A stretch of 64,000 bases of DNA from Roseburia sp. (GTDB lineage: Bacteria; Bacteroidota; Bacteroidia; Bacteroidales; Bacteroidaceae). Under the pieces are notes generated by a model. That model was not told the DNA's origin, did no database searches, and saw only the letters and a program-made list of their open reading frames with translations. This document shows positions 1 through 64,000 of the stretch, one piece after another. The position numbers were made by a program, and so were the translations under genes. Where the stretch lies: NCBI GenBank assembly GCA_023665185.1, contig JAMPEL010000011.1, positions 1 through 64,000 on the forward strand, given 5' to 3'. The first letter of the stretch is position 1, and each line of letters opens with the position of its first letter.

Positions 1-52
1 TCGCGACCCCAACCTTGGCAAGGTTGTGCTCTACCAACTGAGCTATTTCCGC
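1..52 (-). tRNA. tRNA-Gly (GCC anticodon), cut by the window edge
   Basis: Read on the minus strand, the sequence starting at position 52 begins GCGGAAATAGCTCAGTTGG, a typical tRNA 5' half with D-arm. An anticodon stem follows with loop CTTGCCAAG, giving anticodon GCC (glycine). The T-arm and acceptor 3' end lie left of position 1, so only about two thirds of the gene is visible. Confidence 0.93.
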
Positions 53-367
53 AGCATTTTCACTTTATAAAGAACTTGTTTTTCCGTTCCTTATGCCCTT
101 CCTCCGAATTGCGAGTGCAAAGGTAGAACTTTTTGTGATACCTACAAAACAAAAAGCCGTTTTTTTTGAAAAAAGTAGCAAGAAAAAACAATAAAAGCAC
201 TTTTTACAATGCATTTCAAGCAACTTACACCTACATTCATACTTCTATTTTGCATTGAATCTGGCATTCCCAATTACCCATATTCATTAATTTTTCCTTC
301 TCAAATACATTGTCTGTTTTGCCTCGCTGCGAATACTCTCAGTATGCATCGTAAAAGTACAAGCAGC

Positions 368-560
368 GCACTAAATTCTCTAATCAGCTGTACAATTTAC
401 AAAACAGCTGTGTTGATTAGAAAATTTAGTATAGTGCATTTGAGTTCTGTAAGACGAAAACGAATTTCCTATACACAAAATTCTATAAACCGCAGTGCAG
501 TTTATAAAAACCACAGTGCGGTTTACAAAATTTTGTTTGGCAAAAATAATTCTTGACAGC
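368..560. repeat. Palindromic intergenic repeat, CAGTG family, locus 1
   Basis: Two adjoining palindromic units lie in the 760-bp gap between the tRNA and nspC. The first (about 368-437) pairs GCACTAAATT with AATTTAGTATAGTGC around inner arms TAATCAGCTGT/ACAGCTGTGTTGATTA. The second (about 484-540) holds AAACCGCAGTGCAGTTT and AAACCACAGTGCGGTTT, followed by an AAAATTTTG...GGCAAAAAT tail. Related units occur near 18.3, 39.3 and 59.6 kb. I see no believable gene in 53-720; short open frames here only run through the repeat. Confidence 0.6.
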
Positions 561-720
561 AATCATTTCATATTTGCAAAACGGTAGGACTGTCATTATG
601 AGACTGACTACAGAAAGCGCGGACTGATATACGGAACTAAGAAGTACAGAAAGACGCTGCGGATTGTATAACCGGAAACAAAAAGGTCTGCAACAGGAGA
701 ACCGACATGGAAACAAAAAG

Positions 721-759
721 GCGATGTTCCACTGCCAACTTACCATAGTGGAACATCGC
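721..759 (-). terminator. Rho-independent terminator of nspC operon
   Basis: A perfect 13-bp stem (GCGATGTTCCACT, 721-733, against 747-759) with a 13-nt loop lies about 60 bp after the nspC stop. On the minus strand the stem is followed by CCTTTTTGTTTC, a T-rich tract. Confidence 0.75.
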
Positions 760-816
760 ATACCCGAGCCTATATCTGCACACGAAAAAACTCATTTCAG
801 GCGCGTCTCATAAAAA

Positions 817-2028
817 TCAATCCATTCTGTCACGATAATCTTCATACGTAAAATGCCGGAAAAGCTCAAAAATCCCGTCAATATGGAGCAATCCTATCGA
901 AGGATGCGAGATGCCATTAAACATGCAGGTCTTCACCGTTGTGTAATGAATCATGTCCTCAAAGATGATGTTCTCCCCTACTTCCAACTCATGGTCAAAT
1001 TGCCATAAGCCCATAAAATCGCCACTCAGACAACTGTTTCCGCCAATTCTATATACATATTTATTATTGCGCGCAACATCCAACGCATCATCATCCAAAG
1101 TCTCAGCTCCTCTGACAGCCGGCTTATAAGGCATTTCCAGACAATCCGGCATGTGGCACGTGAAACTGGCATTAATTATCGCGGTCTTCACACCTCCATT
1201 CTCCACCACATCAACCACAGACGTCACAAGAGGACCAGCTTGCCACGCAAAAGCCGAACCCGGCTCAAGAATCACACGCAGCCACGGATAACGCGCACGG
1301 AAATCGCGCAACGTATTTACAAGAAGCTCCGTATCATAGTCCTTGCGAGTCATAAGATGCCCACCTCCGAAGTTAATCCACTTCAATTGCGGAAACCATT
1401 TCGCGAATTTATCCTCTATATGCGCCAGTGTACGGCAAAAGGTATCCGCCCCACTCTCACAGTGGCAATGAATATGAAATCCCTCCACACCTTCCGGCAA
1501 TTCTTCAGACAATGCCGACGAGAGTACACCGAAACGGCTACCCGGAGCACACGGATTGTAAAGTTCTGTCTCAATTTCTGAATATTCAGGATTCACTCTC
1601 AATCCGCAAGATACGGCCGGACGGGAAGACTGCCCGTGAGAGGCTACACCTGCATTATAGCGCGACACCAAAGGATAGAAACACCCATACTGGCTCATGG
1701 AGTTAAAAGTGATATGACTGCTACACTCCATTATACTCTCAAAGTCAGCCTCTGTATATGCCGGAGAGTAAGTGTGCGCAAGGCTGCCAAATTCCTCAAA
1801 AGCCAGGCGCGCCTCATATACAGAACTGGCAGTCGTATGGCTTATGTATTCTCTGAATATATGGAAAGACTTCCATAAGGCAAAAGCCTTGAAAGCAAGT
1901 ATTATCTCCACCCCAGCACTGTCTGCCACTTGTTTTATCAACGCAAGATTGCGGCGGAGGAGTGATTCTTCCATCACATAGCATGGTGAAGGAATAAGGG
2001 AAATATTTTTTTCCAAAAGCGAGTTCAT
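817..2028 (-). CDS. nspC: Carboxynorspermidine decarboxylase
   Basis: A 403-residue PLP enzyme of the alanine-racemase-fold decarboxylases. It decarboxylates carboxynorspermidine or carboxyspermidine to norspermidine or spermidine, the last step of the alternative polyamine pathway used by gut Bacteroidales. Visible signatures: N-terminal CYVMEESLLRRN, the PLP lysine in ILAFKAFALW (about K47), HIHCHCESGAD, the phosphate-binding INFGGGH, EPGSAF, and the C-terminal catalytic-cysteine motif GGNSCLSGD. The length fits the family. It is the last gene of a three-gene minus-strand run, 20 bp after the helicase, and is followed by a strong terminator. The partner carboxyspermidine dehydrogenase is not in the window. 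The first ATG is kept because it sits just before the conserved barrel start. Confidence 0.93.
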   Translation of the reverse strand: MNSLLEKNISLIPSPCYVMEESLLRRNLALIKQVADSAGVEIILAFKAFALWKSFHIFREYISHTTASSVYEARLAFEEFGSLAHTYSPAYTEADFESIMECSSHITFNSMSQYGCFYPLVSRYNAGVASHGQSSRPAVSCGLRVNPEYSEIETELYNPCAPGSRFGVLSSALSEELPEGVEGFHIHCHCESGADTFCRTLAHIEDKFAKWFPQLKWINFGGGHLMTRKDYDTELLVNTLRDFRARYPWLRVILEPGSAFAWQAGPLVTSVVDVVENGGVKTAIINASFTCHMPDCLEMPYKPAVRGAETLDDDALDVARNNKYVYRIGGNSCLSGDFMGLWQFDHELEVGENIIFEDMIHYTTVKTCMFNGISHPSIGLLHIDGIFELFRHFTYEDYRDRMD

Positions 2029-2048
2029 ACAGTTCTTTTTTAGTTCTA

Positions 2049-4493
2049 TTATTCAACAATTTTAAAACGGGCAAACTTTAGAAGCAGCTGCTTCGTTCCT
2101 GCATTACGGAAATTCACAGTGGCCTTACGGGTCTCACCGCTTCCTTCCAATCTCTCAACAGTTCCCACACCAAACCGCTCATGCTCTATACACTGTCCCA
2201 CGGCGATTTCCGAAAGGCAGGAAGAAGCGGTTGAGGCAGAAGACACGGGGCGGCGGACTGCCGAGGAAATCGGGGACAAGCGACGGGCAGAAGACACCGG
2301 CGACACAGACGGTGTAGGCGAAGCACTTTCCTTATAGCCTCTCCTGTCTTCCACAGAAGAATTCTTTTCGTCTCTCGATTCCACCTTCTCACGGTATGAA
2401 CGCGCTTCTCTTTCTTCCGCAAACATGTCGCGCGATTTTTTTTCCTCAGAAAAAAGATTACGGCGGCTCTTCCACGGAAGCTCAACCTCATCTGTATTTT
2501 TTCTTGTTGCAGAGTACATGGCGGAAGTTCCTCTGTCGAGATACTGCGGGTCTATATCACTGATAAAACGGCTCGGTGTTCCAAACTCCATCCGTCCATA
2601 GCGGTAACGGCTTTTCGCGTACGAAAGAAAGCAATGACGCTCCGCACGGGTGATAGCCACATAGAACAGCCTTCTCTCCTCTTCCATCTCTCTTGCGGAA
2701 GAGCCAGCCATAGCACTTGGGAACAAATTCTCTTCAAGTCCCACAACAAACACAGTAGGAAACTCAAGACCTTTGGCAGAGTGTATAGTCATAAGTGTCA
2801 CCTTATGTTCATCCTCTCCCTTGTCCGTATCCACATCTGAAAGAAGAGAAACTTCCGACAGATAGTCGCTAATCAGAATATTCTGGTTGCCTTCCTCCAT
2901 TCTCGATGTACAGAAGTCCTCCAATCCGTTCATCAGCTCCTCCACATTCTCCTGCCGGCTAAGATTCTCCGGCAGACGGTCTTGATAGACATCTGCAATG
3001 ATACCGCTTTGTCTGACAATTTCCCGTCCGGCTTCTCTGGCGGTCTGGGAACGTGCCATCTCGATAAACGAGGCTACAAGCTCACGGAACTCACCCACGC
3101 GTGTGGCAGTAGCCTTCGACAAATTCAGTCCATACTCCAAAGGATCGTTAATCACATCCCAAAGACTCACGTTCTGCCCCGCAGCCACCGACACAATCTT
3201 GGAAAGTGTCGTATTTCCTATTCCACGCGCCGGATAGTTTATCACACGCTTGAAAGCTTCCTCGTCATTAGGATTTACCGCCAAACGGAAATAAGCTATG
3301 ATGTCCTTTATCTCTTTACGCTGATAGAACGACAGTCCGCCATATATTCTGTAAGGAAGCCCGTTTTTCCGAAGAGCCTCCTCAAATACTCGGCTCTGGG
3401 CATTTGTCCGATAAAGTATGGCGAAATCAGAATACTCGCCTCCTTCCTTGCGATGCAGCTGCTGTATGTTCCTTATCACAATCTGTGCTTCCTCCACATC
3501 AGAATAAGCATCCCTCACACTTATTCTCTCTCCCGACTCGTTTTCGGAAAATACATTTTTCTTTATCTGCCTGCTATTTTTGCTTATCAGACTGTTTGCG
3601 GCCGCTACAATCATCTGAGTGGAACGGTAGTTTTGCTCCAGTTTGAACATTCTGCTGTTTGAATAAATATCCTTGAAAGTAAGGATATTGTCGATGTTGG
3701 CACCACGAAACGAATATATGCTCTGCGCGTCATCGCCCACCACACACACTTTTTGCGTGTCTTTCGTCAGCAGCCACACAATACGGTGCTGTGCGAAGTT
3801 CGTGTCCTGATACTCGTCTACCAGAACATACCTGAAACGCTCGGCATACTTGCGGCATATCTCCGGATTCTTGTCCAACAGCCAATAGGTGTACACCAGA
3901 ATATCATCGAAGTCCATCGCGTCCGACTGCCTGCAACGGTTGCTATACCTTATATATATATCACGCAATGCCGGAACTTTGGCTCTCACATCATTCTGGT
4001 AATTGGCAGGATTGGCAGCATACTCTTCCGCGCTCACAAGCTGGTTCTTCGCATTTGAAATCTGCGAGAGCACGGATGCCGGCTTGTAGATTTTCTCATC
4101 AAGCCCCATTTCCTTCACAATATCCTTGACCAGTCCCCGGCTGTCCGCCGTGTCATAGATGGTAAAGTTGGGAGAAAAGCCGATGTGCTCATGTTCCGCA
4201 CGCAATATGCGCAAAAAGACAGAATGGAACGTGCCCATCCAAAGATAACGCGCCTTCTCGTATCCCACGATGTTGGAAATACGCATTTTCATCTCATTGG
4301 CCGCCTTATTAGTAAAAGTAAGGGCAAGAATAGACCACGGCTCATAACCGTTCTCCAGCAAGTACGCTATTTTATGTGTGAGCACCCTTGTTTTTCCTGA
4401 ACCAGCTCCTGCAATAATCAACGAAGGACCCTCGCAATATTCAACCGCCTCACGCTGACCAGGATTCAAAGACTCTAATATTTCTGCTTTCAT
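2049..4493 (-). CDS. ATP-dependent 3'-5' DNA helicase, PcrA/UvrD type
   Basis: An 814-residue superfamily 1A helicase acting in repair and replication restart. The ordered motifs are visible: Walker A AGAGSGKTRVLTHKIAYLL near residue 30, motif Ia ALTFTNKAANEMK, motif II LVDEYQDTN, motif III VGDDAQSIYSFRGA, motif IV LEQNYRS, motif V TIHSAKGLEFPTVF and motif VI EERRLFYVAITRAE. A charged low-complexity linker (about residues 670-760, many S, R and E) leads to a small C-terminal domain starting VGQCIEHERFGVGTVE, like the PcrA C-terminal Tudor-like domain that contacts RNA polymerase. Its ATG overlaps the stop of the upstream small gene (ATGA), so the two are translationally coupled. Whether to call it pcrA or uvrD is a naming choice. 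Confidence 0.95.
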   Translation of the reverse strand: MKAEILESLNPGQREAVEYCEGPSLIIAGAGSGKTRVLTHKIAYLLENGYEPWSILALTFTNKAANEMKMRISNIVGYEKARYLWMGTFHSVFLRILRAEHEHIGFSPNFTIYDTADSRGLVKDIVKEMGLDEKIYKPASVLSQISNAKNQLVSAEEYAANPANYQNDVRAKVPALRDIYIRYSNRCRQSDAMDFDDILVYTYWLLDKNPEICRKYAERFRYVLVDEYQDTNFAQHRIVWLLTKDTQKVCVVGDDAQSIYSFRGANIDNILTFKDIYSNSRMFKLEQNYRSTQMIVAAANSLISKNSRQIKKNVFSENESGERISVRDAYSDVEEAQIVIRNIQQLHRKEGGEYSDFAILYRTNAQSRVFEEALRKNGLPYRIYGGLSFYQRKEIKDIIAYFRLAVNPNDEEAFKRVINYPARGIGNTTLSKIVSVAAGQNVSLWDVINDPLEYGLNLSKATATRVGEFRELVASFIEMARSQTAREAGREIVRQSGIIADVYQDRLPENLSRQENVEELMNGLEDFCTSRMEEGNQNILISDYLSEVSLLSDVDTDKGEDEHKVTLMTIHSAKGLEFPTVFVVGLEENLFPSAMAGSSAREMEEERRLFYVAITRAERHCFLSYAKSRYRYGRMEFGTPSRFISDIDPQYLDRGTSAMYSATRKNTDEVELPWKSRRNLFSEEKKSRDMFAEEREARSYREKVESRDEKNSSVEDRRGYKESASPTPSVSPVSSARRLSPISSAVRRPVSSASTASSCLSEIAVGQCIEHERFGVGTVERLEGSGETRKATVNFRNAGTKQLLLKFARFKIVE

Positions 4494-4900
4494 CTGTCGT
4501 TTTTTAAATACAAAGTCTTAGGCAACTTCACATACTTGCTGCCTGCCACTCCTTTTATATTACTATCACTAATCTGCCTCATACTGACACCTTCATCTGT
4601 CAGCTTCAGCTCAAGAGTCTGGGCATCGCTACCCCTGTCGCTCACCGCACGCACTTCCGCACGACTGTCCTCCAGTCTGACAACCTTCAATATAGCCCAA
4701 GTACCATTGATGCTTCCTTGAAGAAACCCGAAACAACTGTCGAGCTCAAGCCCCGGAACCGGTATGGAATCATCATAAAGATTCAATTTCATTCGGATTT
4801 TCAACTCCTCATTGATAAACTGCCCCTTAAATTGTCTCTGGGCACATATAAACAATGTGCAGGAGATGAATAAAAACAATGTAACCAGACACCTTCTCAT
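4490..4900 (-). CDS. Small secreted protein of unknown function
   Basis: 136 residues. It starts with a clear signal peptide (MRRCLVTLFLFISCTLFICA, cleavage probably before QRQF), so the mature protein is about 115 residues and periplasmic or outer-membrane-associated. I do not recognise the domain; it is beta-rich looking, with alternating hydrophobic residues and no cysteine pair. It heads the operon with the helicase and nspC, overlapping the helicase start by 4 bp. A possible -7 box TAATTTTG (4962-4969, minus) lies in the 148-bp divergent gap to the HAD gene, but no good -33 box accompanies it. Confidence 0.75.
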   Translation of the reverse strand: MRRCLVTLFLFISCTLFICAQRQFKGQFINEELKIRMKLNLYDDSIPVPGLELDSCFGFLQGSINGTWAILKVVRLEDSRAEVRAVSDRGSDAQTLELKLTDEGVSMRQISDSNIKGVAGSKYVKLPKTLYLKNDR

Positions 4901-5048
4901 ATTTCTGTTTGCTTACTTTTATTTATGCTGCCTCAAAAAGGCAGAACCGGATAATTGTGAACAAAATTAGAACAAAAACCCCAAACACCCCTATTGTCTT
5001 CAATTTTTTTTGTTTATTTGCAGTGATTTTAATTAGGAAAAACATTTT

Positions 5049-5858
5049 ATGGGCCAATACAAACTATTAGTGCTTGATATTGACGGCACGCTTACAAGAA
5101 AGGACAAAACCATTTCGCCTTACACAAGGGAAACTCTGATAAACGCTCAAAAAGAGGGATTGCGCATTGTTCTTGCTTCAGGAAGACCGACATACGGCAT
5201 CGCACCTATAGCGGAAGAGTTATGCATGTCGGAGTACGGGGGCTACATCCTGTCGTACAACGGAGGCGAGATTATAGACTGGACAACACGTGAGATACTT
5301 TATGCCAATGTACTTGACGATGCCGTCAAACCTTATTTGTACAAGTGTGCCAAAGACAACGGATTTCAGATTCTGTCATATTGCGACGAATATATTGTCA
5401 CGGAAGATGCCGAGGATAAATATGTTCAGCACGAGGCTTTTCTCAACAAAATGCCGATAAGGCAGGTGGAAAACTTTCTTGACGAGGTGACTTACAAACT
5501 GCCCAAATGCCTGATTGTTGGCGACCCCGAGCCATTACACCAACTGGAAATGGAAATGGCGGAGAAACTGAAAGGCAAGATGGGAGTGTTCCGTTCAGAA
5601 GCATTCTTTCTCGAACTGGTTCCGGAGGGAATAGACAAGGCGAAATGTCTCAATATACTGCTAAAAGAAATCGGAATAAAACGTGAAGAGATGATTGCCT
5701 GCGGAGACGGATTTAATGACATATCCATGATAGAGTTTGCAGGACTTGGTGTGGCAATGGAAAACGCACAAGAACCAGTGCGCCATGCTGCCGACTACAT
5801 CACCATGAGCAATGAAGAGGACGGAGTGGCAAAAGTCGTGGAACTGTTCTGCAAGTAG
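5049..5858 (+). CDS. Cof-type HAD-superfamily phosphatase
   Basis: 269 residues, the usual size for Cof-type class IIB haloacid dehalogenase phosphatases, which hydrolyse sugar phosphates, nucleotides or FMN in the cytosol. Motif I is LVLDIDGTLT (nucleophile Asp near residue 9), motif II LASGRP, motif III lysine in the GIDKAKCLN region, and motif IV ACGDGFNDISMI, followed by the typical GVAMENA. The cap domain occupies about residues 85-190. The substrate cannot be told from sequence. The gene stands alone, divergent from the helicase operon and convergent with nudC; a T-rich upstream tract with TTTATTTGC near 5012-5022 may hold its -7 box. Confidence 0.92.
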   Translation: MGQYKLLVLDIDGTLTRKDKTISPYTRETLINAQKEGLRIVLASGRPTYGIAPIAEELCMSEYGGYILSYNGGEIIDWTTREILYANVLDDAVKPYLYKCAKDNGFQILSYCDEYIVTEDAEDKYVQHEAFLNKMPIRQVENFLDEVTYKLPKCLIVGDPEPLHQLEMEMAEKLKGKMGVFRSEAFFLELVPEGIDKAKCLNILLKEIGIKREEMIACGDGFNDISMIEFAGLGVAMENAQEPVRHAADYITMSNEEDGVAKVVELFCK

Positions 5859-5901
5859 ACAATCCAATTGAGTATAAGCAAAATTCAAAGAATAACTTTT
5901 G

Positions 5902-5976
5902 TATTCAAAGACTCCTCCATCGCAAGACAATCACAGAATTGAAGCAATTGTCTTGCGATGGAGGAGTCTTTGAATA
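5902..5976. terminator. 30-bp perfect hairpin between convergent genes
   Basis: A perfect inverted repeat with 30-nt arms (5902-5931 and 5947-5976) and a 15-nt loop lies between the HAD gene and nudC, which converge on it. Outer arm ends read TATTCAAAGACTCCTCC. The position fits a bidirectional terminator, but the stem is far longer than needed and shares GACTCCTCC with the long palindromes of the 21.4-kb and 54.7-kb elements, so it may be a mobile palindrome. Confidence 0.7.
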
Positions 5977-6027
5977 TATGCCGGCAAATATTTTACAGCA
6001 TAAACCTGAAAGAAACCTGAAAGAAAG

Positions 6028-6855
6028 CTACCGAATCTCCAGCCAATCATCAATAAGCATTCGGGCTATGGATATTTTATCAGGAATCTCAGGCATATTA
6101 TCCCGCGTAAACCATCCTCCGCTGCTGAGTTCCTCATCCTGCAGACGAAGCTCACCGCTGTCGTAGTCTGCCGTAAATCCTATCATCACCCCACATGGGA
6201 AAGGCCACGGCTGACTGCCAAAATATCTCACATTCTTTATTTTCAGATTCGTCTCTTCCTTTACTTCCCGCTCCACACATTGCTCAAGCGTCTCGCCTGT
6301 CTCCAGAAAACCTGCAACAAGTCCGTAGAAGTTACGTTTGAAATTACGTGCATGTACGAGCAAAATCCATTCTTTGCCCTCATGCCTCCTGCATATCCTT
6401 ACAATGACAGCAGGAGACACTTGTGGCCATATCTCTTTTCCGCATCCCGTACAAACCTTGCTTATCACAGTTTGCCTTCGTGTGGGGGCACCACAACTGC
6501 CGCAATACTTTGTATTTGAATTCCAATATAACAATTCCGAGGCTTTCGCTGCCATCTCATACATACTCTTCGGCAGTAGTTTGTAAGAATCTCTGAGACC
6601 GACAAACATTTTGTCTGCCGACAAAGCAGGCACAGAAGAGATGGTGCAAGCCACGCAGGAAACTCCGTCCAAATCAGGAAGTGCCTGCACAAAATCGCCT
6701 TCCGGCTCCCGCTCCAGCGGAAACATGACAGAAAGAGGAATGGCAGATGTTTGCTTTCCGCCCACAGTGTCCATTCCGTTCATTTCCAACAGAATATTGC
6801 CATCACAGAACACAAACCAATATTTTTTCTCCTGTAGTTCCTTTGCGTTACACAT
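6028..6855 (-). CDS. nudC: NAD(H) pyrophosphatase / RNA decapping enzyme, NudC type
   Basis: 275 residues. NudC enzymes cleave NADH to NMNH and AMP and remove NAD caps from RNA 5' ends. The zinc ribbon is present (CGSCGAPTRR then VCTGCGKEIWP), followed by the Nudix domain with box GFLETGETLEQ...REVKEETNL and the NudC hallmark SQPWPFP shortly after it. The glycine near the end of the classical Nudix box is Asn here (EETN); the catalytic glutamates are kept. It lies 6 bp after the LacI-family gene on the same strand, so the two are probably cotranscribed. The short distance to the convergent hairpin agrees with this being the end of the operon. Confidence 0.93.
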   Translation of the reverse strand: MCNAKELQEKKYWFVFCDGNILLEMNGMDTVGGKQTSAIPLSVMFPLEREPEGDFVQALPDLDGVSCVACTISSVPALSADKMFVGLRDSYKLLPKSMYEMAAKASELLYWNSNTKYCGSCGAPTRRQTVISKVCTGCGKEIWPQVSPAVIVRICRRHEGKEWILLVHARNFKRNFYGLVAGFLETGETLEQCVEREVKEETNLKIKNVRYFGSQPWPFPCGVMIGFTADYDSGELRLQDEELSSGGWFTRDNMPEIPDKISIARMLIDDWLEIR

Positions 6856-6861
6856 GGAATA

Positions 6862-7932
6862 TCAATCCTTATAAAAGTCTATATTTTCTTTGGTCAACAG
6901 CTCAATTGACACATAATGGTCACATTTCTGCTTGATGTGCAATACAGTGGCATTAAACAAGCTCCGGAAACAATTCTTTCCCTGAGTATGCGGATGCTGG
7001 GCTACCAAGAAATCTACCGAACCATTCTTGATACACTCCACATTGGCATCCACAGCATCATATCCAAGCAGAGATACATGTCCGTGCTCGGGCATCTCCT
7101 CACGCAAGAAATTTCCGATAATGTGTATGGAAGAGTTGAACGACAACCCGAATTTGATGTCAGGATTCTCAGTAAAGAAATTACGCATGATTTCTTTCAT
7201 ACCGGGCTTGTCATACGCATACAGAATGACCTCCTTAATCTCGCACTCCGGACAATGTTCCTTGATATATTGTCTGAAACCGACCTCACGGTTCATCTGC
7301 TGACGGGATGCCACACGTCCCTCGCCCAAAATCTTAAACAGGCAAAGTTTCTTGGGATTTCCTCCTGCCGCCATCAGTATGATGCGTCCCGAGAATTCCC
7401 CGCTTTTGATGGAATCCTGCCCGTAGAATGTGATAGGATTGAACTCAGGCCAGTTTGAGTCAATAAGCGCGAAAGGAATATTCTTCTCATTGAGCTGACC
7501 TATGAACTTGTTCATTATCGTATGGTTGAGGATAGGACCGACAACAACAGCGTATGGCTCAGAATTTACAAGGTTCTGGGATTCCGTCCTGAACGAATCA
7601 TCATTAAACGGGTCGTATCTGAATATCTTGAATGAGACCTTGAAATCGTTAAAACGTCTCACTCCCTCTATAAGACCCTTTTCCACTCTTGCCCAATAGC
7701 TGTCCACTTCGTGCAAGGGAAGAATCGCGGCAAAATCATAAGTCTTGTTACAAGCAAGCGCACTGGCATAATGGTTGGGCACATAGTTTATCTCATCCAG
7801 TACCTTCTGCACCTTTTCGAGACTCTCTTTGGACACGTTGGTTCTACCATGTATAACCCTGTCCACCGTTCCGACCGACACACCGGCTCTCTCAGCTATA
7901 TCCTTTATTCTGATTTTCGATTGAACTTCCAT
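6862..7932 (-). CDS. LacI-family transcriptional regulator
   Basis: 356 residues. The N-terminal LacI helix-turn-helix is clear (IRIKDIAERAGVSVGTVDR, then VIHGRTNVSKESLEKV and the hinge region INYVPNHYASALA). A periplasmic-binding-protein-like effector domain fills about residues 65-350 and contains YDAVDAN and FLVAQHPHTQGKNCF. It is expected to bind DNA as a dimer in response to a sugar-like ligand, but the ligand is unknown. No sugar operon is adjacent; it leads straight into nudC. A consensus promoter lies just upstream, with about 40 nt of leader. Confidence 0.92.
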   Translation of the reverse strand: MEVQSKIRIKDIAERAGVSVGTVDRVIHGRTNVSKESLEKVQKVLDEINYVPNHYASALACNKTYDFAAILPLHEVDSYWARVEKGLIEGVRRFNDFKVSFKIFRYDPFNDDSFRTESQNLVNSEPYAVVVGPILNHTIMNKFIGQLNEKNIPFALIDSNWPEFNPITFYGQDSIKSGEFSGRIILMAAGGNPKKLCLFKILGEGRVASRQQMNREVGFRQYIKEHCPECEIKEVILYAYDKPGMKEIMRNFFTENPDIKFGLSFNSSIHIIGNFLREEMPEHGHVSLLGYDAVDANVECIKNGSVDFLVAQHPHTQGKNCFRSLFNATVLHIKQKCDHYVSIELLTKENIDFYKD

Positions 7933-7980
7933 CGTGTTATAAACCTTGTCAATACACTGTAATTGTTTTCAAATATCGTG

Positions 7981-8012
7981 CAAAGTTAAGCGAAATAATG
8001 AATATCCTCAAA
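7981..8012 (-). promoter_or_regulatory. Promoter of lacI-type gene and nudC
   Basis: On the minus strand, TTTG (8012-8009), 20 bp, then TAACTTTG (7988-7981). This matches the Bacteroides sigma-ABfr consensus (TTTG, 19-21 bp, TAnnTTTG). Confidence 0.7.
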
Positions 8013-8104
8013 AATACATTACACATTTTTCTTGCAAACCGTCTCTTACCTTGTATATTCCTTGTCAAACCGCTGCGTTCTTCATCCATATCCTGTCAGG
8101 CAAC

Positions 8105-8224
8105 AGGACTTGCCCGCGAAGACGTCTATTCTCCTTGTCGGACAGTGAGATTGTGACGATATTACAGTACGTTCACTTCGGCTTTTTCCGCAACTTCAAG
8201 CATTACTATGTGAGTTTGGGATAA
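8105..8224 (+). pseudogene. Relic of an IS transposase (IS982-like), N-terminal fragment
   Basis: A short frame encodes RRRLFSLSDSEIVTIL, four residues, then GFFRNFKHYY before a stop. The pattern of Leu-Ser-x-SE-x-x-TI followed some residues later by FRxFKHYY is what I recall from the N-terminal part of IS982-family transposases common in Bacteroidales. No catalytic DDE region follows, so this would be a decayed fragment. It directly abuts the inverted copy of the 0.6-kb intergenic module. The family assignment is from memory of the motif and needs a search. Confidence 0.45.
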
Positions 8225-8300
8225 GGGCAGCCCAAAGTTGAATCCGCCACTTGAGCGTATTCAATACGTTTTTTCCAAACAAGCATCCTGAAAAGGCAAT

Positions 8301-8878
8301 TGACATTATGTCAGCTGGCGGAAAGACTTGATTTTAACATTTCGGGCATTTGCTTTTAATCTAAAAGGCAAACGGCCCGCCTCATTTTACGCTAAGTACC
8401 AGATAATCAAGCAAATATATTTTCATACAAAAAGGCGCAGTTTTAGCTCAAAAACCAAGCGTTTGAGGCAAAATAGAATATATTGATAATCAGTTTGTTA
8501 CAACAAAAAGCATTTAAAACTCCTGTTTTTCGCAGTCAGAATCAAAACCTGTTTGGAGAGACGCGAAAAACAGCCTGTTAGCATTTATTAAGGATTGCCA
8601 TAAAAAGTGCGTGATTTTAGCCCGAAATACGGACGTATCAAAACTCGTGCGCCTTGAAAATAAATTTTGTGCGCCTTGCGAAAAAAATTGGTTGGCGCAC
8701 CAGTTTTATTTTCACAGTACTCTAATTTCGGGAAAAACACGTTCAAATGTAAACAAGTGTATTTTTTCAGAGCGAAATTTACTATTTATTTACAAATCAT
8801 TTTCGGCAACAAAAAACCTCCGTAGAATCGCGTAAATGCAACCTCGGCGGAGTCCGGTTGATTTTGAGCGATTCTACG
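8301..8878 (-). repeat. 0.6-kb intergenic module, copy D (inverted)
   Basis: Same order of parts as copies A-C but on the opposite strand and more diverged. From right to left: ~59-nt hairpin (8820-8878, ends CGTAGAATCGC/GCGATTCTACG), the 22-bp-period array (CCTT cores at 8652 and 8674, further units degenerate), TGATTATCAA-like sites, and the 13-bp palindrome TGACATTATGTCA (8301-8313). No terminal inverted repeats flank it. Apart from the transposase relic, the gap 7933-9157 holds no other recognisable gene. Confidence 0.65.
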
Positions 8879-9094
8879 AGGGTCGGATTTTAACAAATCG
8901 AATTATCACAAAACGTGCTATTTTATCTGCGTTTTATATCTTTTTGCTACCATTTTGCGCATTTATCAGACTTTCAATCTTAAAAGTCTGTTTTAAATAC
9001 ACATCAAACAGAACAAAGAAAGCCTCCATTTTTTTTCAGAAAAGCATAACAAAAAACCAAACAAACGATATATCCGGTTTTCAGAAACAAAAAA

Positions 9095-9126
9095 ACACCC
9101 GATATGCCAATACATATCAGGTGTTT
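9095..9126 (-). terminator. Terminator of rmlA
   Basis: Stem ACACCTGATATG/CATATCGGGTGT with one G.T pair, followed on the minus strand by TTTTTTTGTTT. It lies about 35 bp after the rmlA stop. Confidence 0.7.
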
Positions 9127-9157
9127 CCGCTATTTGTCAGATATACAGTTCAATCCC

Positions 9158-10057
9158 TTATTCTTCAACCTCGCCGAAGTAATTCGTAGAAGCCAGTTGC
9201 TTTAAGTACTGTCCGTACTGGTTCTTTGCCATCGGCTCAGCCACTTCAAGAAGTTTCTCCTTTGTAATCCAGCCTTGATGATAAGCAATACCTTCAAGAC
9301 ACGCGATTTTCAGTCCGGTACGTTTTTCCAATACTTCTATGTAGGTCGAGGCCTCAGAGAGAGAGTCGTGTGTACCGGTATCCAGCCAGGCAAAACCGCG
9401 TCCGAGATTCTGCACTTTCAAGTTCTTTGCCTCCAGGAATGTCTGATTGACAGTGGTTATCTCAAGTTCCCCACGCGGAGAAGGCTTGATGTTCTTCGCC
9501 ACTTCCACCACCTTGTTCGGATAGAAATACAATCCGACAACCGCATAATTGCTCTTTGGTTTTGCAGGCTTCTCCTCAATACTCAAACAGTTTCCCTCTT
9601 TGTCAAACTCAGCCACACCATAACGTTCCGGATCATTGACCCAGTAGCCGAAAACAGTAGCCTTGTCTTCCTCCTCTGCAAGCCGTACTGCCTCGTGCAA
9701 CATTCCGGTAAAGCCGCGTCCGTGGAATATATTGTCTCCGAGCACAAGGCACACACTGTCGTTGCCGATAAACGTCTCGCCTATGAGGAATGCCTGAGCC
9801 AGACCGTCAGGTGACGGTTGCTCCGCATATTCAAAGTGTACTCCATAATCGCTTCCATCCCCCAGCAAGCGTTTGAATCCCGGCAAATCGTAAGGTGTGG
9901 AGATAATCAGAATATCCTTGATTCCCGCCAACATAAGCACAGAAATCGGATAATATACCATCGGTTTATCAAAAATAGGTATCAACTGTTTGCTGACCCC
10001 CTTAGTGATAGGATAAAGACGTGTACCGCTACCACCAGCAAGAACAATTCCTTTCAT
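9158..10057 (-). CDS. rmlA: Glucose-1-phosphate thymidylyltransferase
   Basis: 299 residues, close to the usual length. It makes dTDP-glucose from dTTP and glucose-1-phosphate, the first step of dTDP-rhamnose and related deoxysugar synthesis. The nucleotidyltransferase signature is at the start ([16 protein letters not shown], then [15 protein letters not shown]), with [12 protein letters not shown], the RYGVAEFD segment, [19 protein letters not shown] and the C-terminal [13 protein letters not shown]. The rest of the dTDP-rhamnose set (rmlB, C, D) is absent nearby, so it is an orphan copy. A possible -7 box TATATTTG (10115-10108, minus) lies upstream without a clear -33 box. Confidence 0.95.
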
Positions 10058-10176
10058 TTATCTTCTTAATTTTGAGTATAATGCGTTTCACTATTTAATA
10101 GCACCCGCAAATATAGTTTTTTTTTAAGTATTCGTCTGAATAAACAGCAAAAATTTGAACAAGGGCATAGAAAAAA

Positions 10177-10206
10177 ACAGCACCCGGTCTCACGACCCGA
10201 TGCTGT
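10177..10206 (-). terminator. Terminator of the nitrogen operon (after amtB)
   Basis: 13-bp stem ACAGCATCGGGTC/GACCGGGTGCTGT with one wobble and one mismatch, a 4-nt loop, then a T-rich tract (TTTTTTT) on the minus strand. Confidence 0.7.
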
Positions 10207-10247
10207 CCGTCTGCTATTTATATACGTAGCTAATAAAAGAGTCTTTT

Positions 10248-11618
10248 TCAGGCATTGTATGCCGTCTCACCATGCTCATAGATGTCAAGTCCCTCTTCCT
10301 CAATGCGTGGCTCCACTCGAAGTCCATGCACAAGGTCTATTCCTTTGAATATGACAAATCCGCAGGCTACAGCCCATGCGCCAACCACCAACGCACCGAA
10401 GAGCTGGGCACCTAAGAATCCGAATCCATAGCCATAAAACAATCCGCCTTCTGTGGCAAACAATCCTGTACACAATGTTCCTACAAAACCACAGACACCA
10501 TGCACCGATGAGGCTCCTACCGGGTCGTCAATATGGAGGACATGGTCGATAAATTCCACTGACAGCGGCATTATCAAGCCACATATCAGACCGATACATG
10601 CCGCACCGCCAACTGACACAATGTCACATCCATCGGTGATGCCGACAAGTCCGGCAAGAATGCCGTTGAGAGTGAGTGACAAAGACGGCTTGCCATAGCG
10701 CACCCAAGAAAAGAACAATGTGGCAAGTCCGCCGGTACATGCCGCCATATTGGTCGTGACAAACGTATGCGATATGGCTATACGGTTTTCCTCACCGAAA
10801 GCGGCAAGCTGAGAACCCGGGTTGAACCCGAACCAACCGAACCACAGAATAAACACACCAAGAGAAGCCAACGTAAGACTGTGTCCCGGAATGGCACGGC
10901 TTTTTCCGTCCTTGCCATATTTGCCACGGCGCGGACCAAGAATCATGGCACCGATAAGCGCAAGCCATCCTCCGCAAGAATGGACAACTGTAGAACCGGC
11001 AAAGTCATGCAATGTATATCCGAATGTCCGCATCATAAAACTGTCTTCCTCACCATTCATCAGCCATCCGCCACCCCAAGTCCAATGGCCTTCTATAGGA
11101 TATACAACCAACGAAATCAGCAACGAATACAATATATACATGGAGAACTTTGTACGCTCCGCCATCGCTCCCGACACAATAGTGGCTGCCGTCGCACAGA
11201 AAACGGTCTGGAATATCAAAAAGCCCTCTATTGGAAGTCCACCGGGTGCCTCGAAGAAGTCGAGACTACCCCACTCTGGCAATCCAGCAAATCCGGCACC
11301 TCCCGCTCCCCACATCAAACCAAAGCCTACAAGCCAGAAGCACACAGTGCCAAGTGTGAAATCCACGAAGTTCTTGAAAAGAATATTCGCCGTGTTTTTT
11401 GTGCGAGAGAAACCTGCCTCACAAAAAGCAAATCCAGGCTGCATAAAAAACACCAACATTGCAGCCAGCAACATCCATACTGTATTGATGGAAATCTCAC
11501 TGTCCCTCATCACCTTGACTATATCTGAAGAAGCCACTGTCTCAGCCGCAAAAGAAAAGAGCGGCACCATTACCGCTGCTGCGGCAAATAAAGTTCTATA
11601 TAAAACTGTCTTTTTCAT
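10248..11618 (-). CDS. amtB: Ammonium transporter, Amt family
   Basis: 456 residues, inner-membrane ammonium channel expected to form trimers. An N-terminal signal-like segment (MKKTVLYRTLFAAAAVMVPLFS) precedes about eleven membrane segments. The Amt signatures are visible: GFAFCEAGFSRTKNTANILFK early, the first pore histidine in AGSTVVHSCGGW and the second in SSVHGVCGFVGT. The cytosolic tail ends EEEGLDIYEHGETAYNA, the region that contacts GlnK in the family. It is the third gene of the operon, 33 bp after glnK; this pairing is the usual one, with GlnK blocking the channel when nitrogen is plentiful. Confidence 0.96.
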   Translation of the reverse strand: MKKTVLYRTLFAAAAVMVPLFSFAAETVASSDIVKVMRDSEISINTVWMLLAAMLVFFMQPGFAFCEAGFSRTKNTANILFKNFVDFTLGTVCFWLVGFGLMWGAGGAGFAGLPEWGSLDFFEAPGGLPIEGFLIFQTVFCATAATIVSGAMAERTKFSMYILYSLLISLVVYPIEGHWTWGGGWLMNGEEDSFMMRTFGYTLHDFAGSTVVHSCGGWLALIGAMILGPRRGKYGKDGKSRAIPGHSLTLASLGVFILWFGWFGFNPGSQLAAFGEENRIAISHTFVTTNMAACTGGLATLFFSWVRYGKPSLSLTLNGILAGLVGITDGCDIVSVGGAACIGLICGLIMPLSVEFIDHVLHIDDPVGASSVHGVCGFVGTLCTGLFATEGGLFYGYGFGFLGAQLFGALVVGAWAVACGFVIFKGIDLVHGLRVEPRIEEEGLDIYEHGETAYNA

Positions 11619-11651
11619 AAAATGCTCTATGTTTGTGTTGTACTGTCACAT

Positions 11652-12008
11652 TCATCTCTCTCGTTCTGCATTATACAAGGCTATATCGCCACGCTCACCG
11701 GTACGTATACGGATGGAGTCTTCCACTGGTATGACAAAGATACGTCCATCGCCAATCTCGCCTGTCTGTGCCGCCCGCACCACCGCCTCAATGGTTTTTT
11801 CCACATTTATATCACGCACGACAATACTTATCAGCACACGCTCTATGAAACTCGTGTCATATTTCACACCACGGTATATCCTCTCCTGTCTCATTTTACC
11901 GACACCTCGTACATCGTAATACGAGAACCATTCAATGTCGGCTTCGAGCAACGCTTCTTTCACATCCTCGAACTTTGTTTTCCGAATGATTGCCTCAATT
12001 TTTTTCAT
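11652..12008 (-). CDS. glnK: P-II nitrogen regulatory protein GlnK
   Basis: 118 residues. P-II trimers sense 2-oxoglutarate and ATP/ADP and control the adjacent Amt channel. The start MKKIEAIIRKTKFEDVKEAL is typical, as is the C-terminal signature GEIGDGRIFVIPVEDSIRIRTGE. The T-loop (about residues 36-55: GVGKMRQERIYRGVKYDT) keeps a tyrosine in the YRGxKY position but differs from the enterobacterial loop, so uridylylation is uncertain. It sits 46 bp after the TorF-like gene and 33 bp before amtB. Confidence 0.95.
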   Translation of the reverse strand: MKKIEAIIRKTKFEDVKEALLEADIEWFSYYDVRGVGKMRQERIYRGVKYDTSFIERVLISIVVRDINVEKTIEAVVRAAQTGEIGDGRIFVIPVEDSIRIRTGERGDIALYNAERER

Positions 12009-12054
12009 AACAAATTACTATTTTGATTCATACTTCATCTTTATATCGTTCCTG

Positions 12055-12780
12055 TCAGAAAGACACTCCTGCCGTAAGATACATTTTCCCACTGTTCGGA
12101 TTTGCTGTCACCGAGGCAAACAGCGGAAGAGAGAAACGCTCCGTCATCTTCACCTTCTTTTTCACCTTTAGAGAAATATTTGTCACAGCAAAACCATCTA
12201 CGGGATTCTCTTCATCCTTCATATATGTGGAAGAAGACTCAAAAGGCACCATACCTAAAGAGGCATCCCATTCAAGTCCGCCCAAACTGAACGGAGCTGC
12301 AATTTCAAAATATGAGGAGTACGCATGTTTGCCGTTCTTTTTGTAATCGTTTCCCGCAAAGTTGGTAAACCAATTCAGCGAGCATACTCCAAAATCATAG
12401 CCCACATTAAATTCAAAGACATGGGCAGTCTTGTGCGAGTCGTACAAGAAATATCTGTCCTTCCGCTCCATCCCCGAGAACCAATAATCAGTAATCCCTA
12501 CATTGAACTTTCCCACAGAATAAGACAATGTAAAGTCAAGTTCTTTTGTATCATCTGAGTTGACCACACCATACGATCCCCACGCGCCCAAAGAAAGACC
12601 TTTATATTCTAATGACGCGGATGGCTGTACAGCCCCGCTTCCAAGACTCTGTCCGCGCCATATATAGCTGCTGACCGCATCTGCTCCCACAGAAACACCG
12701 ACTTTACTTTGCCCATACATTACCACCGGAGCAGCAACAGTAATCAGAAAAATCGTACACTTAAACAATCTGTTTGACAT
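12055..12780 (-). CDS. TorF-like outer-membrane beta-barrel protein, nitrogen operon
   Basis: 241 residues with a signal peptide (MSNRLFKCTIFLITVAAPVVMYG, then QSKVG). The rest is alternating hydrophobic/polar beta strands with many Tyr, Trp and Gly, including GVSVGADAVSSYIWRGQSLG near the start (the YxxRG pattern of the TorF/Gcw_chp putative porin family), and it ends in an aromatic residue (TAGVSF), as outer-membrane barrels do. Being the first gene of the glnK-amtB operon, it probably helps small nitrogen compounds cross the outer membrane; that role is inferred from context only. Confidence 0.8.
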   Translation of the reverse strand: MSNRLFKCTIFLITVAAPVVMYGQSKVGVSVGADAVSSYIWRGQSLGSGAVQPSASLEYKGLSLGAWGSYGVVNSDDTKELDFTLSYSVGKFNVGITDYWFSGMERKDRYFLYDSHKTAHVFEFNVGYDFGVCSLNWFTNFAGNDYKKNGKHAYSSYFEIAAPFSLGGLEWDASLGMVPFESSSTYMKDEENPVDGFAVTNISLKVKKKVKMTERFSLPLFASVTANPNSGKMYLTAGVSF

Positions 12781-12846
12781 ACCTTAATAAATTAAACTAA
12801 TTAATACAATATTTACCTATATACTATCTTTTTGTAAAAGACACCG

Positions 12847-12879
12847 CAAAGTTAAATATCTTTTTAATATTAAAACAAT
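12847..12879 (-). promoter_or_regulatory. Promoter of torF-like/glnK/amtB operon
   Basis: On the minus strand, TAACTTTG (12854-12847) is an ideal -7 box. A weak -33 (ATTG, 12879-12876) lies 21 bp upstream. The leader is about 60 nt and very AT-rich. The AT-rich stretch 12880-13040 shows nothing else. Confidence 0.55.
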
Positions 12880-13044
12880 AAAAACAATATCTTTTTGTAT
12901 TATATTTTCACAACACTGCAATCTATAAGCAGAATCTACGAAAATAATTACATATTAAAACAAAATACTCAAATATAATTACATTTTATCATAGTATAAT
13001 ATTTTTCACCCCACAAAAAGACACCATTCCACCTAAATATAAAA

Positions 13045-13097
13045 ACAAATGGTGCGACAAGAAGCATTTTTATCAGACTTCTTGTCGCACCATTTGT
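13045..13097 (-). terminator. 20-bp perfect-stem terminator of htpG
   Basis: Perfect 20-bp stem (13045-13064 with 13078-13097) and 13-nt loop, about 90 bp after the htpG stop. On the minus strand it is followed by TTTTTATATTT. Confidence 0.8.
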
Positions 13098-13185
13098 CTA
13101 TTCTTCGTACCGTTTCCTTATATATACCTCTTATTAAGTCCGTATGTACATATCTGGAAACATCCGCCAACACAATTCCAATTCA

Positions 13186-15240
13186 TCAGATAAGCAGCTC
13201 AATAGAACGCTTTACGAACTTGTTGAGAGCCTCGCCACGCAGCATACCATTCTGAAGCAAAGCAAGGTCAATCAACTGGTGAACCACATTGTTTCCCTTT
13301 GCGTAATCAGCAAGGATAGTCTTTTTCTTGGATTTCTGCTCCTCAATGTCTTTCTCACATTTTGAAAGCTCATCCTTACTTTCCTGACTGATTTCATCAT
13401 ACTTCTTGTCCTTATTGCTTTGGTTAATAGCATCGCGGCGCGCTGTCAATCCCTTAATTTCAGCATCTACCGGTTTCAGAAGCTCAGCAGTGGCTGTCTC
13501 ACTCTGTGACAGAACATCCTTGATAAGCTTGTGCTCCGTATTAAGAACAATGTTATACACGTCAGGCATCTCACCATAGAATGACATTCCCGGCTGAATC
13601 TTCGACATGTCCTTCATACGGCGCATATACTCGCTCTGAGTAATAATGACTGGCGCAGCAGTCTCGCCCATCGCCTGCACTTCCACATTGAACTCCATCT
13701 TTGCAATCTTCGGCATCTGTGTGCTGAACACTCCTGACAAAATTTCCTTTTTGTCTTCAGGAAGTTCCTCCTTGCTCACATCATCCTTCACAATAAGGCG
13801 ATCTATCACATCGGCATCGACACGAGTGAAGCGGCTCTTTTCAAACTTCTGCTCAAACATGCCCACAATAGCCGTATCAAGCTGTCCGTCCATCAGCAAC
13901 ACGTTGTATCCCTTTGCCTGAGCTGCCTCGATATAGCTATACTGGTCCTCGCGGCTGTTCGCATACAGATAAATAAGATTACCGTCCTTATCTGTCTGTG
14001 TATCCTTGATAAGAGTCTTATACTCCTCATACGTATAGAACTTGCCCTCAGTGTCCTTCAGAAGAGCGAATTTATTGGCTTTGTCATAAAAATCCTGCTC
14101 CGACAGCATTCCATAATGTATGAATATCTTGATGTCATCCCACTTTGCCTCGAAGTCCTTGCGGTCGTTCTTGAATATCGAAGCAAGACGGTCGCTCACC
14201 TTCTTTGATATATAAGTGGAAATTTTTTTCACATTGCTGTCGCTCTGCAAGTAGCTTCGGCTGACATTCAGCGGAATGTCCGGAGAATCAATCACACCGT
14301 GAAGCAATGTGAGGAAGTCAGGCACGATACCCTCCACACTGTCTGTGACAAACACTTGGTTGCAATAGAGTTGAATCTTGTTCTTCTGAAGGTCGAAGTT
14401 CGACTTCACCTTAGGGAAATATAATATACCTGTCAGATTGAACGGATAGTCCACATTGAGATGAATCCAGAACAAAGGCTCATCACTCATCGGATACAGA
14501 TCTCTATAGAAACTCTTATAATCCTCATCTTTCAGTTCCGACGGTTTCTTTGTCCACAGCGGTTCTGTCTCGTTTATTATGTTGTCCTCTTCTGTCTCCA
14601 CCTGCTTGCCGTCTTTCCAGTCCTTTTTCTTACCGAAAGCCACCTTCACTGGAAGGAAATGACAGTACTTGCGCAACAGTTCCTCAATCTTGCCTTCCTC
14701 AAGAAACTCCTTGCAGTCATCGTCAAGATACATCACAATGTCAGTTCCTCTGTCGCTCTTGTCACATTCCTCGATAGAATACTCAGGACTTCCATCGCAG
14801 CTCCACTTCACAGCCTTAGAACCGGATTTCCAACTCTTGGTAACAATATCCACCTTCTTGCTCACCATGAACGAAGAATAGAATCCGAGTCCGAAATGAC
14901 CAATAATGGCATTTGCGTCTTCCTTATATTTATCAAGGAAATCATTGGCACCGGAAAAAGCTATCTGATTGATATATTTGTCTATCTCCTCCTCAGTCAT
15001 ACCGATACCACGGTCGCTCACTGTCAGTGTACCTGCTTCCTTATTTACTGATACATGTACGGTAAGCTCGCCAGCCTCGCCCTGAAACTCGCCTTTCGAC
15101 ACCAGTGTGCGCAACTTCTGAGTGGCATCCACTGCATTCGACACTATCTCACGGAGAAATATCTCATGGTCGGAATAGAGAAACTTTTTGATGACGGGGA
15201 ATATGTTCTCTGTAGTAACCCCGATATTACCTTTCTGCAT
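13186..15240 (-). CDS. htpG: Hsp90-family chaperone HtpG
   Basis: 684 residues, a typical length for Bacteroidota HtpG. The N-terminal GHKL ATPase domain shows FLREIVSNAVDATQKLRTL, DRGIGMTEEEIDKYINQIAF and GHFGLGFYSSFMVS. The middle domain carries IHLNVDYPFNLTGILYFPK and GVIDSPDIPLNVSRSYLQSD. The C-terminal dimer domain follows, and the eukaryotic MEEVD tail is absent, as expected. It is a cytosolic protein-folding chaperone. It lies 125 bp after clpC in the same direction, but a terminator between them suggests a separate unit. Confidence 0.97.
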   Translation of the reverse strand: MQKGNIGVTTENIFPVIKKFLYSDHEIFLREIVSNAVDATQKLRTLVSKGEFQGEAGELTVHVSVNKEAGTLTVSDRGIGMTEEEIDKYINQIAFSGANDFLDKYKEDANAIIGHFGLGFYSSFMVSKKVDIVTKSWKSGSKAVKWSCDGSPEYSIEECDKSDRGTDIVMYLDDDCKEFLEEGKIEELLRKYCHFLPVKVAFGKKKDWKDGKQVETEEDNIINETEPLWTKKPSELKDEDYKSFYRDLYPMSDEPLFWIHLNVDYPFNLTGILYFPKVKSNFDLQKNKIQLYCNQVFVTDSVEGIVPDFLTLLHGVIDSPDIPLNVSRSYLQSDSNVKKISTYISKKVSDRLASIFKNDRKDFEAKWDDIKIFIHYGMLSEQDFYDKANKFALLKDTEGKFYTYEEYKTLIKDTQTDKDGNLIYLYANSREDQYSYIEAAQAKGYNVLLMDGQLDTAIVGMFEQKFEKSRFTRVDADVIDRLIVKDDVSKEELPEDKKEILSGVFSTQMPKIAKMEFNVEVQAMGETAAPVIITQSEYMRRMKDMSKIQPGMSFYGEMPDVYNIVLNTEHKLIKDVLSQSETATAELLKPVDAEIKGLTARRDAINQSNKDKKYDEISQESKDELSKCEKDIEEQKSKKKTILADYAKGNNVVHQLIDLALLQNGMLRGEALNKFVKRSIELLI

Positions 15241-15311
15241 ATTGTTTTATTTTTAATCCTTAATTTTATTTTCTGCAAGCACACTTGCTCCGTTCTCATA
15301 CAAAACAAAAA

Positions 15312-15340
15312 AAATGCCAGTCTGTGACAGACTGACATTT
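15312..15340 (-). terminator. Terminator of clpC
   Basis: Stem AAATGTCAGTCTG/CAGACTGGCATTT (one mismatch or wobble) with a 3-nt loop, followed on the minus strand by a run of T. Confidence 0.75.
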
Positions 15341-15364
15341 TGACAGTAATATTATCCTACCGTA

Positions 15365-17902
15365 CTATTCCGCCGCCTCGGCAGCCGTATGCCTCACCAC
15401 CTGAAGTTCTATTTTCTGCTCTTCACTGTTCAAACTGGCAACAATCGTGTCACCCTCTGCCACACCTTCCTCTACAATGAGTTCCGATATGCCATCTTCA
15501 AGATGGGTCTGGACAGAACGTCGCAGCGGACGCGCGCCAAACTGTTTGTCATAGCCTTTCTCCGCAATGAACCTGCGTGCGCCGTCCTCAATCTTAAGCT
15601 TGTAGCCGAGTCCCGCCACCCGGTTGTATATCTCACGAAGCTCAATGTCCACAATAGAAAGTATGGCTTCGAGTTCAAGCTGGTCGAAAGTGATAATCTC
15701 ATCAATACGGTTCAAGAACTCAGGAGAGAACTGCTTGTTCAAGGCTTTCTGAATCACCGCACGGGAAACCTGCTTCTCGTCCATACCTGCCATTGCGCTG
15801 AATCCTACTCCGCGCCCGAACTCTTTCAGTTGCCTTGTACCTACATTGGATGTCATGATAATGACCGTATTGCGGAAATCGACTGTGCGTCCGTTACTGT
15901 CGGTCAGCCTGCCATCGTCCATCACCTGAAGCAGTATGTTGAACACGTCTGTATGAGCCTTCTCAATCTCGTCAAGCAGCACTATGGAATAAGGTTTGCG
16001 CCTTACTTTCTCGGTCAGCATTCCGCCCTCCTCATATCCGACATATCCCGGAGGCGCGCCTACAAGACGGCTCACTGTGAACTTCTCCATATATTCACTC
16101 ATATCGACACGGATAAGCGCGTCTGCCGTTCCGAACATATATTCGGCAAGTTTCTTGGCAAGATAAGTTTTACCCACCCCTGTAGGTCCGAGGAACATGA
16201 ATGTGCCGATAGGACGGTTAGGATCTTTCAGTCCGACACGGCTACGCTGTATAGCACTGACCAACTTGTCAATAGCGCGGTCTTGAGCTATCACCTTATT
16301 CTTAAGTTCCTGCCTCATTCCCTTCATACGCACACCTTCAGCCTGCGCCATACGCTGTACGGGAATGCCGGTCATGAGCGACACAGTCTCTGCCACTTTA
16401 TCCGCATCCACAGTCTCACGGCTTTCAACAAGCGATGCCTCCCACTTCACTTTCATCTCCTCTAACTCCTCGACAAGATGTTTCGCACGATCGCGGTAGT
16501 TGGCTGCCAACTCATAATTCCGGTTTTTCACAGCCTTTTCCTTATTGAGCGTAGTCTCAGCAATAAGTTTTTCCTTATCTTCTATTTCCTTTGGCACAGA
16601 AATGTTGCTGATATGAACCCGCGAACCAGACTCATCCAGCACGTCTATCGCCTTATCAGGAAAACTGCGGTCGGTGATATAGCGTTCCGCAAGCTTCACG
16701 CAAGCCCGCAATGCATCGTCCGTATAAGACACATTGTGATGTTCCTCATACCTTTCCTTTATATTATTAAGGATAGTAAGAGTCTCGTCTGCCGAAGTCT
16801 GCTCCACCACCACTTTCTGGAAACGGCGTTCAAGCGCGCCGTCCTTCTCTATTGACTTACGATACTCATCAAGCGTGGTCGCACCGATACACTGCAACTC
16901 GCCCCGCGAAAGCGCAGGCTTCATCATATTCGCCGCATCCATAGCCCCCGCCTGATTACCGGCACCGACAATGGTGTGTATTTCGTCAATGAACACAATA
17001 ATATGCGGATTTGCTTTCAGCTCATTGATAATCGTGCGCATACGCTCCTCAAACTGTCCACGGTATTTTGTACCCGCCACCACACTCGTCATGTCGAGTG
17101 CCACAATACGTTTGCCGAACAGCACACGCGAAACCTTCCTCTCGCTTATCCGAAGGGCAAGTCCCTCAACAATGGCACTCTTGCCCACACCCGGCTCACC
17201 GATGAGCACAGGATTGTTCTTTTTCCTGCGGCTCAATATCTGCGCCAACCTCTCTATTTCCTTCTCCCGGCCCACTACCGGGTCGAGCTTTCCTTCGGCT
17301 GCCGCCCGGGTCATATCAATACCGAAATTATCAATAGCAGGAGTGTCGCTGCCAGTCATTTTCCTGTCTGCCGTCTTGGCACGGCTGTCCGACAGTCCGC
17401 CACGGCTTGCAGGAGGAGCATCCTCGTCTTCCTCATCCTCCTGATAATCAAAATTTCCTTCCGGAGAAGCGGAATGCTTGGCAAATGTGCTGAAAAGCTC
17501 ATCATAAAGCACATTGTTGTCCTCAAGCATCTTAGCCACTATATTGTCTTTCTGTTTCATAATTGCAAGTAAAAGATGCTCCGCCTCACTCTCGCCACAC
17601 TTCATGAGGCGGGCTTCGAGGATGCACAGACGCAAAATATTTGCCGACTTGTCATCAAGAGAGATGTCTGCCGCGCTGTAACCCGACGATTCGTTGCGCA
17701 CACGTCCCTCTATCTGTCTTTTCATATCAAGGAGATCGACACGGAACTTATGTTCAAGCACATCTATGGCATAGGTCTCCCCATCACGGATAATTCCAAG
17801 CATAAGATGCTCCGGACCGACATGGTCGTTGTTGAGACGCACCGCCTCCTCCTTGCTGTATGTGAGTATCTGTAATATTTTTTTTGAATACGGATTGTTC
17901 AT
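15365..17902 (-). CDS. clpC: ATP-dependent Clp protease ATP-binding subunit ClpC
   Basis: 845 residues, full length. This AAA+ unfoldase feeds proteins to ClpP or disaggregates them. Order: double Clp-N repeat (residues 1 to about 145, starting [20 protein letters not shown]), acidic linker rich in D/E (about 150-170), first AAA module with Walker [16 protein letters not shown] and Walker [14 protein letters not shown], a UVR-type coiled middle region ([17 protein letters not shown]), second AAA module with [20 protein letters not shown] and [10 protein letters not shown], then the C-terminal D2-small domain with [13 protein letters not shown]. The short middle region with UVR marks it as ClpC rather than ClpB. 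Confidence 0.96.
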
Positions 17903-18263
17903 CTATTTTTCTGATTTACTACATTGTTTATCCTATCATCACTGCATTGTTGCCTTGACCGGCATGAGCACATCCACTTGAATGGCACACACAATGTTTT
18001 GCAAAGCACAATTATTATAAGCAAAACAAATGCCAACAAGTTTTGTTGCCATCAAAACCATGCCAAGTATGCCATAATTACATATTCCGAAGCAAATCCG
18101 CAGTTCTCCGCATGGAAAAAACATAATATTCCGGAATATCTGAAAAAACGGACAAAATGGCAGAAAACAGCAGGGCACAGCCTGCCGCAACAGAGAGTGA
18201 CAGCGACATTTTCACCCTGCCTGAGATATTAAAATCCAAATGTTCCAGAATCGCGCCCTGAGA

Positions 18264-18393
18264 GATTGAGAAAACTGCACTGCGGTTTTGAGAATCTTAT
18301 GTACCAAAAATCAGTCTTCTCCCGGCTTGTTCTTCAAATCCACCGCACTAAAATCTCAAATCAGCAGCACTGATTTTGAGAATCTTACATGCC
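18264..18393. repeat. Palindromic intergenic repeat, CAGTG family, locus 2
   Basis: Two units in the 650-bp gap between clpC and the AraC gene. One (about 18264-18310) has AAACTGCACTGCGGTTT then GAGAATCTTATGTACC. The other (about 18345-18393) has GCACTAAAATCTCAAATCAG, the core CAGCACTG and again GAGAATCTTACATGCC. The shared tail GAGAATCTTA shows they are one family. The rest of 17903-18500 shows no supported gene. Confidence 0.6.
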
Positions 18394-18520
18394 AATACCA
18401 CTTTTATGATACAGACTGAAAAAGATGTTTGAGAGCAACGCATTTACACAAAATACGGGTTGTGTAACCCCAATTACAGTTTCTGAGACAGAGAACGCAT
18501 CACAACTTGCAGAAAAAGAA

Positions 18521-18528
18521 TATCTTTG
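18521..18528 (+). promoter_or_regulatory. Probable -7 box of the AraC-type gene
   Basis: TATCTTTG matches TAnnTTTG. It lies inside the longest possible reading frame, which argues that translation begins at the later ATG (18552). No good -33 box is seen. Confidence 0.5.
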
Positions 18529-18551
18529 CACTAACAAAAACAACAAACTAT

Positions 18552-19457
18552 ATGGAAAGTAAAATAAGGAATATAGAAACTATTGCCGAATACAATAGTC
18601 TGCTTGGTATGGAAACACTGCATCCACTGGTCAGCGTCATCAATTTGGCTAACGCACAAAAAATACGTCACCAGCGTCACACTTTCGGATTCTACACCAT
18701 CTTTCTGAAAGAGGCGAAATGCGGCGACATCATCTACGGACGCAAATATTATGATTATCAGGAAGGCACCGTTGTATGTCTTGCTCCCGGACAGGTTATC
18801 GGCATAGAGGACAACGGAGAAACAATACAACCTCGCGGATGGGCACTGTGCTTCCATCCTGACATCATCAGAGGCACATCGCTTGGAAGTCACATCAAGG
18901 AATATTCCTTCTTCTCGTATGAAGTGAATGAGGCATTGCATTTGTCGCAAAAAGAGCGAGAGATTTTCACCGACTGTCTACAGAAGATACACCACGAGTT
19001 GGAACACAACATCGACCGTCTCAGCCGAAAGCTTATCGCCACCAACATAGAACTGCTTCTGGACTACTGCCTGCGTTTCTATGAGAGGCAGTTCATCACG
19101 CGTGAGACAGTAAACAGAGACATATTGGTAAGATTTGAATCGCTGCTCGATACATATTTTGATGAGGGAAAAGCCAAGACCGAAGGATTGCCATCGGTCA
19201 AGTGGTGCGCCGGAGAGCTGTGTCTTTCATCAAACTATTTCGGCGACCTGATAAAAAAAGAGACAGGAAAAACAGCGCATGAGCACATCCAACTCAAACT
19301 GATTAATATCGCAAAGGAACGCATACACAACTCATCGTATTCGATCTCGCAGATTTCATACGAATTGGGATTCCAATACCCGCAGCATTTCACGCGACTG
19401 TTTAAAAAGATGGTGGGCATGACACCCAACAAGTACAGGACAATATCAGCCGTCTGA
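18552..19457 (+). CDS. AraC-family transcriptional regulator
   Basis: 301 residues from the chosen ATG. An earlier in-frame ATG at 18507 would place the -7 box inside the gene, so the later start is preferred. The N-terminal cupin-like sensor region (about 1-150) includes KIRHQRHTFGFYTIFLK and GTVVCLAPGQVIGIED. The C-terminal double helix-turn-helix shows ELCLSSNYFGDLIKKETGKT and ISQISYELGFQYPQHFTRLF, then KKMVGMTPNKYR, the AraC signature. The target is unknown; neighbours (clpC, asnA) are not obvious candidates. Confidence 0.93.
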   Translation: MESKIRNIETIAEYNSLLGMETLHPLVSVINLANAQKIRHQRHTFGFYTIFLKEAKCGDIIYGRKYYDYQEGTVVCLAPGQVIGIEDNGETIQPRGWALCFHPDIIRGTSLGSHIKEYSFFSYEVNEALHLSQKEREIFTDCLQKIHHELEHNIDRLSRKLIATNIELLLDYCLRFYERQFITRETVNRDILVRFESLLDTYFDEGKAKTEGLPSVKWCAGELCLSSNYFGDLIKKETGKTAHEHIQLKLINIAKERIHNSSYSISQISYELGFQYPQHFTRLFKKMVGMTPNKYRTISAV

Positions 19458-19644
19458 CATAGACCATGCTGAATATCCGAGCATCCCACACCTATTATAT
19501 ATACGCAAGTGACGGATTATCCCCTACCCCAATATCCGTAACTTGCGTATATGTCTTTTTTGCAAATCAAGAGGAATAGAGAACGACATTTGCCACATAA
19601 AAGCCAAAAACAATTTACTTTTTGCATTTATTTTACAACCTTTA

Positions 19645-19675
19645 TTTGATATATTGATTATTTACACTACCTTTG
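19645..19675 (+). promoter_or_regulatory. Promoter of asnA
   Basis: TTTG (19645-19648), 19 bp, TACCTTTG (19668-19675): a near-perfect Bacteroides housekeeping promoter, about 33 bp before the asnA start codon. Confidence 0.75.
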
Positions 19676-19707
19676 TGAAAACAAAATAACAAAAAGAGCA
19701 AGTCTAT

Positions 19708-20745
19708 ATGAGCAAATTGATAAAGCCAAAGGGTTACCAGCAACTGCTTGACCCTGCACAAACAGAACAAGGTATAAAACAAATAAAGGACTTCTTTCAA
19801 GCAAACCTGTCTACCGCCCTACGTTTACGACGAGTCACAGCCCCTCTTTTTGTCATGCGTGGACTTGGCATAAACGATGACCTGAACGGTGTAGAACGTC
19901 CGGTATCGTTCCCCATTAAGGACATGGATGACAAAGTGGCAGAGGTGGTACACTCATTGGCAAAATGGAAACGAATGATGCTTGCCGAATACAACATCCA
20001 GCCCGGATACGGACTGTACACGGACATGAATGCCATACGCGGAGACGAGGAACTTGACAACCTACACTCGCTGTACGTAGACCAATGGGACTGGGAAAGA
20101 ACCATCACAAAAGAAAACCGCAACCTCACTTTCCTGAAAAAAATGGTGAGGAGCATCTATGCCGCCATACGCAGAACTGAATATCTCGTATGCGAGACAT
20201 ACCCTCAGATAAAGCCTTTCCTGCCAGAAGAGATATATTTCATACACAGTGAGGAGCTTCTGCAACGCTATCCAACGCTCACTCCGAAACAGCGCGAGGA
20301 TGCGATATGCAAGGAATACGGGGCCGTGTTCATTATCGGCATAGGAGGAAAACTCAGCAATGGCAAGGAGCATGACTTGCGCGCTCCCGACTATGACGAC
20401 TGGACGACGGACAACGAGGAGGGATACAAAGGCTTGAACGGTGACATCATGATATGGTATCCTGTACTTGAGCGCGGTTTCGAGCTTTCATCTATGGGTA
20501 TACGAGTGGACAAGGAGGCTCTCCTCTACCAGCTTGAACTGACCGGTAAGGAAAACCGCAAAGAATTATATTTCCACAAGCGTCTGCTTGCCGATGAAAT
20601 GCCATTAAGCATCGGAGGCGGAATTGGCCAAAGCCGCCTGTGCATGGTGCTTCTCCACAAGGCGCACATCGGTGAGATACAGGCAAGTATCTGGCCCGAC
20701 AATATGCGCGAGGAGTGTGCAAAATGCGGAATGCCACTGATTTGA
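19708..20745 (+). CDS. asnA: Aspartate--ammonia ligase (asparagine synthetase A)
   Basis: 345 residues, matching AsnA (about 330-345). It makes asparagine from aspartate, ammonia and ATP in the cytosol and is related to class II aminoacyl-tRNA synthetases. Visible: KGYQQLLDPAQTEQGIKQIK, LRLRRVTAPLFVMRGLGIND, PVSFPIKDM, HSLYVDQWDWE, the LSNGKEHDLRAPDYDDW segment and the class-II motif 3 end GGGIGQSRLCMVLL. It is a single gene with its own promoter and a strong hairpin downstream. Confidence 0.96.
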   Translation: MSKLIKPKGYQQLLDPAQTEQGIKQIKDFFQANLSTALRLRRVTAPLFVMRGLGINDDLNGVERPVSFPIKDMDDKVAEVVHSLAKWKRMMLAEYNIQPGYGLYTDMNAIRGDEELDNLHSLYVDQWDWERTITKENRNLTFLKKMVRSIYAAIRRTEYLVCETYPQIKPFLPEEIYFIHSEELLQRYPTLTPKQREDAICKEYGAVFIIGIGGKLSNGKEHDLRAPDYDDWTTDNEEGYKGLNGDIMIWYPVLERGFELSSMGIRVDKEALLYQLELTGKENRKELYFHKRLLADEMPLSIGGGIGQSRLCMVLLHKAHIGEIQASIWPDNMREECAKCGMPLI

Positions 20746-20772
20746 ATTGAGTTTTGGTATATCATAAATCAC

Positions 20773-20809
20773 GGGCGGGACATGCACTCATGTTGTGCAT
20801 GTCCCGCCC
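20773..20809. terminator. Hairpin between asnA and the convergent truncated gene
   Basis: Perfect 15-bp GC-rich stem (GGGCGGGACATGCAC, 20773-20787, with 20795-20809) and a 7-nt loop between convergent genes. No long T run follows on either strand. Confidence 0.65.
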
Positions 20810-20845
20810 TGCGTAGTGTATATATCTTGATTATGGCAATCCGCC

Positions 20846-21325
20846 CTATTCCCTCAGGAAGTTATCAATAATAAGCCGTGTATTTGACGGCATATCTGTT
20901 CCGCTGACAGCAAAATGTCCCACTTCCATGTCTTTAAGCCATTGTTCAAGTATGGTTATCAGTTTGTCCTGCCTTGTTATTTTTCCCGGATTTATTTCAA
21001 GCATAAGCACTTCCAGATTATCAAGATTCTTTCTCGTTGCCATAAGAGAAAGGTTGTCAACATTATCAACAAGCATTGGTAAGATATAGCTGTATGCATT
21101 GCCACTCTTTTGTTTATTAGCGTCATGATATATGTATCCATCAGTCAGAATAACAAGTATATTCCGATAATCAGGACGCACACACAGGGCATCAACTTTT
21201 GCATTCTTGTTACAAAAGAATCCCCATATATCGCTACCAATCCAATTACGTTCACATAATGTCTGCCAATAAATCTGTGAAAGATTTTTTGAAAATTTTA
21301 TGTCCAAAAACAAACTTATTTTCAT
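20846..21325 (-). pseudogene. Truncated gene, C-terminal part of an unknown vWA-like protein
   Basis: The frame from the first ATG gives 159 residues, but coding-like sequence continues upstream without a start: the frame is open back to a TAG at 21392-21394 and reads TLSKITSSLLYSKAYPEQ just before the internal ATG. I see RNILVILTDGYIYHD, which resembles the central strand of von Willebrand A-type domains, and LEVLMLEINPGKITRQDKL. The N-terminal metal-binding strand (DxSxS) expected of such a domain is missing. The 1.12-kb element begins only 12 bp beyond the upstream stop, so the 5' part was probably lost when that element arrived. The vWA reading is a guess from one motif. Confidence 0.55.
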
Positions 21326-21536
21326 CTGTTCGGGATAAGCTTTAGAATAAAGCAGGCTGCTTGTAATTTTCGATAGTGTACTTATCCCGAGCTAAGGTCT
21401 TTTATGGTTCATCCGACATTTTGAGTGATTTATCTTGTTTTTTATAGAGTTGTCTTGATGTAGGTAATGTTTTGCCGGTGAATCCGACAGACTTCCTGAC
21501 TTTTTGTAAGCATATTTTGGGGTGTATTCTAACAGA

Positions 21537-21677
21537 CTCCTCCGTCACTTCGTGACACCTCCCCTAACTTAGATGAGGAGCTATATGCCTTGTCAATCAA
21601 CACATTAGTTTCTCTACGAACATGGTAATCTGGCTCCTCCCCTAAGTTAGGAGAGGTGTCACGAAGTGACGGAGGAG
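21537..21677. repeat. 36-bp-arm inverted repeat inside copy A
   Basis: Arms 21537-21572 and 21642-21677 pair at 35 of 36 positions across a 69-nt loop. Each arm holds the smaller palindrome GTCACTTCGTGAC flanked by CTCCTCC and CCTAACTTAG. The same structure recurs in copy B at 54833-54973, where the arms again differ by one base. Confidence 0.75.
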
Positions 21678-21739
21678 TTTGTCAAAAACACATGTATCAC
21701 CTCAAAAATTCTGACAGTTTGATATGTTAAATCCCATCT

Positions 21740-22343
21740 CCGTAGAATCGCCTCAAAATGAACCGGACTCCACCTCGGTTGCAAAAACGCGATTCTACGG
21801 AGGCTTTTAACCCCCGAAAATCGAGCAGACAAACAGAACAATCAAGACGACTAAAAGATATATAAATTTCACCCAAAACATACCTTCCCCACCCAAAAGC
21901 CCACTAAAGTCCAAAATTACAAGGTGCTGAAAATTTATTTCCAAGGCACACTGATTTTTTTCGCAAGGTGAACGAAATTTATTTTCAAGGTGAACAAAAT
22001 TTTCAAAGCCCGTTTTTCGGCCTAAAATCGGGCTTTTTTCCGAATCATATCCTCAAAAAGACGGCAGCCGCCTTTTCTATGCCCCGAAAAACAAAAATGG
22101 ATTTTGAGTCCGGAAAAAGACTATTTTAAGACAAAATTCTCATAACTCACTGATTATCAACACATCCTATTTTGACTCAAACCACGCGTTTTACGTCAAA
22201 AACCGCGTACTTTTCGCTAAAAATACATTTGATTGATTATCAACAACTTATCGGCAAAACATTCAAAAGTCAAGCACCGAGTCAAAGTCGATAGCCGCCC
22301 CAAACGTTAAAATTCGCCTTCTTTCCAAAGTGACATAATGTCA
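21740..22343 (+). repeat. 0.6-kb intergenic module, copy A
   Basis: Order: 61-nt hairpin (21740-21800); four units of a 22-bp-period array, each starting AAGG, at 21921, 21943, 21965 and 21987; a hairpin AAAGCCCG/CGGGCTTT (about 22005-22036); two TGATTATCAA sites about 80 bp apart (near 22150 and 22233); and the perfect 13-bp palindrome TGACATAATGTCA (22331-22343). The period of exactly 22 bp, not a codon multiple, argues against coding function. Confidence 0.7.
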
Positions 22344-22525
22344 AAACATCCCTTGCCCGTATTCTGCTGTCCTGCAATATGTGCGGCTGGATGGCTCAGG
22401 TTTGGGACTTCCGTTTGCAAAGCACATACACGCGATGGAATGGATGTATGGAGATACCGCAATAAATATTTGGCAAGGGTTATATCCACAGCGTATTGCG
22501 TATCACCCAAAATGCGGGATGAACC

Positions 22526-22709
22526 ATTTATATTTGTGAAAGAAAGATTGAAACCACATGTCCAGACAGATGCAAACGGCAGTTTTGTTGGTGTAACCTA
22601 TGAGCCTGAGAATGGCATTTTCAAACGTACCTGTAATGCTGTGCAAACAGACCAAAGCAAAGATATTGTCGAGTATGCAGATGATTACCTCCAAAAGAAA
22701 ATAAAATGA
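22526..22709 (+). pseudogene. 3' remnant of an unknown gene cut by copy A
   Basis: From the right end of the element to a TGA at 22707-22709 the frame reads FIFVKERLKPHVQTDANG, then GVTYEPENGIFKRTCNAV and ends DYLQKKIK. The composition looks like real protein, and a terminator overlaps the stop codon, as at a genuine gene end. The frame is open further left into the element (to an ATG at 22338), but that part is element sequence shared with copy B and is not native coding. I do not recognise the protein. Confidence 0.5.
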
Positions 22710-22745
22710 GACTGCACCGCAAATGTTCATACGATGCAGTCTCAT
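22706..22745 (+). terminator. Terminator overlapping the remnant's stop codon
   Basis: Perfect 11-bp stem ATGAGACTGCA (22706-22716) with 22735-22745 and an 18-nt loop. Confidence 0.6.
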
Positions 22746-22831
22746 GCAACAATAAAGATAGGGAAAATAATCAGCCTTTCATCAACAAATATCCACAGAT
22801 ATGGTGCTGACAAAAAGCACAAAAACAGTCT

Positions 22832-24625
22832 TCATTTCAGATACCAGTTGTCAGGATTCATCAAGACAGCTTTCATCTCAGCCTGATTGCTGAAACGGGC
22901 AGAAACCTTGTCTGCCATATAAGCCGGATAGCTGTTACGATGGCGGGCAATCCGAAGAAGGTCAAAGAAACGGTTTCCTTCAAAGGATGTCTCAGCGGCA
23001 AGCTCATCCACAATGCAATCCTCGACAAACGATATTGAATCAGAAAGAGCTAATGCCTTGTCCGCAGCATCATCTGACGGTAACAATACAGGCTCTCCGG
23101 TTTCCTCATCAACACCTACTGTATAGCGTGTATAGTCGGGTATCACATAATATTCCTTATCGAGTGGAATGCCACGTCCACGTCCGCGCATTGCCGTTCC
23201 GATATTCGCATTACCATCAGAGTTGTGAATCCAGCTGAAATCTGTGAATGAATTGCCTGTCAACTCACCCTGATTTACTTTCGACTCATCGGCAAGATTC
23301 TCAGCAGTAAGTCCATATTTCAACACGGCAAATGCCATTGAAGGTTTTCCCATCCGGTTAAGAGCCTCGGCAAAGCGCAAATACACCAAAGGAGTGCGGT
23401 AAAGAGGAATGACACGGGTAAACATCAGTCCTGTGACTGCCGTATTAAGAGGATCGCTCCCACTCTCGTTCATTGACGCGGCAGTATTATATTTGGTGAT
23501 ATAAGCACCTGTGCGCTTGCCCAATGTGATATTGCCAAACGAGGAAGCACTTACTTTTCCAGAAGAAGAGACAGCCTCTCCACGAAGATCGCCCTCAAAA
23601 TAAGAGCCTATCGACAATGCTCCAGCTTCCGCATAGAAGTGCATTTTGCGATTCATACCATTGACGAAAGACTCAGCCGGCACGATTGACGGATTGTCAT
23701 TGTAAGCATAGCGTATAAGCACAGGATGATACTCTTTGGAATCAGAACTATAAACTAATCCCGACAGCATCTCATCCATATATGAAGAGTTGTTCATGAT
23801 GTATGCAACAGCACGAGTGTCGCGCGCCCAGTTGTTGGAATAGTTGGCAGAAACGGTAAGTTTATAATGCTCTATCTGCTTATAATACATTGCAGCAGCC
23901 TCCTCATAACGGTTAAGATACAGATAAAGGTCGCCAAGAATAAGTGGTACAGGCAGGAACATCTTGCTTGAAGAATAGCCGTCTATTGTTCCATAGTCAA
24001 GCTGACGCACATCTGTATATGGCAACAAGTCCTCAATAAGCAGCTGAGCCAATTCATCTCCACTCTTCACCGGATAGTCCTTCATCGAAGCCTCAAGACT
24101 GAGAATAGGTTTGTCAATCCAGCGTACCTCGCCGTATGCAAGCAGCACCTGCCAATATGTCCACGCACGCACTGCCTTAATAGCGGCATACTCCGGAATC
24201 ATCACCTTGTCCTGATAAATGGTCACGGTCGTATCCATCCGCTCGATAGCATAATTGCAATTGTTGATAATATTGTAATAATCCTGCTGCATACGATAAG
24301 AATTTCCGGCTGTGACAGCAAAACGAGATATTTCCTGAAGCTCGGTTGAAGCGGCAGAAGTAGCTTCCATCAAATCGCCACGGAGTTCTCCGAACAGCAC
24401 ATAACGCTCTCCCACTTTCTGCAACTGAGAAAGTATTCCCATGATAGAATACAACGAATCGTTAGGCGAATCTAATTTGTCTCCCTTGTCAATCGTCACG
24501 GACGAGGAATCAGTGTCGAACACATCATCACAAGAAGTCAATGTTCCTCCTGCAAGCAGACCTGCCATCAAGACATAAGCCCATTTTCCGGAATAAAGTT
24601 TTATATTTTTGAATTGCATTTTCAT
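22832..24625 (-). CDS. SusD/RagB-family glycan-binding lipoprotein (second pair)
   Basis: 597 residues from the ATG at 24625; a TTG two codons upstream is also possible. The signal peptide ends in a lipobox (GGTLTSCDD), so it is anchored in the outer membrane facing out. SusD proteins form the lid of the SusC transporter and bind the oligosaccharide. The family's alpha-helical TPR-like scaffold is suggested by LGDLYLYLNRYEEAAAMYYKQ, and the C-terminal signature by EGNRFFDLLRIARHRNSYPA. It follows its SusC by 21 bp and ends the seven-gene operon. It is longer than the other SusD here, and the two are not close relatives. Confidence 0.95.
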   Translation of the reverse strand: MKMQFKNIKLYSGKWAYVLMAGLLAGGTLTSCDDVFDTDSSSVTIDKGDKLDSPNDSLYSIMGILSQLQKVGERYVLFGELRGDLMEATSAASTELQEISRFAVTAGNSYRMQQDYYNIINNCNYAIERMDTTVTIYQDKVMIPEYAAIKAVRAWTYWQVLLAYGEVRWIDKPILSLEASMKDYPVKSGDELAQLLIEDLLPYTDVRQLDYGTIDGYSSSKMFLPVPLILGDLYLYLNRYEEAAAMYYKQIEHYKLTVSANYSNNWARDTRAVAYIMNNSSYMDEMLSGLVYSSDSKEYHPVLIRYAYNDNPSIVPAESFVNGMNRKMHFYAEAGALSIGSYFEGDLRGEAVSSSGKVSASSFGNITLGKRTGAYITKYNTAASMNESGSDPLNTAVTGLMFTRVIPLYRTPLVYLRFAEALNRMGKPSMAFAVLKYGLTAENLADESKVNQGELTGNSFTDFSWIHNSDGNANIGTAMRGRGRGIPLDKEYYVIPDYTRYTVGVDEETGEPVLLPSDDAADKALALSDSISFVEDCIVDELAAETSFEGNRFFDLLRIARHRNSYPAYMADKVSARFSNQAEMKAVLMNPDNWYLK

Positions 24626-24646
24626 AATCAAACAAAGTTTTTATTA

Positions 24647-27600
24647 TTACAAACTGATTTTCACTCCTATACGAAATGAACGTGTCTGCGGAGTAAGTCC
24701 GGCATCGACACCCTGCCAAAGCACGGAAGGTCCAAAAGAGAACTCAGGATCCGCACCAAGATAATTTGTAAGCGTGAACAGATTGTCGACCGCTCCCCAT
24801 ACAGACAGACTCTGTATAAAGTTTACCTTCAAAGGAACATTATATGACAAAGAGATACGTTTGAACCTGAAGTATGAGGCATCCTCTATCCACCGGTCTG
24901 AAAAGCGTGAGTTGCCCATAGGGTCGCCGTATGTGGCACGTGGAACACTTGTATGTTGTCCATCGGCTGTCCATCGGTTCTCCAAAGAGGTGCTTTGGTT
25001 AATAATGTCGCTTCCAGACTCCAAACCGGCTCTCAACGCATTGTAAGCATCGTTGCCCAAAGAGTATGTAAAGAGAGCGGACAAGTCGAAACGCTTGTAA
25101 CGCAAGTCAAGAGTGATGTTTCCATATACATCCGGGTTTGGATTGCCAAGCACAACACGGTCGTCATCATCAATGAAGCCGTCATGATTTTGGTCTACGA
25201 AAATCATGTCACCTGCACCAAACGGAACAATCTGTCCGTTATCGGTCTTTACAGCAAGATTGGCAGCGGCAGCCTCTGCTGCATCAGAAAAGACTCCGGC
25301 TGTCTTATAACCGTAAAAGACTCCGGCAGGACGTCCCTCTTCCGTAAGAATCTGTCCGTCACATACATCTGTAATGTAACTGCCATTATTGAGTTTCGTA
25401 ATCTTGTTCATATAATGTCCGGCAGAAACACCCATATTGAACTTGAGATTCTTCTGGTCTACAATCTTTGCATTTACAGCCACTTCAAAACCATTATTGG
25501 TCATCTCTCCGTTGTTGTCCCAAAAATATTCCAAACCTGCCACATCGTTGAGCGGCTTGTAAGTAAGCAAATCTCTTGTCTTTGCAAAATAGACATCCGC
25601 ACCCAAAGCAAGACGGTTATTAAGCAAACTTGCATCCAAACCCACATTAAATCGGGTGGTTGTCTCCCACTTCAGTTTCTCATTACCAATATTTGCCAAT
25701 ACAAGTCCGGCTGTATTCTGAGCAAAGGCACTGCTGCTCAGATAAGTGCGGTTGGCAAATACCGGAAGCCTGTCATTGCCGGTAATATTGAATGAGGCTC
25801 TGAGTTTCAGGTTATCAATGCCCCGGACATTCTTCATAAATCTCTCAGAAGAGATGAGCCATGCAGCCGAAACAGACGGGAAAAATGCCCAGTTAGTACC
25901 ACAAAGTTCGAGCCCGCCGGCATCGGAGCCAAAACGTGAAGAGGAAGCAAGCGACATTCCTACATTAAACAGATACTTGTTGAGATAAGAATAGTCGGCA
26001 TCCAAATACCATGTACCTTCTCTGTCTGTGTACTCGTCACCTGTCAGGAAACGCAAGTTGCTATTAGTATTGGCAAGTGCCTTCATAAAGTCGGAACCAG
26101 TGTTGTATCCTCGTCCTGCGGTGTACTTATAGTAATTATTGTAGAAGTATCCGCCAATCTTTGTCTTCAAATTGTGATGGTAATCGTTAAGGATTGTCCA
26201 GTCGACATGGAGGTCGGCAGACAGCGTGGACTGACGCGCCATAAAGTTACGCACCTCATTAAGTGCCGTAGCATATACCTCTCCATTACTGTTGTAAAGC
26301 GGTTCATCAGCCACTCCCGCATCAGGAACAAACACATCCTCATTTGCTTTGTCCCATGAGAACCCCAATATGGCAGACAAGGAAAGTTTGTCAGAGAACT
26401 TATATCTTGGAGCAAGATTCAAATTAAATCTGTATTTGTCTAATGAAGGAATACCATCGCCCACCAAAGCCAATGGATTGCCGACATTCAGCTCATCAGT
26501 ATCGCTAAGACGGTTAGTCAGCATTCCTGAACCATTATGCTGCCACGGTCCGTAAAGCGGAGATTTTATGAGCGACATATAATAAGGAGAACGCACCTCA
26601 TCAAGTCCGTCAAATATAGCATCAGTGGAAGTCTGGGAATAAGCAATATCAGCCAGCACATCAAAGTTCTTCATCAGATGAATATCAGAATTGAACCTGA
26701 CATTCAAACGGTCGAAACTCGTTCCATCAATATTTCCATCATTCTTCGCATAACCAAGTGAGAAACGATAAAGAGCTATATCATCACCACCGCTAACAGA
26801 AATTCCATAATTCTGAATCATGGAAGTCTTGTTCACTTCGTCCAGCCAGTCAGTATTATTATGAGTGTCCCAATAGTAAGACTTTGACGGGTCGTCATTG
26901 GTAAACTGGAACTTGGCAATGTCGCTCGCATCCATCCCACGCATCACATCTGTAGCATACAGTTTGTAAGAAGAGGCATCCATTACCGGTACAGACTTGA
27001 ACGGAGTCTGGAAACCAACTGACAAATTCGCCTCTATTTTAGTTGCCATATCACGTCCGCGCTTTGTCTCGATAAGAATCACACCGTTGGCAGCCTTTGC
27101 TCCCCAAATGGCACTTCCGTTTTTCAGTACAGTCACCTTGTCTATATCATCTGGGTCAATCAATGTCAAAGGATTATTGTGAAAGTTATCCATCACACTC
27201 ACTGCCGACTCCTGCATCTGCCACACAATACCATCGACCACAAAAAGAGGCTGGGCAGAAAGATTCAATGAGTTGAATCCACGAATAAAGAAGGAAGAGC
27301 CTGCACCTGGCGCACCGGAGGACTTCACAGTACGGAGTTGCCCGTTCAGAAGGGAGTTCAAATCATCTGCAAAGTTCACTACCCCATCAGCAAATTCAGA
27401 CACATAAGATTTACTATCCGGAGCATCATAACCTGCATCATAATATCCATAACCGTCACCCGCAGATACAGTAATATCCACAGTTTCGCGCCCTTTCAAA
27501 GGAATAATCTGACGATGGCAACCGGGAGCCTCAACAATCAAAGGAACATTCAAATCGGGAAGATTTATCTCATATCTGCCTTCCTCATCGGTCATAGCAG

Positions 27601-27832
27601 AAACTTTGAGATTGGGTGACGAAATGCGCACACCAGCCAAAGCCGCACCTGTATCAGACTTGACCACACGACCGTTCACCTTATAAGGAAAACGCATGGC
27701 AGCCACTTTCTCAGTCTTTGTCGAGTCATCACTATTCTCCACCCTTTGCGCATAAACCGGCAATGTAAGCAAACTTATGCCGGTGACCGTTCCCGCAGTT
27801 TTAAGCACACGTAGATATTGTTGATTATTCAT
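24647..27832 (-). CDS. SusC/RagA-family TonB-linked outer-membrane transporter (second pair)
   Basis: 1061 residues. A signal peptide (MNNQQYLRVLKTAG...LPVYAQ) is followed by a carboxypeptidase-regulatory-like domain (VNGRVVKSDTGAALAGVRI, about 50-120), the plug domain (FFIRGFNSLNLSAQPLFVVD, then TVLKNGSAIWGAKAANGVIL, about 165-290) and a large beta barrel with many aromatic strand ends, finishing RSFRIGVKISL. It imports oligosaccharides across the outer membrane with TonB energy. The usual N-terminal DUF4974/STN signalling extension is absent, so it is not a sigma-factor-coupled transporter; this fits HTCS control. It lies 84 bp after a fasciclin gene and 21 bp before its SusD. Confidence 0.95.
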   Translation of the reverse strand: MNNQQYLRVLKTAGTVTGISLLTLPVYAQRVENSDDSTKTEKVAAMRFPYKVNGRVVKSDTGAALAGVRISSPNLKVSAMTDEEGRYEINLPDLNVPLIVEAPGCHRQIIPLKGRETVDITVSAGDGYGYYDAGYDAPDSKSYVSEFADGVVNFADDLNSLLNGQLRTVKSSGAPGAGSSFFIRGFNSLNLSAQPLFVVDGIVWQMQESAVSVMDNFHNNPLTLIDPDDIDKVTVLKNGSAIWGAKAANGVILIETKRGRDMATKIEANLSVGFQTPFKSVPVMDASSYKLYATDVMRGMDASDIAKFQFTNDDPSKSYYWDTHNNTDWLDEVNKTSMIQNYGISVSGGDDIALYRFSLGYAKNDGNIDGTSFDRLNVRFNSDIHLMKNFDVLADIAYSQTSTDAIFDGLDEVRSPYYMSLIKSPLYGPWQHNGSGMLTNRLSDTDELNVGNPLALVGDGIPSLDKYRFNLNLAPRYKFSDKLSLSAILGFSWDKANEDVFVPDAGVADEPLYNSNGEVYATALNEVRNFMARQSTLSADLHVDWTILNDYHHNLKTKIGGYFYNNYYKYTAGRGYNTGSDFMKALANTNSNLRFLTGDEYTDREGTWYLDADYSYLNKYLFNVGMSLASSSRFGSDAGGLELCGTNWAFFPSVSAAWLISSERFMKNVRGIDNLKLRASFNITGNDRLPVFANRTYLSSSAFAQNTAGLVLANIGNEKLKWETTTRFNVGLDASLLNNRLALGADVYFAKTRDLLTYKPLNDVAGLEYFWDNNGEMTNNGFEVAVNAKIVDQKNLKFNMGVSAGHYMNKITKLNNGSYITDVCDGQILTEEGRPAGVFYGYKTAGVFSDAAEAAAANLAVKTDNGQIVPFGAGDMIFVDQNHDGFIDDDDRVVLGNPNPDVYGNITLDLRYKRFDLSALFTYSLGNDAYNALRAGLESGSDIINQSTSLENRWTADGQHTSVPRATYGDPMGNSRFSDRWIEDASYFRFKRISLSYNVPLKVNFIQSLSVWGAVDNLFTLTNYLGADPEFSFGPSVLWQGVDAGLTPQTRSFRIGVKISL

Positions 27833-27916
27833 ATCTTAGTTTTTTATTTACATTTTAAATTCAGATAATGCAACAGCATATCATATATTATTCAAAATCA
27901 GTTCACAAAGGGCATG

Positions 27917-29497
27917 TCATTCCAAAACAGGAACAAAACGAACCCGGTCTACACGGAACTTCCTCACATAACCTTTTCTTGCATCAGAACTCGAAACCTT
28001 AGTCTTCACTTGCAATGTTGTAGTCTCGACAATATCGGCAGCGGAATTTTTCTCATCAAGAAACCACATGCCATCATAGAAATCAGCCACTGGAAGGGAG
28101 ACATTTTCAAAAGCCTTGACGGATATAATACCGGTCTGTTCCTCGCCACCTACATCCACACCGGTATTATTGTTCAGAGTCGATGTACGTCCATTCTCAT
28201 TGCGGTATCTCAACTGAAACGAAACTTTAGTTATTTCATTCACCATATTTTCTCCATCAATAAGAGGAGATACAAAGTCTACATACACATCATATTTTCC
28301 GGCAAGTGTATTTGCCACATCAAAAATGACACCACCGTCTACATTTCCACTTGATACCTCAAGATAGCTTGAGTTGCTCACTCCTGCAACAAGACTGTTT
28401 ATATCAGTATTTCTAATATATGAATTTGTACTCGACAGATTTATACGACTGTCCATATCTTCGGCTTCCACATCAATCTTATGATTCCATACACATGTGT
28501 CATTAAGATTAAGGTTGGCAGAAGCTACATACAGAAGACCATTAGACGCGTCTACTGTATTATATCCGCTGAAATACTCACTAACAGGACGGATGACATT
28601 CTCCGTGACAGTAAACAATGAATCGTATGATGCCACATCACTTACAAGACCTCGGAAAGTAAGTCCGCCAAGTATTGCCAGACATGTTTGTACATGCTGT
28701 ACTGAATCGGCGATATTCTGCTCCTTATTATATGTACGGAAATAAGGTTTGATATGCTCATAGGCACTTCTCCATGCCTCATTATCAGGAATAATCATCG
28801 TATATATGGAATCTTCATTACTGATAGAACCGATACCATAGAGCTTGTCTTCAAGAAGCTGATTGTAATTTACAAAGACAGAATCATAGGTGGTACTAAA
28901 TTCCGGACTGTATCTCTGTTCATTGAAACTGCTTATAAAGTCATACATATCAGAGAAACGATTGTCTGTAGATATATACTCCATGATATTAAATTTATAA
29001 GGAATCTGAGTATCCAGTTTATGAAGGATACCATTTTTCGCCACTATATTTTTCTCCAGAAGTTCCGCACCATTGAAAAAATCCCCGGAATATGCCATTG
29101 ATTTTCCATTAAGCATATATATTTTCTCCGTCTCCGGTATGGATGTCGGATTTGAATAACGTGCAATATGGTTTCTGACAAGACGCAACAAAGCATTACT
29201 GTCATTCATATCCACAAAAGCAAGAGCCTCATCCACTGGTGCCCAAACCGTATAAGTCTGGTCAGAGGTCAGAATAGAATCATAGCCTGTAGCTTTCAGA
29301 ATCTGACCGAATTTTGTCAGATGACTATCGCTATTGACAATATCCATAAGGCTTTCCATCGGAAGGTTTGAGCCTCTGTCGTAATGGTCGTTCCACTCTT
29401 CAGAACACGAAAGCAAAGCGAAACTGGCAAGACACATATAACATCCTGCTGCCACATAATTCTTTTCTATCTTATTTCTTATTTTCATGACATTCAT
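27917..29497 (-). CDS. Fasciclin-domain surface lipoprotein
   Basis: 526 residues with lipoprotein signal (CLASFALLSCSEEWNDHYD). A fasciclin (FAS1) domain covers about residues 45-165: LMDIVNSDSHLTKFGQILK, TYTVWAPVDEALAF, then NGILHKLDTQIPY. A second, more diverged FAS1 domain follows with YTMIIPDNEAWRSAYEHIK. The C-terminal part (about 350-526) is beta-rich, with KYDVYVDFVSP and a final KGYVRKFRVDRVRFVPVLE, perhaps a carbohydrate-binding-like sandwich. Placed between SusD and the next SusC, it occupies the position where surface glycan-binding proteins (SusE/F type) usually sit, so a glycan-binding role is the likely inference. Confidence 0.85.
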   Translation of the reverse strand: MNVMKIRNKIEKNYVAAGCYMCLASFALLSCSEEWNDHYDRGSNLPMESLMDIVNSDSHLTKFGQILKATGYDSILTSDQTYTVWAPVDEALAFVDMNDSNALLRLVRNHIARYSNPTSIPETEKIYMLNGKSMAYSGDFFNGAELLEKNIVAKNGILHKLDTQIPYKFNIMEYISTDNRFSDMYDFISSFNEQRYSPEFSTTYDSVFVNYNQLLEDKLYGIGSISNEDSIYTMIIPDNEAWRSAYEHIKPYFRTYNKEQNIADSVQHVQTCLAILGGLTFRGLVSDVASYDSLFTVTENVIRPVSEYFSGYNTVDASNGLLYVASANLNLNDTCVWNHKIDVEAEDMDSRINLSSTNSYIRNTDINSLVAGVSNSSYLEVSSGNVDGGVIFDVANTLAGKYDVYVDFVSPLIDGENMVNEITKVSFQLRYRNENGRTSTLNNNTGVDVGGEEQTGIISVKAFENVSLPVADFYDGMWFLDEKNSAADIVETTTLQVKTKVSSSDARKGYVRKFRVDRVRFVPVLE

Positions 29498-29524
29498 GAA
29501 TTTGCATTTTACAATAACTTCTTA

Positions 29525-31399
29525 TCACTCACGATCTTCATCCCGTATCATATCCACAGGAATGTATTCCAAATAGTCAGCGTGAAACTCACGACCACCA
29601 CCTTTGTCATCCATATTCTTGGCGCGGAACTCATGTGGAGCATATTCATCAAAATGATACTGTCCAATAATTATTCTCAAGGCACGAGACATATCACGCA
29701 GCGTCTTTCCTCCCTCCTGTCCAGTATAAATAGACGAAGGAGCCTTCATATAGCCATGATTGCGCATCATTTTATCATTCTCCACACCATTGTCCTTAGT
29801 GTCCTCATCATGCACATAACCAATTCTCGGATCATTCTCAGAGCCATTATAACCAATAGTAAGGTCAACAGGAATACCCGCTATCTGACCGTCTATAAAG
29901 AGTTGAGCAATACCACGCCATGACTCTGCGCGGTATCCTAAACGAATCTCATAATTACCTGGAGGAACAGGAAGCATACGCAACTTGAAATCATACATAG
30001 GACCGGAAATAAGCATTTCGTCCGACTGATAGTTACTCCAGTCATTAGAAGCCCACATAGTTAGTGTAGAACCGCTGTTGAACCAAAAATACTCGCCACA
30101 GAAATCGGATGAGACAGTAGTGCCCGAACCACCCACCAACTGCCAGCGTATGTTGTTATTGGTAAGCTGAGGCGGAATAGCATAGAAGTCGAAACGAATG
30201 CGTTTATGAAGAACATCCTTTGTCATCACATCTTCGTCATATACAAGAATATCATTCAGCGTATGAATAAATCCGTTTGCCACTTCTATATTGCTGTTGA
30301 CCTCATCAAGAGTCACGCTTTCTCCTGTACGCTGTGTATTAATCAAATTGCCAGCCTTTATTTCCATAAGACGATATTTGAGCATTGTCTCATAATACTC
30401 ATAACACTTTGTCTTATAAGTGGAGGCCGTAGCAAATCCTGTATAAACAAATGAGCTTGTAGACATCTGACGGTTCAGAATGTGATATGCGATAAATTTA
30501 TTCAACGGATTGTTCACACTTTCATAATTGCCCAAATCCTGATTGCCATAATATTTCATGGCAAAACTCTCAAGACTCTCCAGTGTATCACCATTGACCG
30601 CAATTCCTTCTTTTTTCAGCAAATTATCCGGCTCACAGAAAATAGTGTATCCAAGCTTACACTTCTGGTACTTACTATCAGGAGCAGGAACATAGTCCGG
30701 ATCATACAATTCCAACATATCGTCCCAATATCCGCTTGCCTTGTATGCTTTTGCCCAGATATTGAAGTTGCCATTAAGTTCAAGCTTCTGAAGGAATGTC
30801 TCTTCAGACGGCTCTATCACTCTGTTGACCACGTGCACCACACCATTATGTACATCGTTGTCCGCACTAAGAACCACAGCTGTCTTATTTACTACTGTCT
30901 CTCGTTGCCCCAAATCGTTAGTACGGAATGAAATGACAATAAACCTGTCTGAAAGACTCGGAGTTGCCAAAGAGCCTTCCTCGAAATCCGTACTTTCATA
31001 TTCAGTCGACTCATGACGGATTGTACTACTGTACACAATCTTCTGCATCATTTCCACAGTCATCTCATCCCATGTGATGCCTTTCTCCTCAAGATAAGTG
31101 TCAATAGCCTCATTTGTTGGAGGAAAGCAAGTGTAATGTCCGTAAACAGAAAGCAATGATGTAGCATTACAAGCCTCCATCATAGCATAGAACTTTGTCA
31201 GTTCGGGAGTATTCTTGCAGAATGAGGCTACTGTCTCTCCTGTAAATGTATACATAGCCTCATCATCTACATTCTCACTGTTACAAGACACAGCCGCCAT
31301 ACCCAACGAAGCTACAGCTACAAATGTCATGGCATAATTTGTCATCCTTCTTGTAAGCGAAGAAGAGAAAATATTGTTATAATTATTAGTAAGTTCCAT
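29525..31399 (-). CDS. Fasciclin-domain surface lipoprotein with C-terminal beta domain
   Basis: 624 residues from the ATG at 31399, 5 bp after the SusD stop; an in-frame TTG lies 9 bp upstream, and MTNYAMTFVAVASLGMAAVSC, slightly further in, carries the signal peptide and lipobox. The first FAS1 domain has SVYGHYTCFPPTNEAIDTYL and NGVVHVVNRVIEP; the second has LGYTIFCEPDNLLKKEGI and NGFIHTLNDILVYDE. The last ~220 residues (from RIRFDFYAIPPQLTNNNIRW) contain GNYEIRLGYRAES and RGIAQLFIDGQIAGIPVDL, resembling a DUF5108 or galactose-binding-like sandwich. It is inferred to bind glycan at the cell surface with the first SusCD pair. Confidence 0.85.
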   Translation of the reverse strand: MELTNNYNNIFSSSLTRRMTNYAMTFVAVASLGMAAVSCNSENVDDEAMYTFTGETVASFCKNTPELTKFYAMMEACNATSLLSVYGHYTCFPPTNEAIDTYLEEKGITWDEMTVEMMQKIVYSSTIRHESTEYESTDFEEGSLATPSLSDRFIVISFRTNDLGQRETVVNKTAVVLSADNDVHNGVVHVVNRVIEPSEETFLQKLELNGNFNIWAKAYKASGYWDDMLELYDPDYVPAPDSKYQKCKLGYTIFCEPDNLLKKEGIAVNGDTLESLESFAMKYYGNQDLGNYESVNNPLNKFIAYHILNRQMSTSSFVYTGFATASTYKTKCYEYYETMLKYRLMEIKAGNLINTQRTGESVTLDEVNSNIEVANGFIHTLNDILVYDEDVMTKDVLHKRIRFDFYAIPPQLTNNNIRWQLVGGSGTTVSSDFCGEYFWFNSGSTLTMWASNDWSNYQSDEMLISGPMYDFKLRMLPVPPGNYEIRLGYRAESWRGIAQLFIDGQIAGIPVDLTIGYNGSENDPRIGYVHDEDTKDNGVENDKMMRNHGYMKAPSSIYTGQEGGKTLRDMSRALRIIIGQYHFDEYAPHEFRAKNMDDKGGGREFHADYLEYIPVDMIRDEDRE

Positions 31400-31404
31400 A
31401 CAAT

Positions 31405-32958
31405 TCAATTTTTAGATATGTCCGAAGATATTTCATAGAACCGGTTCTGTTTGAGCAGAGTATTGACACGAAGTTCCTCACTGTTTATCGGCATGTATAT
31501 AGCGTCCACATCATTGAGTTTGCTCATAACTGTATTCCGGTCCAAATTCATCGCCACATATTTATTTATCAAATAAGTGGTTATTGTCTGCGTTGGTGTT
31601 CCCTCTCTGCGCATACGTCTTACCAAATCGAAATAACGCTTGCCTTCAAAAAGAAACTCTCTTTGTCTCTCATCAAAGACAAGCCCGCGAATCTGCTCCT
31701 GCGAAGAATACTGACCGGAAAGAGAACCTGTCTCAAGATCCGGATTCGCACGATCGTATGTCTTTGAGACCATAGACACAGCCTCTGAAAGATTAGCGTC
31801 ACCACCAAGTTCGGCAAGTGCCTCCGCTTTCATCAGATAAATATCCGGCAAACGATACACTATCCAGTTATTAGTTGCATCCCCGTAAGTAAAATCCGAT
31901 TCACGAACCGTCTCATTGCTTGTATTGCTACGGTATGCAATATATTTTTTTATCATGAAAAAGCCGTCTTTCTCTACAAAAGCATTCTTCTGACGTAAAT
32001 CAGTGGCAGCAAACAAATTTGAGACACCGGAAACACTATAATCATAAGATGAAAGTTTCGCATCTGTAGAATATCCACCATAAAAATCTCTTACAGCACC
32101 ATTCTGGGTATTATTGTCAAAAGCAATTTCCCAAATACTCTCGTCTGAGTTCCCCGTAAAGAAAACTGTACGAAAATAAGACGAAGAGCGCTCCAAAGAC
32201 AAAGGATTTGAAGAAGAATCCAAAACCTTATCACAATAAGCAATGCAATCATCATATTTGCCCATCCACAAATAAATATCAGCCAATAATGCCCAAACAG
32301 CCTTGCGGGTAATGCGACCGCGATTGTATGCCAGACTGGCAAACTCATCTACAGCATTCCCCTCTATTTCCTTCAAATCACTTACAAGATGTCCGAGCAC
32401 ATCAGTCTCAGAAGACTGAGCAATCAGGAACGGACGAGAATCGTCAGTATAAGGTTCCTCTGTAAAAGGAATGTCTCTGAAAGTCCTCAGAAGAGTAAAA
32501 TAACAGAATGCACGTATTGCCTTTGCTTCCGCAAGATACTGCTGAAGTTCCGTTTCAGAAAAGTCAGGGTCAGAATCACGAACTCCCGGAGCATATTTTA
32601 TCACGGTATTACAATAGTTTATCACCGTATAAAAATCCGCCCATTTGGCATAACTGTTATCTGCATTAATATTAGCTGTAAGCATATAAGAAAGCTCTGT
32701 CTCAATGTTCTTTCCATAGATTACATTATCAGACCTGACCTCTCCCCATACCATGAGCCGCTTCAGGAATCCTTCCTCATTCATTGCTCTGTAACATGAG
32801 CCTATGCCGCTCAACACATCGCTTTTCTTTTTCCAGAAGTCTTCAAGCACCATCTCTGACTCCGGTGCGTTGTCAAACCAATCCTCACACGAAGTCAAAG
32901 AAGGCATCAATGAAGTCAGCGCAAGCGCAATCATTATATTTTTATATTGCTTTTTCAT
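31405..32958 (-). CDS. SusD/RagB-family glycan-binding lipoprotein (first pair)
   Basis: 517 residues; the lipoprotein signal ends SLMPSLTSCEDWFD. The N-terminal SusD-like region (SEMVLEDFWKKKSDVLSGIG) is followed by the helical scaffold (AIRAFCYFTLLRTFRDIPF and ALLADIYLWMGKYDDCIAY) and the C-terminal signature FDERQREFLFEGKRYFDLVR, one of the most conserved stretches of the family. It is the glycan-capturing lid for the SusC encoded 23 bp upstream. The stop lies 5 bp from the next ATG. Confidence 0.96.
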   Translation of the reverse strand: MKKQYKNIMIALALTSLMPSLTSCEDWFDNAPESEMVLEDFWKKKSDVLSGIGSCYRAMNEEGFLKRLMVWGEVRSDNVIYGKNIETELSYMLTANINADNSYAKWADFYTVINYCNTVIKYAPGVRDSDPDFSETELQQYLAEAKAIRAFCYFTLLRTFRDIPFTEEPYTDDSRPFLIAQSSETDVLGHLVSDLKEIEGNAVDEFASLAYNRGRITRKAVWALLADIYLWMGKYDDCIAYCDKVLDSSSNPLSLERSSSYFRTVFFTGNSDESIWEIAFDNNTQNGAVRDFYGGYSTDAKLSSYDYSVSGVSNLFAATDLRQKNAFVEKDGFFMIKKYIAYRSNTSNETVRESDFTYGDATNNWIVYRLPDIYLMKAEALAELGGDANLSEAVSMVSKTYDRANPDLETGSLSGQYSSQEQIRGLVFDERQREFLFEGKRYFDLVRRMRREGTPTQTITTYLINKYVAMNLDRNTVMSKLNDVDAIYMPINSEELRVNTLLKQNRFYEISSDISKN

Positions 32959-32981
32959 CTTTTCGACTCTTTATTAGTTTA

Positions 32982-35900
32982 TTATATACCAAGATTAATA
33001 CCCAAAGTAAAATAACGAGAACGAGGTGTTCGGTTGTTATCTTCACTCACACCAATATTGTTCGGTGAAATCTCAGGATCAGCACCGGTGTATTTAGTGA
33101 TAGTAATCAAATTATTCAATGTCAAAGACAAAGTCAAAGAGTGAAGACCTACAGACTTCATCAACTTAGGCTCAAATGAGTAGTTCAGTGTAAGCTGCTT
33201 CAAACGAAGGAATGAGCCATTCTCCACAAAACGGTCACTGCCAAGCCAGTTGTATCCGTAGTTATAAAGAGCACGAGGGATTTCTGTCATGTCACCATCC
33301 TTACGCCATCTCCAGTTAGTTGCCACCGACTGATTGTCCGTTGAGTACATGTTCTCAGCATACATACGTCCGTAATTGATAATCTTGCTGCCAATACGGA
33401 AGTTGAAGAACGCATTGAACGTGAAACGCTTATACTTTATCGTTGTACCAAATCCACCATCCAGTTTCGGATTTGAATTGCCGAGATAGACAATATCAAG
33501 TTCGTCAATTGTTCCGTCATGATTGATATCCTCATAAATAGCATCACCGCCACGGAAACGGTAAGCGTTTGATGTACCGTATGCAAAATACATAGGAACT
33601 GGGTCGCCGTTATTATCAAGCACCACATCACCTGAAGCATCGCGGACAACAGGAGCTGTCGCATCCGGCTTGTCAAACTGATACTCATCATACTGGTACA
33701 CACCTTTATAACGGAATCCATATATTGAGCCGAATGAATTCTCAATTTGCAAACGTGTCAGATAGGAGCCATTACTATAATTGAAATCCTTATTATAGCT
33801 GTTCAACACATTCTCGTCCAATTCCACAATATTATTGCGATAGTTTGAGAGATTGAGATTAAAATCAATAGTCCAGTCGCCACGCTTCATCATACGATTG
33901 GTACTAAACTCCAATTCCCATCCATCATTATCCATTGTTCCCGCATTGATATAAGAAATAGAAGAGAAACCTGTAGAAGAAGGTATTGTCTGATCTTTGA
34001 AAAGCAGATTCTCTGTACGACGATGGTAAACATTCGCCACAATCCTGTAGCGATAATCAAACAAGCTGATTTCCGCACCAAGATTATAAGAAGAGGAACG
34101 CTCCCATTTCAGATGAGACAACTGCAATGATGAAGGCTTGATAGCTGGAATATCAATATAATTCGTACCAAAGCTGTTATAACGGCTATAGAACAAATAC
34201 TCATAATCAGGACGGTTGCCTGTCACACCCCATCCAAGACGGAGTGAGAGTTCTGAAAGCCAGTCTTCGGTCTTAACCATAAAAGGCTCACTCGAAATTA
34301 TCCACTTACCTGCAAGTGAAGGAAAGAATCCCCAACGATTGTCGGCTCCAAAACGCGAGCTGCCGTCCCAACGTGCGGAAGCATCAAATATATACCTGTC
34401 CTTCAGCATGTAGTGACCACTGAACAAGAATGCCATATTACGTCCCTGAGTCTTGGCACTATTGAAAGAACGCAGCGTACCAAGTGAGGAAACATCAGTA
34501 CTTGAAGTGGAAGCAAGCCCACTACGCTCAAACTCCTGAAACTTAGAGTGTGAAACATCCATCTGCCATGAACCATAAAGCATCAGAGAGTGTAAATCCG
34601 TATCGTTAAACTTCGGAACCCATGTCAGATTATGATCCATATATATTGTCATTGCCTCTGATTCCTTATTATATGACTTATTGACACTCTGGTCATTCCA
34701 GTTCTTTGACGTTGTCTCGCGAGGAAGGAACTTTATGTCTTTCACGTTCTCAGAGTCAAACTTCACATATCCCTGATAACGAAGCTTCTGCTCTTCCGGG
34801 TCCAAAAAGTCATATTGAAGACGAAGTGTAGGCATTATTCTCATATTGCTCTGCTGATACTTGGCAAGATTAGCAATGGCAACAGGGTTTCTAAGGTCTT
34901 TCTGGTCGGAGTTAAGCTGAGAATTCTGTGAGATATTGAAATACACATCAGTGTTGTTTCCATACATATCCTGACGGAAAACCGAGACATTAGGCATTTT
35001 CTTATAGGCAATATTCAACAAATTGTCATTCCCATAAGGATCATCCGAATAGTTCTTGTCATTATCCGTATAGGTAATGGAAAACTCTGTGATAAACTTC
35101 AATCGTGAAGACACATTATACTCCAAGTTCATCAAACCAGTAAAACGGTTCAACTCCTGCCCTATTACAGTACCAGTCTGATTATAATATCCCAACGAGG
35201 TACGGAACTTCGCCCTTTCGCCACCACCGGTGATTGAAAGCACATGGTCATGAGTGAATCCTGTTTTGGTCACATTATCCACCCAGTTCGTATTGTTATT
35301 GAAATTCTCAAAATCCTCTGCTGTACCATAAGCATTCACAAACTGCGAGCGGTCATAACTGTATTCAGGAATATTACAATCAATCTGATTCCGGTTGAAA
35401 TAAGCCTGCTTCATAAGCATGGTATATTCATCACCGTTAAGAAGCTTAGTGCCTGAAGGCTGCCAAGAACCGGAAAGACGATAAGAATAATTCACGCGAG
35501 TAGGTCCTGTCACACCTTTCTTTGTAGTGATATTAATGATACCATTCGCACCTCTTGCACCCCAGATAGCACATGCGGCACCGTCCTTCAGCACTGTAAT
35601 TTCCTGAATGTCATCCGGACTGATACTAAGCAATGTGGCAAATTTCTCCTGATCTGCGGAGGCAAAATCGAAGGAGGCATCAATATTGCTCTCATAAGGG
35701 ATATTATTGAGCAAAATAAGAGGCTGGGAATTAGAGTTGATAGATGTGACGCCTCTTATTCGCATGACAGAGCCACTTCCCAAGTCACCAGAATTAGCCA
35801 CAATATCAAGTCCTGCAATTCGTCCTTGCAAGGCATCGTCCACAGAAGGAACAGACACACCTTCAAGCTTGTCCATAGAGAATCTCTGCATAGCTCCAGA

Positions 35901-36293
35901 ATATTCACGCTCAGGAATCGGCAGAGTACCAGTTGTCACATTACGTACCGACTTGACTACAACTTCCTGCAACAATGTCTCAGAAATCATCTTTATGTCA
36001 AACTTGCGTCGGGTTCCTATTGGAAGCACCTGCTTCTTGTAACTGACATAAGAGATATTCAGAGTATTTTCAGGATTCTTTATCTTCAATGAGAAATTTC
36101 CATTGAAATCTGTTATTGCAGAAGAAAAAATACGACCGTTCTTATCTTGCTCCACAACAGTTGCCGCCATCAACCCATCGGGTTCATCATCAGCCCAAAT
36201 CCGACCTGTAAGGATAATATCATCCTGTGCCATAGCAGAGCTAATACCTATCCATATAAAGGCAATCAACAATATATGTCTTATCTTATCCAT
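32982..36293 (-). CDS. SusC/RagA-family TonB-linked outer-membrane transporter (first pair)
   Basis: 1103 residues. Signal peptide MDKIRHILLIAFIWIGISSA, then a carboxypeptidase-regulatory-like domain (LTGRIWADDEPDGLMAAT, VSYKKQVLPIG), plug (DALQGRIAGLDIVANSGDLG; ITVLKDGAACAIWGARGANG) and a beta barrel ending RSRYFTLGINLGI. No N-terminal signalling domain is present. It is the first transporter of the operon, 77 bp after the large fasciclin gene. Having two unrelated SusCD pairs in one operon suggests two import sizes or two substrates. Confidence 0.96.
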   Translation of the reverse strand: MDKIRHILLIAFIWIGISSAMAQDDIILTGRIWADDEPDGLMAATVVEQDKNGRIFSSAITDFNGNFSLKIKNPENTLNISYVSYKKQVLPIGTRRKFDIKMISETLLQEVVVKSVRNVTTGTLPIPEREYSGAMQRFSMDKLEGVSVPSVDDALQGRIAGLDIVANSGDLGSGSVMRIRGVTSINSNSQPLILLNNIPYESNIDASFDFASADQEKFATLLSISPDDIQEITVLKDGAACAIWGARGANGIINITTKKGVTGPTRVNYSYRLSGSWQPSGTKLLNGDEYTMLMKQAYFNRNQIDCNIPEYSYDRSQFVNAYGTAEDFENFNNNTNWVDNVTKTGFTHDHVLSITGGGERAKFRTSLGYYNQTGTVIGQELNRFTGLMNLEYNVSSRLKFITEFSITYTDNDKNYSDDPYGNDNLLNIAYKKMPNVSVFRQDMYGNNTDVYFNISQNSQLNSDQKDLRNPVAIANLAKYQQSNMRIMPTLRLQYDFLDPEEQKLRYQGYVKFDSENVKDIKFLPRETTSKNWNDQSVNKSYNKESEAMTIYMDHNLTWVPKFNDTDLHSLMLYGSWQMDVSHSKFQEFERSGLASTSSTDVSSLGTLRSFNSAKTQGRNMAFLFSGHYMLKDRYIFDASARWDGSSRFGADNRWGFFPSLAGKWIISSEPFMVKTEDWLSELSLRLGWGVTGNRPDYEYLFYSRYNSFGTNYIDIPAIKPSSLQLSHLKWERSSSYNLGAEISLFDYRYRIVANVYHRRTENLLFKDQTIPSSTGFSSISYINAGTMDNDGWELEFSTNRMMKRGDWTIDFNLNLSNYRNNIVELDENVLNSYNKDFNYSNGSYLTRLQIENSFGSIYGFRYKGVYQYDEYQFDKPDATAPVVRDASGDVVLDNNGDPVPMYFAYGTSNAYRFRGGDAIYEDINHDGTIDELDIVYLGNSNPKLDGGFGTTIKYKRFTFNAFFNFRIGSKIINYGRMYAENMYSTDNQSVATNWRWRKDGDMTEIPRALYNYGYNWLGSDRFVENGSFLRLKQLTLNYSFEPKLMKSVGLHSLTLSLTLNNLITITKYTGADPEISPNNIGVSEDNNRTPRSRYFTLGINLGI

Positions 36294-36370
36294 TTGTTCT
36301 ATTTTTTGAGTTTGTAAGTTTCCAAAGCATCCTTGCTCCCAAGCCTACGCTTAAAAGCTTTGCCTGACTT

Positions 36371-38959
36371 CTATTTTCTGTTATAATTTGCCACATGGTT
36401 GACAAGATGTACGACAGCTCTCGATGAAGCCAATATATTATTAGCTTTCTGAGTATCTTTATTGTCCACAATATAATCACGCGCCAATATATTATAGTTG
36501 GCATCGTCAGAAGTGACTACCTCGGAACAGCCGTCAAAACTCAATCCATCCCCGTTACTCTCCACAAAAATCTTCACGAACTGGTTGTTCTCGTCTCTCG
36601 CTGCTGTATCATATTCTTTGGCAAAAGCCATACCGCTGACAGGCACCGCACCGTCAATGAAATGATAACGGAGGAAATTAAGCAAGTACAAGCATTTCTC
36701 CTTTTTCAATACAGGATTGTCCTCTACAGATATTCTCTCCCAAGTCCACAAGTTAGGGTCTTCCTTGAATGCCTGTCGTATGGCATCATTTGTAGGAACA
36801 AGCACCGTATAGCGATAGTTGTTGAAAGAAGTGACAATCTGCCCTATTCCGCTCGATTCCTCAGTGGTACTCAAATCAAAAACAGGCAGAACATCTTTGT
36901 CTTCCTGAAAATAAGAGAATACAATAGGATCGCCCAACAGCAAAGAGAAGAACTCACTGTATTCTGGATTGTCTTTCAATGTCGCATACACCGACTTGAA
37001 AGGGTCTTGCAGCACACGGTCTATAAAAAACGTATGACTGTTGTCTGTTTGATAGATACTGCTTACAGAGGCATCCTGAAGTCCAAGCTCCGCATCACCT
37101 CCACCATAAACAAGTGTTTGCTCACCCTCTCCTTTTACTCCAAGCAATGTGCCACCTTTGGTCAGCGCATATTTCATTGTGCCGTCATCCATAAAGCCGG
37201 AGAAAGGCTCGCTTTCGTTGTCCGCCACTACAATATGCATATCTATAATGTCATTCAAACGGTTCATGATACGCGTCTGGTCATCATTCGTAGCACCTAT
37301 GGTCTGCTTCAAAGAGCCCTTGCTTCCATCCGCATTCACATTGTATATATCAGCATAAATCTTCTCGCCAATTGCCTTGAACGACCAAATCTCTCTTCTG
37401 TCCACTCCGCCGGTAGCCCATATCGCCCAGCTTATCGGCTCACGATACTCTTTCATAGCCTCATCAACCGGTATGAGAAGATTATACTGGTTTTCCAACG
37501 AGCGCAGATAAAGATGGAATTTAAGCACATCATTGTCATCTATTGCCAACTTCATAACCTTTGTCTTTGGTGATGTCAGTATCGGCCCGTATGCGCACTG
37601 GTAATCAATCGGAGGGAACACACGGTTCGTCTGATAGACAAGTCCGTTACATGCCAATGTGCTGCTTTCTATATCACTTTCCTTCAAATTAAGGAGAAAT
37701 CCTTTCTGATCTGACAAATTGTCCCACTCATGAGGCAAAGAGCCGACAAAAGACTTCAACTGATGATTCTTGATGAATTTCGACAATACGTCAAGCGGAA
37801 CATTATCCCAATCGCCATACACATCTTTCAAGAACTTTCCACGCTCCGAGTTCCAGTACTTCTCCATAGCCTCATCGGTAGGCACAAGCATCACACCCAT
37901 ATCTGTAGGAAGAGACAATTGGTTATAACCTGGATCGAAATAGAGCATATTAGCTACTCCCACTTCCTGCTCATCCGGTGTCTGGGTACACTCACCAACA
38001 GAATTGTCATTGAAATATCTCTTGATAAAGACCGAATCCTTTATCGTCCCGTCCGTATAAAAAGATTTCACGGCATTATCAATGTCTTTGTCATAGTAAG
38101 GTGCGGAGAACTTATCCATCAATGCAGAAAACAAATCTGTATTTCCATTCTCAGCTATCACCTCAGCCATGTTATCAAGAGGGCGAACCACTCCATCCGC
38201 AATATGCAGGTATCCATTCTTGCAAGTAATATTCTTGTTGGAAGCCGACACTCTCGTTCCATTCACGTAAAAACCTTCTGTCTCGTATGGCTTTCCACCT
38301 GATATAATGTCCCAATCCTCTGCTGTCAGCTCCGTTTTCTGCAAGAACTGTGGAGTAAAGAATATGTCCGGACGAGACATATTGTCCGCAAGATAAACTC
38401 CTCCACGTTCTGAGAAACGCTCCCAATACACACCAGAAGGAAGATTGCGAGAAGTCACCAGACGTATGGAATCAAGATACGAAGATGAGGTCTCGCGCAC
38501 CATCGCACGTCCCTCCCCGCTTTCGTCTCCGTCATTCGTTGTCCATACATTCGAGAGCATATTGTCAAGATATGCCATATTCAACATAGTGGAGTTGAAC
38601 AAGACACGCTTTTGCGACATCGACATGGAGTTGATAATGTCAATGCCTTCTCCGGTCCAGTTCCGCTCACGGAAATAAGCCGCAAAAGCCTCATCATTTG
38701 CCGGGAACAAAGTCTTGCTACCGGTTCTTAGCAATGTTTCCCTATACCCCAAATCATCTATCAGACGAAGATAATTGGTGTAATGTCCGTCACGTTGCAA
38801 GTAATCATAAACATTTGAACCGAGCCACTGAGGTTCACTGTCATCATAAGGATAATCGTCCTTACATGAATTTAGCAAAGGAACACACGCTACTGCTGCT
38901 ACACACAAGTAAAATTTGTTCCTACGGATATACACTCCGCGCTTACTTTTCGTATACAT
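36371..38959 (-). CDS. Large multi-fasciclin surface lipoprotein, first gene of the SusCD operon
   Basis: 862 residues from the ATG at 38959. A start at 39016 would fall only a few bases after the inferred transcription start. The lipobox is PLLNSCKDD. Four FAS1-like repeats can be counted by their repeated signature: KTLFPANDEAFAAYF, GVMLVPTDEAMEKYW, NLLIPVDEAMKEY and YTVLVPTNDAIRQAF, each followed later by a closing strand such as NGYLHIADGVVRPL or RAVVHLVNHVANYN. FAS1 domains are adhesive in eukaryotes; in Bacteroidota PULs their role is poorly known. Its leading position and size suggest a surface glycan-binding or scaffold function, by inference only. Confidence 0.85.
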   Translation of the reverse strand: MYTKSKRGVYIRRNKFYLCVAAVACVPLLNSCKDDYPYDDSEPQWLGSNVYDYLQRDGHYTNYLRLIDDLGYRETLLRTGSKTLFPANDEAFAAYFRERNWTGEGIDIINSMSMSQKRVLFNSTMLNMAYLDNMLSNVWTTNDGDESGEGRAMVRETSSSYLDSIRLVTSRNLPSGVYWERFSERGGVYLADNMSRPDIFFTPQFLQKTELTAEDWDIISGGKPYETEGFYVNGTRVSASNKNITCKNGYLHIADGVVRPLDNMAEVIAENGNTDLFSALMDKFSAPYYDKDIDNAVKSFYTDGTIKDSVFIKRYFNDNSVGECTQTPDEQEVGVANMLYFDPGYNQLSLPTDMGVMLVPTDEAMEKYWNSERGKFLKDVYGDWDNVPLDVLSKFIKNHQLKSFVGSLPHEWDNLSDQKGFLLNLKESDIESSTLACNGLVYQTNRVFPPIDYQCAYGPILTSPKTKVMKLAIDDNDVLKFHLYLRSLENQYNLLIPVDEAMKEYREPISWAIWATGGVDRREIWSFKAIGEKIYADIYNVNADGSKGSLKQTIGATNDDQTRIMNRLNDIIDMHIVVADNESEPFSGFMDDGTMKYALTKGGTLLGVKGEGEQTLVYGGGDAELGLQDASVSSIYQTDNSHTFFIDRVLQDPFKSVYATLKDNPEYSEFFSLLLGDPIVFSYFQEDKDVLPVFDLSTTEESSGIGQIVTSFNNYRYTVLVPTNDAIRQAFKEDPNLWTWERISVEDNPVLKKEKCLYLLNFLRYHFIDGAVPVSGMAFAKEYDTAARDENNQFVKIFVESNGDGLSFDGCSEVVTSDDANYNILARDYIVDNKDTQKANNILASSRAVVHLVNHVANYNRK

Positions 38960-39029
38960 CTGAATGTTCGTATTAGATATGTTTCTATTAATTTCTTTCT
39001 TCAATTGTAGAATCATCTCATTCCGAGAA

Positions 39030-39095
39030 CAAAATTATATAAAAGAACCATTGCAAACAGAAACAAATGCTCTAAAAAATAGAATATTTGTTGCA
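39030..39095 (-). promoter_or_regulatory. PUL promoter P1 with shared upstream element (SusCD operon)
   Basis: The element begins TGCAACAAATATT (39095 down, minus strand) with ATTTTTT after it. The -7 box TAATTTTG (39037-39030) begins 53 bp from the CAAAT core. No -33 box is seen. This element is compared with P2-P5 in the findings. Confidence 0.55.
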
Positions 39096-39129
39096 ACAAA
39101 TGCACCATGCGACATATATATCAGAACTA

Positions 39130-39275
39130 TAACCACTTCATGCCTGTTTCAGCCTTTTTATGAAAATATAATATACCTTATTCGGATAAGCCTTAGAATA
39201 AAGCGAGTGTTTTATTGCTTTCGCAAGTACATCCCATACCAGTATAATAATGTCCGTACTTCGTTGCAGACTTCT
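39130..39275 (-). pseudogene. Possible 3' gene remnant related to the 21.3-kb fragment
   Basis: On the minus strand a frame reads VWDVLAKAIKHSLYSKAYPN, ending IKRLKQA and a stop. LYSKAYP and its surrounding bases match the truncated gene at 21.3 kb (LLYSKAYPEQ); both could be remains of the same gene family or a shared short repeat. It lies in the 0.7-kb gap between the SusCD operon and the GH2 gene. Low confidence. Confidence 0.3.
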
Positions 39276-39310
39276 TTTAGCCTGTGCCGTAAAAATAGGA
39301 ATAGCACGCA

Positions 39311-39380
39311 AAAATCTCAAAACCGCAGTGCAGTTTTTATAAACCACACTGCGGGTTTAAAAATTTCGTGCGGCAAAAAT
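39311..39380. repeat. Palindromic intergenic repeat, CAGTG family, locus 3
   Basis: AAACCGCAGTGCAGTTT and AAACCACACTGCGGGTTT lie side by side, followed by TTCGTGCGGCAAAAAT. The order and tail match the second unit at locus 1 and the first at locus 4. The rest of the gap (39381-39725) shows only a weak GC-rich hairpin near 39590-39615. Confidence 0.6.
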
Positions 39381-39725
39381 GAATTCAGACAACCACCTTA
39401 TCGTATTCACAGCACCTTCGGAGCGGTTCTTGTGGGCAGCAGGCATTCCCTATATTCATCCGAAGAATCTAACGGGATTTTATTATCCCGAACTCACATA
39501 TAACATACTAATCTTTAATCAGACTGCAATCCCTGCCAAAACAGGCAAACAGAAAAAGAAAGAGAGCATAAAAAAGTTCGTCCACCGCAGACTAAAGTCG
39601 TCCGCAGTGGATGAAACACATACAACACATCAACAATAATTGATTACAGAGCGTATTTACATTAATATATATATGCTATGCGTTATATAACTCCGACGAT
39701 GCGTCATGTCGGATAAGCCCAAACA

Positions 39726-42671
39726 CTATCGGTTATAAGGCTCCACAATGAGCTTGTATCCTCCGCCTTCAAGCAGCTGTTCCTCAAACTCAATGCTGAC
39801 ATTCTTGGTTTCGCCCGGCACGAGCGTAAAATAATTGTCATTCATTATAGCCGGAAGAATACGCTCGCCGTCAGATGTTCTTACAGCCTGCACCCTCACA
39901 GCAAAAGCCACATTCTTGGCAGACTTAGGCAAAGTGACAGCAGCTGTTATCACAGCCTTTCCGTCTTTCTTTGTCAGTTTTGAGGATGTACTGAGCTTTA
40001 CAGACTCCAACGTATTAAGAGCCGTGAAGTCCTTACGGTCATTGCCTCTCCAATAATTATTCTCTGATACCACTTTTCCATTCTTGTCTTTCAACTTCAG
40101 ACGAATGAAATGCACGTCGCTCAAATCTTCAGAAGGCTGTGTGCCACTAAGCACATCCATGTTCCACAATGAATATCCGAACCACCAGCCAAGCTCTATA
40201 CCGAACATCCGCACATAACGCGCCTTCACCTCAGGGAAGATAATCTCTTCTATTCCCTCACGGCCCTCATCTGTCTTATACACTTCTTTCCATCTCTCCG
40301 CGTCATTCGACACCTGAATCTTATACGACTTTCCGTATGCCGCCTCCCAATTGAGACGCACACCTCCTACAGGCTGAACACTTCCCAAATCGACATATAT
40401 CCATTCATTATCGGCTTTCTCTGCTGCCCAACGTGTATCACTGCGTCCGTCAGCCACAAAATCAGGATTTCCCTGTGCCGTAGACGAAGCCACGGCATGT
40501 TTGCCCAACGACAGATTGACGCGTTCCTTATTAAAGTCAAGCACAAAACATTGTGCGGCAGTATTGGATACAGAGTTGACTACTGCCGACTTACGATAAC
40601 GCTCTACCGGTTTGCCGTTCATATTATATACGACAGCCTCCGCCGTCAAATCCTCATAATCCCTTGCTGTTGTATTGACGACTTTAATTCCGTCTGTCAC
40701 TGGATTCCAGTAAATATGCAGAGGCTCGCAAGCCGACTTGCAACCCCAGTAGGCACCGGTCAAATCGTAGTAATAGTCATAAGTCTGCCACACCATAGAC
40801 GGATAAGCCGACTGTCCCATCCAAGTCATCACACCAGATGCGTCCTCCCATATATGGTCAAGCCATCCTTCATACAATGCCTTGTTCGACTCCAAATTTA
40901 TCAACTGCGCCTTACGGCAGAAATCCTCTGCATCTTTTGCCTCTCCAAAACCTTTGTTAATGGACTCAGCATATTTGTCAGGAAGCGCATTAAAAGCACT
41001 CTGACCAAAATAATGCTTGTTCCACATCTCATTGATTGGCCACCAGTCTTTTTCCGGCATAAACTTTTTAAGACTCTCAAAAGTTGGAACAACAGCCGTA
41101 CCAATTTCTGTTCTGAATCCCCAGCCACGCTGTCCGTCTCCTCCAGAAGAAGCATCCGGATAATTGGTGAAGTAATAACGCTGATCAAAAGCACCCCAAA
41201 AACCGCTTCCGCTCAGTCCGCCTGCATTGGAACACGGCTGGAAATAGCGGTCTCCACCATCAAATGTCTTCACATTTTCTGTCATCCATCCCACAAGAGG
41301 AGCTTCTGGAACAGCCTCATTGTCTCCACACCACACTGCTATGCACGGATGATTGCGCACACGCTTGATTTTCTCAACCATATTGTTGTTGAAAGCATTC
41401 AAATCGTATGGAAGATTCGGATTGGAATTAATCCAAAAATCGTCCCACACCATCAGTCCGTACTTGTCGCAATACTCATAAAACTCATCATCTGTTACAG
41501 AGCCAAGCCAATTGCGTATCATATTGAAATTCATTTCTTTATGAAGCGCAACCTTTGTCTCGTATTCTTTTCCACGGCAACGCAGCATATATTCCGACAT
41601 ACCCCAATTGGCACCTTTCACAAACACAGGTACACCGTTGATATGCAAATGGAATACATTGCCTTCCTTGTCATAGGTATATTTCTTTATACCAAAGGTC
41701 ACTTCCTTTGTTTCCGACACCTTTCCGTCACACACAGCCTCAAGCTTGCAGGTGTACAGATTTGGCTCGCCATATCCATTAGGCCACCACAGTTTCGGAT
41801 TGTTTATTACAAGTTGTGGGAAATACCGCTTGTCGAATCTGACTGTCTTCTGCTCGCCGGCATTGAGTTCCACCTCGCTTTCAAACTCAATGTTTCCAGG
41901 CATTATCACACCTTTCACCACTGTCTTCTTCCGCTCCGCGCCATTGTTGCCCACTTCCATTTCCACACTCACCTCAGCCTTAGCCCGTGTAGGAAGCTCT
42001 GTACGAACCCACGGGTCTGTCACCGTAGACTTACCCGTATTGCTCAAATACACCTTGTCCGTCAAACCGCTGTTGAGTCCTGGCACATATGGCATCCAGT
42101 CCCATCCTCCGCTCGACAGATAATTCGGACTTCCTTGATTGGCAAGCGGAGTCTTTGGAATACGAATCAACACGGCAAGCGTATTCTTTCCGTTCCGGCT
42201 TACTATTTCCGTAATATTGAAACGACCCCGGTGCATAAATCCGTCAAGCGTTCCAAGCAGCCTGCCGTTAAGATAAATGTCCGCACTGCGGTTGACACCG
42301 TTGAAATTCAGCCATACCAGTTCCTTGTCAAAATCCTGAGGAACAACAAACTCTGTGCGATACCAGAAACTTCTGTCGTATTTTGAACGGTCTACATTAT
42401 GGATATTGTCTCCAAAATTAGGGTCTTTCTCCTTACCAGCCTCCACATACGAGGTGAAAACAGTTCCGGGAACCACGGCAGCCACTGCTTCCGGATTCTT
42501 ATATCCTACCTTAGATATTTGTTGGATGTCGGACACAGCGTCTCTTTCAGGCATCACTTCCCATATGATGTTCTCCGCGCCACTATGCAGATACTTAATC
42601 TGCGCATCAGTCATACCACTTTGCAAAAATCCTGCAAGCAACAGGAATAAGGGTCTATAAAATGCTTTCAT
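39726..42671 (-). CDS. GH2 exo-beta-mannosidase or exo-glucosaminidase with F5/8C domain
   Basis: 981 residues from the ATG at 42671. Signal peptide (MKAFYRPLFLLLAGFLQSG...AQ), GH2 jelly roll (LNFNGVNRSADIYLNGRLLG), immunoglobulin-like domain, then the TIM barrel. The acid/base is E452 in WCGDNEA and the nucleophile probably E522 in RTEIGTAVVPTFESL, a pattern seen in CsxA-like exo-beta-glucosaminidases and beta-mannosidases. A discoidin (F5/8 type C) domain (about residues 720-845: TRWAAEKADNEWIYVDLG) is inserted before the last Ig-like domain. It removes a terminal beta-linked sugar, probably Man or GlcN, in the periplasm or at the surface. It has its own promoter (P2), between the HTCS gene and the SusCD operon. 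Confidence 0.88.
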   Translation of the reverse strand: MKAFYRPLFLLLAGFLQSGMTDAQIKYLHSGAENIIWEVMPERDAVSDIQQISKVGYKNPEAVAAVVPGTVFTSYVEAGKEKDPNFGDNIHNVDRSKYDRSFWYRTEFVVPQDFDKELVWLNFNGVNRSADIYLNGRLLGTLDGFMHRGRFNITEIVSRNGKNTLAVLIRIPKTPLANQGSPNYLSSGGWDWMPYVPGLNSGLTDKVYLSNTGKSTVTDPWVRTELPTRAKAEVSVEMEVGNNGAERKKTVVKGVIMPGNIEFESEVELNAGEQKTVRFDKRYFPQLVINNPKLWWPNGYGEPNLYTCKLEAVCDGKVSETKEVTFGIKKYTYDKEGNVFHLHINGVPVFVKGANWGMSEYMLRCRGKEYETKVALHKEMNFNMIRNWLGSVTDDEFYEYCDKYGLMVWDDFWINSNPNLPYDLNAFNNNMVEKIKRVRNHPCIAVWCGDNEAVPEAPLVGWMTENVKTFDGGDRYFQPCSNAGGLSGSGFWGAFDQRYYFTNYPDASSGGDGQRGWGFRTEIGTAVVPTFESLKKFMPEKDWWPINEMWNKHYFGQSAFNALPDKYAESINKGFGEAKDAEDFCRKAQLINLESNKALYEGWLDHIWEDASGVMTWMGQSAYPSMVWQTYDYYYDLTGAYWGCKSACEPLHIYWNPVTDGIKVVNTTARDYEDLTAEAVVYNMNGKPVERYRKSAVVNSVSNTAAQCFVLDFNKERVNLSLGKHAVASSTAQGNPDFVADGRSDTRWAAEKADNEWIYVDLGSVQPVGGVRLNWEAAYGKSYKIQVSNDAERWKEVYKTDEGREGIEEIIFPEVKARYVRMFGIELGWWFGYSLWNMDVLSGTQPSEDLSDVHFIRLKLKDKNGKVVSENNYWRGNDRKDFTALNTLESVKLSTSSKLTKKDGKAVITAAVTLPKSAKNVAFAVRVQAVRTSDGERILPAIMNDNYFTLVPGETKNVSIEFEEQLLEGGGYKLIVEPYNR

Positions 42672-42734
42672 CAATTATATAAATTTAGTTGGATTATCTC
42701 TATTGTGCCACACGAATATCAATTCAATGATATG

Positions 42735-42801
42735 CAAATGTATTCACAAATAAGATAATCCAACCCTAATCATAACACCATAAAATGCCACATTTGCAGC
42801 A
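42735..42801 (-). promoter_or_regulatory. PUL promoter P2 with shared upstream element (GH2)
   Basis: On the minus strand TGCTGCAAATGTGG then CATTTTATG (from 42801), and -7 box TACATTTG (42742-42735) starting 54 bp from the CAAAT core. Both nearly equal P5, 17 kb away. No -33 box. Confidence 0.65.
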
Positions 42802-42820
42802 AATCAGGATACAAATACCA

Positions 42821-45800
42821 TTATTTTGTATTTTCAGGAATCAAATCTTCTATTTTTATGCCGCTCACACCTCTCGACTTCTCACGTTCCTGCTCTATTT
42901 TCTTCTCAAAATCCTTAGGGGTCATGCCAAACTGCTTGCTAAAGAGCTTGCTGAAATACGAATGCGAGTTGAATCCCACCATAAAGCAAATCTCTCCTAC
43001 CCTGTATTTGCCTTCTTGAATAAGCTCAGCGGCTTTTTTCAGACGTATGAGCCTGATGAAATCGAGCGGTGCCATGTTGAACAAGGTCTTGATTTTACGG
43101 AGCAGACTTGAACGGCTCATACACAATTCCTCCGCCATTCGCTCTACATTGAATGTCTCATCGTCAAGATTGGAATTGATGACATCCAGCACTTTCTTCA
43201 TAAACGCCTCATCCTCCTTGCTCATCTGCATGTTCTTTACAGGGAAAAACGGACGCTTGGAGAATGCCTCACGCTCATTTTGTCTGTTGCCGAGCAATGA
43301 CATAACCTGCTGACGCAAATACTCAAATGAGAACGGTTTCTCGATATATGCCTCTGCCCCTACCTTCAATCCCTGTATCTTACTGTCCGTATCATTCTTG
43401 GCTGTCAGGAACACTACAGGAATGTGACACAGCTCTATGTCGCCTTTTATAGCCTGACACAACTCAAAGCCGTTCATGTCGGGCATCATCACATCACTAA
43501 TAACCAAATCGACAGGTGCCTTGTGAAGTATCTCCAATGCCTTTCTGCCGTTCTCAGCCGTCTCAACCACAAACGACTCCGACAAACGGTCTTCCATAAA
43601 ACTGAGAATGCTACGCTCGTCCTCCACAATAAGGAGTGTCTTTCCCTTCGCGTTTTCCTCGACAAAAAGTCCGGTATCGTTTATCGCCACATCCGTATTT
43701 GCCGCCACCACAGTCTCCGCTGTCTCCATTTCCATATTAAGAGGTATGGAAAGGACAAATGAGTTGCCATCTGTGCGCTGCAAGTCGAGATATAACGAAC
43801 CGTCATGAATCTCAGCCAACGAGCGCGATAACGAAAGTCCTATTCCCACTCCCTGCGCCTTTTCCTTGCGCTCATTATACTGATAGAACGGGTCGAATAT
43901 CTGCTCCGCCTTTTCTTTCGGAATACGCTCACCGTCACTGAATACCGTCAGCACAAAATTGCCGTTAGCCCTTTTCAGACTGACAGAGATATTATGCTCG
44001 CCATATTTTCTTGCATTGTTCAGCAGATTGCTTAAAATCTTGGTAATAGCCTCCTTGTCAATCTTGGCAAAGACACTGTCCTCTATATCCACATTTTCCA
44101 ACACTTTCCCCTGATGCGTGAAAGTAGGCTCAAAACGGTCTACTGTTTCCTTGAGCAACGACGACACGTCTGTCACCTCATAATTAGGCTTCAGTTTGTT
44201 CGCACCTATCTTCTGGAAATCGAGCAATTGCGACGCAAGGTTCAGCAGACGTTTCGTATTCTGCGATATGACCTTCAAATTCTTTGCCAACTTGTCACTG
44301 CCAATGTTCATTTCCTCGATTATCTCCAGTGGTCCGTTTATCAGCGTCAGCGGAGTACGTATCTCATGCGCTATCTCCGTGAAGAAATTCACCTTGTTCT
44401 GATACAGTTCCTTTTCTTTCTCTATCTCAAACAGTTTCTGCTTCTCTTTCAGTTGCTTGTTCTTGTGCTCGCGATACCACAGAAACCACCCATATACGAT
44501 ACATGCCAGCAGAACGAAGTACAGGCATATCGCCCATACGGACATCCACCACGGAGGCAGCACCTTTATCCGCAATGTCTTCACAGCGGCATACTCTTCC
44601 GGTCCCTCCGAGGTGGCACGTATATATAATGTGTATGTACCCGGATTCAGGTTGGCATATTGTATGTTTCCTTCCGTACCGATGCTCACCCACTTGCTGT
44701 CAATAGGGTCAAGCTTGTAGTAATACTGATTGGCAAATGCCGTAGAATAAGACAACAGAGCGAAGTCAAGACTTATATTCGTCCTGTTATATGGCAGCAC
44801 TATCTCTTCTGTTTCCAGAATGCTCTTCTCCAACGGACTCTCAGGCATACCCACCTTCATTTCCTCATTAAAAATAGACAACCGTGTCAGGTAAATTTCT
44901 CCGGCAGGCTTTTTGTCGCATTTTATCTCCGGGTCGAAAGACAACAATCCGTTGATGGTGCCAAAATAGAATTTACCGTCGCTTCCCGCCACAGCCGACT
45001 TATAATTGAACTGGTTCTCACACAAGCCGTCCTTCATGGTGAAAACACGGACATTTCCGTCCTCAGGATTCATCATGACAAGCCCTCGGTTGGTGCCAAA
45101 CCACATATTGCCGCTCCTGTCCTCAAGTATCTTATATGCCACATCGTCCGGCAGCCCTTCCATTATAGAATAGCGGGTAAAATCATTTGTCTTCCTATTA
45201 TACCGGCACACACCGCCTCTGTCTGTCGAGAACCAAATATTCCCTTTGCTGTCCTGCATAATGGAACTGACAGAAGTGGAGCTTAACGACGCAGCATTGT
45301 CTTTCTCATGATTATACTTTATGTACTTTCCATTTTTGGCATCATACCTCACCACTCCGTTTCCCATTGTGGCAAACCATATATCACCGTTTCCTTCTTG
45401 CATAATATCAAACACCCACAAGTCTTTCAGTCCCTCAATAGGATGGAAATCAAACGAGTTGCTTTCCGCCTTATATGCTCCTCGGTCTGTACCGACATAG
45501 ACTTCTCCGTTTCTTGCCGTAAGTTGCGAATACACGCTTCCATCAAGATGCAGCTGTCCGTTCTTATAATAAAATGATTTCCCGGTCTTGTCAATCACCT
45601 CAAATCCGTCTTTATACAAGCCGCAATATATATTCCTGTTATCGGCAGACACAGACAATGTGATGTCCGATTCCTCATGAAGCTGACTGTGCTGAAAAGG
45701 CTCTATAACTCCCTCTTTCAGGCTCATGCGCTTTATGCCGCTGTTTTCCGTACCAATCCACAATGTTCCGTTTCCATCCTCCGCCATTTCCCTGACCCTT

Positions 45801-46876
45801 ATGTCTGTTATGAAACTACCGTTGTTTGCCGACAGATTATGATGCTTGAATGTAAGCGGACGGTTTGCCATATAATTGGCACCTCCAAACATAGTGCCAA
45901 TCCATATACCGTTCTCTCTGTCCTGAAAAGTGGTATAAATGATATTGTCCGAAAGTCCTTCCTTATTATTAATGCTCTGTCTGTAATGCCTTACGACTCC
46001 ATTTTTCTCGTTCAGCACATAGAGTCCGTTATATGTGCCTACATATATGTCCTGACCAAATACCGAGGCATTTCTCACGTATGTGTGCTTGAAGTTCTGC
46101 AAAGTAATGTCCCTCAACATATTGCGCTTATAGTCATACTTTTTCAACTCACCGTTCTGCACAGCCAAAATAAGGTTGTCGCCTTGTTGCGACAGCGTAT
46201 TGGTCTCTATATTCAACAAAGACTTTCCGTTTGCATCTTTCGTATGAGTCACAAACTCATCTTTCTTCCTGTCATATTCCAGCAGTCCGATATTCCATGC
46301 ACAACTCCAAATGCTTCCGTCAGAACACACACATACATTTATCGGCATGTTGCTCTTGCTGCCTGTATCAGGAGAATAAAGTTTCAGGTTTCCCTGCATG
46401 TCATATTTGAATATGCCGTTATCGGGCACTACAATCCATATATTGCCGTCCTGATCTTCCTTGATGTCCGCCACCCATCCTTTCATGCTTATTCCATCAG
46501 CGGTTTTGGTATCGACAAAAGAGAATGTCTCGGTCACTTGATTGTATCGGTAGACACCCTCATCGGTGCCCACCCACAACACATTGTCGCTGTCGGAGAA
46601 CAAGGCCGAGATATTCTGGTTTCCACAATGCAGTTTCTCATCATAGCAATAAACCCGTATCACTCTTTGCCCGTCATATCGATTCAAACCGTTCTTTGTG
46701 CCCAGCCATATAAATCCATAATTGTCCTGCGCAATCGCTTTCACATTACTTTGTGACAATCCAGTCTCACTATTGACATGCATGAACGAGTCATGTCTGG
46801 CTGTTGCCGCAGAATATGTCGTATCGGTCAGACACAACGTAATGACAGTTAATAATAGAAACAGATTCTTCTTCAT
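42821..46876 (-). CDS. Hybrid two-component system regulator (HTCS) of the PUL
   Basis: 1351 residues, one protein holding sensor, kinase, receiver and DNA-binding parts, sitting in the inner membrane. Signal peptide, then periplasmic beta-propeller repeats (about 30-690, repeated IWLGTKNG/IWIGT/MWFGT units), a Y_Y_Y domain (about 700-770), one membrane segment (VWAICLYFVLLACIVYGWFL), HisKA with phospho-acceptor H837 in EIAHEIRTPLTLI, HATPase (NLLNNARKYG, GVGIGLSLSRS), receiver with D1128 in VISDVMMPDMNG, and a C-terminal AraC helix-turn-helix (GEICFMVGFNSHSYFSKLF). The ATPase G1 box reads SDGERIP rather than DxGxG, a variation I believe occurs in other HTCS. It should bind an oligosaccharide in the propeller and activate the five PUL promoters. 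Confidence 0.96.
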   Translation of the reverse strand: MKKNLFLLLTVITLCLTDTTYSAATARHDSFMHVNSETGLSQSNVKAIAQDNYGFIWLGTKNGLNRYDGQRVIRVYCYDEKLHCGNQNISALFSDSDNVLWVGTDEGVYRYNQVTETFSFVDTKTADGISMKGWVADIKEDQDGNIWIVVPDNGIFKYDMQGNLKLYSPDTGSKSNMPINVCVCSDGSIWSCAWNIGLLEYDRKKDEFVTHTKDANGKSLLNIETNTLSQQGDNLILAVQNGELKKYDYKRNMLRDITLQNFKHTYVRNASVFGQDIYVGTYNGLYVLNEKNGVVRHYRQSINNKEGLSDNIIYTTFQDRENGIWIGTMFGGANYMANRPLTFKHHNLSANNGSFITDIRVREMAEDGNGTLWIGTENSGIKRMSLKEGVIEPFQHSQLHEESDITLSVSADNRNIYCGLYKDGFEVIDKTGKSFYYKNGQLHLDGSVYSQLTARNGEVYVGTDRGAYKAESNSFDFHPIEGLKDLWVFDIMQEGNGDIWFATMGNGVVRYDAKNGKYIKYNHEKDNAASLSSTSVSSIMQDSKGNIWFSTDRGGVCRYNRKTNDFTRYSIMEGLPDDVAYKILEDRSGNMWFGTNRGLVMMNPEDGNVRVFTMKDGLCENQFNYKSAVAGSDGKFYFGTINGLLSFDPEIKCDKKPAGEIYLTRLSIFNEEMKVGMPESPLEKSILETEEIVLPYNRTNISLDFALLSYSTAFANQYYYKLDPIDSKWVSIGTEGNIQYANLNPGTYTLYIRATSEGPEEYAAVKTLRIKVLPPWWMSVWAICLYFVLLACIVYGWFLWYREHKNKQLKEKQKLFEIEKEKELYQNKVNFFTEIAHEIRTPLTLINGPLEIIEEMNIGSDKLAKNLKVISQNTKRLLNLASQLLDFQKIGANKLKPNYEVTDVSSLLKETVDRFEPTFTHQGKVLENVDIEDSVFAKIDKEAITKILSNLLNNARKYGEHNISVSLKRANGNFVLTVFSDGERIPKEKAEQIFDPFYQYNERKEKAQGVGIGLSLSRSLAEIHDGSLYLDLQRTDGNSFVLSIPLNMEMETAETVVAANTDVAINDTGLFVEENAKGKTLLIVEDERSILSFMEDRLSESFVVETAENGRKALEILHKAPVDLVISDVMMPDMNGFELCQAIKGDIELCHIPVVFLTAKNDTDSKIQGLKVGAEAYIEKPFSFEYLRQQVMSLLGNRQNEREAFSKRPFFPVKNMQMSKEDEAFMKKVLDVINSNLDDETFNVERMAEELCMSRSSLLRKIKTLFNMAPLDFIRLIRLKKAAELIQEGKYRVGEICFMVGFNSHSYFSKLFSKQFGMTPKDFEKKIEQEREKSRGVSGIKIEDLIPENTK

Positions 46877-47001
46877 ATATTAAATTAAAGTTTTAATATG
46901 GTTTGTCAACATCGGATGCAGCATATTTATTATGAACATCTTAGCAATAGCAAAACCTGTTATCATATCTGCACACAACAGGCATTGCATCATTCCATGA
47001 G

Positions 47002-47033
47002 CAAAAATACTCTTTTTTTTCTTTTATTCCAAA
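47002..47033 (-). promoter_or_regulatory. Promoter of the HTCS gene
   Basis: On the minus strand TTTG (47033-47030), 20 bp, TATTTTTG (47009-47002): a standard promoter with a -33 box and no PUL element, fitting constitutive low-level expression of the sensor. Leader about 120 nt. Confidence 0.6.
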
Positions 47034-47219
47034 TTATTTTCATTTACAGCCATAAATATATGTATTCTTCGCATACATTGAGAAATGTTGTTCCGCGAGA
47101 TGATGTGTTACGGGTGTGTTTGAAAGATTTTACATAAAGCTAAACAACGAAGAGATTTATATAAAAACATCAGCAAAACACATAAAGTACTTACATTTTG
47201 ACATGTTAAAACTCATTCT

Positions 47220-47800
47220 CGTAGAATCCGCTCAAAATCAACCGAACCTTACCACGGTTGCAAAAACGCGATTCTACGGGACTTTTAATTCCTCAAAAAT
47301 CAAGCGGACAAATAGAACATTCCGCATAACGAAAAGAACAATAAAATTGAGTAAAAGTGAGACTTTTCCAAAATTACAAGGTGAAGTAATTTTTTTTGCA
47401 AGGCGAACCAATTTTTTTTGCAAGGTGCTGAAAAATTTTTTTCAAGGTGAAAGAAATTTTCAAAGCCCGTTTTTGGGACCAAAATCGGGTATTTTTCAAG
47501 ATTATCCCCTTAAAAATACCGCAACAGCCTTTTCAATGCTCCGAAAAACAAAAATTGATTTTGAACTCGAAAAACGATCATTTCAAGGAGAAATTTTCAT
47601 AACTCACTGATTATCAACGCATCCTATTTTATGTCCAACCCTTAGTTTTTGGTCTAAAACTACACCCTTTTAAGCAAAATAGCATCTACTTGATAATCTG
47701 ACACTTAACACTATCCAGAGCGAAATTGTGCGCATTTCAAGTCAAAAGCGAGTGCCTGAAATGTTAAAATCAGGCTCATCCGCCAACTGACAAAATGTCA
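47220..47800 (+). repeat. 0.6-kb intergenic module, copy C
   Basis: Same plan as copy A: 59-nt hairpin (47220-47278), four array units starting AAGG at 47378, 47400, 47422 and 47444 (exact 22-bp period), hairpin AAAGCCCG/CGGGT (about 47461-47490), a TGATTATCAA site and the near-palindrome TGACAAAATGTCA (47788-47800). No terminal inverted repeats. Just beyond, GAGGAGCCATATACCTTATT (near 47870) resembles part of the loop of the 36-bp inverted repeat. The rest of the 1.27-kb gap 46877-48151 holds the two promoters. Confidence 0.7.
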
Positions 47801-48053
47801 ATTATCCGTTCCGAACTTCCCGTTTAGAAAACCTATTATCGGGCATGTCCAAGCTACTCATGGAGAGGAGCCATATACCTTATTAATATGTATGCCAGTC
47901 GTACAGGCTGACTCACCGTCATAAAACCAATACACATACAGAAAATCTACACACCACACTTACAAAAAAATCCGACACACGCATTATCCCTCCGCACACC
48001 CTCCTTCAAATTTGCTTCAAATTATACAACAAATAAGCCAATCACCCTCAATA

Positions 48054-48120
48054 TGAAGTAAATATGTCATAACTTCATGCGAAAAGACCATATATAGATT
48101 TGAAAAAGCAATTAAATTTG
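48054..48120 (+). promoter_or_regulatory. PUL promoter P3 with shared upstream element (GH95 block)
   Basis: TGAAGTAAATATGTCAT (from 48054) is the most diverged copy of the element; its AAAT core lies 54 bp before the -7 box TAAATTTG (48113-48120). A second -7-like TAGATTTG is at 48095-48102. The element also contains an inverted repeat, ATGAAGT...ACTTCAT (48053-48079). Confidence 0.5.
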
Positions 48121-48151
48121 CCCTCATGACAAAATCGAATGAGAACAAACA

Positions 48152-50584
48152 ATGAAAACGAACAATCTAATCAATCTTCTTACAGGATGCGCATTGTTTC
48201 TGTCGCCACTGACCACACTGGCACAGAAGCCGCAACTGTGGTATGACACACCGGCAGACGAATGGATGAAGTCTGTGCCGGTAGGCAACGGGCGAATCGG
48301 TGCAATGGTGTACGGAGACGTGGAACACGAAACCGTCAATCTGAACGAATCGAGTATGTGGGCCGGAGAATACGACCCGAATCAGGAGATTCCGTTCGGA
48401 CGTGAACGTCTTGACGCTCTCCGCGAACTGTTCTTTGCCGGAAAAATAGAGGAAGGCAACGGCATTGCCAGCGAGTACCTGCACGGAACGGCACATTCGT
48501 TCGGTACCCATCTGCCGATAGGCGACTTGAAAATCGACTTCAACTATGACGAGCCGTCTGCCGAGGTCACAGACTATCGCCGTGTGCTGGACATGGAAAA
48601 CGCGCTTGCTACTGTAAGATTCAAGAAAGGCAAGACCGAATATTACCGCGAATACCTGTCATCCAACCCGCAAGACGCTGTAGTGATGCGGTTCACAGCC
48701 AGCAAAAAGAATGCTGTAAGCTTTGAGATGCGTATTGACATGCTGCGCGAGAACACGGCAATCAGGGTGGAGAACAAACAAATCATCTTTGAGGGACAGG
48801 CTCTGTATCCGAACCTGGGTACGGGAGGTGTACACTTCTCCGGACGCACAGCCGTAAAGGCTGAAGGCGGAAAGATAGAACAGACGGGCAACAGCATCAA
48901 GGTGAGCGGTGCCGATGCGGTGACAATCGTATCGGACGTGCGCACAAACTTCAATAATCCAGACTATCGGAACACTTGTGACGGACATATCAAACAAGTG
49001 CTTGAGCGCGACTATTCCTACATCCGTAAGGAACATATCGACGACTACGCGCCTCTCTTTGCCAGAGTGAAGCTTCAAATCGGCGACCCTCAACGCGATC
49101 TTGTCCCGACTGACGTGCGCTGGCGCGAACTACGCGAGGGAAAGGACGACGCGGGCTTGCAGGCATTGTTCTTCCAGTTGGCGCGCTATCTGCTCATCGC
49201 CTCCTCACGCGAGAACTCGCCTCTGCCGGTGGCCCTACAAGGATTCTTCAACGACAATCTCGCCTGCCACATGTGCTGGACAAGCGATTACCATCTCGAC
49301 ATCAACGTGCAGCAGAACTACTGGATTGCCAATATCGGAAATCTGGCAGAATGTAACGCGCCTCTCTACACTTATATTGCAGACTTGGCCCATCATGGCG
49401 CAAAGACCGTACAGACCGTTTACGGATGCAAGGGATGGGCTGCGCACACCACAGCCAATATATGGGGTTTCACAGCTCCTTCGGGAGGCATCGGATGGGG
49501 ACTCTTCCCTTGTGCAGGCTCATGGATGGCGACACATCTGTGGACACAGTATGAATATACAAAAGACAAGGAGTATCTGCGCCAGACAGCCTATCCGCTG
49601 CTCAAAGGCAACGCTGAGTTCCTGCTCGACTACATGTGCGAGGACCCGCATACAGGCTATCTGGTGACAGGGCCGTCCATTTCTCCGGAAAACGCATTCG
49701 GATATAACGGCGGTGTGTGGTGCGCTTCCATGATGCCAACATGCGACCGTGTGCTGGTTTATGAGATTCTGAACGCATGTCTCCACTCGACTGAGATACT
49801 CGGCATAGACGAGAGTTTTGCCGACTCGCTCCGCCTTGCCATAGCCAAGCTGCCGCCACTGCGGACAAACAAATATGGCGGTGTGCGGGAATGGATGGAA
49901 GACTATGATGATGTGAACGTCAATCATCGCCACACATCTCATCTGCTGGCTCTCTACCCATACTCACAAATATCACTGGAGCATACTCCCGAGCTTGCCA
50001 AAGCTGCCAAGAACTCCATCGCACGCCGAATGACAGCTGCCGACTGGGAGGATACGGAATGGAGCCGCGCCAATGCCATCTGCTATTATGCGCGACTCAA
50101 AGAACCGGAGGATGCCTACGAAAGTATCAATATCCTTATGAAAAACCTTGCGCGCGAGAATCTGCTCAGCATATCGCCAAAGGGTATTGCAGGCGCGCCG
50201 TATGACATATTCATTTTCGACGGAAACGCAGCAGGAGCAGCAGGAATCGGCGAGATGCTGGTGCAGTTGATAGAGGACGGCGACTATAAGGCTCCGAAGC
50301 CAGAAACAGGCTACGTACAGCTTCTGCCTTGTCTTCCGAAAGAATGGAAAGACGGTGCTTTTGAGGGACTGTGTGTGAAGGGCGGTGCTGAAATATCGGC
50401 TCAATGGAAAGACTCAAAGGTGAAGAAAGCGTCTTTGAAGGCTACTGCCGACGGACTGTTCCGCTTGCAGGTTCCGGAAGGACTTGAGACGGCAAAAGTA
50501 AACGGAAAGAAAGTGCAGCTCAATCTTGACGAGAAACGCTGTGTCAGTGTGTACTTGAAAAAAGGCGACATGCTGGAGATATAA
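48152..50584 (+). CDS. GH95 alpha-L-fucosidase or alpha-L-galactosidase
   Basis: 810 residues, normal for GH95. Signal peptide MKTNNLINLLTGCALFLSPL...AQ. The N-terminal super-sandwich domain begins AQKPQLWYDTPADEWMKSVP and VGNGRIGAMVYGD, the family hallmark. In the (alpha/alpha)6 barrel the general acid is probably E513 (GPSISPEN) and the carboxylate of the base set D690 (FDGNAAG). The loop that holds the two asparagines of the characterised Bifidobacterium enzyme reads HLDINVQQNYW: the first Asn is Asp (D383), the second is kept (N385). GH95 inverts alpha-1,2-fucose or alpha-L-galactose linkages. It leads the GH95-GH43-GH92 transcription unit. Confidence 0.92.
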   Translation: MKTNNLINLLTGCALFLSPLTTLAQKPQLWYDTPADEWMKSVPVGNGRIGAMVYGDVEHETVNLNESSMWAGEYDPNQEIPFGRERLDALRELFFAGKIEEGNGIASEYLHGTAHSFGTHLPIGDLKIDFNYDEPSAEVTDYRRVLDMENALATVRFKKGKTEYYREYLSSNPQDAVVMRFTASKKNAVSFEMRIDMLRENTAIRVENKQIIFEGQALYPNLGTGGVHFSGRTAVKAEGGKIEQTGNSIKVSGADAVTIVSDVRTNFNNPDYRNTCDGHIKQVLERDYSYIRKEHIDDYAPLFARVKLQIGDPQRDLVPTDVRWRELREGKDDAGLQALFFQLARYLLIASSRENSPLPVALQGFFNDNLACHMCWTSDYHLDINVQQNYWIANIGNLAECNAPLYTYIADLAHHGAKTVQTVYGCKGWAAHTTANIWGFTAPSGGIGWGLFPCAGSWMATHLWTQYEYTKDKEYLRQTAYPLLKGNAEFLLDYMCEDPHTGYLVTGPSISPENAFGYNGGVWCASMMPTCDRVLVYEILNACLHSTEILGIDESFADSLRLAIAKLPPLRTNKYGGVREWMEDYDDVNVNHRHTSHLLALYPYSQISLEHTPELAKAAKNSIARRMTAADWEDTEWSRANAICYYARLKEPEDAYESINILMKNLARENLLSISPKGIAGAPYDIFIFDGNAAGAAGIGEMLVQLIEDGDYKAPKPETGYVQLLPCLPKEWKDGAFEGLCVKGGAEISAQWKDSKVKKASLKATADGLFRLQVPEGLETAKVNGKKVQLNLDEKRCVSVYLKKGDMLEI

Positions 50585-50617
50585 ATCCCACACATGCAAA
50601 TTCACATTAAAGCATAA

Positions 50618-52273
50618 ATGAGAACTATAAAATCATATCACATAATCTGTGCCGCCATATCATGTATGGCACTCGGCACCGTACAATCGGGAAAGGTCTT
50701 TGCGCGCTCAGGCTCTCAGTCTCAGTTCCAAACACCTTGCCTGCCCGATGGTGAAGACCATGATACCCGATGGGGCGACTTGGGCAATGGGACTTATGCC
50801 AATCCTATACTGAACGGCGACTATTCCGACCCGGACGTCATACGAGTAGGCGACAAATATTATATGGTCTGCTCTGAATTTCATTTTATGGGTATGCCCG
50901 TACTGGAATCGGACGACATGGTAAACTGGAAGATTATCGGACAGATATTCAACCGTATGGACATGGACGGCTATTCAACCATGAGCAAATACGGCGGCGG
51001 AAGCTGGGCACCGGCATTGCGCTATCACAACGGCAAATTTTGGATGTATGTATGCACCCCGCACGAGGGACTGTTCATGTCTACAGCCACAAGGCCAGAA
51101 GGCCCCTGGGAACCGCTGGTATGTGTGAAAAGCATATCGGGATGGGAAGACCCCTGCCCCTTCTGGGATGAGGACGGACAAGGATATATCGGCCGCAGTC
51201 AGTTGGGAGGAGGTCCCATTTATCTCCACAAAATGAGTGCGGACGGCAAGCAACTGCTCGACAACGGAGTGAAAATCTATGAGGGTCCCACAGCGGAAGG
51301 AACGAAGATTTTCAAAAAAGACGGCTATTATTACCTCAGCATACCGGAAGGCGGTGTAGGTACAGGATGGCAGACAGTCATGCGATCAGAGCGCATCTAT
51401 GGTCCTTACAATACCAAACGCGTGCTTGAAATGGGAAGCACAAACGTCAACGGCCCGCATCAAGGTGCTTTGGTCGACACTCCTGAGGGCGAATGGTGGT
51501 TCTATCATTTTCAGGCAACAGAACCTCAAGGACGTGTGGTGCATCTCCAACCGGTAAGCTGGAAAGACGGATTCCCGGAAATAGGACAAGACTATGACGG
51601 GAACGGCATCGGTGAACCGGTAAAGGTACATGCCAAACCTCATGCGGGAAAACGTGGAAAGGTGTATGCGCCTCAGGCAAGTGACGAGTTCAAGGGCAAA
51701 CGGCTCGGTGTGCAGTGGCAGTACAACCACAATCCTGACGAGGAATATGTGTCACTGACAAACAGAAAAGGCTGGTTGTGCATCATTCCCCAGAAAGCAG
51801 AAAAGCTGCGCATGGCAAAGAACCAGCTGACACAGAAAACAATGGGATTCAAAGGAGAGGCTACAGTGAAAATGGATTTTTCCAAGCTGACTGAGGGCGG
51901 ACGCATGGGAATGGAATGTATCGGCAACCGATTTGTCGGAGCAGGAATCATGATAAGTGAGGAGAATGGCACGAAAAAGCCGTATCTGTACTGCGAGACT
52001 GACGGCTCTGTCATTACAAAAGAGCTGGCTGCTTCTACAAAGAAAAGCATATACATACGGCTTGCAATCGACGCGCTGCACAACAAGCACCAATTCTACT
52101 ACAGTGAGGACGGAAAGAAATTCATGCCTTTGGGTGAGACATTCGCATCCGGCTCGGGAGACTGGAAGGGAAGCAGAATTGGTTTATACGCGTACACCAC
52201 TAATGAGACTGGCGGGCAAGCCTACTTCGATGACTTCTGCTATAAATTTGACGGTCCGGGAGGACTTCAATGA
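50618..52273 (+). CDS. GH43 beta-xylosidase / alpha-L-arabinofuranosidase
   Basis: 551 residues, secreted (signal about 1-30). The five-blade propeller starts YANPILNGDYSDPDVIRVG. The catalytic triad is visible: base D71 (DYSDPD), pKa-modulating D178 (GWEDPCPFWD) and acid E227 (PTAEGTKIF). A C-terminal beta-sandwich (about residues 350-551, DUF1349-like, ending GGQAYFDDFCYKFDG) completes it, as in GH43 subfamily-12-like enzymes; the subfamily is not certain. Expected to remove terminal arabinose or xylose. It lies 33 bp after GH95 and 73 bp before GH92, so one operon. Confidence 0.9.
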   Translation: MRTIKSYHIICAAISCMALGTVQSGKVFARSGSQSQFQTPCLPDGEDHDTRWGDLGNGTYANPILNGDYSDPDVIRVGDKYYMVCSEFHFMGMPVLESDDMVNWKIIGQIFNRMDMDGYSTMSKYGGGSWAPALRYHNGKFWMYVCTPHEGLFMSTATRPEGPWEPLVCVKSISGWEDPCPFWDEDGQGYIGRSQLGGGPIYLHKMSADGKQLLDNGVKIYEGPTAEGTKIFKKDGYYYLSIPEGGVGTGWQTVMRSERIYGPYNTKRVLEMGSTNVNGPHQGALVDTPEGEWWFYHFQATEPQGRVVHLQPVSWKDGFPEIGQDYDGNGIGEPVKVHAKPHAGKRGKVYAPQASDEFKGKRLGVQWQYNHNPDEEYVSLTNRKGWLCIIPQKAEKLRMAKNQLTQKTMGFKGEATVKMDFSKLTEGGRMGMECIGNRFVGAGIMISEENGTKKPYLYCETDGSVITKELAASTKKSIYIRLAIDALHNKHQFYYSEDGKKFMPLGETFASGSGDWKGSRIGLYAYTTNETGGQAYFDDFCYKFDGPGGLQ

Positions 52274-52346
52274 ATTGGGCAACAAACAGAAGCCCGACAA
52301 TAATCATCATGATAAAACCGTTATCAAAAAAAACAATTAGAATAAG

Positions 52347-54617
52347 ATGAATACAATAAAAACAACAATCTCAACATTATTGATAGCTTTGTCTTCCGGC
52401 ATGTACGCACAAGAAGACTATGCGAAATACGTGAATCCCTTCATCGGGACAGGTGCCGTAGCACAAAGTCTTAGCGGAAACAACTATCCGGGAGCGACAG
52501 TTCCTTTCGGAATGGTACAGCTTTCGCCCGACACGCGTGAGGCACCGGACTGGGCGCAGGCTTCCGGCTACGACTATAATGACAATACCATTTACGGTTT
52601 CTCACACACCCGCCTCAGCGGTACCGGTGCGGCGGATTTCATCGACATTCTGCTGTTGCCTACCACAGAGCTTCGTCGTCAGAGCACTTTCAGTCATGAG
52701 GAGGAGGAGGCAAAACCCGGCTATTACAAAGTCAGACTGAAGGATAATGACATCCTTGCCGAACTGACAGCCACCACACGCACCGGTGTACACCGCTACA
52801 CTTACCCGCAGGGCAAACAGGCAATGGTCTACATCGACCTTGATCACTCGGCAAACAAAGGATCATGGGGACGCAGAATCGAAAACTCGCAAATAAGGAT
52901 TGTCGACGAATATACGATTGAAGGCTACCGCATCATTACCGGATGGGCAAAACTGAGAAAGGTGTATTTCAGCATGAAGTTCTCTGCCCCTATCCAAAAC
53001 TGGGAAGTATGGAACAACGGTACACTGTATAAAAACACCAACGTCAGCAACGGAACGGACATAAAAGGCACATTCAATTTCGGCAAGCAAAAGCAGATTA
53101 CATGCACGGTTGCCCTTTCTCCGGTATCCATTGCGAATGCCAGAGAAAACATGCAGGCAGAAAGCGAAGGAAAAGACTTCGACAAACTATGTAAGGAAGC
53201 ATATGACTCATGGAATGAAGAGCTTGGGAAAATAGAAGTTAAGACCAATGACAAAGAGGATTTGAAAATCTTCTACACAGCACTCTACCACTCCATGATT
53301 CAGCCAAATACGTTCTCTGATGTAAACGGAGAATACATGACTGCCGACTACTCTGTAGCAAAGGTAGAAGAAGGGCACACTCATTATTCAACATTCTCAC
53401 TGTGGGACACCTTCCGAGGCGCACATCCTCTGTATACGATTATCGAACCGGAACGGACGGCAGACTTCGTCACAAGCATGTTGAAGCAATATGAGTATTA
53501 TGGCTACCTGCCTATATGGCAACTTTGGGGACAGGACAACTATTGCATGATTGGCAACCATGCCGTACCGGTCATCGTAGACGCCGTACTGAAAGGGCTG
53601 TGCAATGACCCACGACACATCGTGTCGCCGACAACAGGCAAGACAACCGGAAAAATCAAGTCGTGGGACAATGTTCTTTATGACGCAGTGAAGGGAAGCC
53701 TGACCACCTCACATCTTAACTCGCCTTTTGAGGTGTGGGACAAATACGGTTATATGCCGGAAGACATTCAGACCCAATCGGTATCAATCACTCTTGAACA
53801 AAGTTTCGATGATTGGTGCGCGGCACAACTTGCCAAGCATGTCGGACAAACAGAAGACTATGAATATTTCATGAAGCGTTCAGCCTATTACCGCAATCTG
53901 TACAATCATGAAAGCCATTTCTTCCAGCCTAAAAACAGCAAGGACGAATGGATTCTGCCTTTCGACCCATACAAATACGGCTCAAATGGAGGTTCTGCCT
54001 TTACGGAGGGTAACGCATGGCAATACTATTGGTATGTTCCTCATAATGTCGATGACCTCGTATCGCTCACAGGCGGAAAGGCCGCTTTCTGCAAAAAACT
54101 GGACGAGTTCTTCACTTCCACAAAGACCAGCGGAGAGAAGAACGACAATGCCTCTGGATTTGTAGGATTGTATGCCCATGGAAATGAGCCAAGCCATCAT
54201 GTGGCATACCTGTACACTCTGGCAGGGCAGCCTCAAAAAACACAGCAGATTGTCAGCCATATAAAGAAAGAGTTGTACAACACATCCTCTTCGGGATATG
54301 CCGGCAACGACGACTGTGGAGAAATGTCTGTATGGTATGTGTTCTCTGCTATCGGTTTCTATCCTGTGAACCCAGCCTCGGGAGAGTATGTAATCGGAAG
54401 TCCTTCCGTAGACGAGGCTGTGTTGAAGGTTGGAAAAGACAAGACATTCACCGTGAAAGTACAGCGTGGAAGCGACAGCGACATCTATATAAAAGACATC
54501 AAGCTTAACGGCAAGAAGTTCAGCTCACCTGTCATCAAGCATTCAGATATAGCCAATGGAGGAAGACTGGAGTTTATAATGGGCAGCAAGCCTCGCGGAA
54601 CAATTCTGAAACTCTAA
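52347..54617 (+). CDS. GH92 alpha-mannosidase (probably exo-alpha-1,2)
   Basis: 756 residues; signal peptide MNTIKTTISTLLIALSSGMYA. GH92 enzymes are calcium-dependent inverting exo-alpha-mannosidases. The family start is textbook: YVNPFIGTG, YPGATVPFGMVQLSPD, then IYGFSHTRLSGTGA. Further signatures are FSLWDTFRGAHPLY, FTEGNAWQYYWYVPHN (general-acid region) and GNDDCGEMSVWYVFSAIGFY (aspartates of the base and calcium site). Linkage preference cannot be read with certainty. It is the last gene of its operon, followed by a terminator. Confidence 0.94.
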   Translation: MNTIKTTISTLLIALSSGMYAQEDYAKYVNPFIGTGAVAQSLSGNNYPGATVPFGMVQLSPDTREAPDWAQASGYDYNDNTIYGFSHTRLSGTGAADFIDILLLPTTELRRQSTFSHEEEEAKPGYYKVRLKDNDILAELTATTRTGVHRYTYPQGKQAMVYIDLDHSANKGSWGRRIENSQIRIVDEYTIEGYRIITGWAKLRKVYFSMKFSAPIQNWEVWNNGTLYKNTNVSNGTDIKGTFNFGKQKQITCTVALSPVSIANARENMQAESEGKDFDKLCKEAYDSWNEELGKIEVKTNDKEDLKIFYTALYHSMIQPNTFSDVNGEYMTADYSVAKVEEGHTHYSTFSLWDTFRGAHPLYTIIEPERTADFVTSMLKQYEYYGYLPIWQLWGQDNYCMIGNHAVPVIVDAVLKGLCNDPRHIVSPTTGKTTGKIKSWDNVLYDAVKGSLTTSHLNSPFEVWDKYGYMPEDIQTQSVSITLEQSFDDWCAAQLAKHVGQTEDYEYFMKRSAYYRNLYNHESHFFQPKNSKDEWILPFDPYKYGSNGGSAFTEGNAWQYYWYVPHNVDDLVSLTGGKAAFCKKLDEFFTSTKTSGEKNDNASGFVGLYAHGNEPSHHVAYLYTLAGQPQKTQQIVSHIKKELYNTSSSGYAGNDDCGEMSVWYVFSAIGFYPVNPASGEYVIGSPSVDEAVLKVGKDKTFTVKVQRGSDSDIYIKDIKLNGKKFSSPVIKHSDIANGGRLEFIMGSKPRGTILKL

Positions 54618-54663
54618 GACAACCACACAAATATCTTAAGTTCAAAATCTTTTTATTGTCAGG

Positions 54664-54697
54664 AAATAGGGATTCATGGTCGTGTGAATCCCTATTT
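54664..54697 (+). terminator. Terminator of the GH95-GH43-GH92 unit
   Basis: Perfect 13-bp stem AAATAGGGATTCA with 54685-54697 and an 8-nt loop, ending in T-rich sequence. Element copy B begins 4 bp after it. Confidence 0.75.
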
Positions 54698-54700
54698 TAT

Positions 54701-55819
54701 GGTTCATCCGACATTTTGAGTGATTTATCTTGTTTTTATAGAGTTGAGTCTTGATGTTGGCAATGTTTTGCTGATGAATCAGACAGACTCCTTGACTTTT
54801 TGCAAGTATGTTTTTGAGGGTATTCAGACAGACTCCTCCGTCACTTCGTGACACCTCCCCTAACTTAGGGAAGGAACTATATACCTTGTCAATCAACACG
54901 TTAGTTTCTCTACGAACATAGTAACCTGGCTCCTCCTCTAAGTTAGAGGAGGTGTCACGAAGTGACGGAGGAGTCCGTCACAAAAGTCAATAAAAATTAG
55001 AGTATACTGACATTTTGATATGTTAAATCCCTACTCCGTAGAATCGCCTCAAAATGAACCGAACTCAACCTCGGTTGCAAAAACGCGATTCTACGGCGAC
55101 TTCTAACCCTCAAAATCCAAGTGGACAAACAGAACAATCCAACCGACTAAAAGATATAAAATTTCGACCCAAAACACACCTTTCCCATCCAAAAGCCCAC
55201 TAAAACCCAAAATTACAAGGTGCTGAAAATTTATTTCCAAGGCACACTGATTTTTTTCGCAAGGTGAACAAAATTTATTTTCAAGGTGAACAAAATTTTC
55301 AAAGCCCGTTTTTCGGCCTAAAATCGGGCATTTTCCCAAATCACCTCTTCAAAAAGACGGCAACCGTCTTTTCCATGCCCCGAAAAACAAAAAATGGATT
55401 TTGAACCCGGAAAAAGACGATTTCAAGACAAAAATTTCATAACTCTCTGATTATCAATACATCCTATTTTGACTTTAACCATGCGTTCTACATCTAAAAC
55501 CGCACACTTTTTACTAAAAACACATTTAACTGATTATCAATGATTTACCAATAAAACATTCAAAAATCAATCATTGAGTCAAAGTCGATAGCCGCCCCAA
55601 ACGTTAAAATTCGCCTTCTTTCCAAAGTGACATAATGTCAAAACATTCCTTGCCCGTATACTGTTGTCCTGCTATATGCGAGGCAGAATGTTTGGGTTTG
55701 AGACTTCCGTTTATAAAGCGCATACAAGTGATGCAATGAATGTATGGAGACGCTGCTATTTATTTGATAAGGGCTGTACCCACAGTGTATCGCGTATCAC
55801 TCGAAATGTCGGATGAACT
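54701..55819 (+). mobile_element. 1.12-kb non-autonomous element, copy B, with terminal inverted repeats
   Basis: Left end GGTTCATCCGACATTTTGAG (from 54701) and right end 55797-55819 are inverted repeats matching at 21 of 23 positions. Length 1119 bp. It is similar to copy A along its whole length: 36-bp-arm inverted repeat (54833-54868 with 54938-54973), module B, and the tail from CCTTGCCCGTAT to the right end. The left flank ends in TTTAT as in copy A; a clean target duplication is not visible. No coding frame of transposase size. Confidence 0.65.
55036..55640 (+). repeat. 0.6-kb intergenic module, copy B
   Basis: 61-nt hairpin (55036-55096), four array units starting AAGG at 55217, 55239, 55261 and 55283 (exact 22-bp period), hairpin AAAGCCCG/CGGGC (about 55302-55330), TGATTATCAA sites, and the perfect palindrome TGACATAATGTCA (55628-55640). 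Confidence 0.7.
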
Positions 55820-55855
55820 ATTTTTTTGTATTCCGACACCTCAAAACAAGCTGTA

Positions 55856-55922
55856 TGCACCAAATGTATTATTTTATGATGTATTAATTTCATTGCGAAA
55901 CAATCTTTTGTCCGTATTTTTG
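55856..55922 (+). promoter_or_regulatory. PUL promoter P4 with shared upstream element (GH3)
   Basis: TGCACCAAATGTATT then ATTTTATGATG (from 55856), and -7 box TATTTTTG (55915-55922) starting 54 bp from the CAAAT core. A partial -33 (ATTG, 55892-55895) lies 19 bp before the -7 box. Confidence 0.6.
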
Positions 55923-55992
55923 CATATCATAATTTTAATGATAACATACATATCGGGACATCACTATTCAAAACAAATACATAATTAAAGTT

Positions 55993-58287
55993 ATGCATCA
56001 TTTGAGAAACTACATGACAGTATTGCTGCTTGGAGCAGCAACAGGACTGGCAAGCGCGCAGACGCTTCCTGAAAACAAAGAGAAGATGTTGTATAAGGAC
56101 AGTACGCAACCCATTGAGATACGGGTCAACGACCTGCTCCGGAGAATGACGCTCCACGAAAAGGTGCTGCAATTACAAAACAACTCAACAAGCGATCCGG
56201 ACGCAATGGAAAGTACTTACAAAGGAGAGAGCACCGGCACCACGCACGAGATGAGCAAGTCGGCAGCAGAAGCTGCCGCCGTGTTCGACCGTATGCACCA
56301 TTATATGGCAGAGAACACCCGGCTGGGAATCCCGGCTCTGACCACAGTGGAAGGCATTCACGGTGTGTTGCAAAACGGATGCACCATCTTTCCGCAGGCA
56401 ATAGCACAAGGAGCGACCTTCAATCCTGAGCTTATAGAAAGAATGACAGGCGCAATAGGACGCGAGGCGCGTGTTATTGGAGTACACCAGTTGCTCTCGC
56501 CAGTCCTCGACATCGCACGTGAGTTGAGATGGGGACGTGTGGAGGAGACATTCGGCGAAGACCCTTACCTAATCTCACAAATAGGCACGGCTTTTGTCAA
56601 AGGCTCACAGGCGCAAGGTGTAGGGTGTATGCCCAAACATTTCGTGGCGCACGGAACACCGACCGGCGGTCTGAACTGTGCCTATGTGGCAGGCGGAGAG
56701 CGCGAGATGCGCAACCTATATATATATCCGTTTGCAAAAGTAATAAAGGATGCCGACCCTACCGCTATCATGAGTTGTTACAGCGCGTATGACGGTGTGC
56801 CGGTAAGCGGCTCTTCCTATTATATGACCGACCTGCTGAGAGGCGAGCTTGGATTCAAAGGGTTCGTATATTCCGACTGGGGTTCGGTAGACAGACTGCG
56901 CGTATTCCATTATTCCGCACAGACCTCGGAGGAGGCCGCCCGACGCTCTCTGATAGCCGGAGTCGATATGGACGTATGGGACTGGGCTTACAGCACCCTT
57001 GAAGAACAAGTGGAACGCGGCATCATTGACGAATCGTATATAGACCGTGCCTGTCGCCGGATACTTACCGCAAAATTCAAGCTCGGACTTTTTGAGGACC
57101 CTTACGGACAGCCGGACAAAGTAGGAAAGGTTGTCAGAAGCAAGGAACATGTCGCATTGGCAAAGGAAGTGGCAGACGAAAGCATTGTCCTGCTGGAAAA
57201 CAAGAACAATATCCTGCCTCTCGATTCCAAGAAATACAAATCCATAGCCGTCCTCGGTCCGAACAGCAACTACGGTGTGGCTGGAGATTACGGATGGGTG
57301 GAAAAGGACCATCACGAATGTGTCACACTGCTTGAAGGTCTTCAATCGCTTGTAGGAAAAGACATTGAGCTGCGCCATCAAGAAGGTTGTGACTGGTGGA
57401 GCCAAGACGACAAGGACATAGACAAGGCTGTAGAACTGGCTTCACAAAGCGACATTGCCATTGTGGCAGTAGGAACCCGGAGCCTTTGGCTGGGACGAAA
57501 TGCCAAAGCGGCAAAGGTGACATCAGGAGAAGGTTTCGACCTTTCCTCACTCGAACTTCCGGGCAAACAGCTTGAGCTGTTGAAGGCAGTGAAAGCGACA
57601 GGCAAACCGATGATTGTCGTACTTATTACGGGCAAGCCGCTTGTCATGACATGGGCAAAGGAAAATGCGGATGCGGTGGTGCTGCAGTTCTACGGAGGAG
57701 AGCAGCAGGGAAATGCTCTTGCCGATATGCTTTTCGGCAACGTAAACCCTTCCGGACGCTTGAATATCTCATTCCCGCGCAGCACAGGCAATGTGCCATG
57801 TTTCTATAACTACTATCCTACCGACCGCGAACAGGTCTTCGATCAGGGAGGCAGTTATGAGGAACCAAACGGACACTATATTTTTGAAAAACCGTATGCG
57901 CTTTGGCAATTCGGTTATGGACTGAGCTATACGACATTTGAATATGACAATCTTCAGCTCAACGACACTATTTTTTCTCCGGAAGGCGAACTGAGAATAA
58001 AACTGACCGTAAAGAATACAGGCACACGCGAAGGTAAAGAGGTTGTCCAAGTATATGTAAGAGACAAGTTCAGCACTGTACTTACCCCGATTCAGCAGCT
58101 CAAGGCATTCAAGAAAGTCAATCTGAAAGCCGGCAAACAGACTGAGGTAGAACTGAGCATACCTATCGACGAGCTGGCATTATACAACGAGCGTCTGCAA
58201 CGCATGGTTGAACCCGGAGAATTTGAGATTCAAGTCGGAACAGCCTCCGACAATATAAAGATGCGGCGCAGCATATATGTAAAATAA
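55993..58287 (+). CDS. GH3 beta-glucosidase / beta-xylosidase
   Basis: 764 residues; signal peptide MHHLRNYMTVLLLGAATGLASA. Three-domain BglX-like GH3: TIM barrel, alpha/beta sandwich and C-terminal fibronectin-III-like domain (LTVKNTGTREGKEVVQVYV). Signatures are LGIPALTTVEGIHGVL, GWGRVEETFGEDPYLISQIG-type substrate loops (here ELRWGRVEETFGEDPY), KHFVAHGTPTGGLN and the nucleophile D295 in GFVYSDWGS. Family members remove terminal beta-glucose, beta-xylose or related residues; the choice is not visible. It is a single-gene unit with its own PUL promoter, between element B and mutY. Confidence 0.93.
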   Translation: MHHLRNYMTVLLLGAATGLASAQTLPENKEKMLYKDSTQPIEIRVNDLLRRMTLHEKVLQLQNNSTSDPDAMESTYKGESTGTTHEMSKSAAEAAAVFDRMHHYMAENTRLGIPALTTVEGIHGVLQNGCTIFPQAIAQGATFNPELIERMTGAIGREARVIGVHQLLSPVLDIARELRWGRVEETFGEDPYLISQIGTAFVKGSQAQGVGCMPKHFVAHGTPTGGLNCAYVAGGEREMRNLYIYPFAKVIKDADPTAIMSCYSAYDGVPVSGSSYYMTDLLRGELGFKGFVYSDWGSVDRLRVFHYSAQTSEEAARRSLIAGVDMDVWDWAYSTLEEQVERGIIDESYIDRACRRILTAKFKLGLFEDPYGQPDKVGKVVRSKEHVALAKEVADESIVLLENKNNILPLDSKKYKSIAVLGPNSNYGVAGDYGWVEKDHHECVTLLEGLQSLVGKDIELRHQEGCDWWSQDDKDIDKAVELASQSDIAIVAVGTRSLWLGRNAKAAKVTSGEGFDLSSLELPGKQLELLKAVKATGKPMIVVLITGKPLVMTWAKENADAVVLQFYGGEQQGNALADMLFGNVNPSGRLNISFPRSTGNVPCFYNYYPTDREQVFDQGGSYEEPNGHYIFEKPYALWQFGYGLSYTTFEYDNLQLNDTIFSPEGELRIKLTVKNTGTREGKEVVQVYVRDKFSTVLTPIQQLKAFKKVNLKAGKQTEVELSIPIDELALYNERLQRMVEPGEFEIQVGTASDNIKMRRSIYVK

Positions 58288-58397
58288 TTCAAGGCAATCA
58301 TAAATGTCTGAACAAGAAAATCCATTTCTGACACATTCGTCTCCGAAAGTCCCAGAAATGGATTTTCTTTTTTCCGCCATACGGCACAGAGTTGGCT

Positions 58398-59474
58398 TCA
58401 TATCATGCCATGACGTTCAAGCAAGAGGGTTATAGGACGGGGAAAGGCATAGTCGGAAAGGCTGTCCTGCGACACCCAACAAACATCTTTCAACACCCCG
58501 TCATCCGGTTTCTGCCGCAAGTCAAGACGATAGAAATTACATATCAATGTACGGTGTGTCAGCTGATGCCGCATATTTTCTTGTAAGACACTCCAAGTGA
58601 CACCCTCGCCTTTTGCAAAAGCAGGCAGCGCGCCGTCAGCCAACAACCCTTCCAAAGAGCATGGAGCGGCAGTCTCTATCAGAAAAGGCTCATACAAACC
58701 TTTCCATATATCCTCGCCGTTTCTCCGGAACAAAGCAATCTCGTCCTCTACACGGATGAATATATAATGAAAATAACGCACTGATATTCTTGGAGAACGG
58801 GATTTTACAGGCAAAGTATGCACCTTGCCGTCTTGAAAAGCCACGCAGTTCCCGACCAAAGGACATGCCGCACACTCAGGCGAATGGGGTACACACTGCA
58901 ACGCTCCAAAGTCCATTATCGCCTGATTGTAATTTGCCCCACTCTCTCCCTTTGGCAACAAGCTCTGTGCAAGACGGGCAAAATATTTTTTTCCGGCAGC
59001 TGTGTCAGTGGGTTCCGTGATACCAAAATAACGGGCAAGCACACGGTAAACATTTCCGTCCACCACGGCATGAGGCAGTCCGAAAGCAAAAGAGGCAATG
59101 GCTGCCGCCGTATAATCACCCACTCCTTTCAGGGAGCGAATGTCCTGATAGGTTTCCGGAAAGCCACCCCGTTGTGCCACCTGACGCGCCGCAACATGCA
59201 AGTTGCGCGCCCTCGAATAATAGCCAAGTCCCTGCCAGCATTTAAGCACATCTTCTTCTTCGGCTTGCGCCAATGTCTTCACATCGGGAAAACGCTGTAT
59301 AAAGCGCAAAAAGTAATCATATCCCTGAGCCACACGGGTCTGTTGGAGAATAATCTCCGAAATCCATATCAAATAAGGATTGCGTGTCTCCCGCCAGGGA
59401 AGATGCCTGTGGTTCTCTCCATACCATACAAGAAGTGTATGGGCAAACGATTTATCCATAAACATACGGTTCAT
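58398..59474 (-). CDS. mutY: A/G-specific adenine glycosylase MutY
   Basis: 358 residues. It removes adenine mispaired with 8-oxoguanine. The helix-hairpin-helix glycosylase core shows HLPWRETRNPYLIWISEII, with the catalytic Glu in SEIILQQTRV, LKGVGDYTAAAIASFAF, and the catalytic Asp in AVVDGNVYRVLAR. The 4Fe-4S cluster cysteines have the exact C-x6-C-x2-C-x5-C spacing (CVPHSPECAACPLVGNC). A C-terminal NUDIX-like domain that recognises 8-oxoG follows. It is a housekeeping gene on the opposite strand within the PUL, with no functional link to it. Confidence 0.96.
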   Translation of the reverse strand: MNRMFMDKSFAHTLLVWYGENHRHLPWRETRNPYLIWISEIILQQTRVAQGYDYFLRFIQRFPDVKTLAQAEEEDVLKCWQGLGYYSRARNLHVAARQVAQRGGFPETYQDIRSLKGVGDYTAAAIASFAFGLPHAVVDGNVYRVLARYFGITEPTDTAAGKKYFARLAQSLLPKGESGANYNQAIMDFGALQCVPHSPECAACPLVGNCVAFQDGKVHTLPVKSRSPRISVRYFHYIFIRVEDEIALFRRNGEDIWKGLYEPFLIETAAPCSLEGLLADGALPAFAKGEGVTWSVLQENMRHQLTHRTLICNFYRLDLRQKPDDGVLKDVCWVSQDSLSDYAFPRPITLLLERHGMI

Positions 59475-59576
59475 TAAAGCAGCACAAAATTATATCATTT
59501 AGAGACTGTCCGAAATTTATTTGAATATTTTTTGAGCAAACGGCTGTAGAAACCTAAATCCACCCCGCTATTTTTT

Positions 59577-59725
59577 TATAAACCGCACTGCGGTTTGTAA
59601 AAACAGCACTGTGGTTTGAAGAATTTTGCGCGCAAAAAAATCTTTTTCTCCCTGTGATTTTTCAAATACATCATACTAAATTTTCAAATCAGCAGTGCTG
59701 ATTTGATTTTTTTTGCTCGCCAATC
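59577..59725. repeat. Palindromic intergenic repeat, CAGTG family, locus 4
   Basis: First unit: AAACCGCACTGCGGTTT, then AACAGCACTGTGGTTTG and tail GAATTTTGCGCGCAAAAAAA (59577-59640). Second unit: ACTAAATTTTCAAATCAG, core CAGCAGTGCTG, ATTTGATTTTTTTTGC (about 59674-59715). Both unit types of locus 1 are present in reversed order. Apart from promoter P5, the gap 59475-60086 shows no gene. Confidence 0.65.
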
Positions 59726-59976
59726 TGACTTTTACTTCATAGCCCCCAAAAGGATAAACCGCTCCTCAAAATTATAAGTTCTTCCCAAATTAAGATTTGT
59801 GGAATGCTGTTTTTCAGCATGTAGAATCATCGGCACTCCGCAAAACCAAAATACAACAGTCACCATCGCCCTGTATCTTTACAGCCACAAATCCTCAAGA
59901 CAAGAAGAAGACAGTCCATTCAAAAATAAAAGATTTAGTTCAGAAAAATGCAAAAAGCCTTTCTTTTTCAATCCAA

Positions 59977-60042
59977 TGCAACAAATGTGGCATTTTATGA
60001 TGTGATGGTTATATATATATTATTTTCTTATAAATACATTTG
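59977..60042 (+). promoter_or_regulatory. PUL promoter P5 with shared upstream element (GH29 block)
   Basis: TGCAACAAATGTGG then CATTTTATGATG (from 59977), and -7 box TACATTTG (60035-60042) starting 53 bp from the CAAAT core. Nearly identical to P2. No -33 box. Confidence 0.65.
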
Positions 60043-60086
60043 CATACCGCAAATGACACGGAAAAACCAATAAACAACAAATACAC

Positions 60087-61607
60087 ATGTCAAATCTCAA
60101 CAAAAAACACATAGCAGCATTGTTGCTCGGAGCCGTTTTTACAGGAACCGCCTGCGCACAAGAACCGCAGCCATCTGTCACTCCAAACAGAACACAGCAA
60201 CTGCTACAGGAACGGGGATATGGAATGTTCGTACATTTCGGAATGAACACATTCATCGAACAAGAATGGTCGGAAGGCAAAGAACCGGCAAGTTCATATA
60301 ATCCGACACAACTGGATTGCGACCAATGGGTGCGTGTAGCCCGCGACGCAGGATTCCGCTACGTACTCCTTGTCACCAAGCATCATGACGGTTTCTGTCT
60401 TTGGGACAGCAAATATACGGATTACGATGTTGCTTCCTCACCGGTAAAGACAGACGTTGTGAGGGCTGTGTCGGACGCCTGCCGCAAATACGGATTGAAA
60501 TTCGCAGTCTACTATTCACTTTGGGACAGGCATGAGCCGTCATACACATCAAAAAAATTCGACAAGTATGTAAGATACATGGAGAACCAGCTCACAGAAC
60601 TCATGAGCAATTATGGAGAAGTGTGTGAGCTTTGGCTTGACGGAGCATGGGACAAGAAGGTGAATGACTGGCAGATTCCGCGCATCTATTCACTTGTCAA
60701 GAAGCTACAGCCCGATTGTGCCATAGGTGTCAACCACACGCTGACAAGCGTGGAAGGACAGCAGTCGTATTATTGGGACGATTTGATTCTGCCCGACCTC
60801 TGCACAGAGGACAATAAATATTACATGCGCTTCTTTCCAGGCGATTTCCGGCTTTGGGACCCTAAAATAGCTCCCAGAGGCGACAAGAAGCAATATCTGC
60901 ACAACGGAAAGTCATATTATCTCCCGTTTGAACACACCATCTGCCTCAGCAAAGCCTGGAATTGGTTTCAAAAGTCAAGACCGATGGAAGTGCGCGAGCT
61001 TGATGAGCTTGAAGAGCTTTTCTATCTTACCACAGAAAACGGCAACACACTTGTCATGAATGTTCCGCCCGACAATACCGGCAGAATACGGGAAAACGAG
61101 GCAAATGCAGTCATCGAGCTGGGCAGACGAATCGGCATAGAGAAAGACAAGCCACTGCCTTCCGGAGGAAAAATCATATCTACATGGAATAAGACAACCG
61201 CCTCTTCCGTATGGGAGAACAATGCGGAATATGAAGCGGGCAAGGCTACCGATGGAGGAATGCAGACAAGATGGGCATCAGCCTCTGCTCCGGCACAACT
61301 TGTTGTGGAGCTCAATCCAGACGAGCCTTTCAACAAAGTGAGCATATTTGAATATTGCGACACAAAACAAAGTGATGACGGATTCTCCAACATCAGAGTG
61401 AACCGCATACAAGAATACAGCATTGACATAGAGCGTAACGGCACCTGGGAGACTGTCTACATATCCTCACAACCGATGGGTGACTGCAAGGTGGTAAGGT
61501 TCCCACACGAATACAAGGCCAACAAAGTCCGCCTAAACGTGACTAAAGCGTCTGCCCCACCTTCCATTTATGAATTTAATGTGGCTTATAAAAAGGAAAA
61601 CAAATAA
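60087..61607 (+). CDS. GH29 alpha-L-fucosidase with C-terminal F5/8C domain
   Basis: 506 residues; signal peptide MSNLNKKHIAALLLGAVFTG...CAQE. The TIM barrel shows RGYGMFVHFGMNTFIEQEW, FRYVLLVTKHHDGFCLWDS and the nucleophile D185 in CELWLDGAW. The C-terminal ~140 residues (NKTTASSVWENNAEYEAGKA; TRWASASAPAQLVVELN) form a discoidin-type carbohydrate-binding domain. GH29 enzymes retain configuration; the family covers alpha-1,2/3/4/6 fucose, and the exact linkage is not visible. It provides a second fucosidase with a different mechanism from GH95, and starts the GH29-esterase-GH36 unit. Confidence 0.93.
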   Translation: MSNLNKKHIAALLLGAVFTGTACAQEPQPSVTPNRTQQLLQERGYGMFVHFGMNTFIEQEWSEGKEPASSYNPTQLDCDQWVRVARDAGFRYVLLVTKHHDGFCLWDSKYTDYDVASSPVKTDVVRAVSDACRKYGLKFAVYYSLWDRHEPSYTSKKFDKYVRYMENQLTELMSNYGEVCELWLDGAWDKKVNDWQIPRIYSLVKKLQPDCAIGVNHTLTSVEGQQSYYWDDLILPDLCTEDNKYYMRFFPGDFRLWDPKIAPRGDKKQYLHNGKSYYLPFEHTICLSKAWNWFQKSRPMEVRELDELEELFYLTTENGNTLVMNVPPDNTGRIRENEANAVIELGRRIGIEKDKPLPSGGKIISTWNKTTASSVWENNAEYEAGKATDGGMQTRWASASAPAQLVVELNPDEPFNKVSIFEYCDTKQSDDGFSNIRVNRIQEYSIDIERNGTWETVYISSQPMGDCKVVRFPHEYKANKVRLNVTKASAPPSIYEFNVAYKKENK

Positions 61608-61632
61608 AACTCTCAAAAAGCACTTACATATC

Positions 61633-63615
61633 ATGATTACAAACAACTTAAAAACAGGGATTGCCCTTGCCGTATTCATGGCAAGCCCTGTACTTATGAA
61701 TGCCAAAGTAACACTGCCTGCCATATATTCAGACAACATGATTATACAGCAGCAAACGGAAATGACATTCTCGGGAACAGCAAAGCGCAATGCAAGTGTC
61801 ACCGTATCGCCAAGCTGGGCAAAAAAAGCATATACAGCCCAAGCTGACTCAGAAGGAAAATGGAGCGTGAAAATACAGACTCCGAAAGCCGGAGGTCCGT
61901 ACACCATCACGTTTGACGATGGCGAACAGACAAAACTGGAGAATGTCCTTGCCGGGGAAGTGTGGTTCTGCTCGGGACAGTCAAATATGGAGATGCCTGT
62001 GGGCGGCTGGGGACGAGTGATGAACTACGAACAGGAAATAAAGGATGCCAATCACCCCAATATTCGTCTTTTCCAAGTGAAAAAAGTGACCTCTTTTGTA
62101 CCGGTGGATGAAACCATCTCCACAATGGGAGGATGGCAGGAATGCTCACCTTCCACTATTCCGGAGTTTTCGGCACTTGCCTATTTCTATGCCCGCCAAC
62201 TGCAACAGACGCTGAATGTTCCGGTCGGAGTCATTGACTGTGACTGGGGAGGCACTCCTGCCGAAGCATGGATAAGCCATGAGGCATTGAGCCACGTCAT
62301 AGGCTACGAGACTCAGCTTGAAAAGATGAAAGAAGCGGGATTCGACAGAGAAAAAATATTCGACATATATAATAAGGAGTCGGAAGAATGGAAGAGTGCC
62401 GTGCTCAGAAGCGACAAAGGTTATGCGGAGGGCAATCCGGGAAAAACCTTATGGACGGCTTCCGATTTTAATGACTCCGACTGGAAGACAATGCAGCTGC
62501 CCGCATATTGGGAAAAACAAGGGCTTACAGACTTTGACGGTGTCGTATGGTTCCGCAAAAGCATCGAAATACCCAAAAAATGGGAAGGCAAAGAACTTCA
62601 ACTGAATCCGGGAATAATAGATGACGAGGACATCATATACTGGAACGGCGAGCAGATTGCTTCCGGCGGAGGATTCAACGTGCAACGCCACTACACAATC
62701 CCGGCATCGCTTGTAAAGGCAGGGAAAAACACACTTGCAATCCGAGTGTTCGATACTGGCGGTGAGGGCGGTATTGCAGGAGAGGCGCAAGAGATGAATA
62801 TCGCTTATTCCAACGAAAAAGCCGTATCTCTTGCCGGAGAGTGGAAATACAATATAGGATTTGACGCCACCAAACTGCCACCTGCTCCTCCTTATCCCGA
62901 CGGTTCGTCATACCCGACTGTATTGTTCAATGCAATGGTTCACCCGTGGCTTAACTACCCAATCAAGGGAGTCATTTGGTATCAAGGATGTGCAAATGTA
63001 GGCAGAGCGGAACAATATGAGAGCCTCTTCCAGACTCTCATTCACGATTGGCGCAAACAGTTCGGAATGCCCGACATGCCATTCTATTTCGTACAGCTCG
63101 CAAACTACCTGACACGTCAGAACGTACAGCAGGAGTCGCCGTGGGCAGCTCTGCGCGAGGCTCAGGCACAAGCCCTGAAAATAGAAGGAACGGGAATGGT
63201 CTGCAATATCGACTTGGGAGAGGCTAACGACATACATCCTAAAAACAAGCAGGCTGTCGGCAAGCGTCTCGCCGCCCTATCACTGGCAAAGACGTATGGA
63301 AAGAAAGTGGCTGGCTCTGCTCCTGTGTATGAGAAGTACTCGGTTAAGGGCGACAAAGTGACGGTTGAGTTCAGCATACCGGAAACAGGCGAAAAATTCA
63401 ATCCGAACTCTGACATCAAGGGATTCACACTGGCAGGTCCAGACCATGTATGGCATGAGGCTCAGGCACATACCGAGAACGGCAAAGTAGTGGTTTCTTC
63501 CGACAAAGTAAAGACACCGATAGCAGTGCGCTACGGATGGGCAAACAATCCGGAATGTACGCTTGACACTCCTTCCGGACTCAAAGTGGCTCCATTCCGC
63601 AGCGACAACTGGTAA
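61633..63615 (+). CDS. Sialate O-acetylesterase-like SGNH carbohydrate esterase
   Basis: 660 residues from the ATG at 61633, 25 bp after the GH29 stop; the open frame extends 63 bp into GH29, but the later ATG directly precedes a signal peptide (NNLKTGIALAVFMASPVLMNA). SGNH signatures: catalytic Ser in WFCSGQSNMEMPVGG, GVIWYQGCANVGRAEQY, and the catalytic His in EANDIHPKNKQAVGKRLA. A jelly-roll insert (about residues 280-400: VVWFRKSIEIPKKWEGKEL, HYTIPASLVKAGKNTLAIRV) is typical of SASA proteins. It would remove O-acetyl groups from the glycan. In a PUL without sialidase, a plant-glycan acetyl group is as likely a target as sialic acid. Confidence 0.9.
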   Translation: MITNNLKTGIALAVFMASPVLMNAKVTLPAIYSDNMIIQQQTEMTFSGTAKRNASVTVSPSWAKKAYTAQADSEGKWSVKIQTPKAGGPYTITFDDGEQTKLENVLAGEVWFCSGQSNMEMPVGGWGRVMNYEQEIKDANHPNIRLFQVKKVTSFVPVDETISTMGGWQECSPSTIPEFSALAYFYARQLQQTLNVPVGVIDCDWGGTPAEAWISHEALSHVIGYETQLEKMKEAGFDREKIFDIYNKESEEWKSAVLRSDKGYAEGNPGKTLWTASDFNDSDWKTMQLPAYWEKQGLTDFDGVVWFRKSIEIPKKWEGKELQLNPGIIDDEDIIYWNGEQIASGGGFNVQRHYTIPASLVKAGKNTLAIRVFDTGGEGGIAGEAQEMNIAYSNEKAVSLAGEWKYNIGFDATKLPPAPPYPDGSSYPTVLFNAMVHPWLNYPIKGVIWYQGCANVGRAEQYESLFQTLIHDWRKQFGMPDMPFYFVQLANYLTRQNVQQESPWAALREAQAQALKIEGTGMVCNIDLGEANDIHPKNKQAVGKRLAALSLAKTYGKKVAGSAPVYEKYSVKGDKVTVEFSIPETGEKFNPNSDIKGFTLAGPDHVWHEAQAHTENGKVVVSSDKVKTPIAVRYGWANNPECTLDTPSGLKVAPFRSDNW

Positions 63616-63719
63616 GCGGTACTGAAAATGCCACACAGCAAGCAATCCGGGTTGTATCTGTACCCCCGGAAGGAACTCCCCAAACATAAAATATCAACAA
63701 ACTAAAACAATAAACTATC

Positions 63720-64000
63720 ATGAATTTCAAATCAACAATTGCTCTTTGTGCTCTTGCAATGGCACAATCAGTCTTTGCAGACGATTTTATAAGGGTGAAC
63801 ACAGACAATGTGGACCTTGTATTGCGTGTCAAAGACAACGGAAGAGTGTATCAGTCGTATCTCGGCAAGCATCTGCGATATGAGGCAGACATGCAAAACC
63901 TTCCTGACGGAACAGAAGCATATCTCACCCACGGCATGGAAGACTATTTCGAACCAGCCATAGACATACAGCATACGGACAAGAATCCTTCGCTGTTGCT
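63720..64000 (+). CDS. GH36 alpha-galactosidase, N-terminal part (cut by window edge)
   Basis: 93 codons are visible. A signal peptide (MNFKSTIALCALAMAQSVFA) is followed by the GH36 N-terminal beta-sandwich start: VDLVLRVKDNGRVYQSYLG, then AYLTHGMEDYFEPAIDI and HTDKNPSLLL, which resembles the 'YPT-G...EPAL-V-H-DGN-S' segment of GH36 enzymes. The catalytic barrel lies beyond the window. Located 104 bp after the esterase on the same strand, with only a short gap, so it probably continues the P5 unit. Confidence 0.75.
   Translation, partial: MNFKSTIALCALAMAQSVFADDFIRVNTDNVDLVLRVKDNGRVYQSYLGKHLRYEADMQNLPDGTEAYLTHGMEDYFEPAIDIQHTDKNPSLL

Follow-up and report, generated by a model that had tools for sequence, protein, structure and literature searches.

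A direct repeat at constant spacing to the -7 box in five PUL promoters of a gut Bacteroidaceae bacterium as the probable operator of the adjoining HTCS

Some activators of the AraC family, e.g. AraC at araI, are placed adjacent to the -35 element. In the HTCS motifs of B. thetaiotaomicron, two conserved sites form a direct repeat whose period averages 21 bp (Ravcheev 2013, PMC3878776; RegPrecise), and the HTCS_Rgu-1 motif is composed of two 12-bp sites and a 9-bp spacer (PMC3878776). DNA binding by BT4124 and BT4663 depends on phosphorylation (mBio 2024, PMC11253607). In EMSA, response-regulator fragments of B. thetaiotaomicron HTCSs bound susCD promoters in a phosphorylation-dependent manner, and the S/CHIP motif accompanies phosphorylation-dependent DNA binding in this organism (PMC11253607). 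Direct-repeat motifs of HTCSs are thus known; what we add is a well-supported candidate operator with corrected boundaries, together with the five-unit regulon predicted from it.

The DNA analysed here (the window) is a stretch of 64,000 nt from a gut Bacteroidaceae bacterium with a genome of 3.38 Mb. It encodes a complete HTCS, located between the promoters P2 and P3, which unites a Reg_prop sensor, Y_Y_Y, HisKA, HATPase_c, a receiver and an AraC-type HTH in one chain (Pfam). HTH_18 covers residues 1247-1325, and the solved HTCS protein 12aw matches the domain. The receiver carries CHIP of the S/CHIP motif, the consensus inhibitory interface. The element described below is located upstream of the susCD and enzyme genes adjoining the HTCS gene (Table 1). 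Downstream of P1 lie an 881-aa fasciclin-domain protein and then SusC/SusD pairs, downstream of P3 the unit GH95-GH43-GH92, and downstream of P5 a GH29 and an acetylesterase-like gene. Three fasciclin-domain proteins are encoded in the SusCD operon (27917-29497, 29525-31408 and 36371-39016, minus strand). The first gene of this operon probably starts at the ATG at 38959 (minus strand; MYTKSKRGVYIRRNKFYLCV..., signal-peptide-like) rather than at 39016, since the latter leaves nearly no leader after the -7 box. An AraC-family gene at 18507-19457 (plus strand) adjoins asnA (aspartate-ammonia ligase). A search of 38-64 kb against Rfam gave no match.

Table 1 Features around the HTCS gene. The distance given with each -7 box runs from the core C/T of the element to the first T of TAnnTTTG
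Feature	Position	Strand	Basis or remark
P1 -7 box TAATTTTG, 53 bp	39030-39037	-	sequence
P1 direct repeat: half-site 1 39095-39084 TGCAACAAATAT, half-site 2 39074-39063 TAGAGCATTTGT	39063-39095	-	sequence; matrix from other genera
GH2	39726-42674	-	downstream of P2
P2 -7 box TACATTTG, 54 bp	42735-42742	-	sequence
P2 direct repeat TGCTGCAAATGT / TGGTGTTATGAT	42769-42801	-	pattern, matrix, GH2 orthologs
HTCS regulator, 1351 aa	42821-46876	-	Pfam, sequence, DBD alignment
HTCS gene's own promoter, TTTG-N20-TATTTTTG, without element	47002-47033 (47033-47002)	-	sequence
Reverse-facing element just upstream of P3	48008-48040	-	16.9 bits; G001 ortholog 27.1 (matrix from other genera)
P3 weak direct repeat TGAAGTAAATAT / TCATGCGAAAAG	48054-48086	+	leave-one-out 6.8 bits, G001 alignment, GH95 orthologs
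P3 -7 box TAAATTTG, 54 bp	48113-48120	+	sequence
P4 direct repeat TGCACCAAATGT / TGATGTATTAAT	55856-55888	+	matrix rank 1, GH3 orthologs
P4 -7 box TATTTTTG, 54 bp	55915-55922	+	sequence
GH3	55993-58287	+	downstream of P4
P5 direct repeat TGCAACAAATGT / TGATGTGATGGT	59977-60009	+	matrix rank 4, G001 ortholog
P5 -7 box TACATTTG, 53 bp	60035-60042	+	sequence

All five promoters possess the TAnnTTTG -7 box of primary-sigma (sigma-ABfr) promoters. An earlier, sequence-only reading of the window had assigned a shared element to each of them, and its coordinates, strands and core-to-box distances were right. The consensus it proposed, TGCAnYAAATRT-N3-ATTTTnTG, captures a pattern common to the five sites, but individual sites deviate from it: P2 has TGCT, P1 ends ATTTTTTA and P3 departs in several places (TGAAGTAAATATGTCATAACTTC). 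Its element of ~26 bp at about -40 to -66 is real, but the boundaries have to be extended to about -70 to -38, if the -7 box is set with its first T at about -12. The element is a direct repeat of two 12-bp half-sites with a period of 21 bp, and the block previously read as ATTTTnTG consists mostly of the AT-rich spacer, followed by the two opening letters of half-site 2.

The repeat was examined in an alignment of 26 non-redundant sites chosen on columns 1-26 and the -7 box; the conservation in these columns and at TAnnTTTG derives partly from that selection, and some of the compared genomes are close relatives. Strong columns are T1, G2, M3, C6, A7 and T12, followed by T22, G23, G26, C27, A28 and T33. 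Columns 27-33, unused in the selection, repeat columns 6-12 to a degree equalled by 5 of 20,000 random blocks, and the period of 21 gave 5.5 matches of 12, versus 2.4-4.3 for the other periods from 8 to 45. As the second set of columns repeats the first at 21 bp, the putative operator is written TGMNGCAWWTGT-N9-TGRNGCAWWTGT. The half-sites differ at AAA/TTT and a raw identity test (≥7/12) was therefore uninformative in the ortholog set; column tests were used instead. Two other arrangements were discarded, an inverted repeat (AAATG-N3-CATTT in P2 and P5) that is absent in P1, P3, P4 and the relatives, and a period of 12 (GCANNNNATG twice in P5) that is weaker than 21. P2, P4 and P5 have a degenerate half-site 2, which counts against the element being an HTCS operator. 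At P1, an extra inverted half-site abuts half-site 1 at 39085-39110 (minus strand), giving the palindrome ATTTGTTGCAACAAAT, which is kept in both sister species.

Genome-wide scans were done by pattern, and position matrices were applied to the window and to ortholog regions. The 23-bp pattern TGCWNCAAATRTNNNATTTTWTG matches the 3.38-Mb genome exactly at three places, P2, P4 and P5; one mismatch admits P1 and a single match in a coding region. None of the 22 other matches with up to three mismatches (besides P1, P2, P4 and P5) has TAnnTTTG at 53/54. The composite of element and -7 box (≤3 mismatches) occurs in the window's genome and two congeners (~10.3 Mb) solely at P1, P2, P4, P5 and their orthologs, and the reversed composite has no match in the same ~10.3 Mb. 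Since these patterns were drawn from the sites themselves, independent tests weigh more. With a matrix built solely from 19 sites of other genera, the four best-scoring positions of the window were, in descending order, P4, P1, P2 and P5; P3 came 19th. Across 596 kb surrounding the HTCS orthologs of other genera, a matrix from the four window sites (≥8 bits) gave 23 matches with TAnnTTTG at 53/54 versus 9 at all other offsets combined, and 60 column-shuffled matrices averaged 0.02 matches at 53/54 in the same DNA.

The distribution of the element follows that of the HTCS. Among 399 Bacteroidaceae genomes, composite sites (≤1 mismatch) were present in 9 of the 14 genomes with an HTCS ortholog (about 49% identity or more) versus 1 of the 385 without (p = 3e-14); leaving out the window's genus, the figures are 6/11 versus 1/385 (p = 6e-10). 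G298, which has a near-perfect composite site and no HTCS ortholog, was taken as a chance case; the gene downstream looks like one for a mobilisation relaxase. Genomes that conserve the HTCS also conserve the element before orthologous targets. Six genomes, the two sister species among them (G001, G002, G201, G086, G049 and G077), have sites before GH2 as well as before the initial gene of the SusCD operon, and GH3 orthologs are preceded by a site in G001, G201, G086 and G343; the P5 ortholog in G001 precedes an esterase-like gene. In other genera, the sites before GH2, SusCD-operon and GH3 orthologs keep the distance to the -7 box seen in the window. The HTCS DBDs of orthologs whose genomes hold the sites are 65-97% identical, and their first recognition helix, SRSSLLRKIK, is nearly constant.

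That another regulator binds the element, for example the AraC-family protein mentioned above or a global regulator like the Crp-type BT4338/Cur, is quite improbable in view of this distribution. The AraC-family gene is indeed part of the window, and relatives of it occur in 12 of the 14 genomes with an HTCS ortholog, but it has no match in two element-bearing genomes (G077 and G361), and in the sister species G001 it and the PUL are on separate contigs. BT4338 also controls some PULs; the element, unlike a global site, is confined to this PUL within the genome, and compared by eye with the published consensus it does not resemble the Crp/Cur (BT4338) palindrome TATGTTnTAnAACATA.

P3 is the weakest of the five sites, as had been claimed: in leave-one-out scoring it reached 6.8 bits versus 28.7-34.1 for P1, P2, P4 and P5, and its poor fit counts against the element being an HTCS operator. 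The matrix alone cannot recognise P3, so spacing and orthologs have to carry the case for it. Forward sites, mostly weak, precede GH95 genes at exactly 53/54 in four further genomes (G292, G248, G343 and G077), which makes P3 believable as a weak but genuine site. Most of the spacer between the HTCS gene and GH95 aligns poorly to the sister species; few of its stretches are conserved in G001, the P3 block among them. An alternative, which we consider unlikely though deserving of attention, is that P3 is not a forward site and that control of the GH95 unit comes from the reverse-facing element just upstream, which the unit would share with the HTCS gene by ancestry. The matrix from other genera scores this reverse site above P3, which obtains 6.3 bits (5.0 in G001), and the G001 ortholog of the reverse site (G001:C60:55213, locus L142) is stronger than the window copy. 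HTCS-facing elements are also present in the corresponding spacer of G201, G086, G049 and G077. The conserved P3 block and the forward GH95 sites speak against this alternative and for P3 as a site of its own. The reverse-facing elements in the divergent spacer hint at an ancestral autoregulation of the HTCS. The spacer itself (46877-48151) measures 1.27 kb here versus ~240-480 bp in G201, G049 and G077, and holds a 22-bp imperfect AT-rich tandem array at 47377-47460.

The five promoters had been described as devoid of a -33 box and the promoter of the HTCS gene as having one while lacking the element. Both observations stand: TTTG 22-25 bp before the -7 box was found in 0/5 of the former and in 0/26 element promoters, and the HTCS promoter shows the expected pair of boxes, which is kept in G001. 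The interpretation that the element replaces -33 contacts is not supported. The operator stops just upstream of -33, its downstream half-site ending ~26 bp before TAnnTTTG, and abuts this region without covering it. Moreover, a TTTG at -33 is scarce in all promoter sets (7-9% versus a background of 4-5%; in random regions ~7% versus 4%), so that its absence is weak evidence. As only 7% of random promoters have TTTG, the missing box does not exclude the sigma-ABfr promoter class either.

The same geometry recurs near other HTCSs. In 40 loci around non-orthologous HTCSs (32-46% identity), every TAnnTTTG followed by an open frame was collected, and the strongest repeat signal obtained without any matrix was a period of 21 starting 58 bp before the box (z 7.8). 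TG-N19-TG at 58/59 bp before TAnnTTTG occurred in 36 of 166 promoters, versus about 1 at other offsets; these sites are distributed over 28 of the 40 loci, and strict deduplication leaves 31 sites in 22 loci. None of the 89 promoters from 20 randomly chosen regions of comparable genomes had TG-N19-TG at 58/59. The inner letters of the half-sites differ among these loci; with the spacing fixed and the letters varying by HTCS, the spacing looks like a rule for the whole family. We consider it likely that promoters activated by HTCSs in the Bacteroidaceae follow a common grammar, TG(n10), a 9-bp AT-rich spacer and again TG(n10), starting 58/59 bp before TAnnTTTG, with letters specific to each HTCS. 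These data also bear on whether the element could be a core-promoter or UP-like feature of strong promoters instead of a regulator site. Its constant distance to the -7 box and its AT-rich spacer would suit such a feature, but random promoters have no TG-N19-TG at this distance, the other promoters of the genome lack the element, and near other HTCSs the letters change while the geometry stays, which leaves that explanation hardly credible. The 58/59 rule was not found in the literature searched, which took in few subscription journals and no supplements.

The 21-bp direct-repeat layout, the co-occurrence with the HTCS ortholog and the conservation before target orthologs suggest that the element is very probably the operator of the HTCS encoded between P2 and P3, and that the five units form one glycan-induced regulon. 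The same assignment had been made in the sequence-only reading and is retained here, strengthened by these three lines of evidence and with its boundaries and the -33 interpretation corrected. We infer HTCS binding, its dependence on phosphorylation and a contact with polymerase as follows. The AraC-type domain of each HTCS monomer would recognise one 12-bp half-site (TGMNGCAWWTGT), and a tethered dimer would occupy the two half-sites, which at 21 bp, or two helical turns, would lie on one face of the DNA. Given the ~26 bp between the downstream half-site and TAnnTTTG, the phosphorylated HTCS, positioned just upstream of -33, could recruit RNA polymerase carrying the primary sigma factor, or position it. 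A glycan would thereby induce the SusCD operon, GH2, GH95-GH43-GH92, GH3 and GH29-esterase together. Five operons would thus be tied to one sensor by an operator whose boundaries are now corrected. If general, the fixed distance between repeat and -7 box predicts HTCS targets and suggests a mode of RNA polymerase contact; if the grammar is true, the regulons of most uncharacterised HTCSs would be readable from sequence without prior comparative data.

The element resembles the B. thetaiotaomicron HTCS motifs in its period of 21 bp, in the 12+9+12 composition of HTCS_Rgu-1 and in its location before susCD and enzyme operons adjoining the HTCS gene. The likeness is one of layout, since the present HTCS belongs to another clade and genus and its site has letters of its own (TGMNGCAWWTGT). 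The distance to the -7 box, absent from the main text of Ravcheev 2013, is fixed in the window's promoters. Similar to BT4124 and BT4663, the HTCS joins an AraC-type DBD to a receiver bearing the conserved S/CHIP motif, and its predicted targets include susCD promoters; it is, however, a different HTCS, known here from its sequence. The arrangement also recalls that of AraC at araI, a direct repeat of about two helical turns whose downstream half-site adjoins the upstream box of the promoter. In contrast to araI, the promoter is of the Bacteroidota TAnnTTTG type, the regulator is membrane-tethered and there is no evidence of looping.
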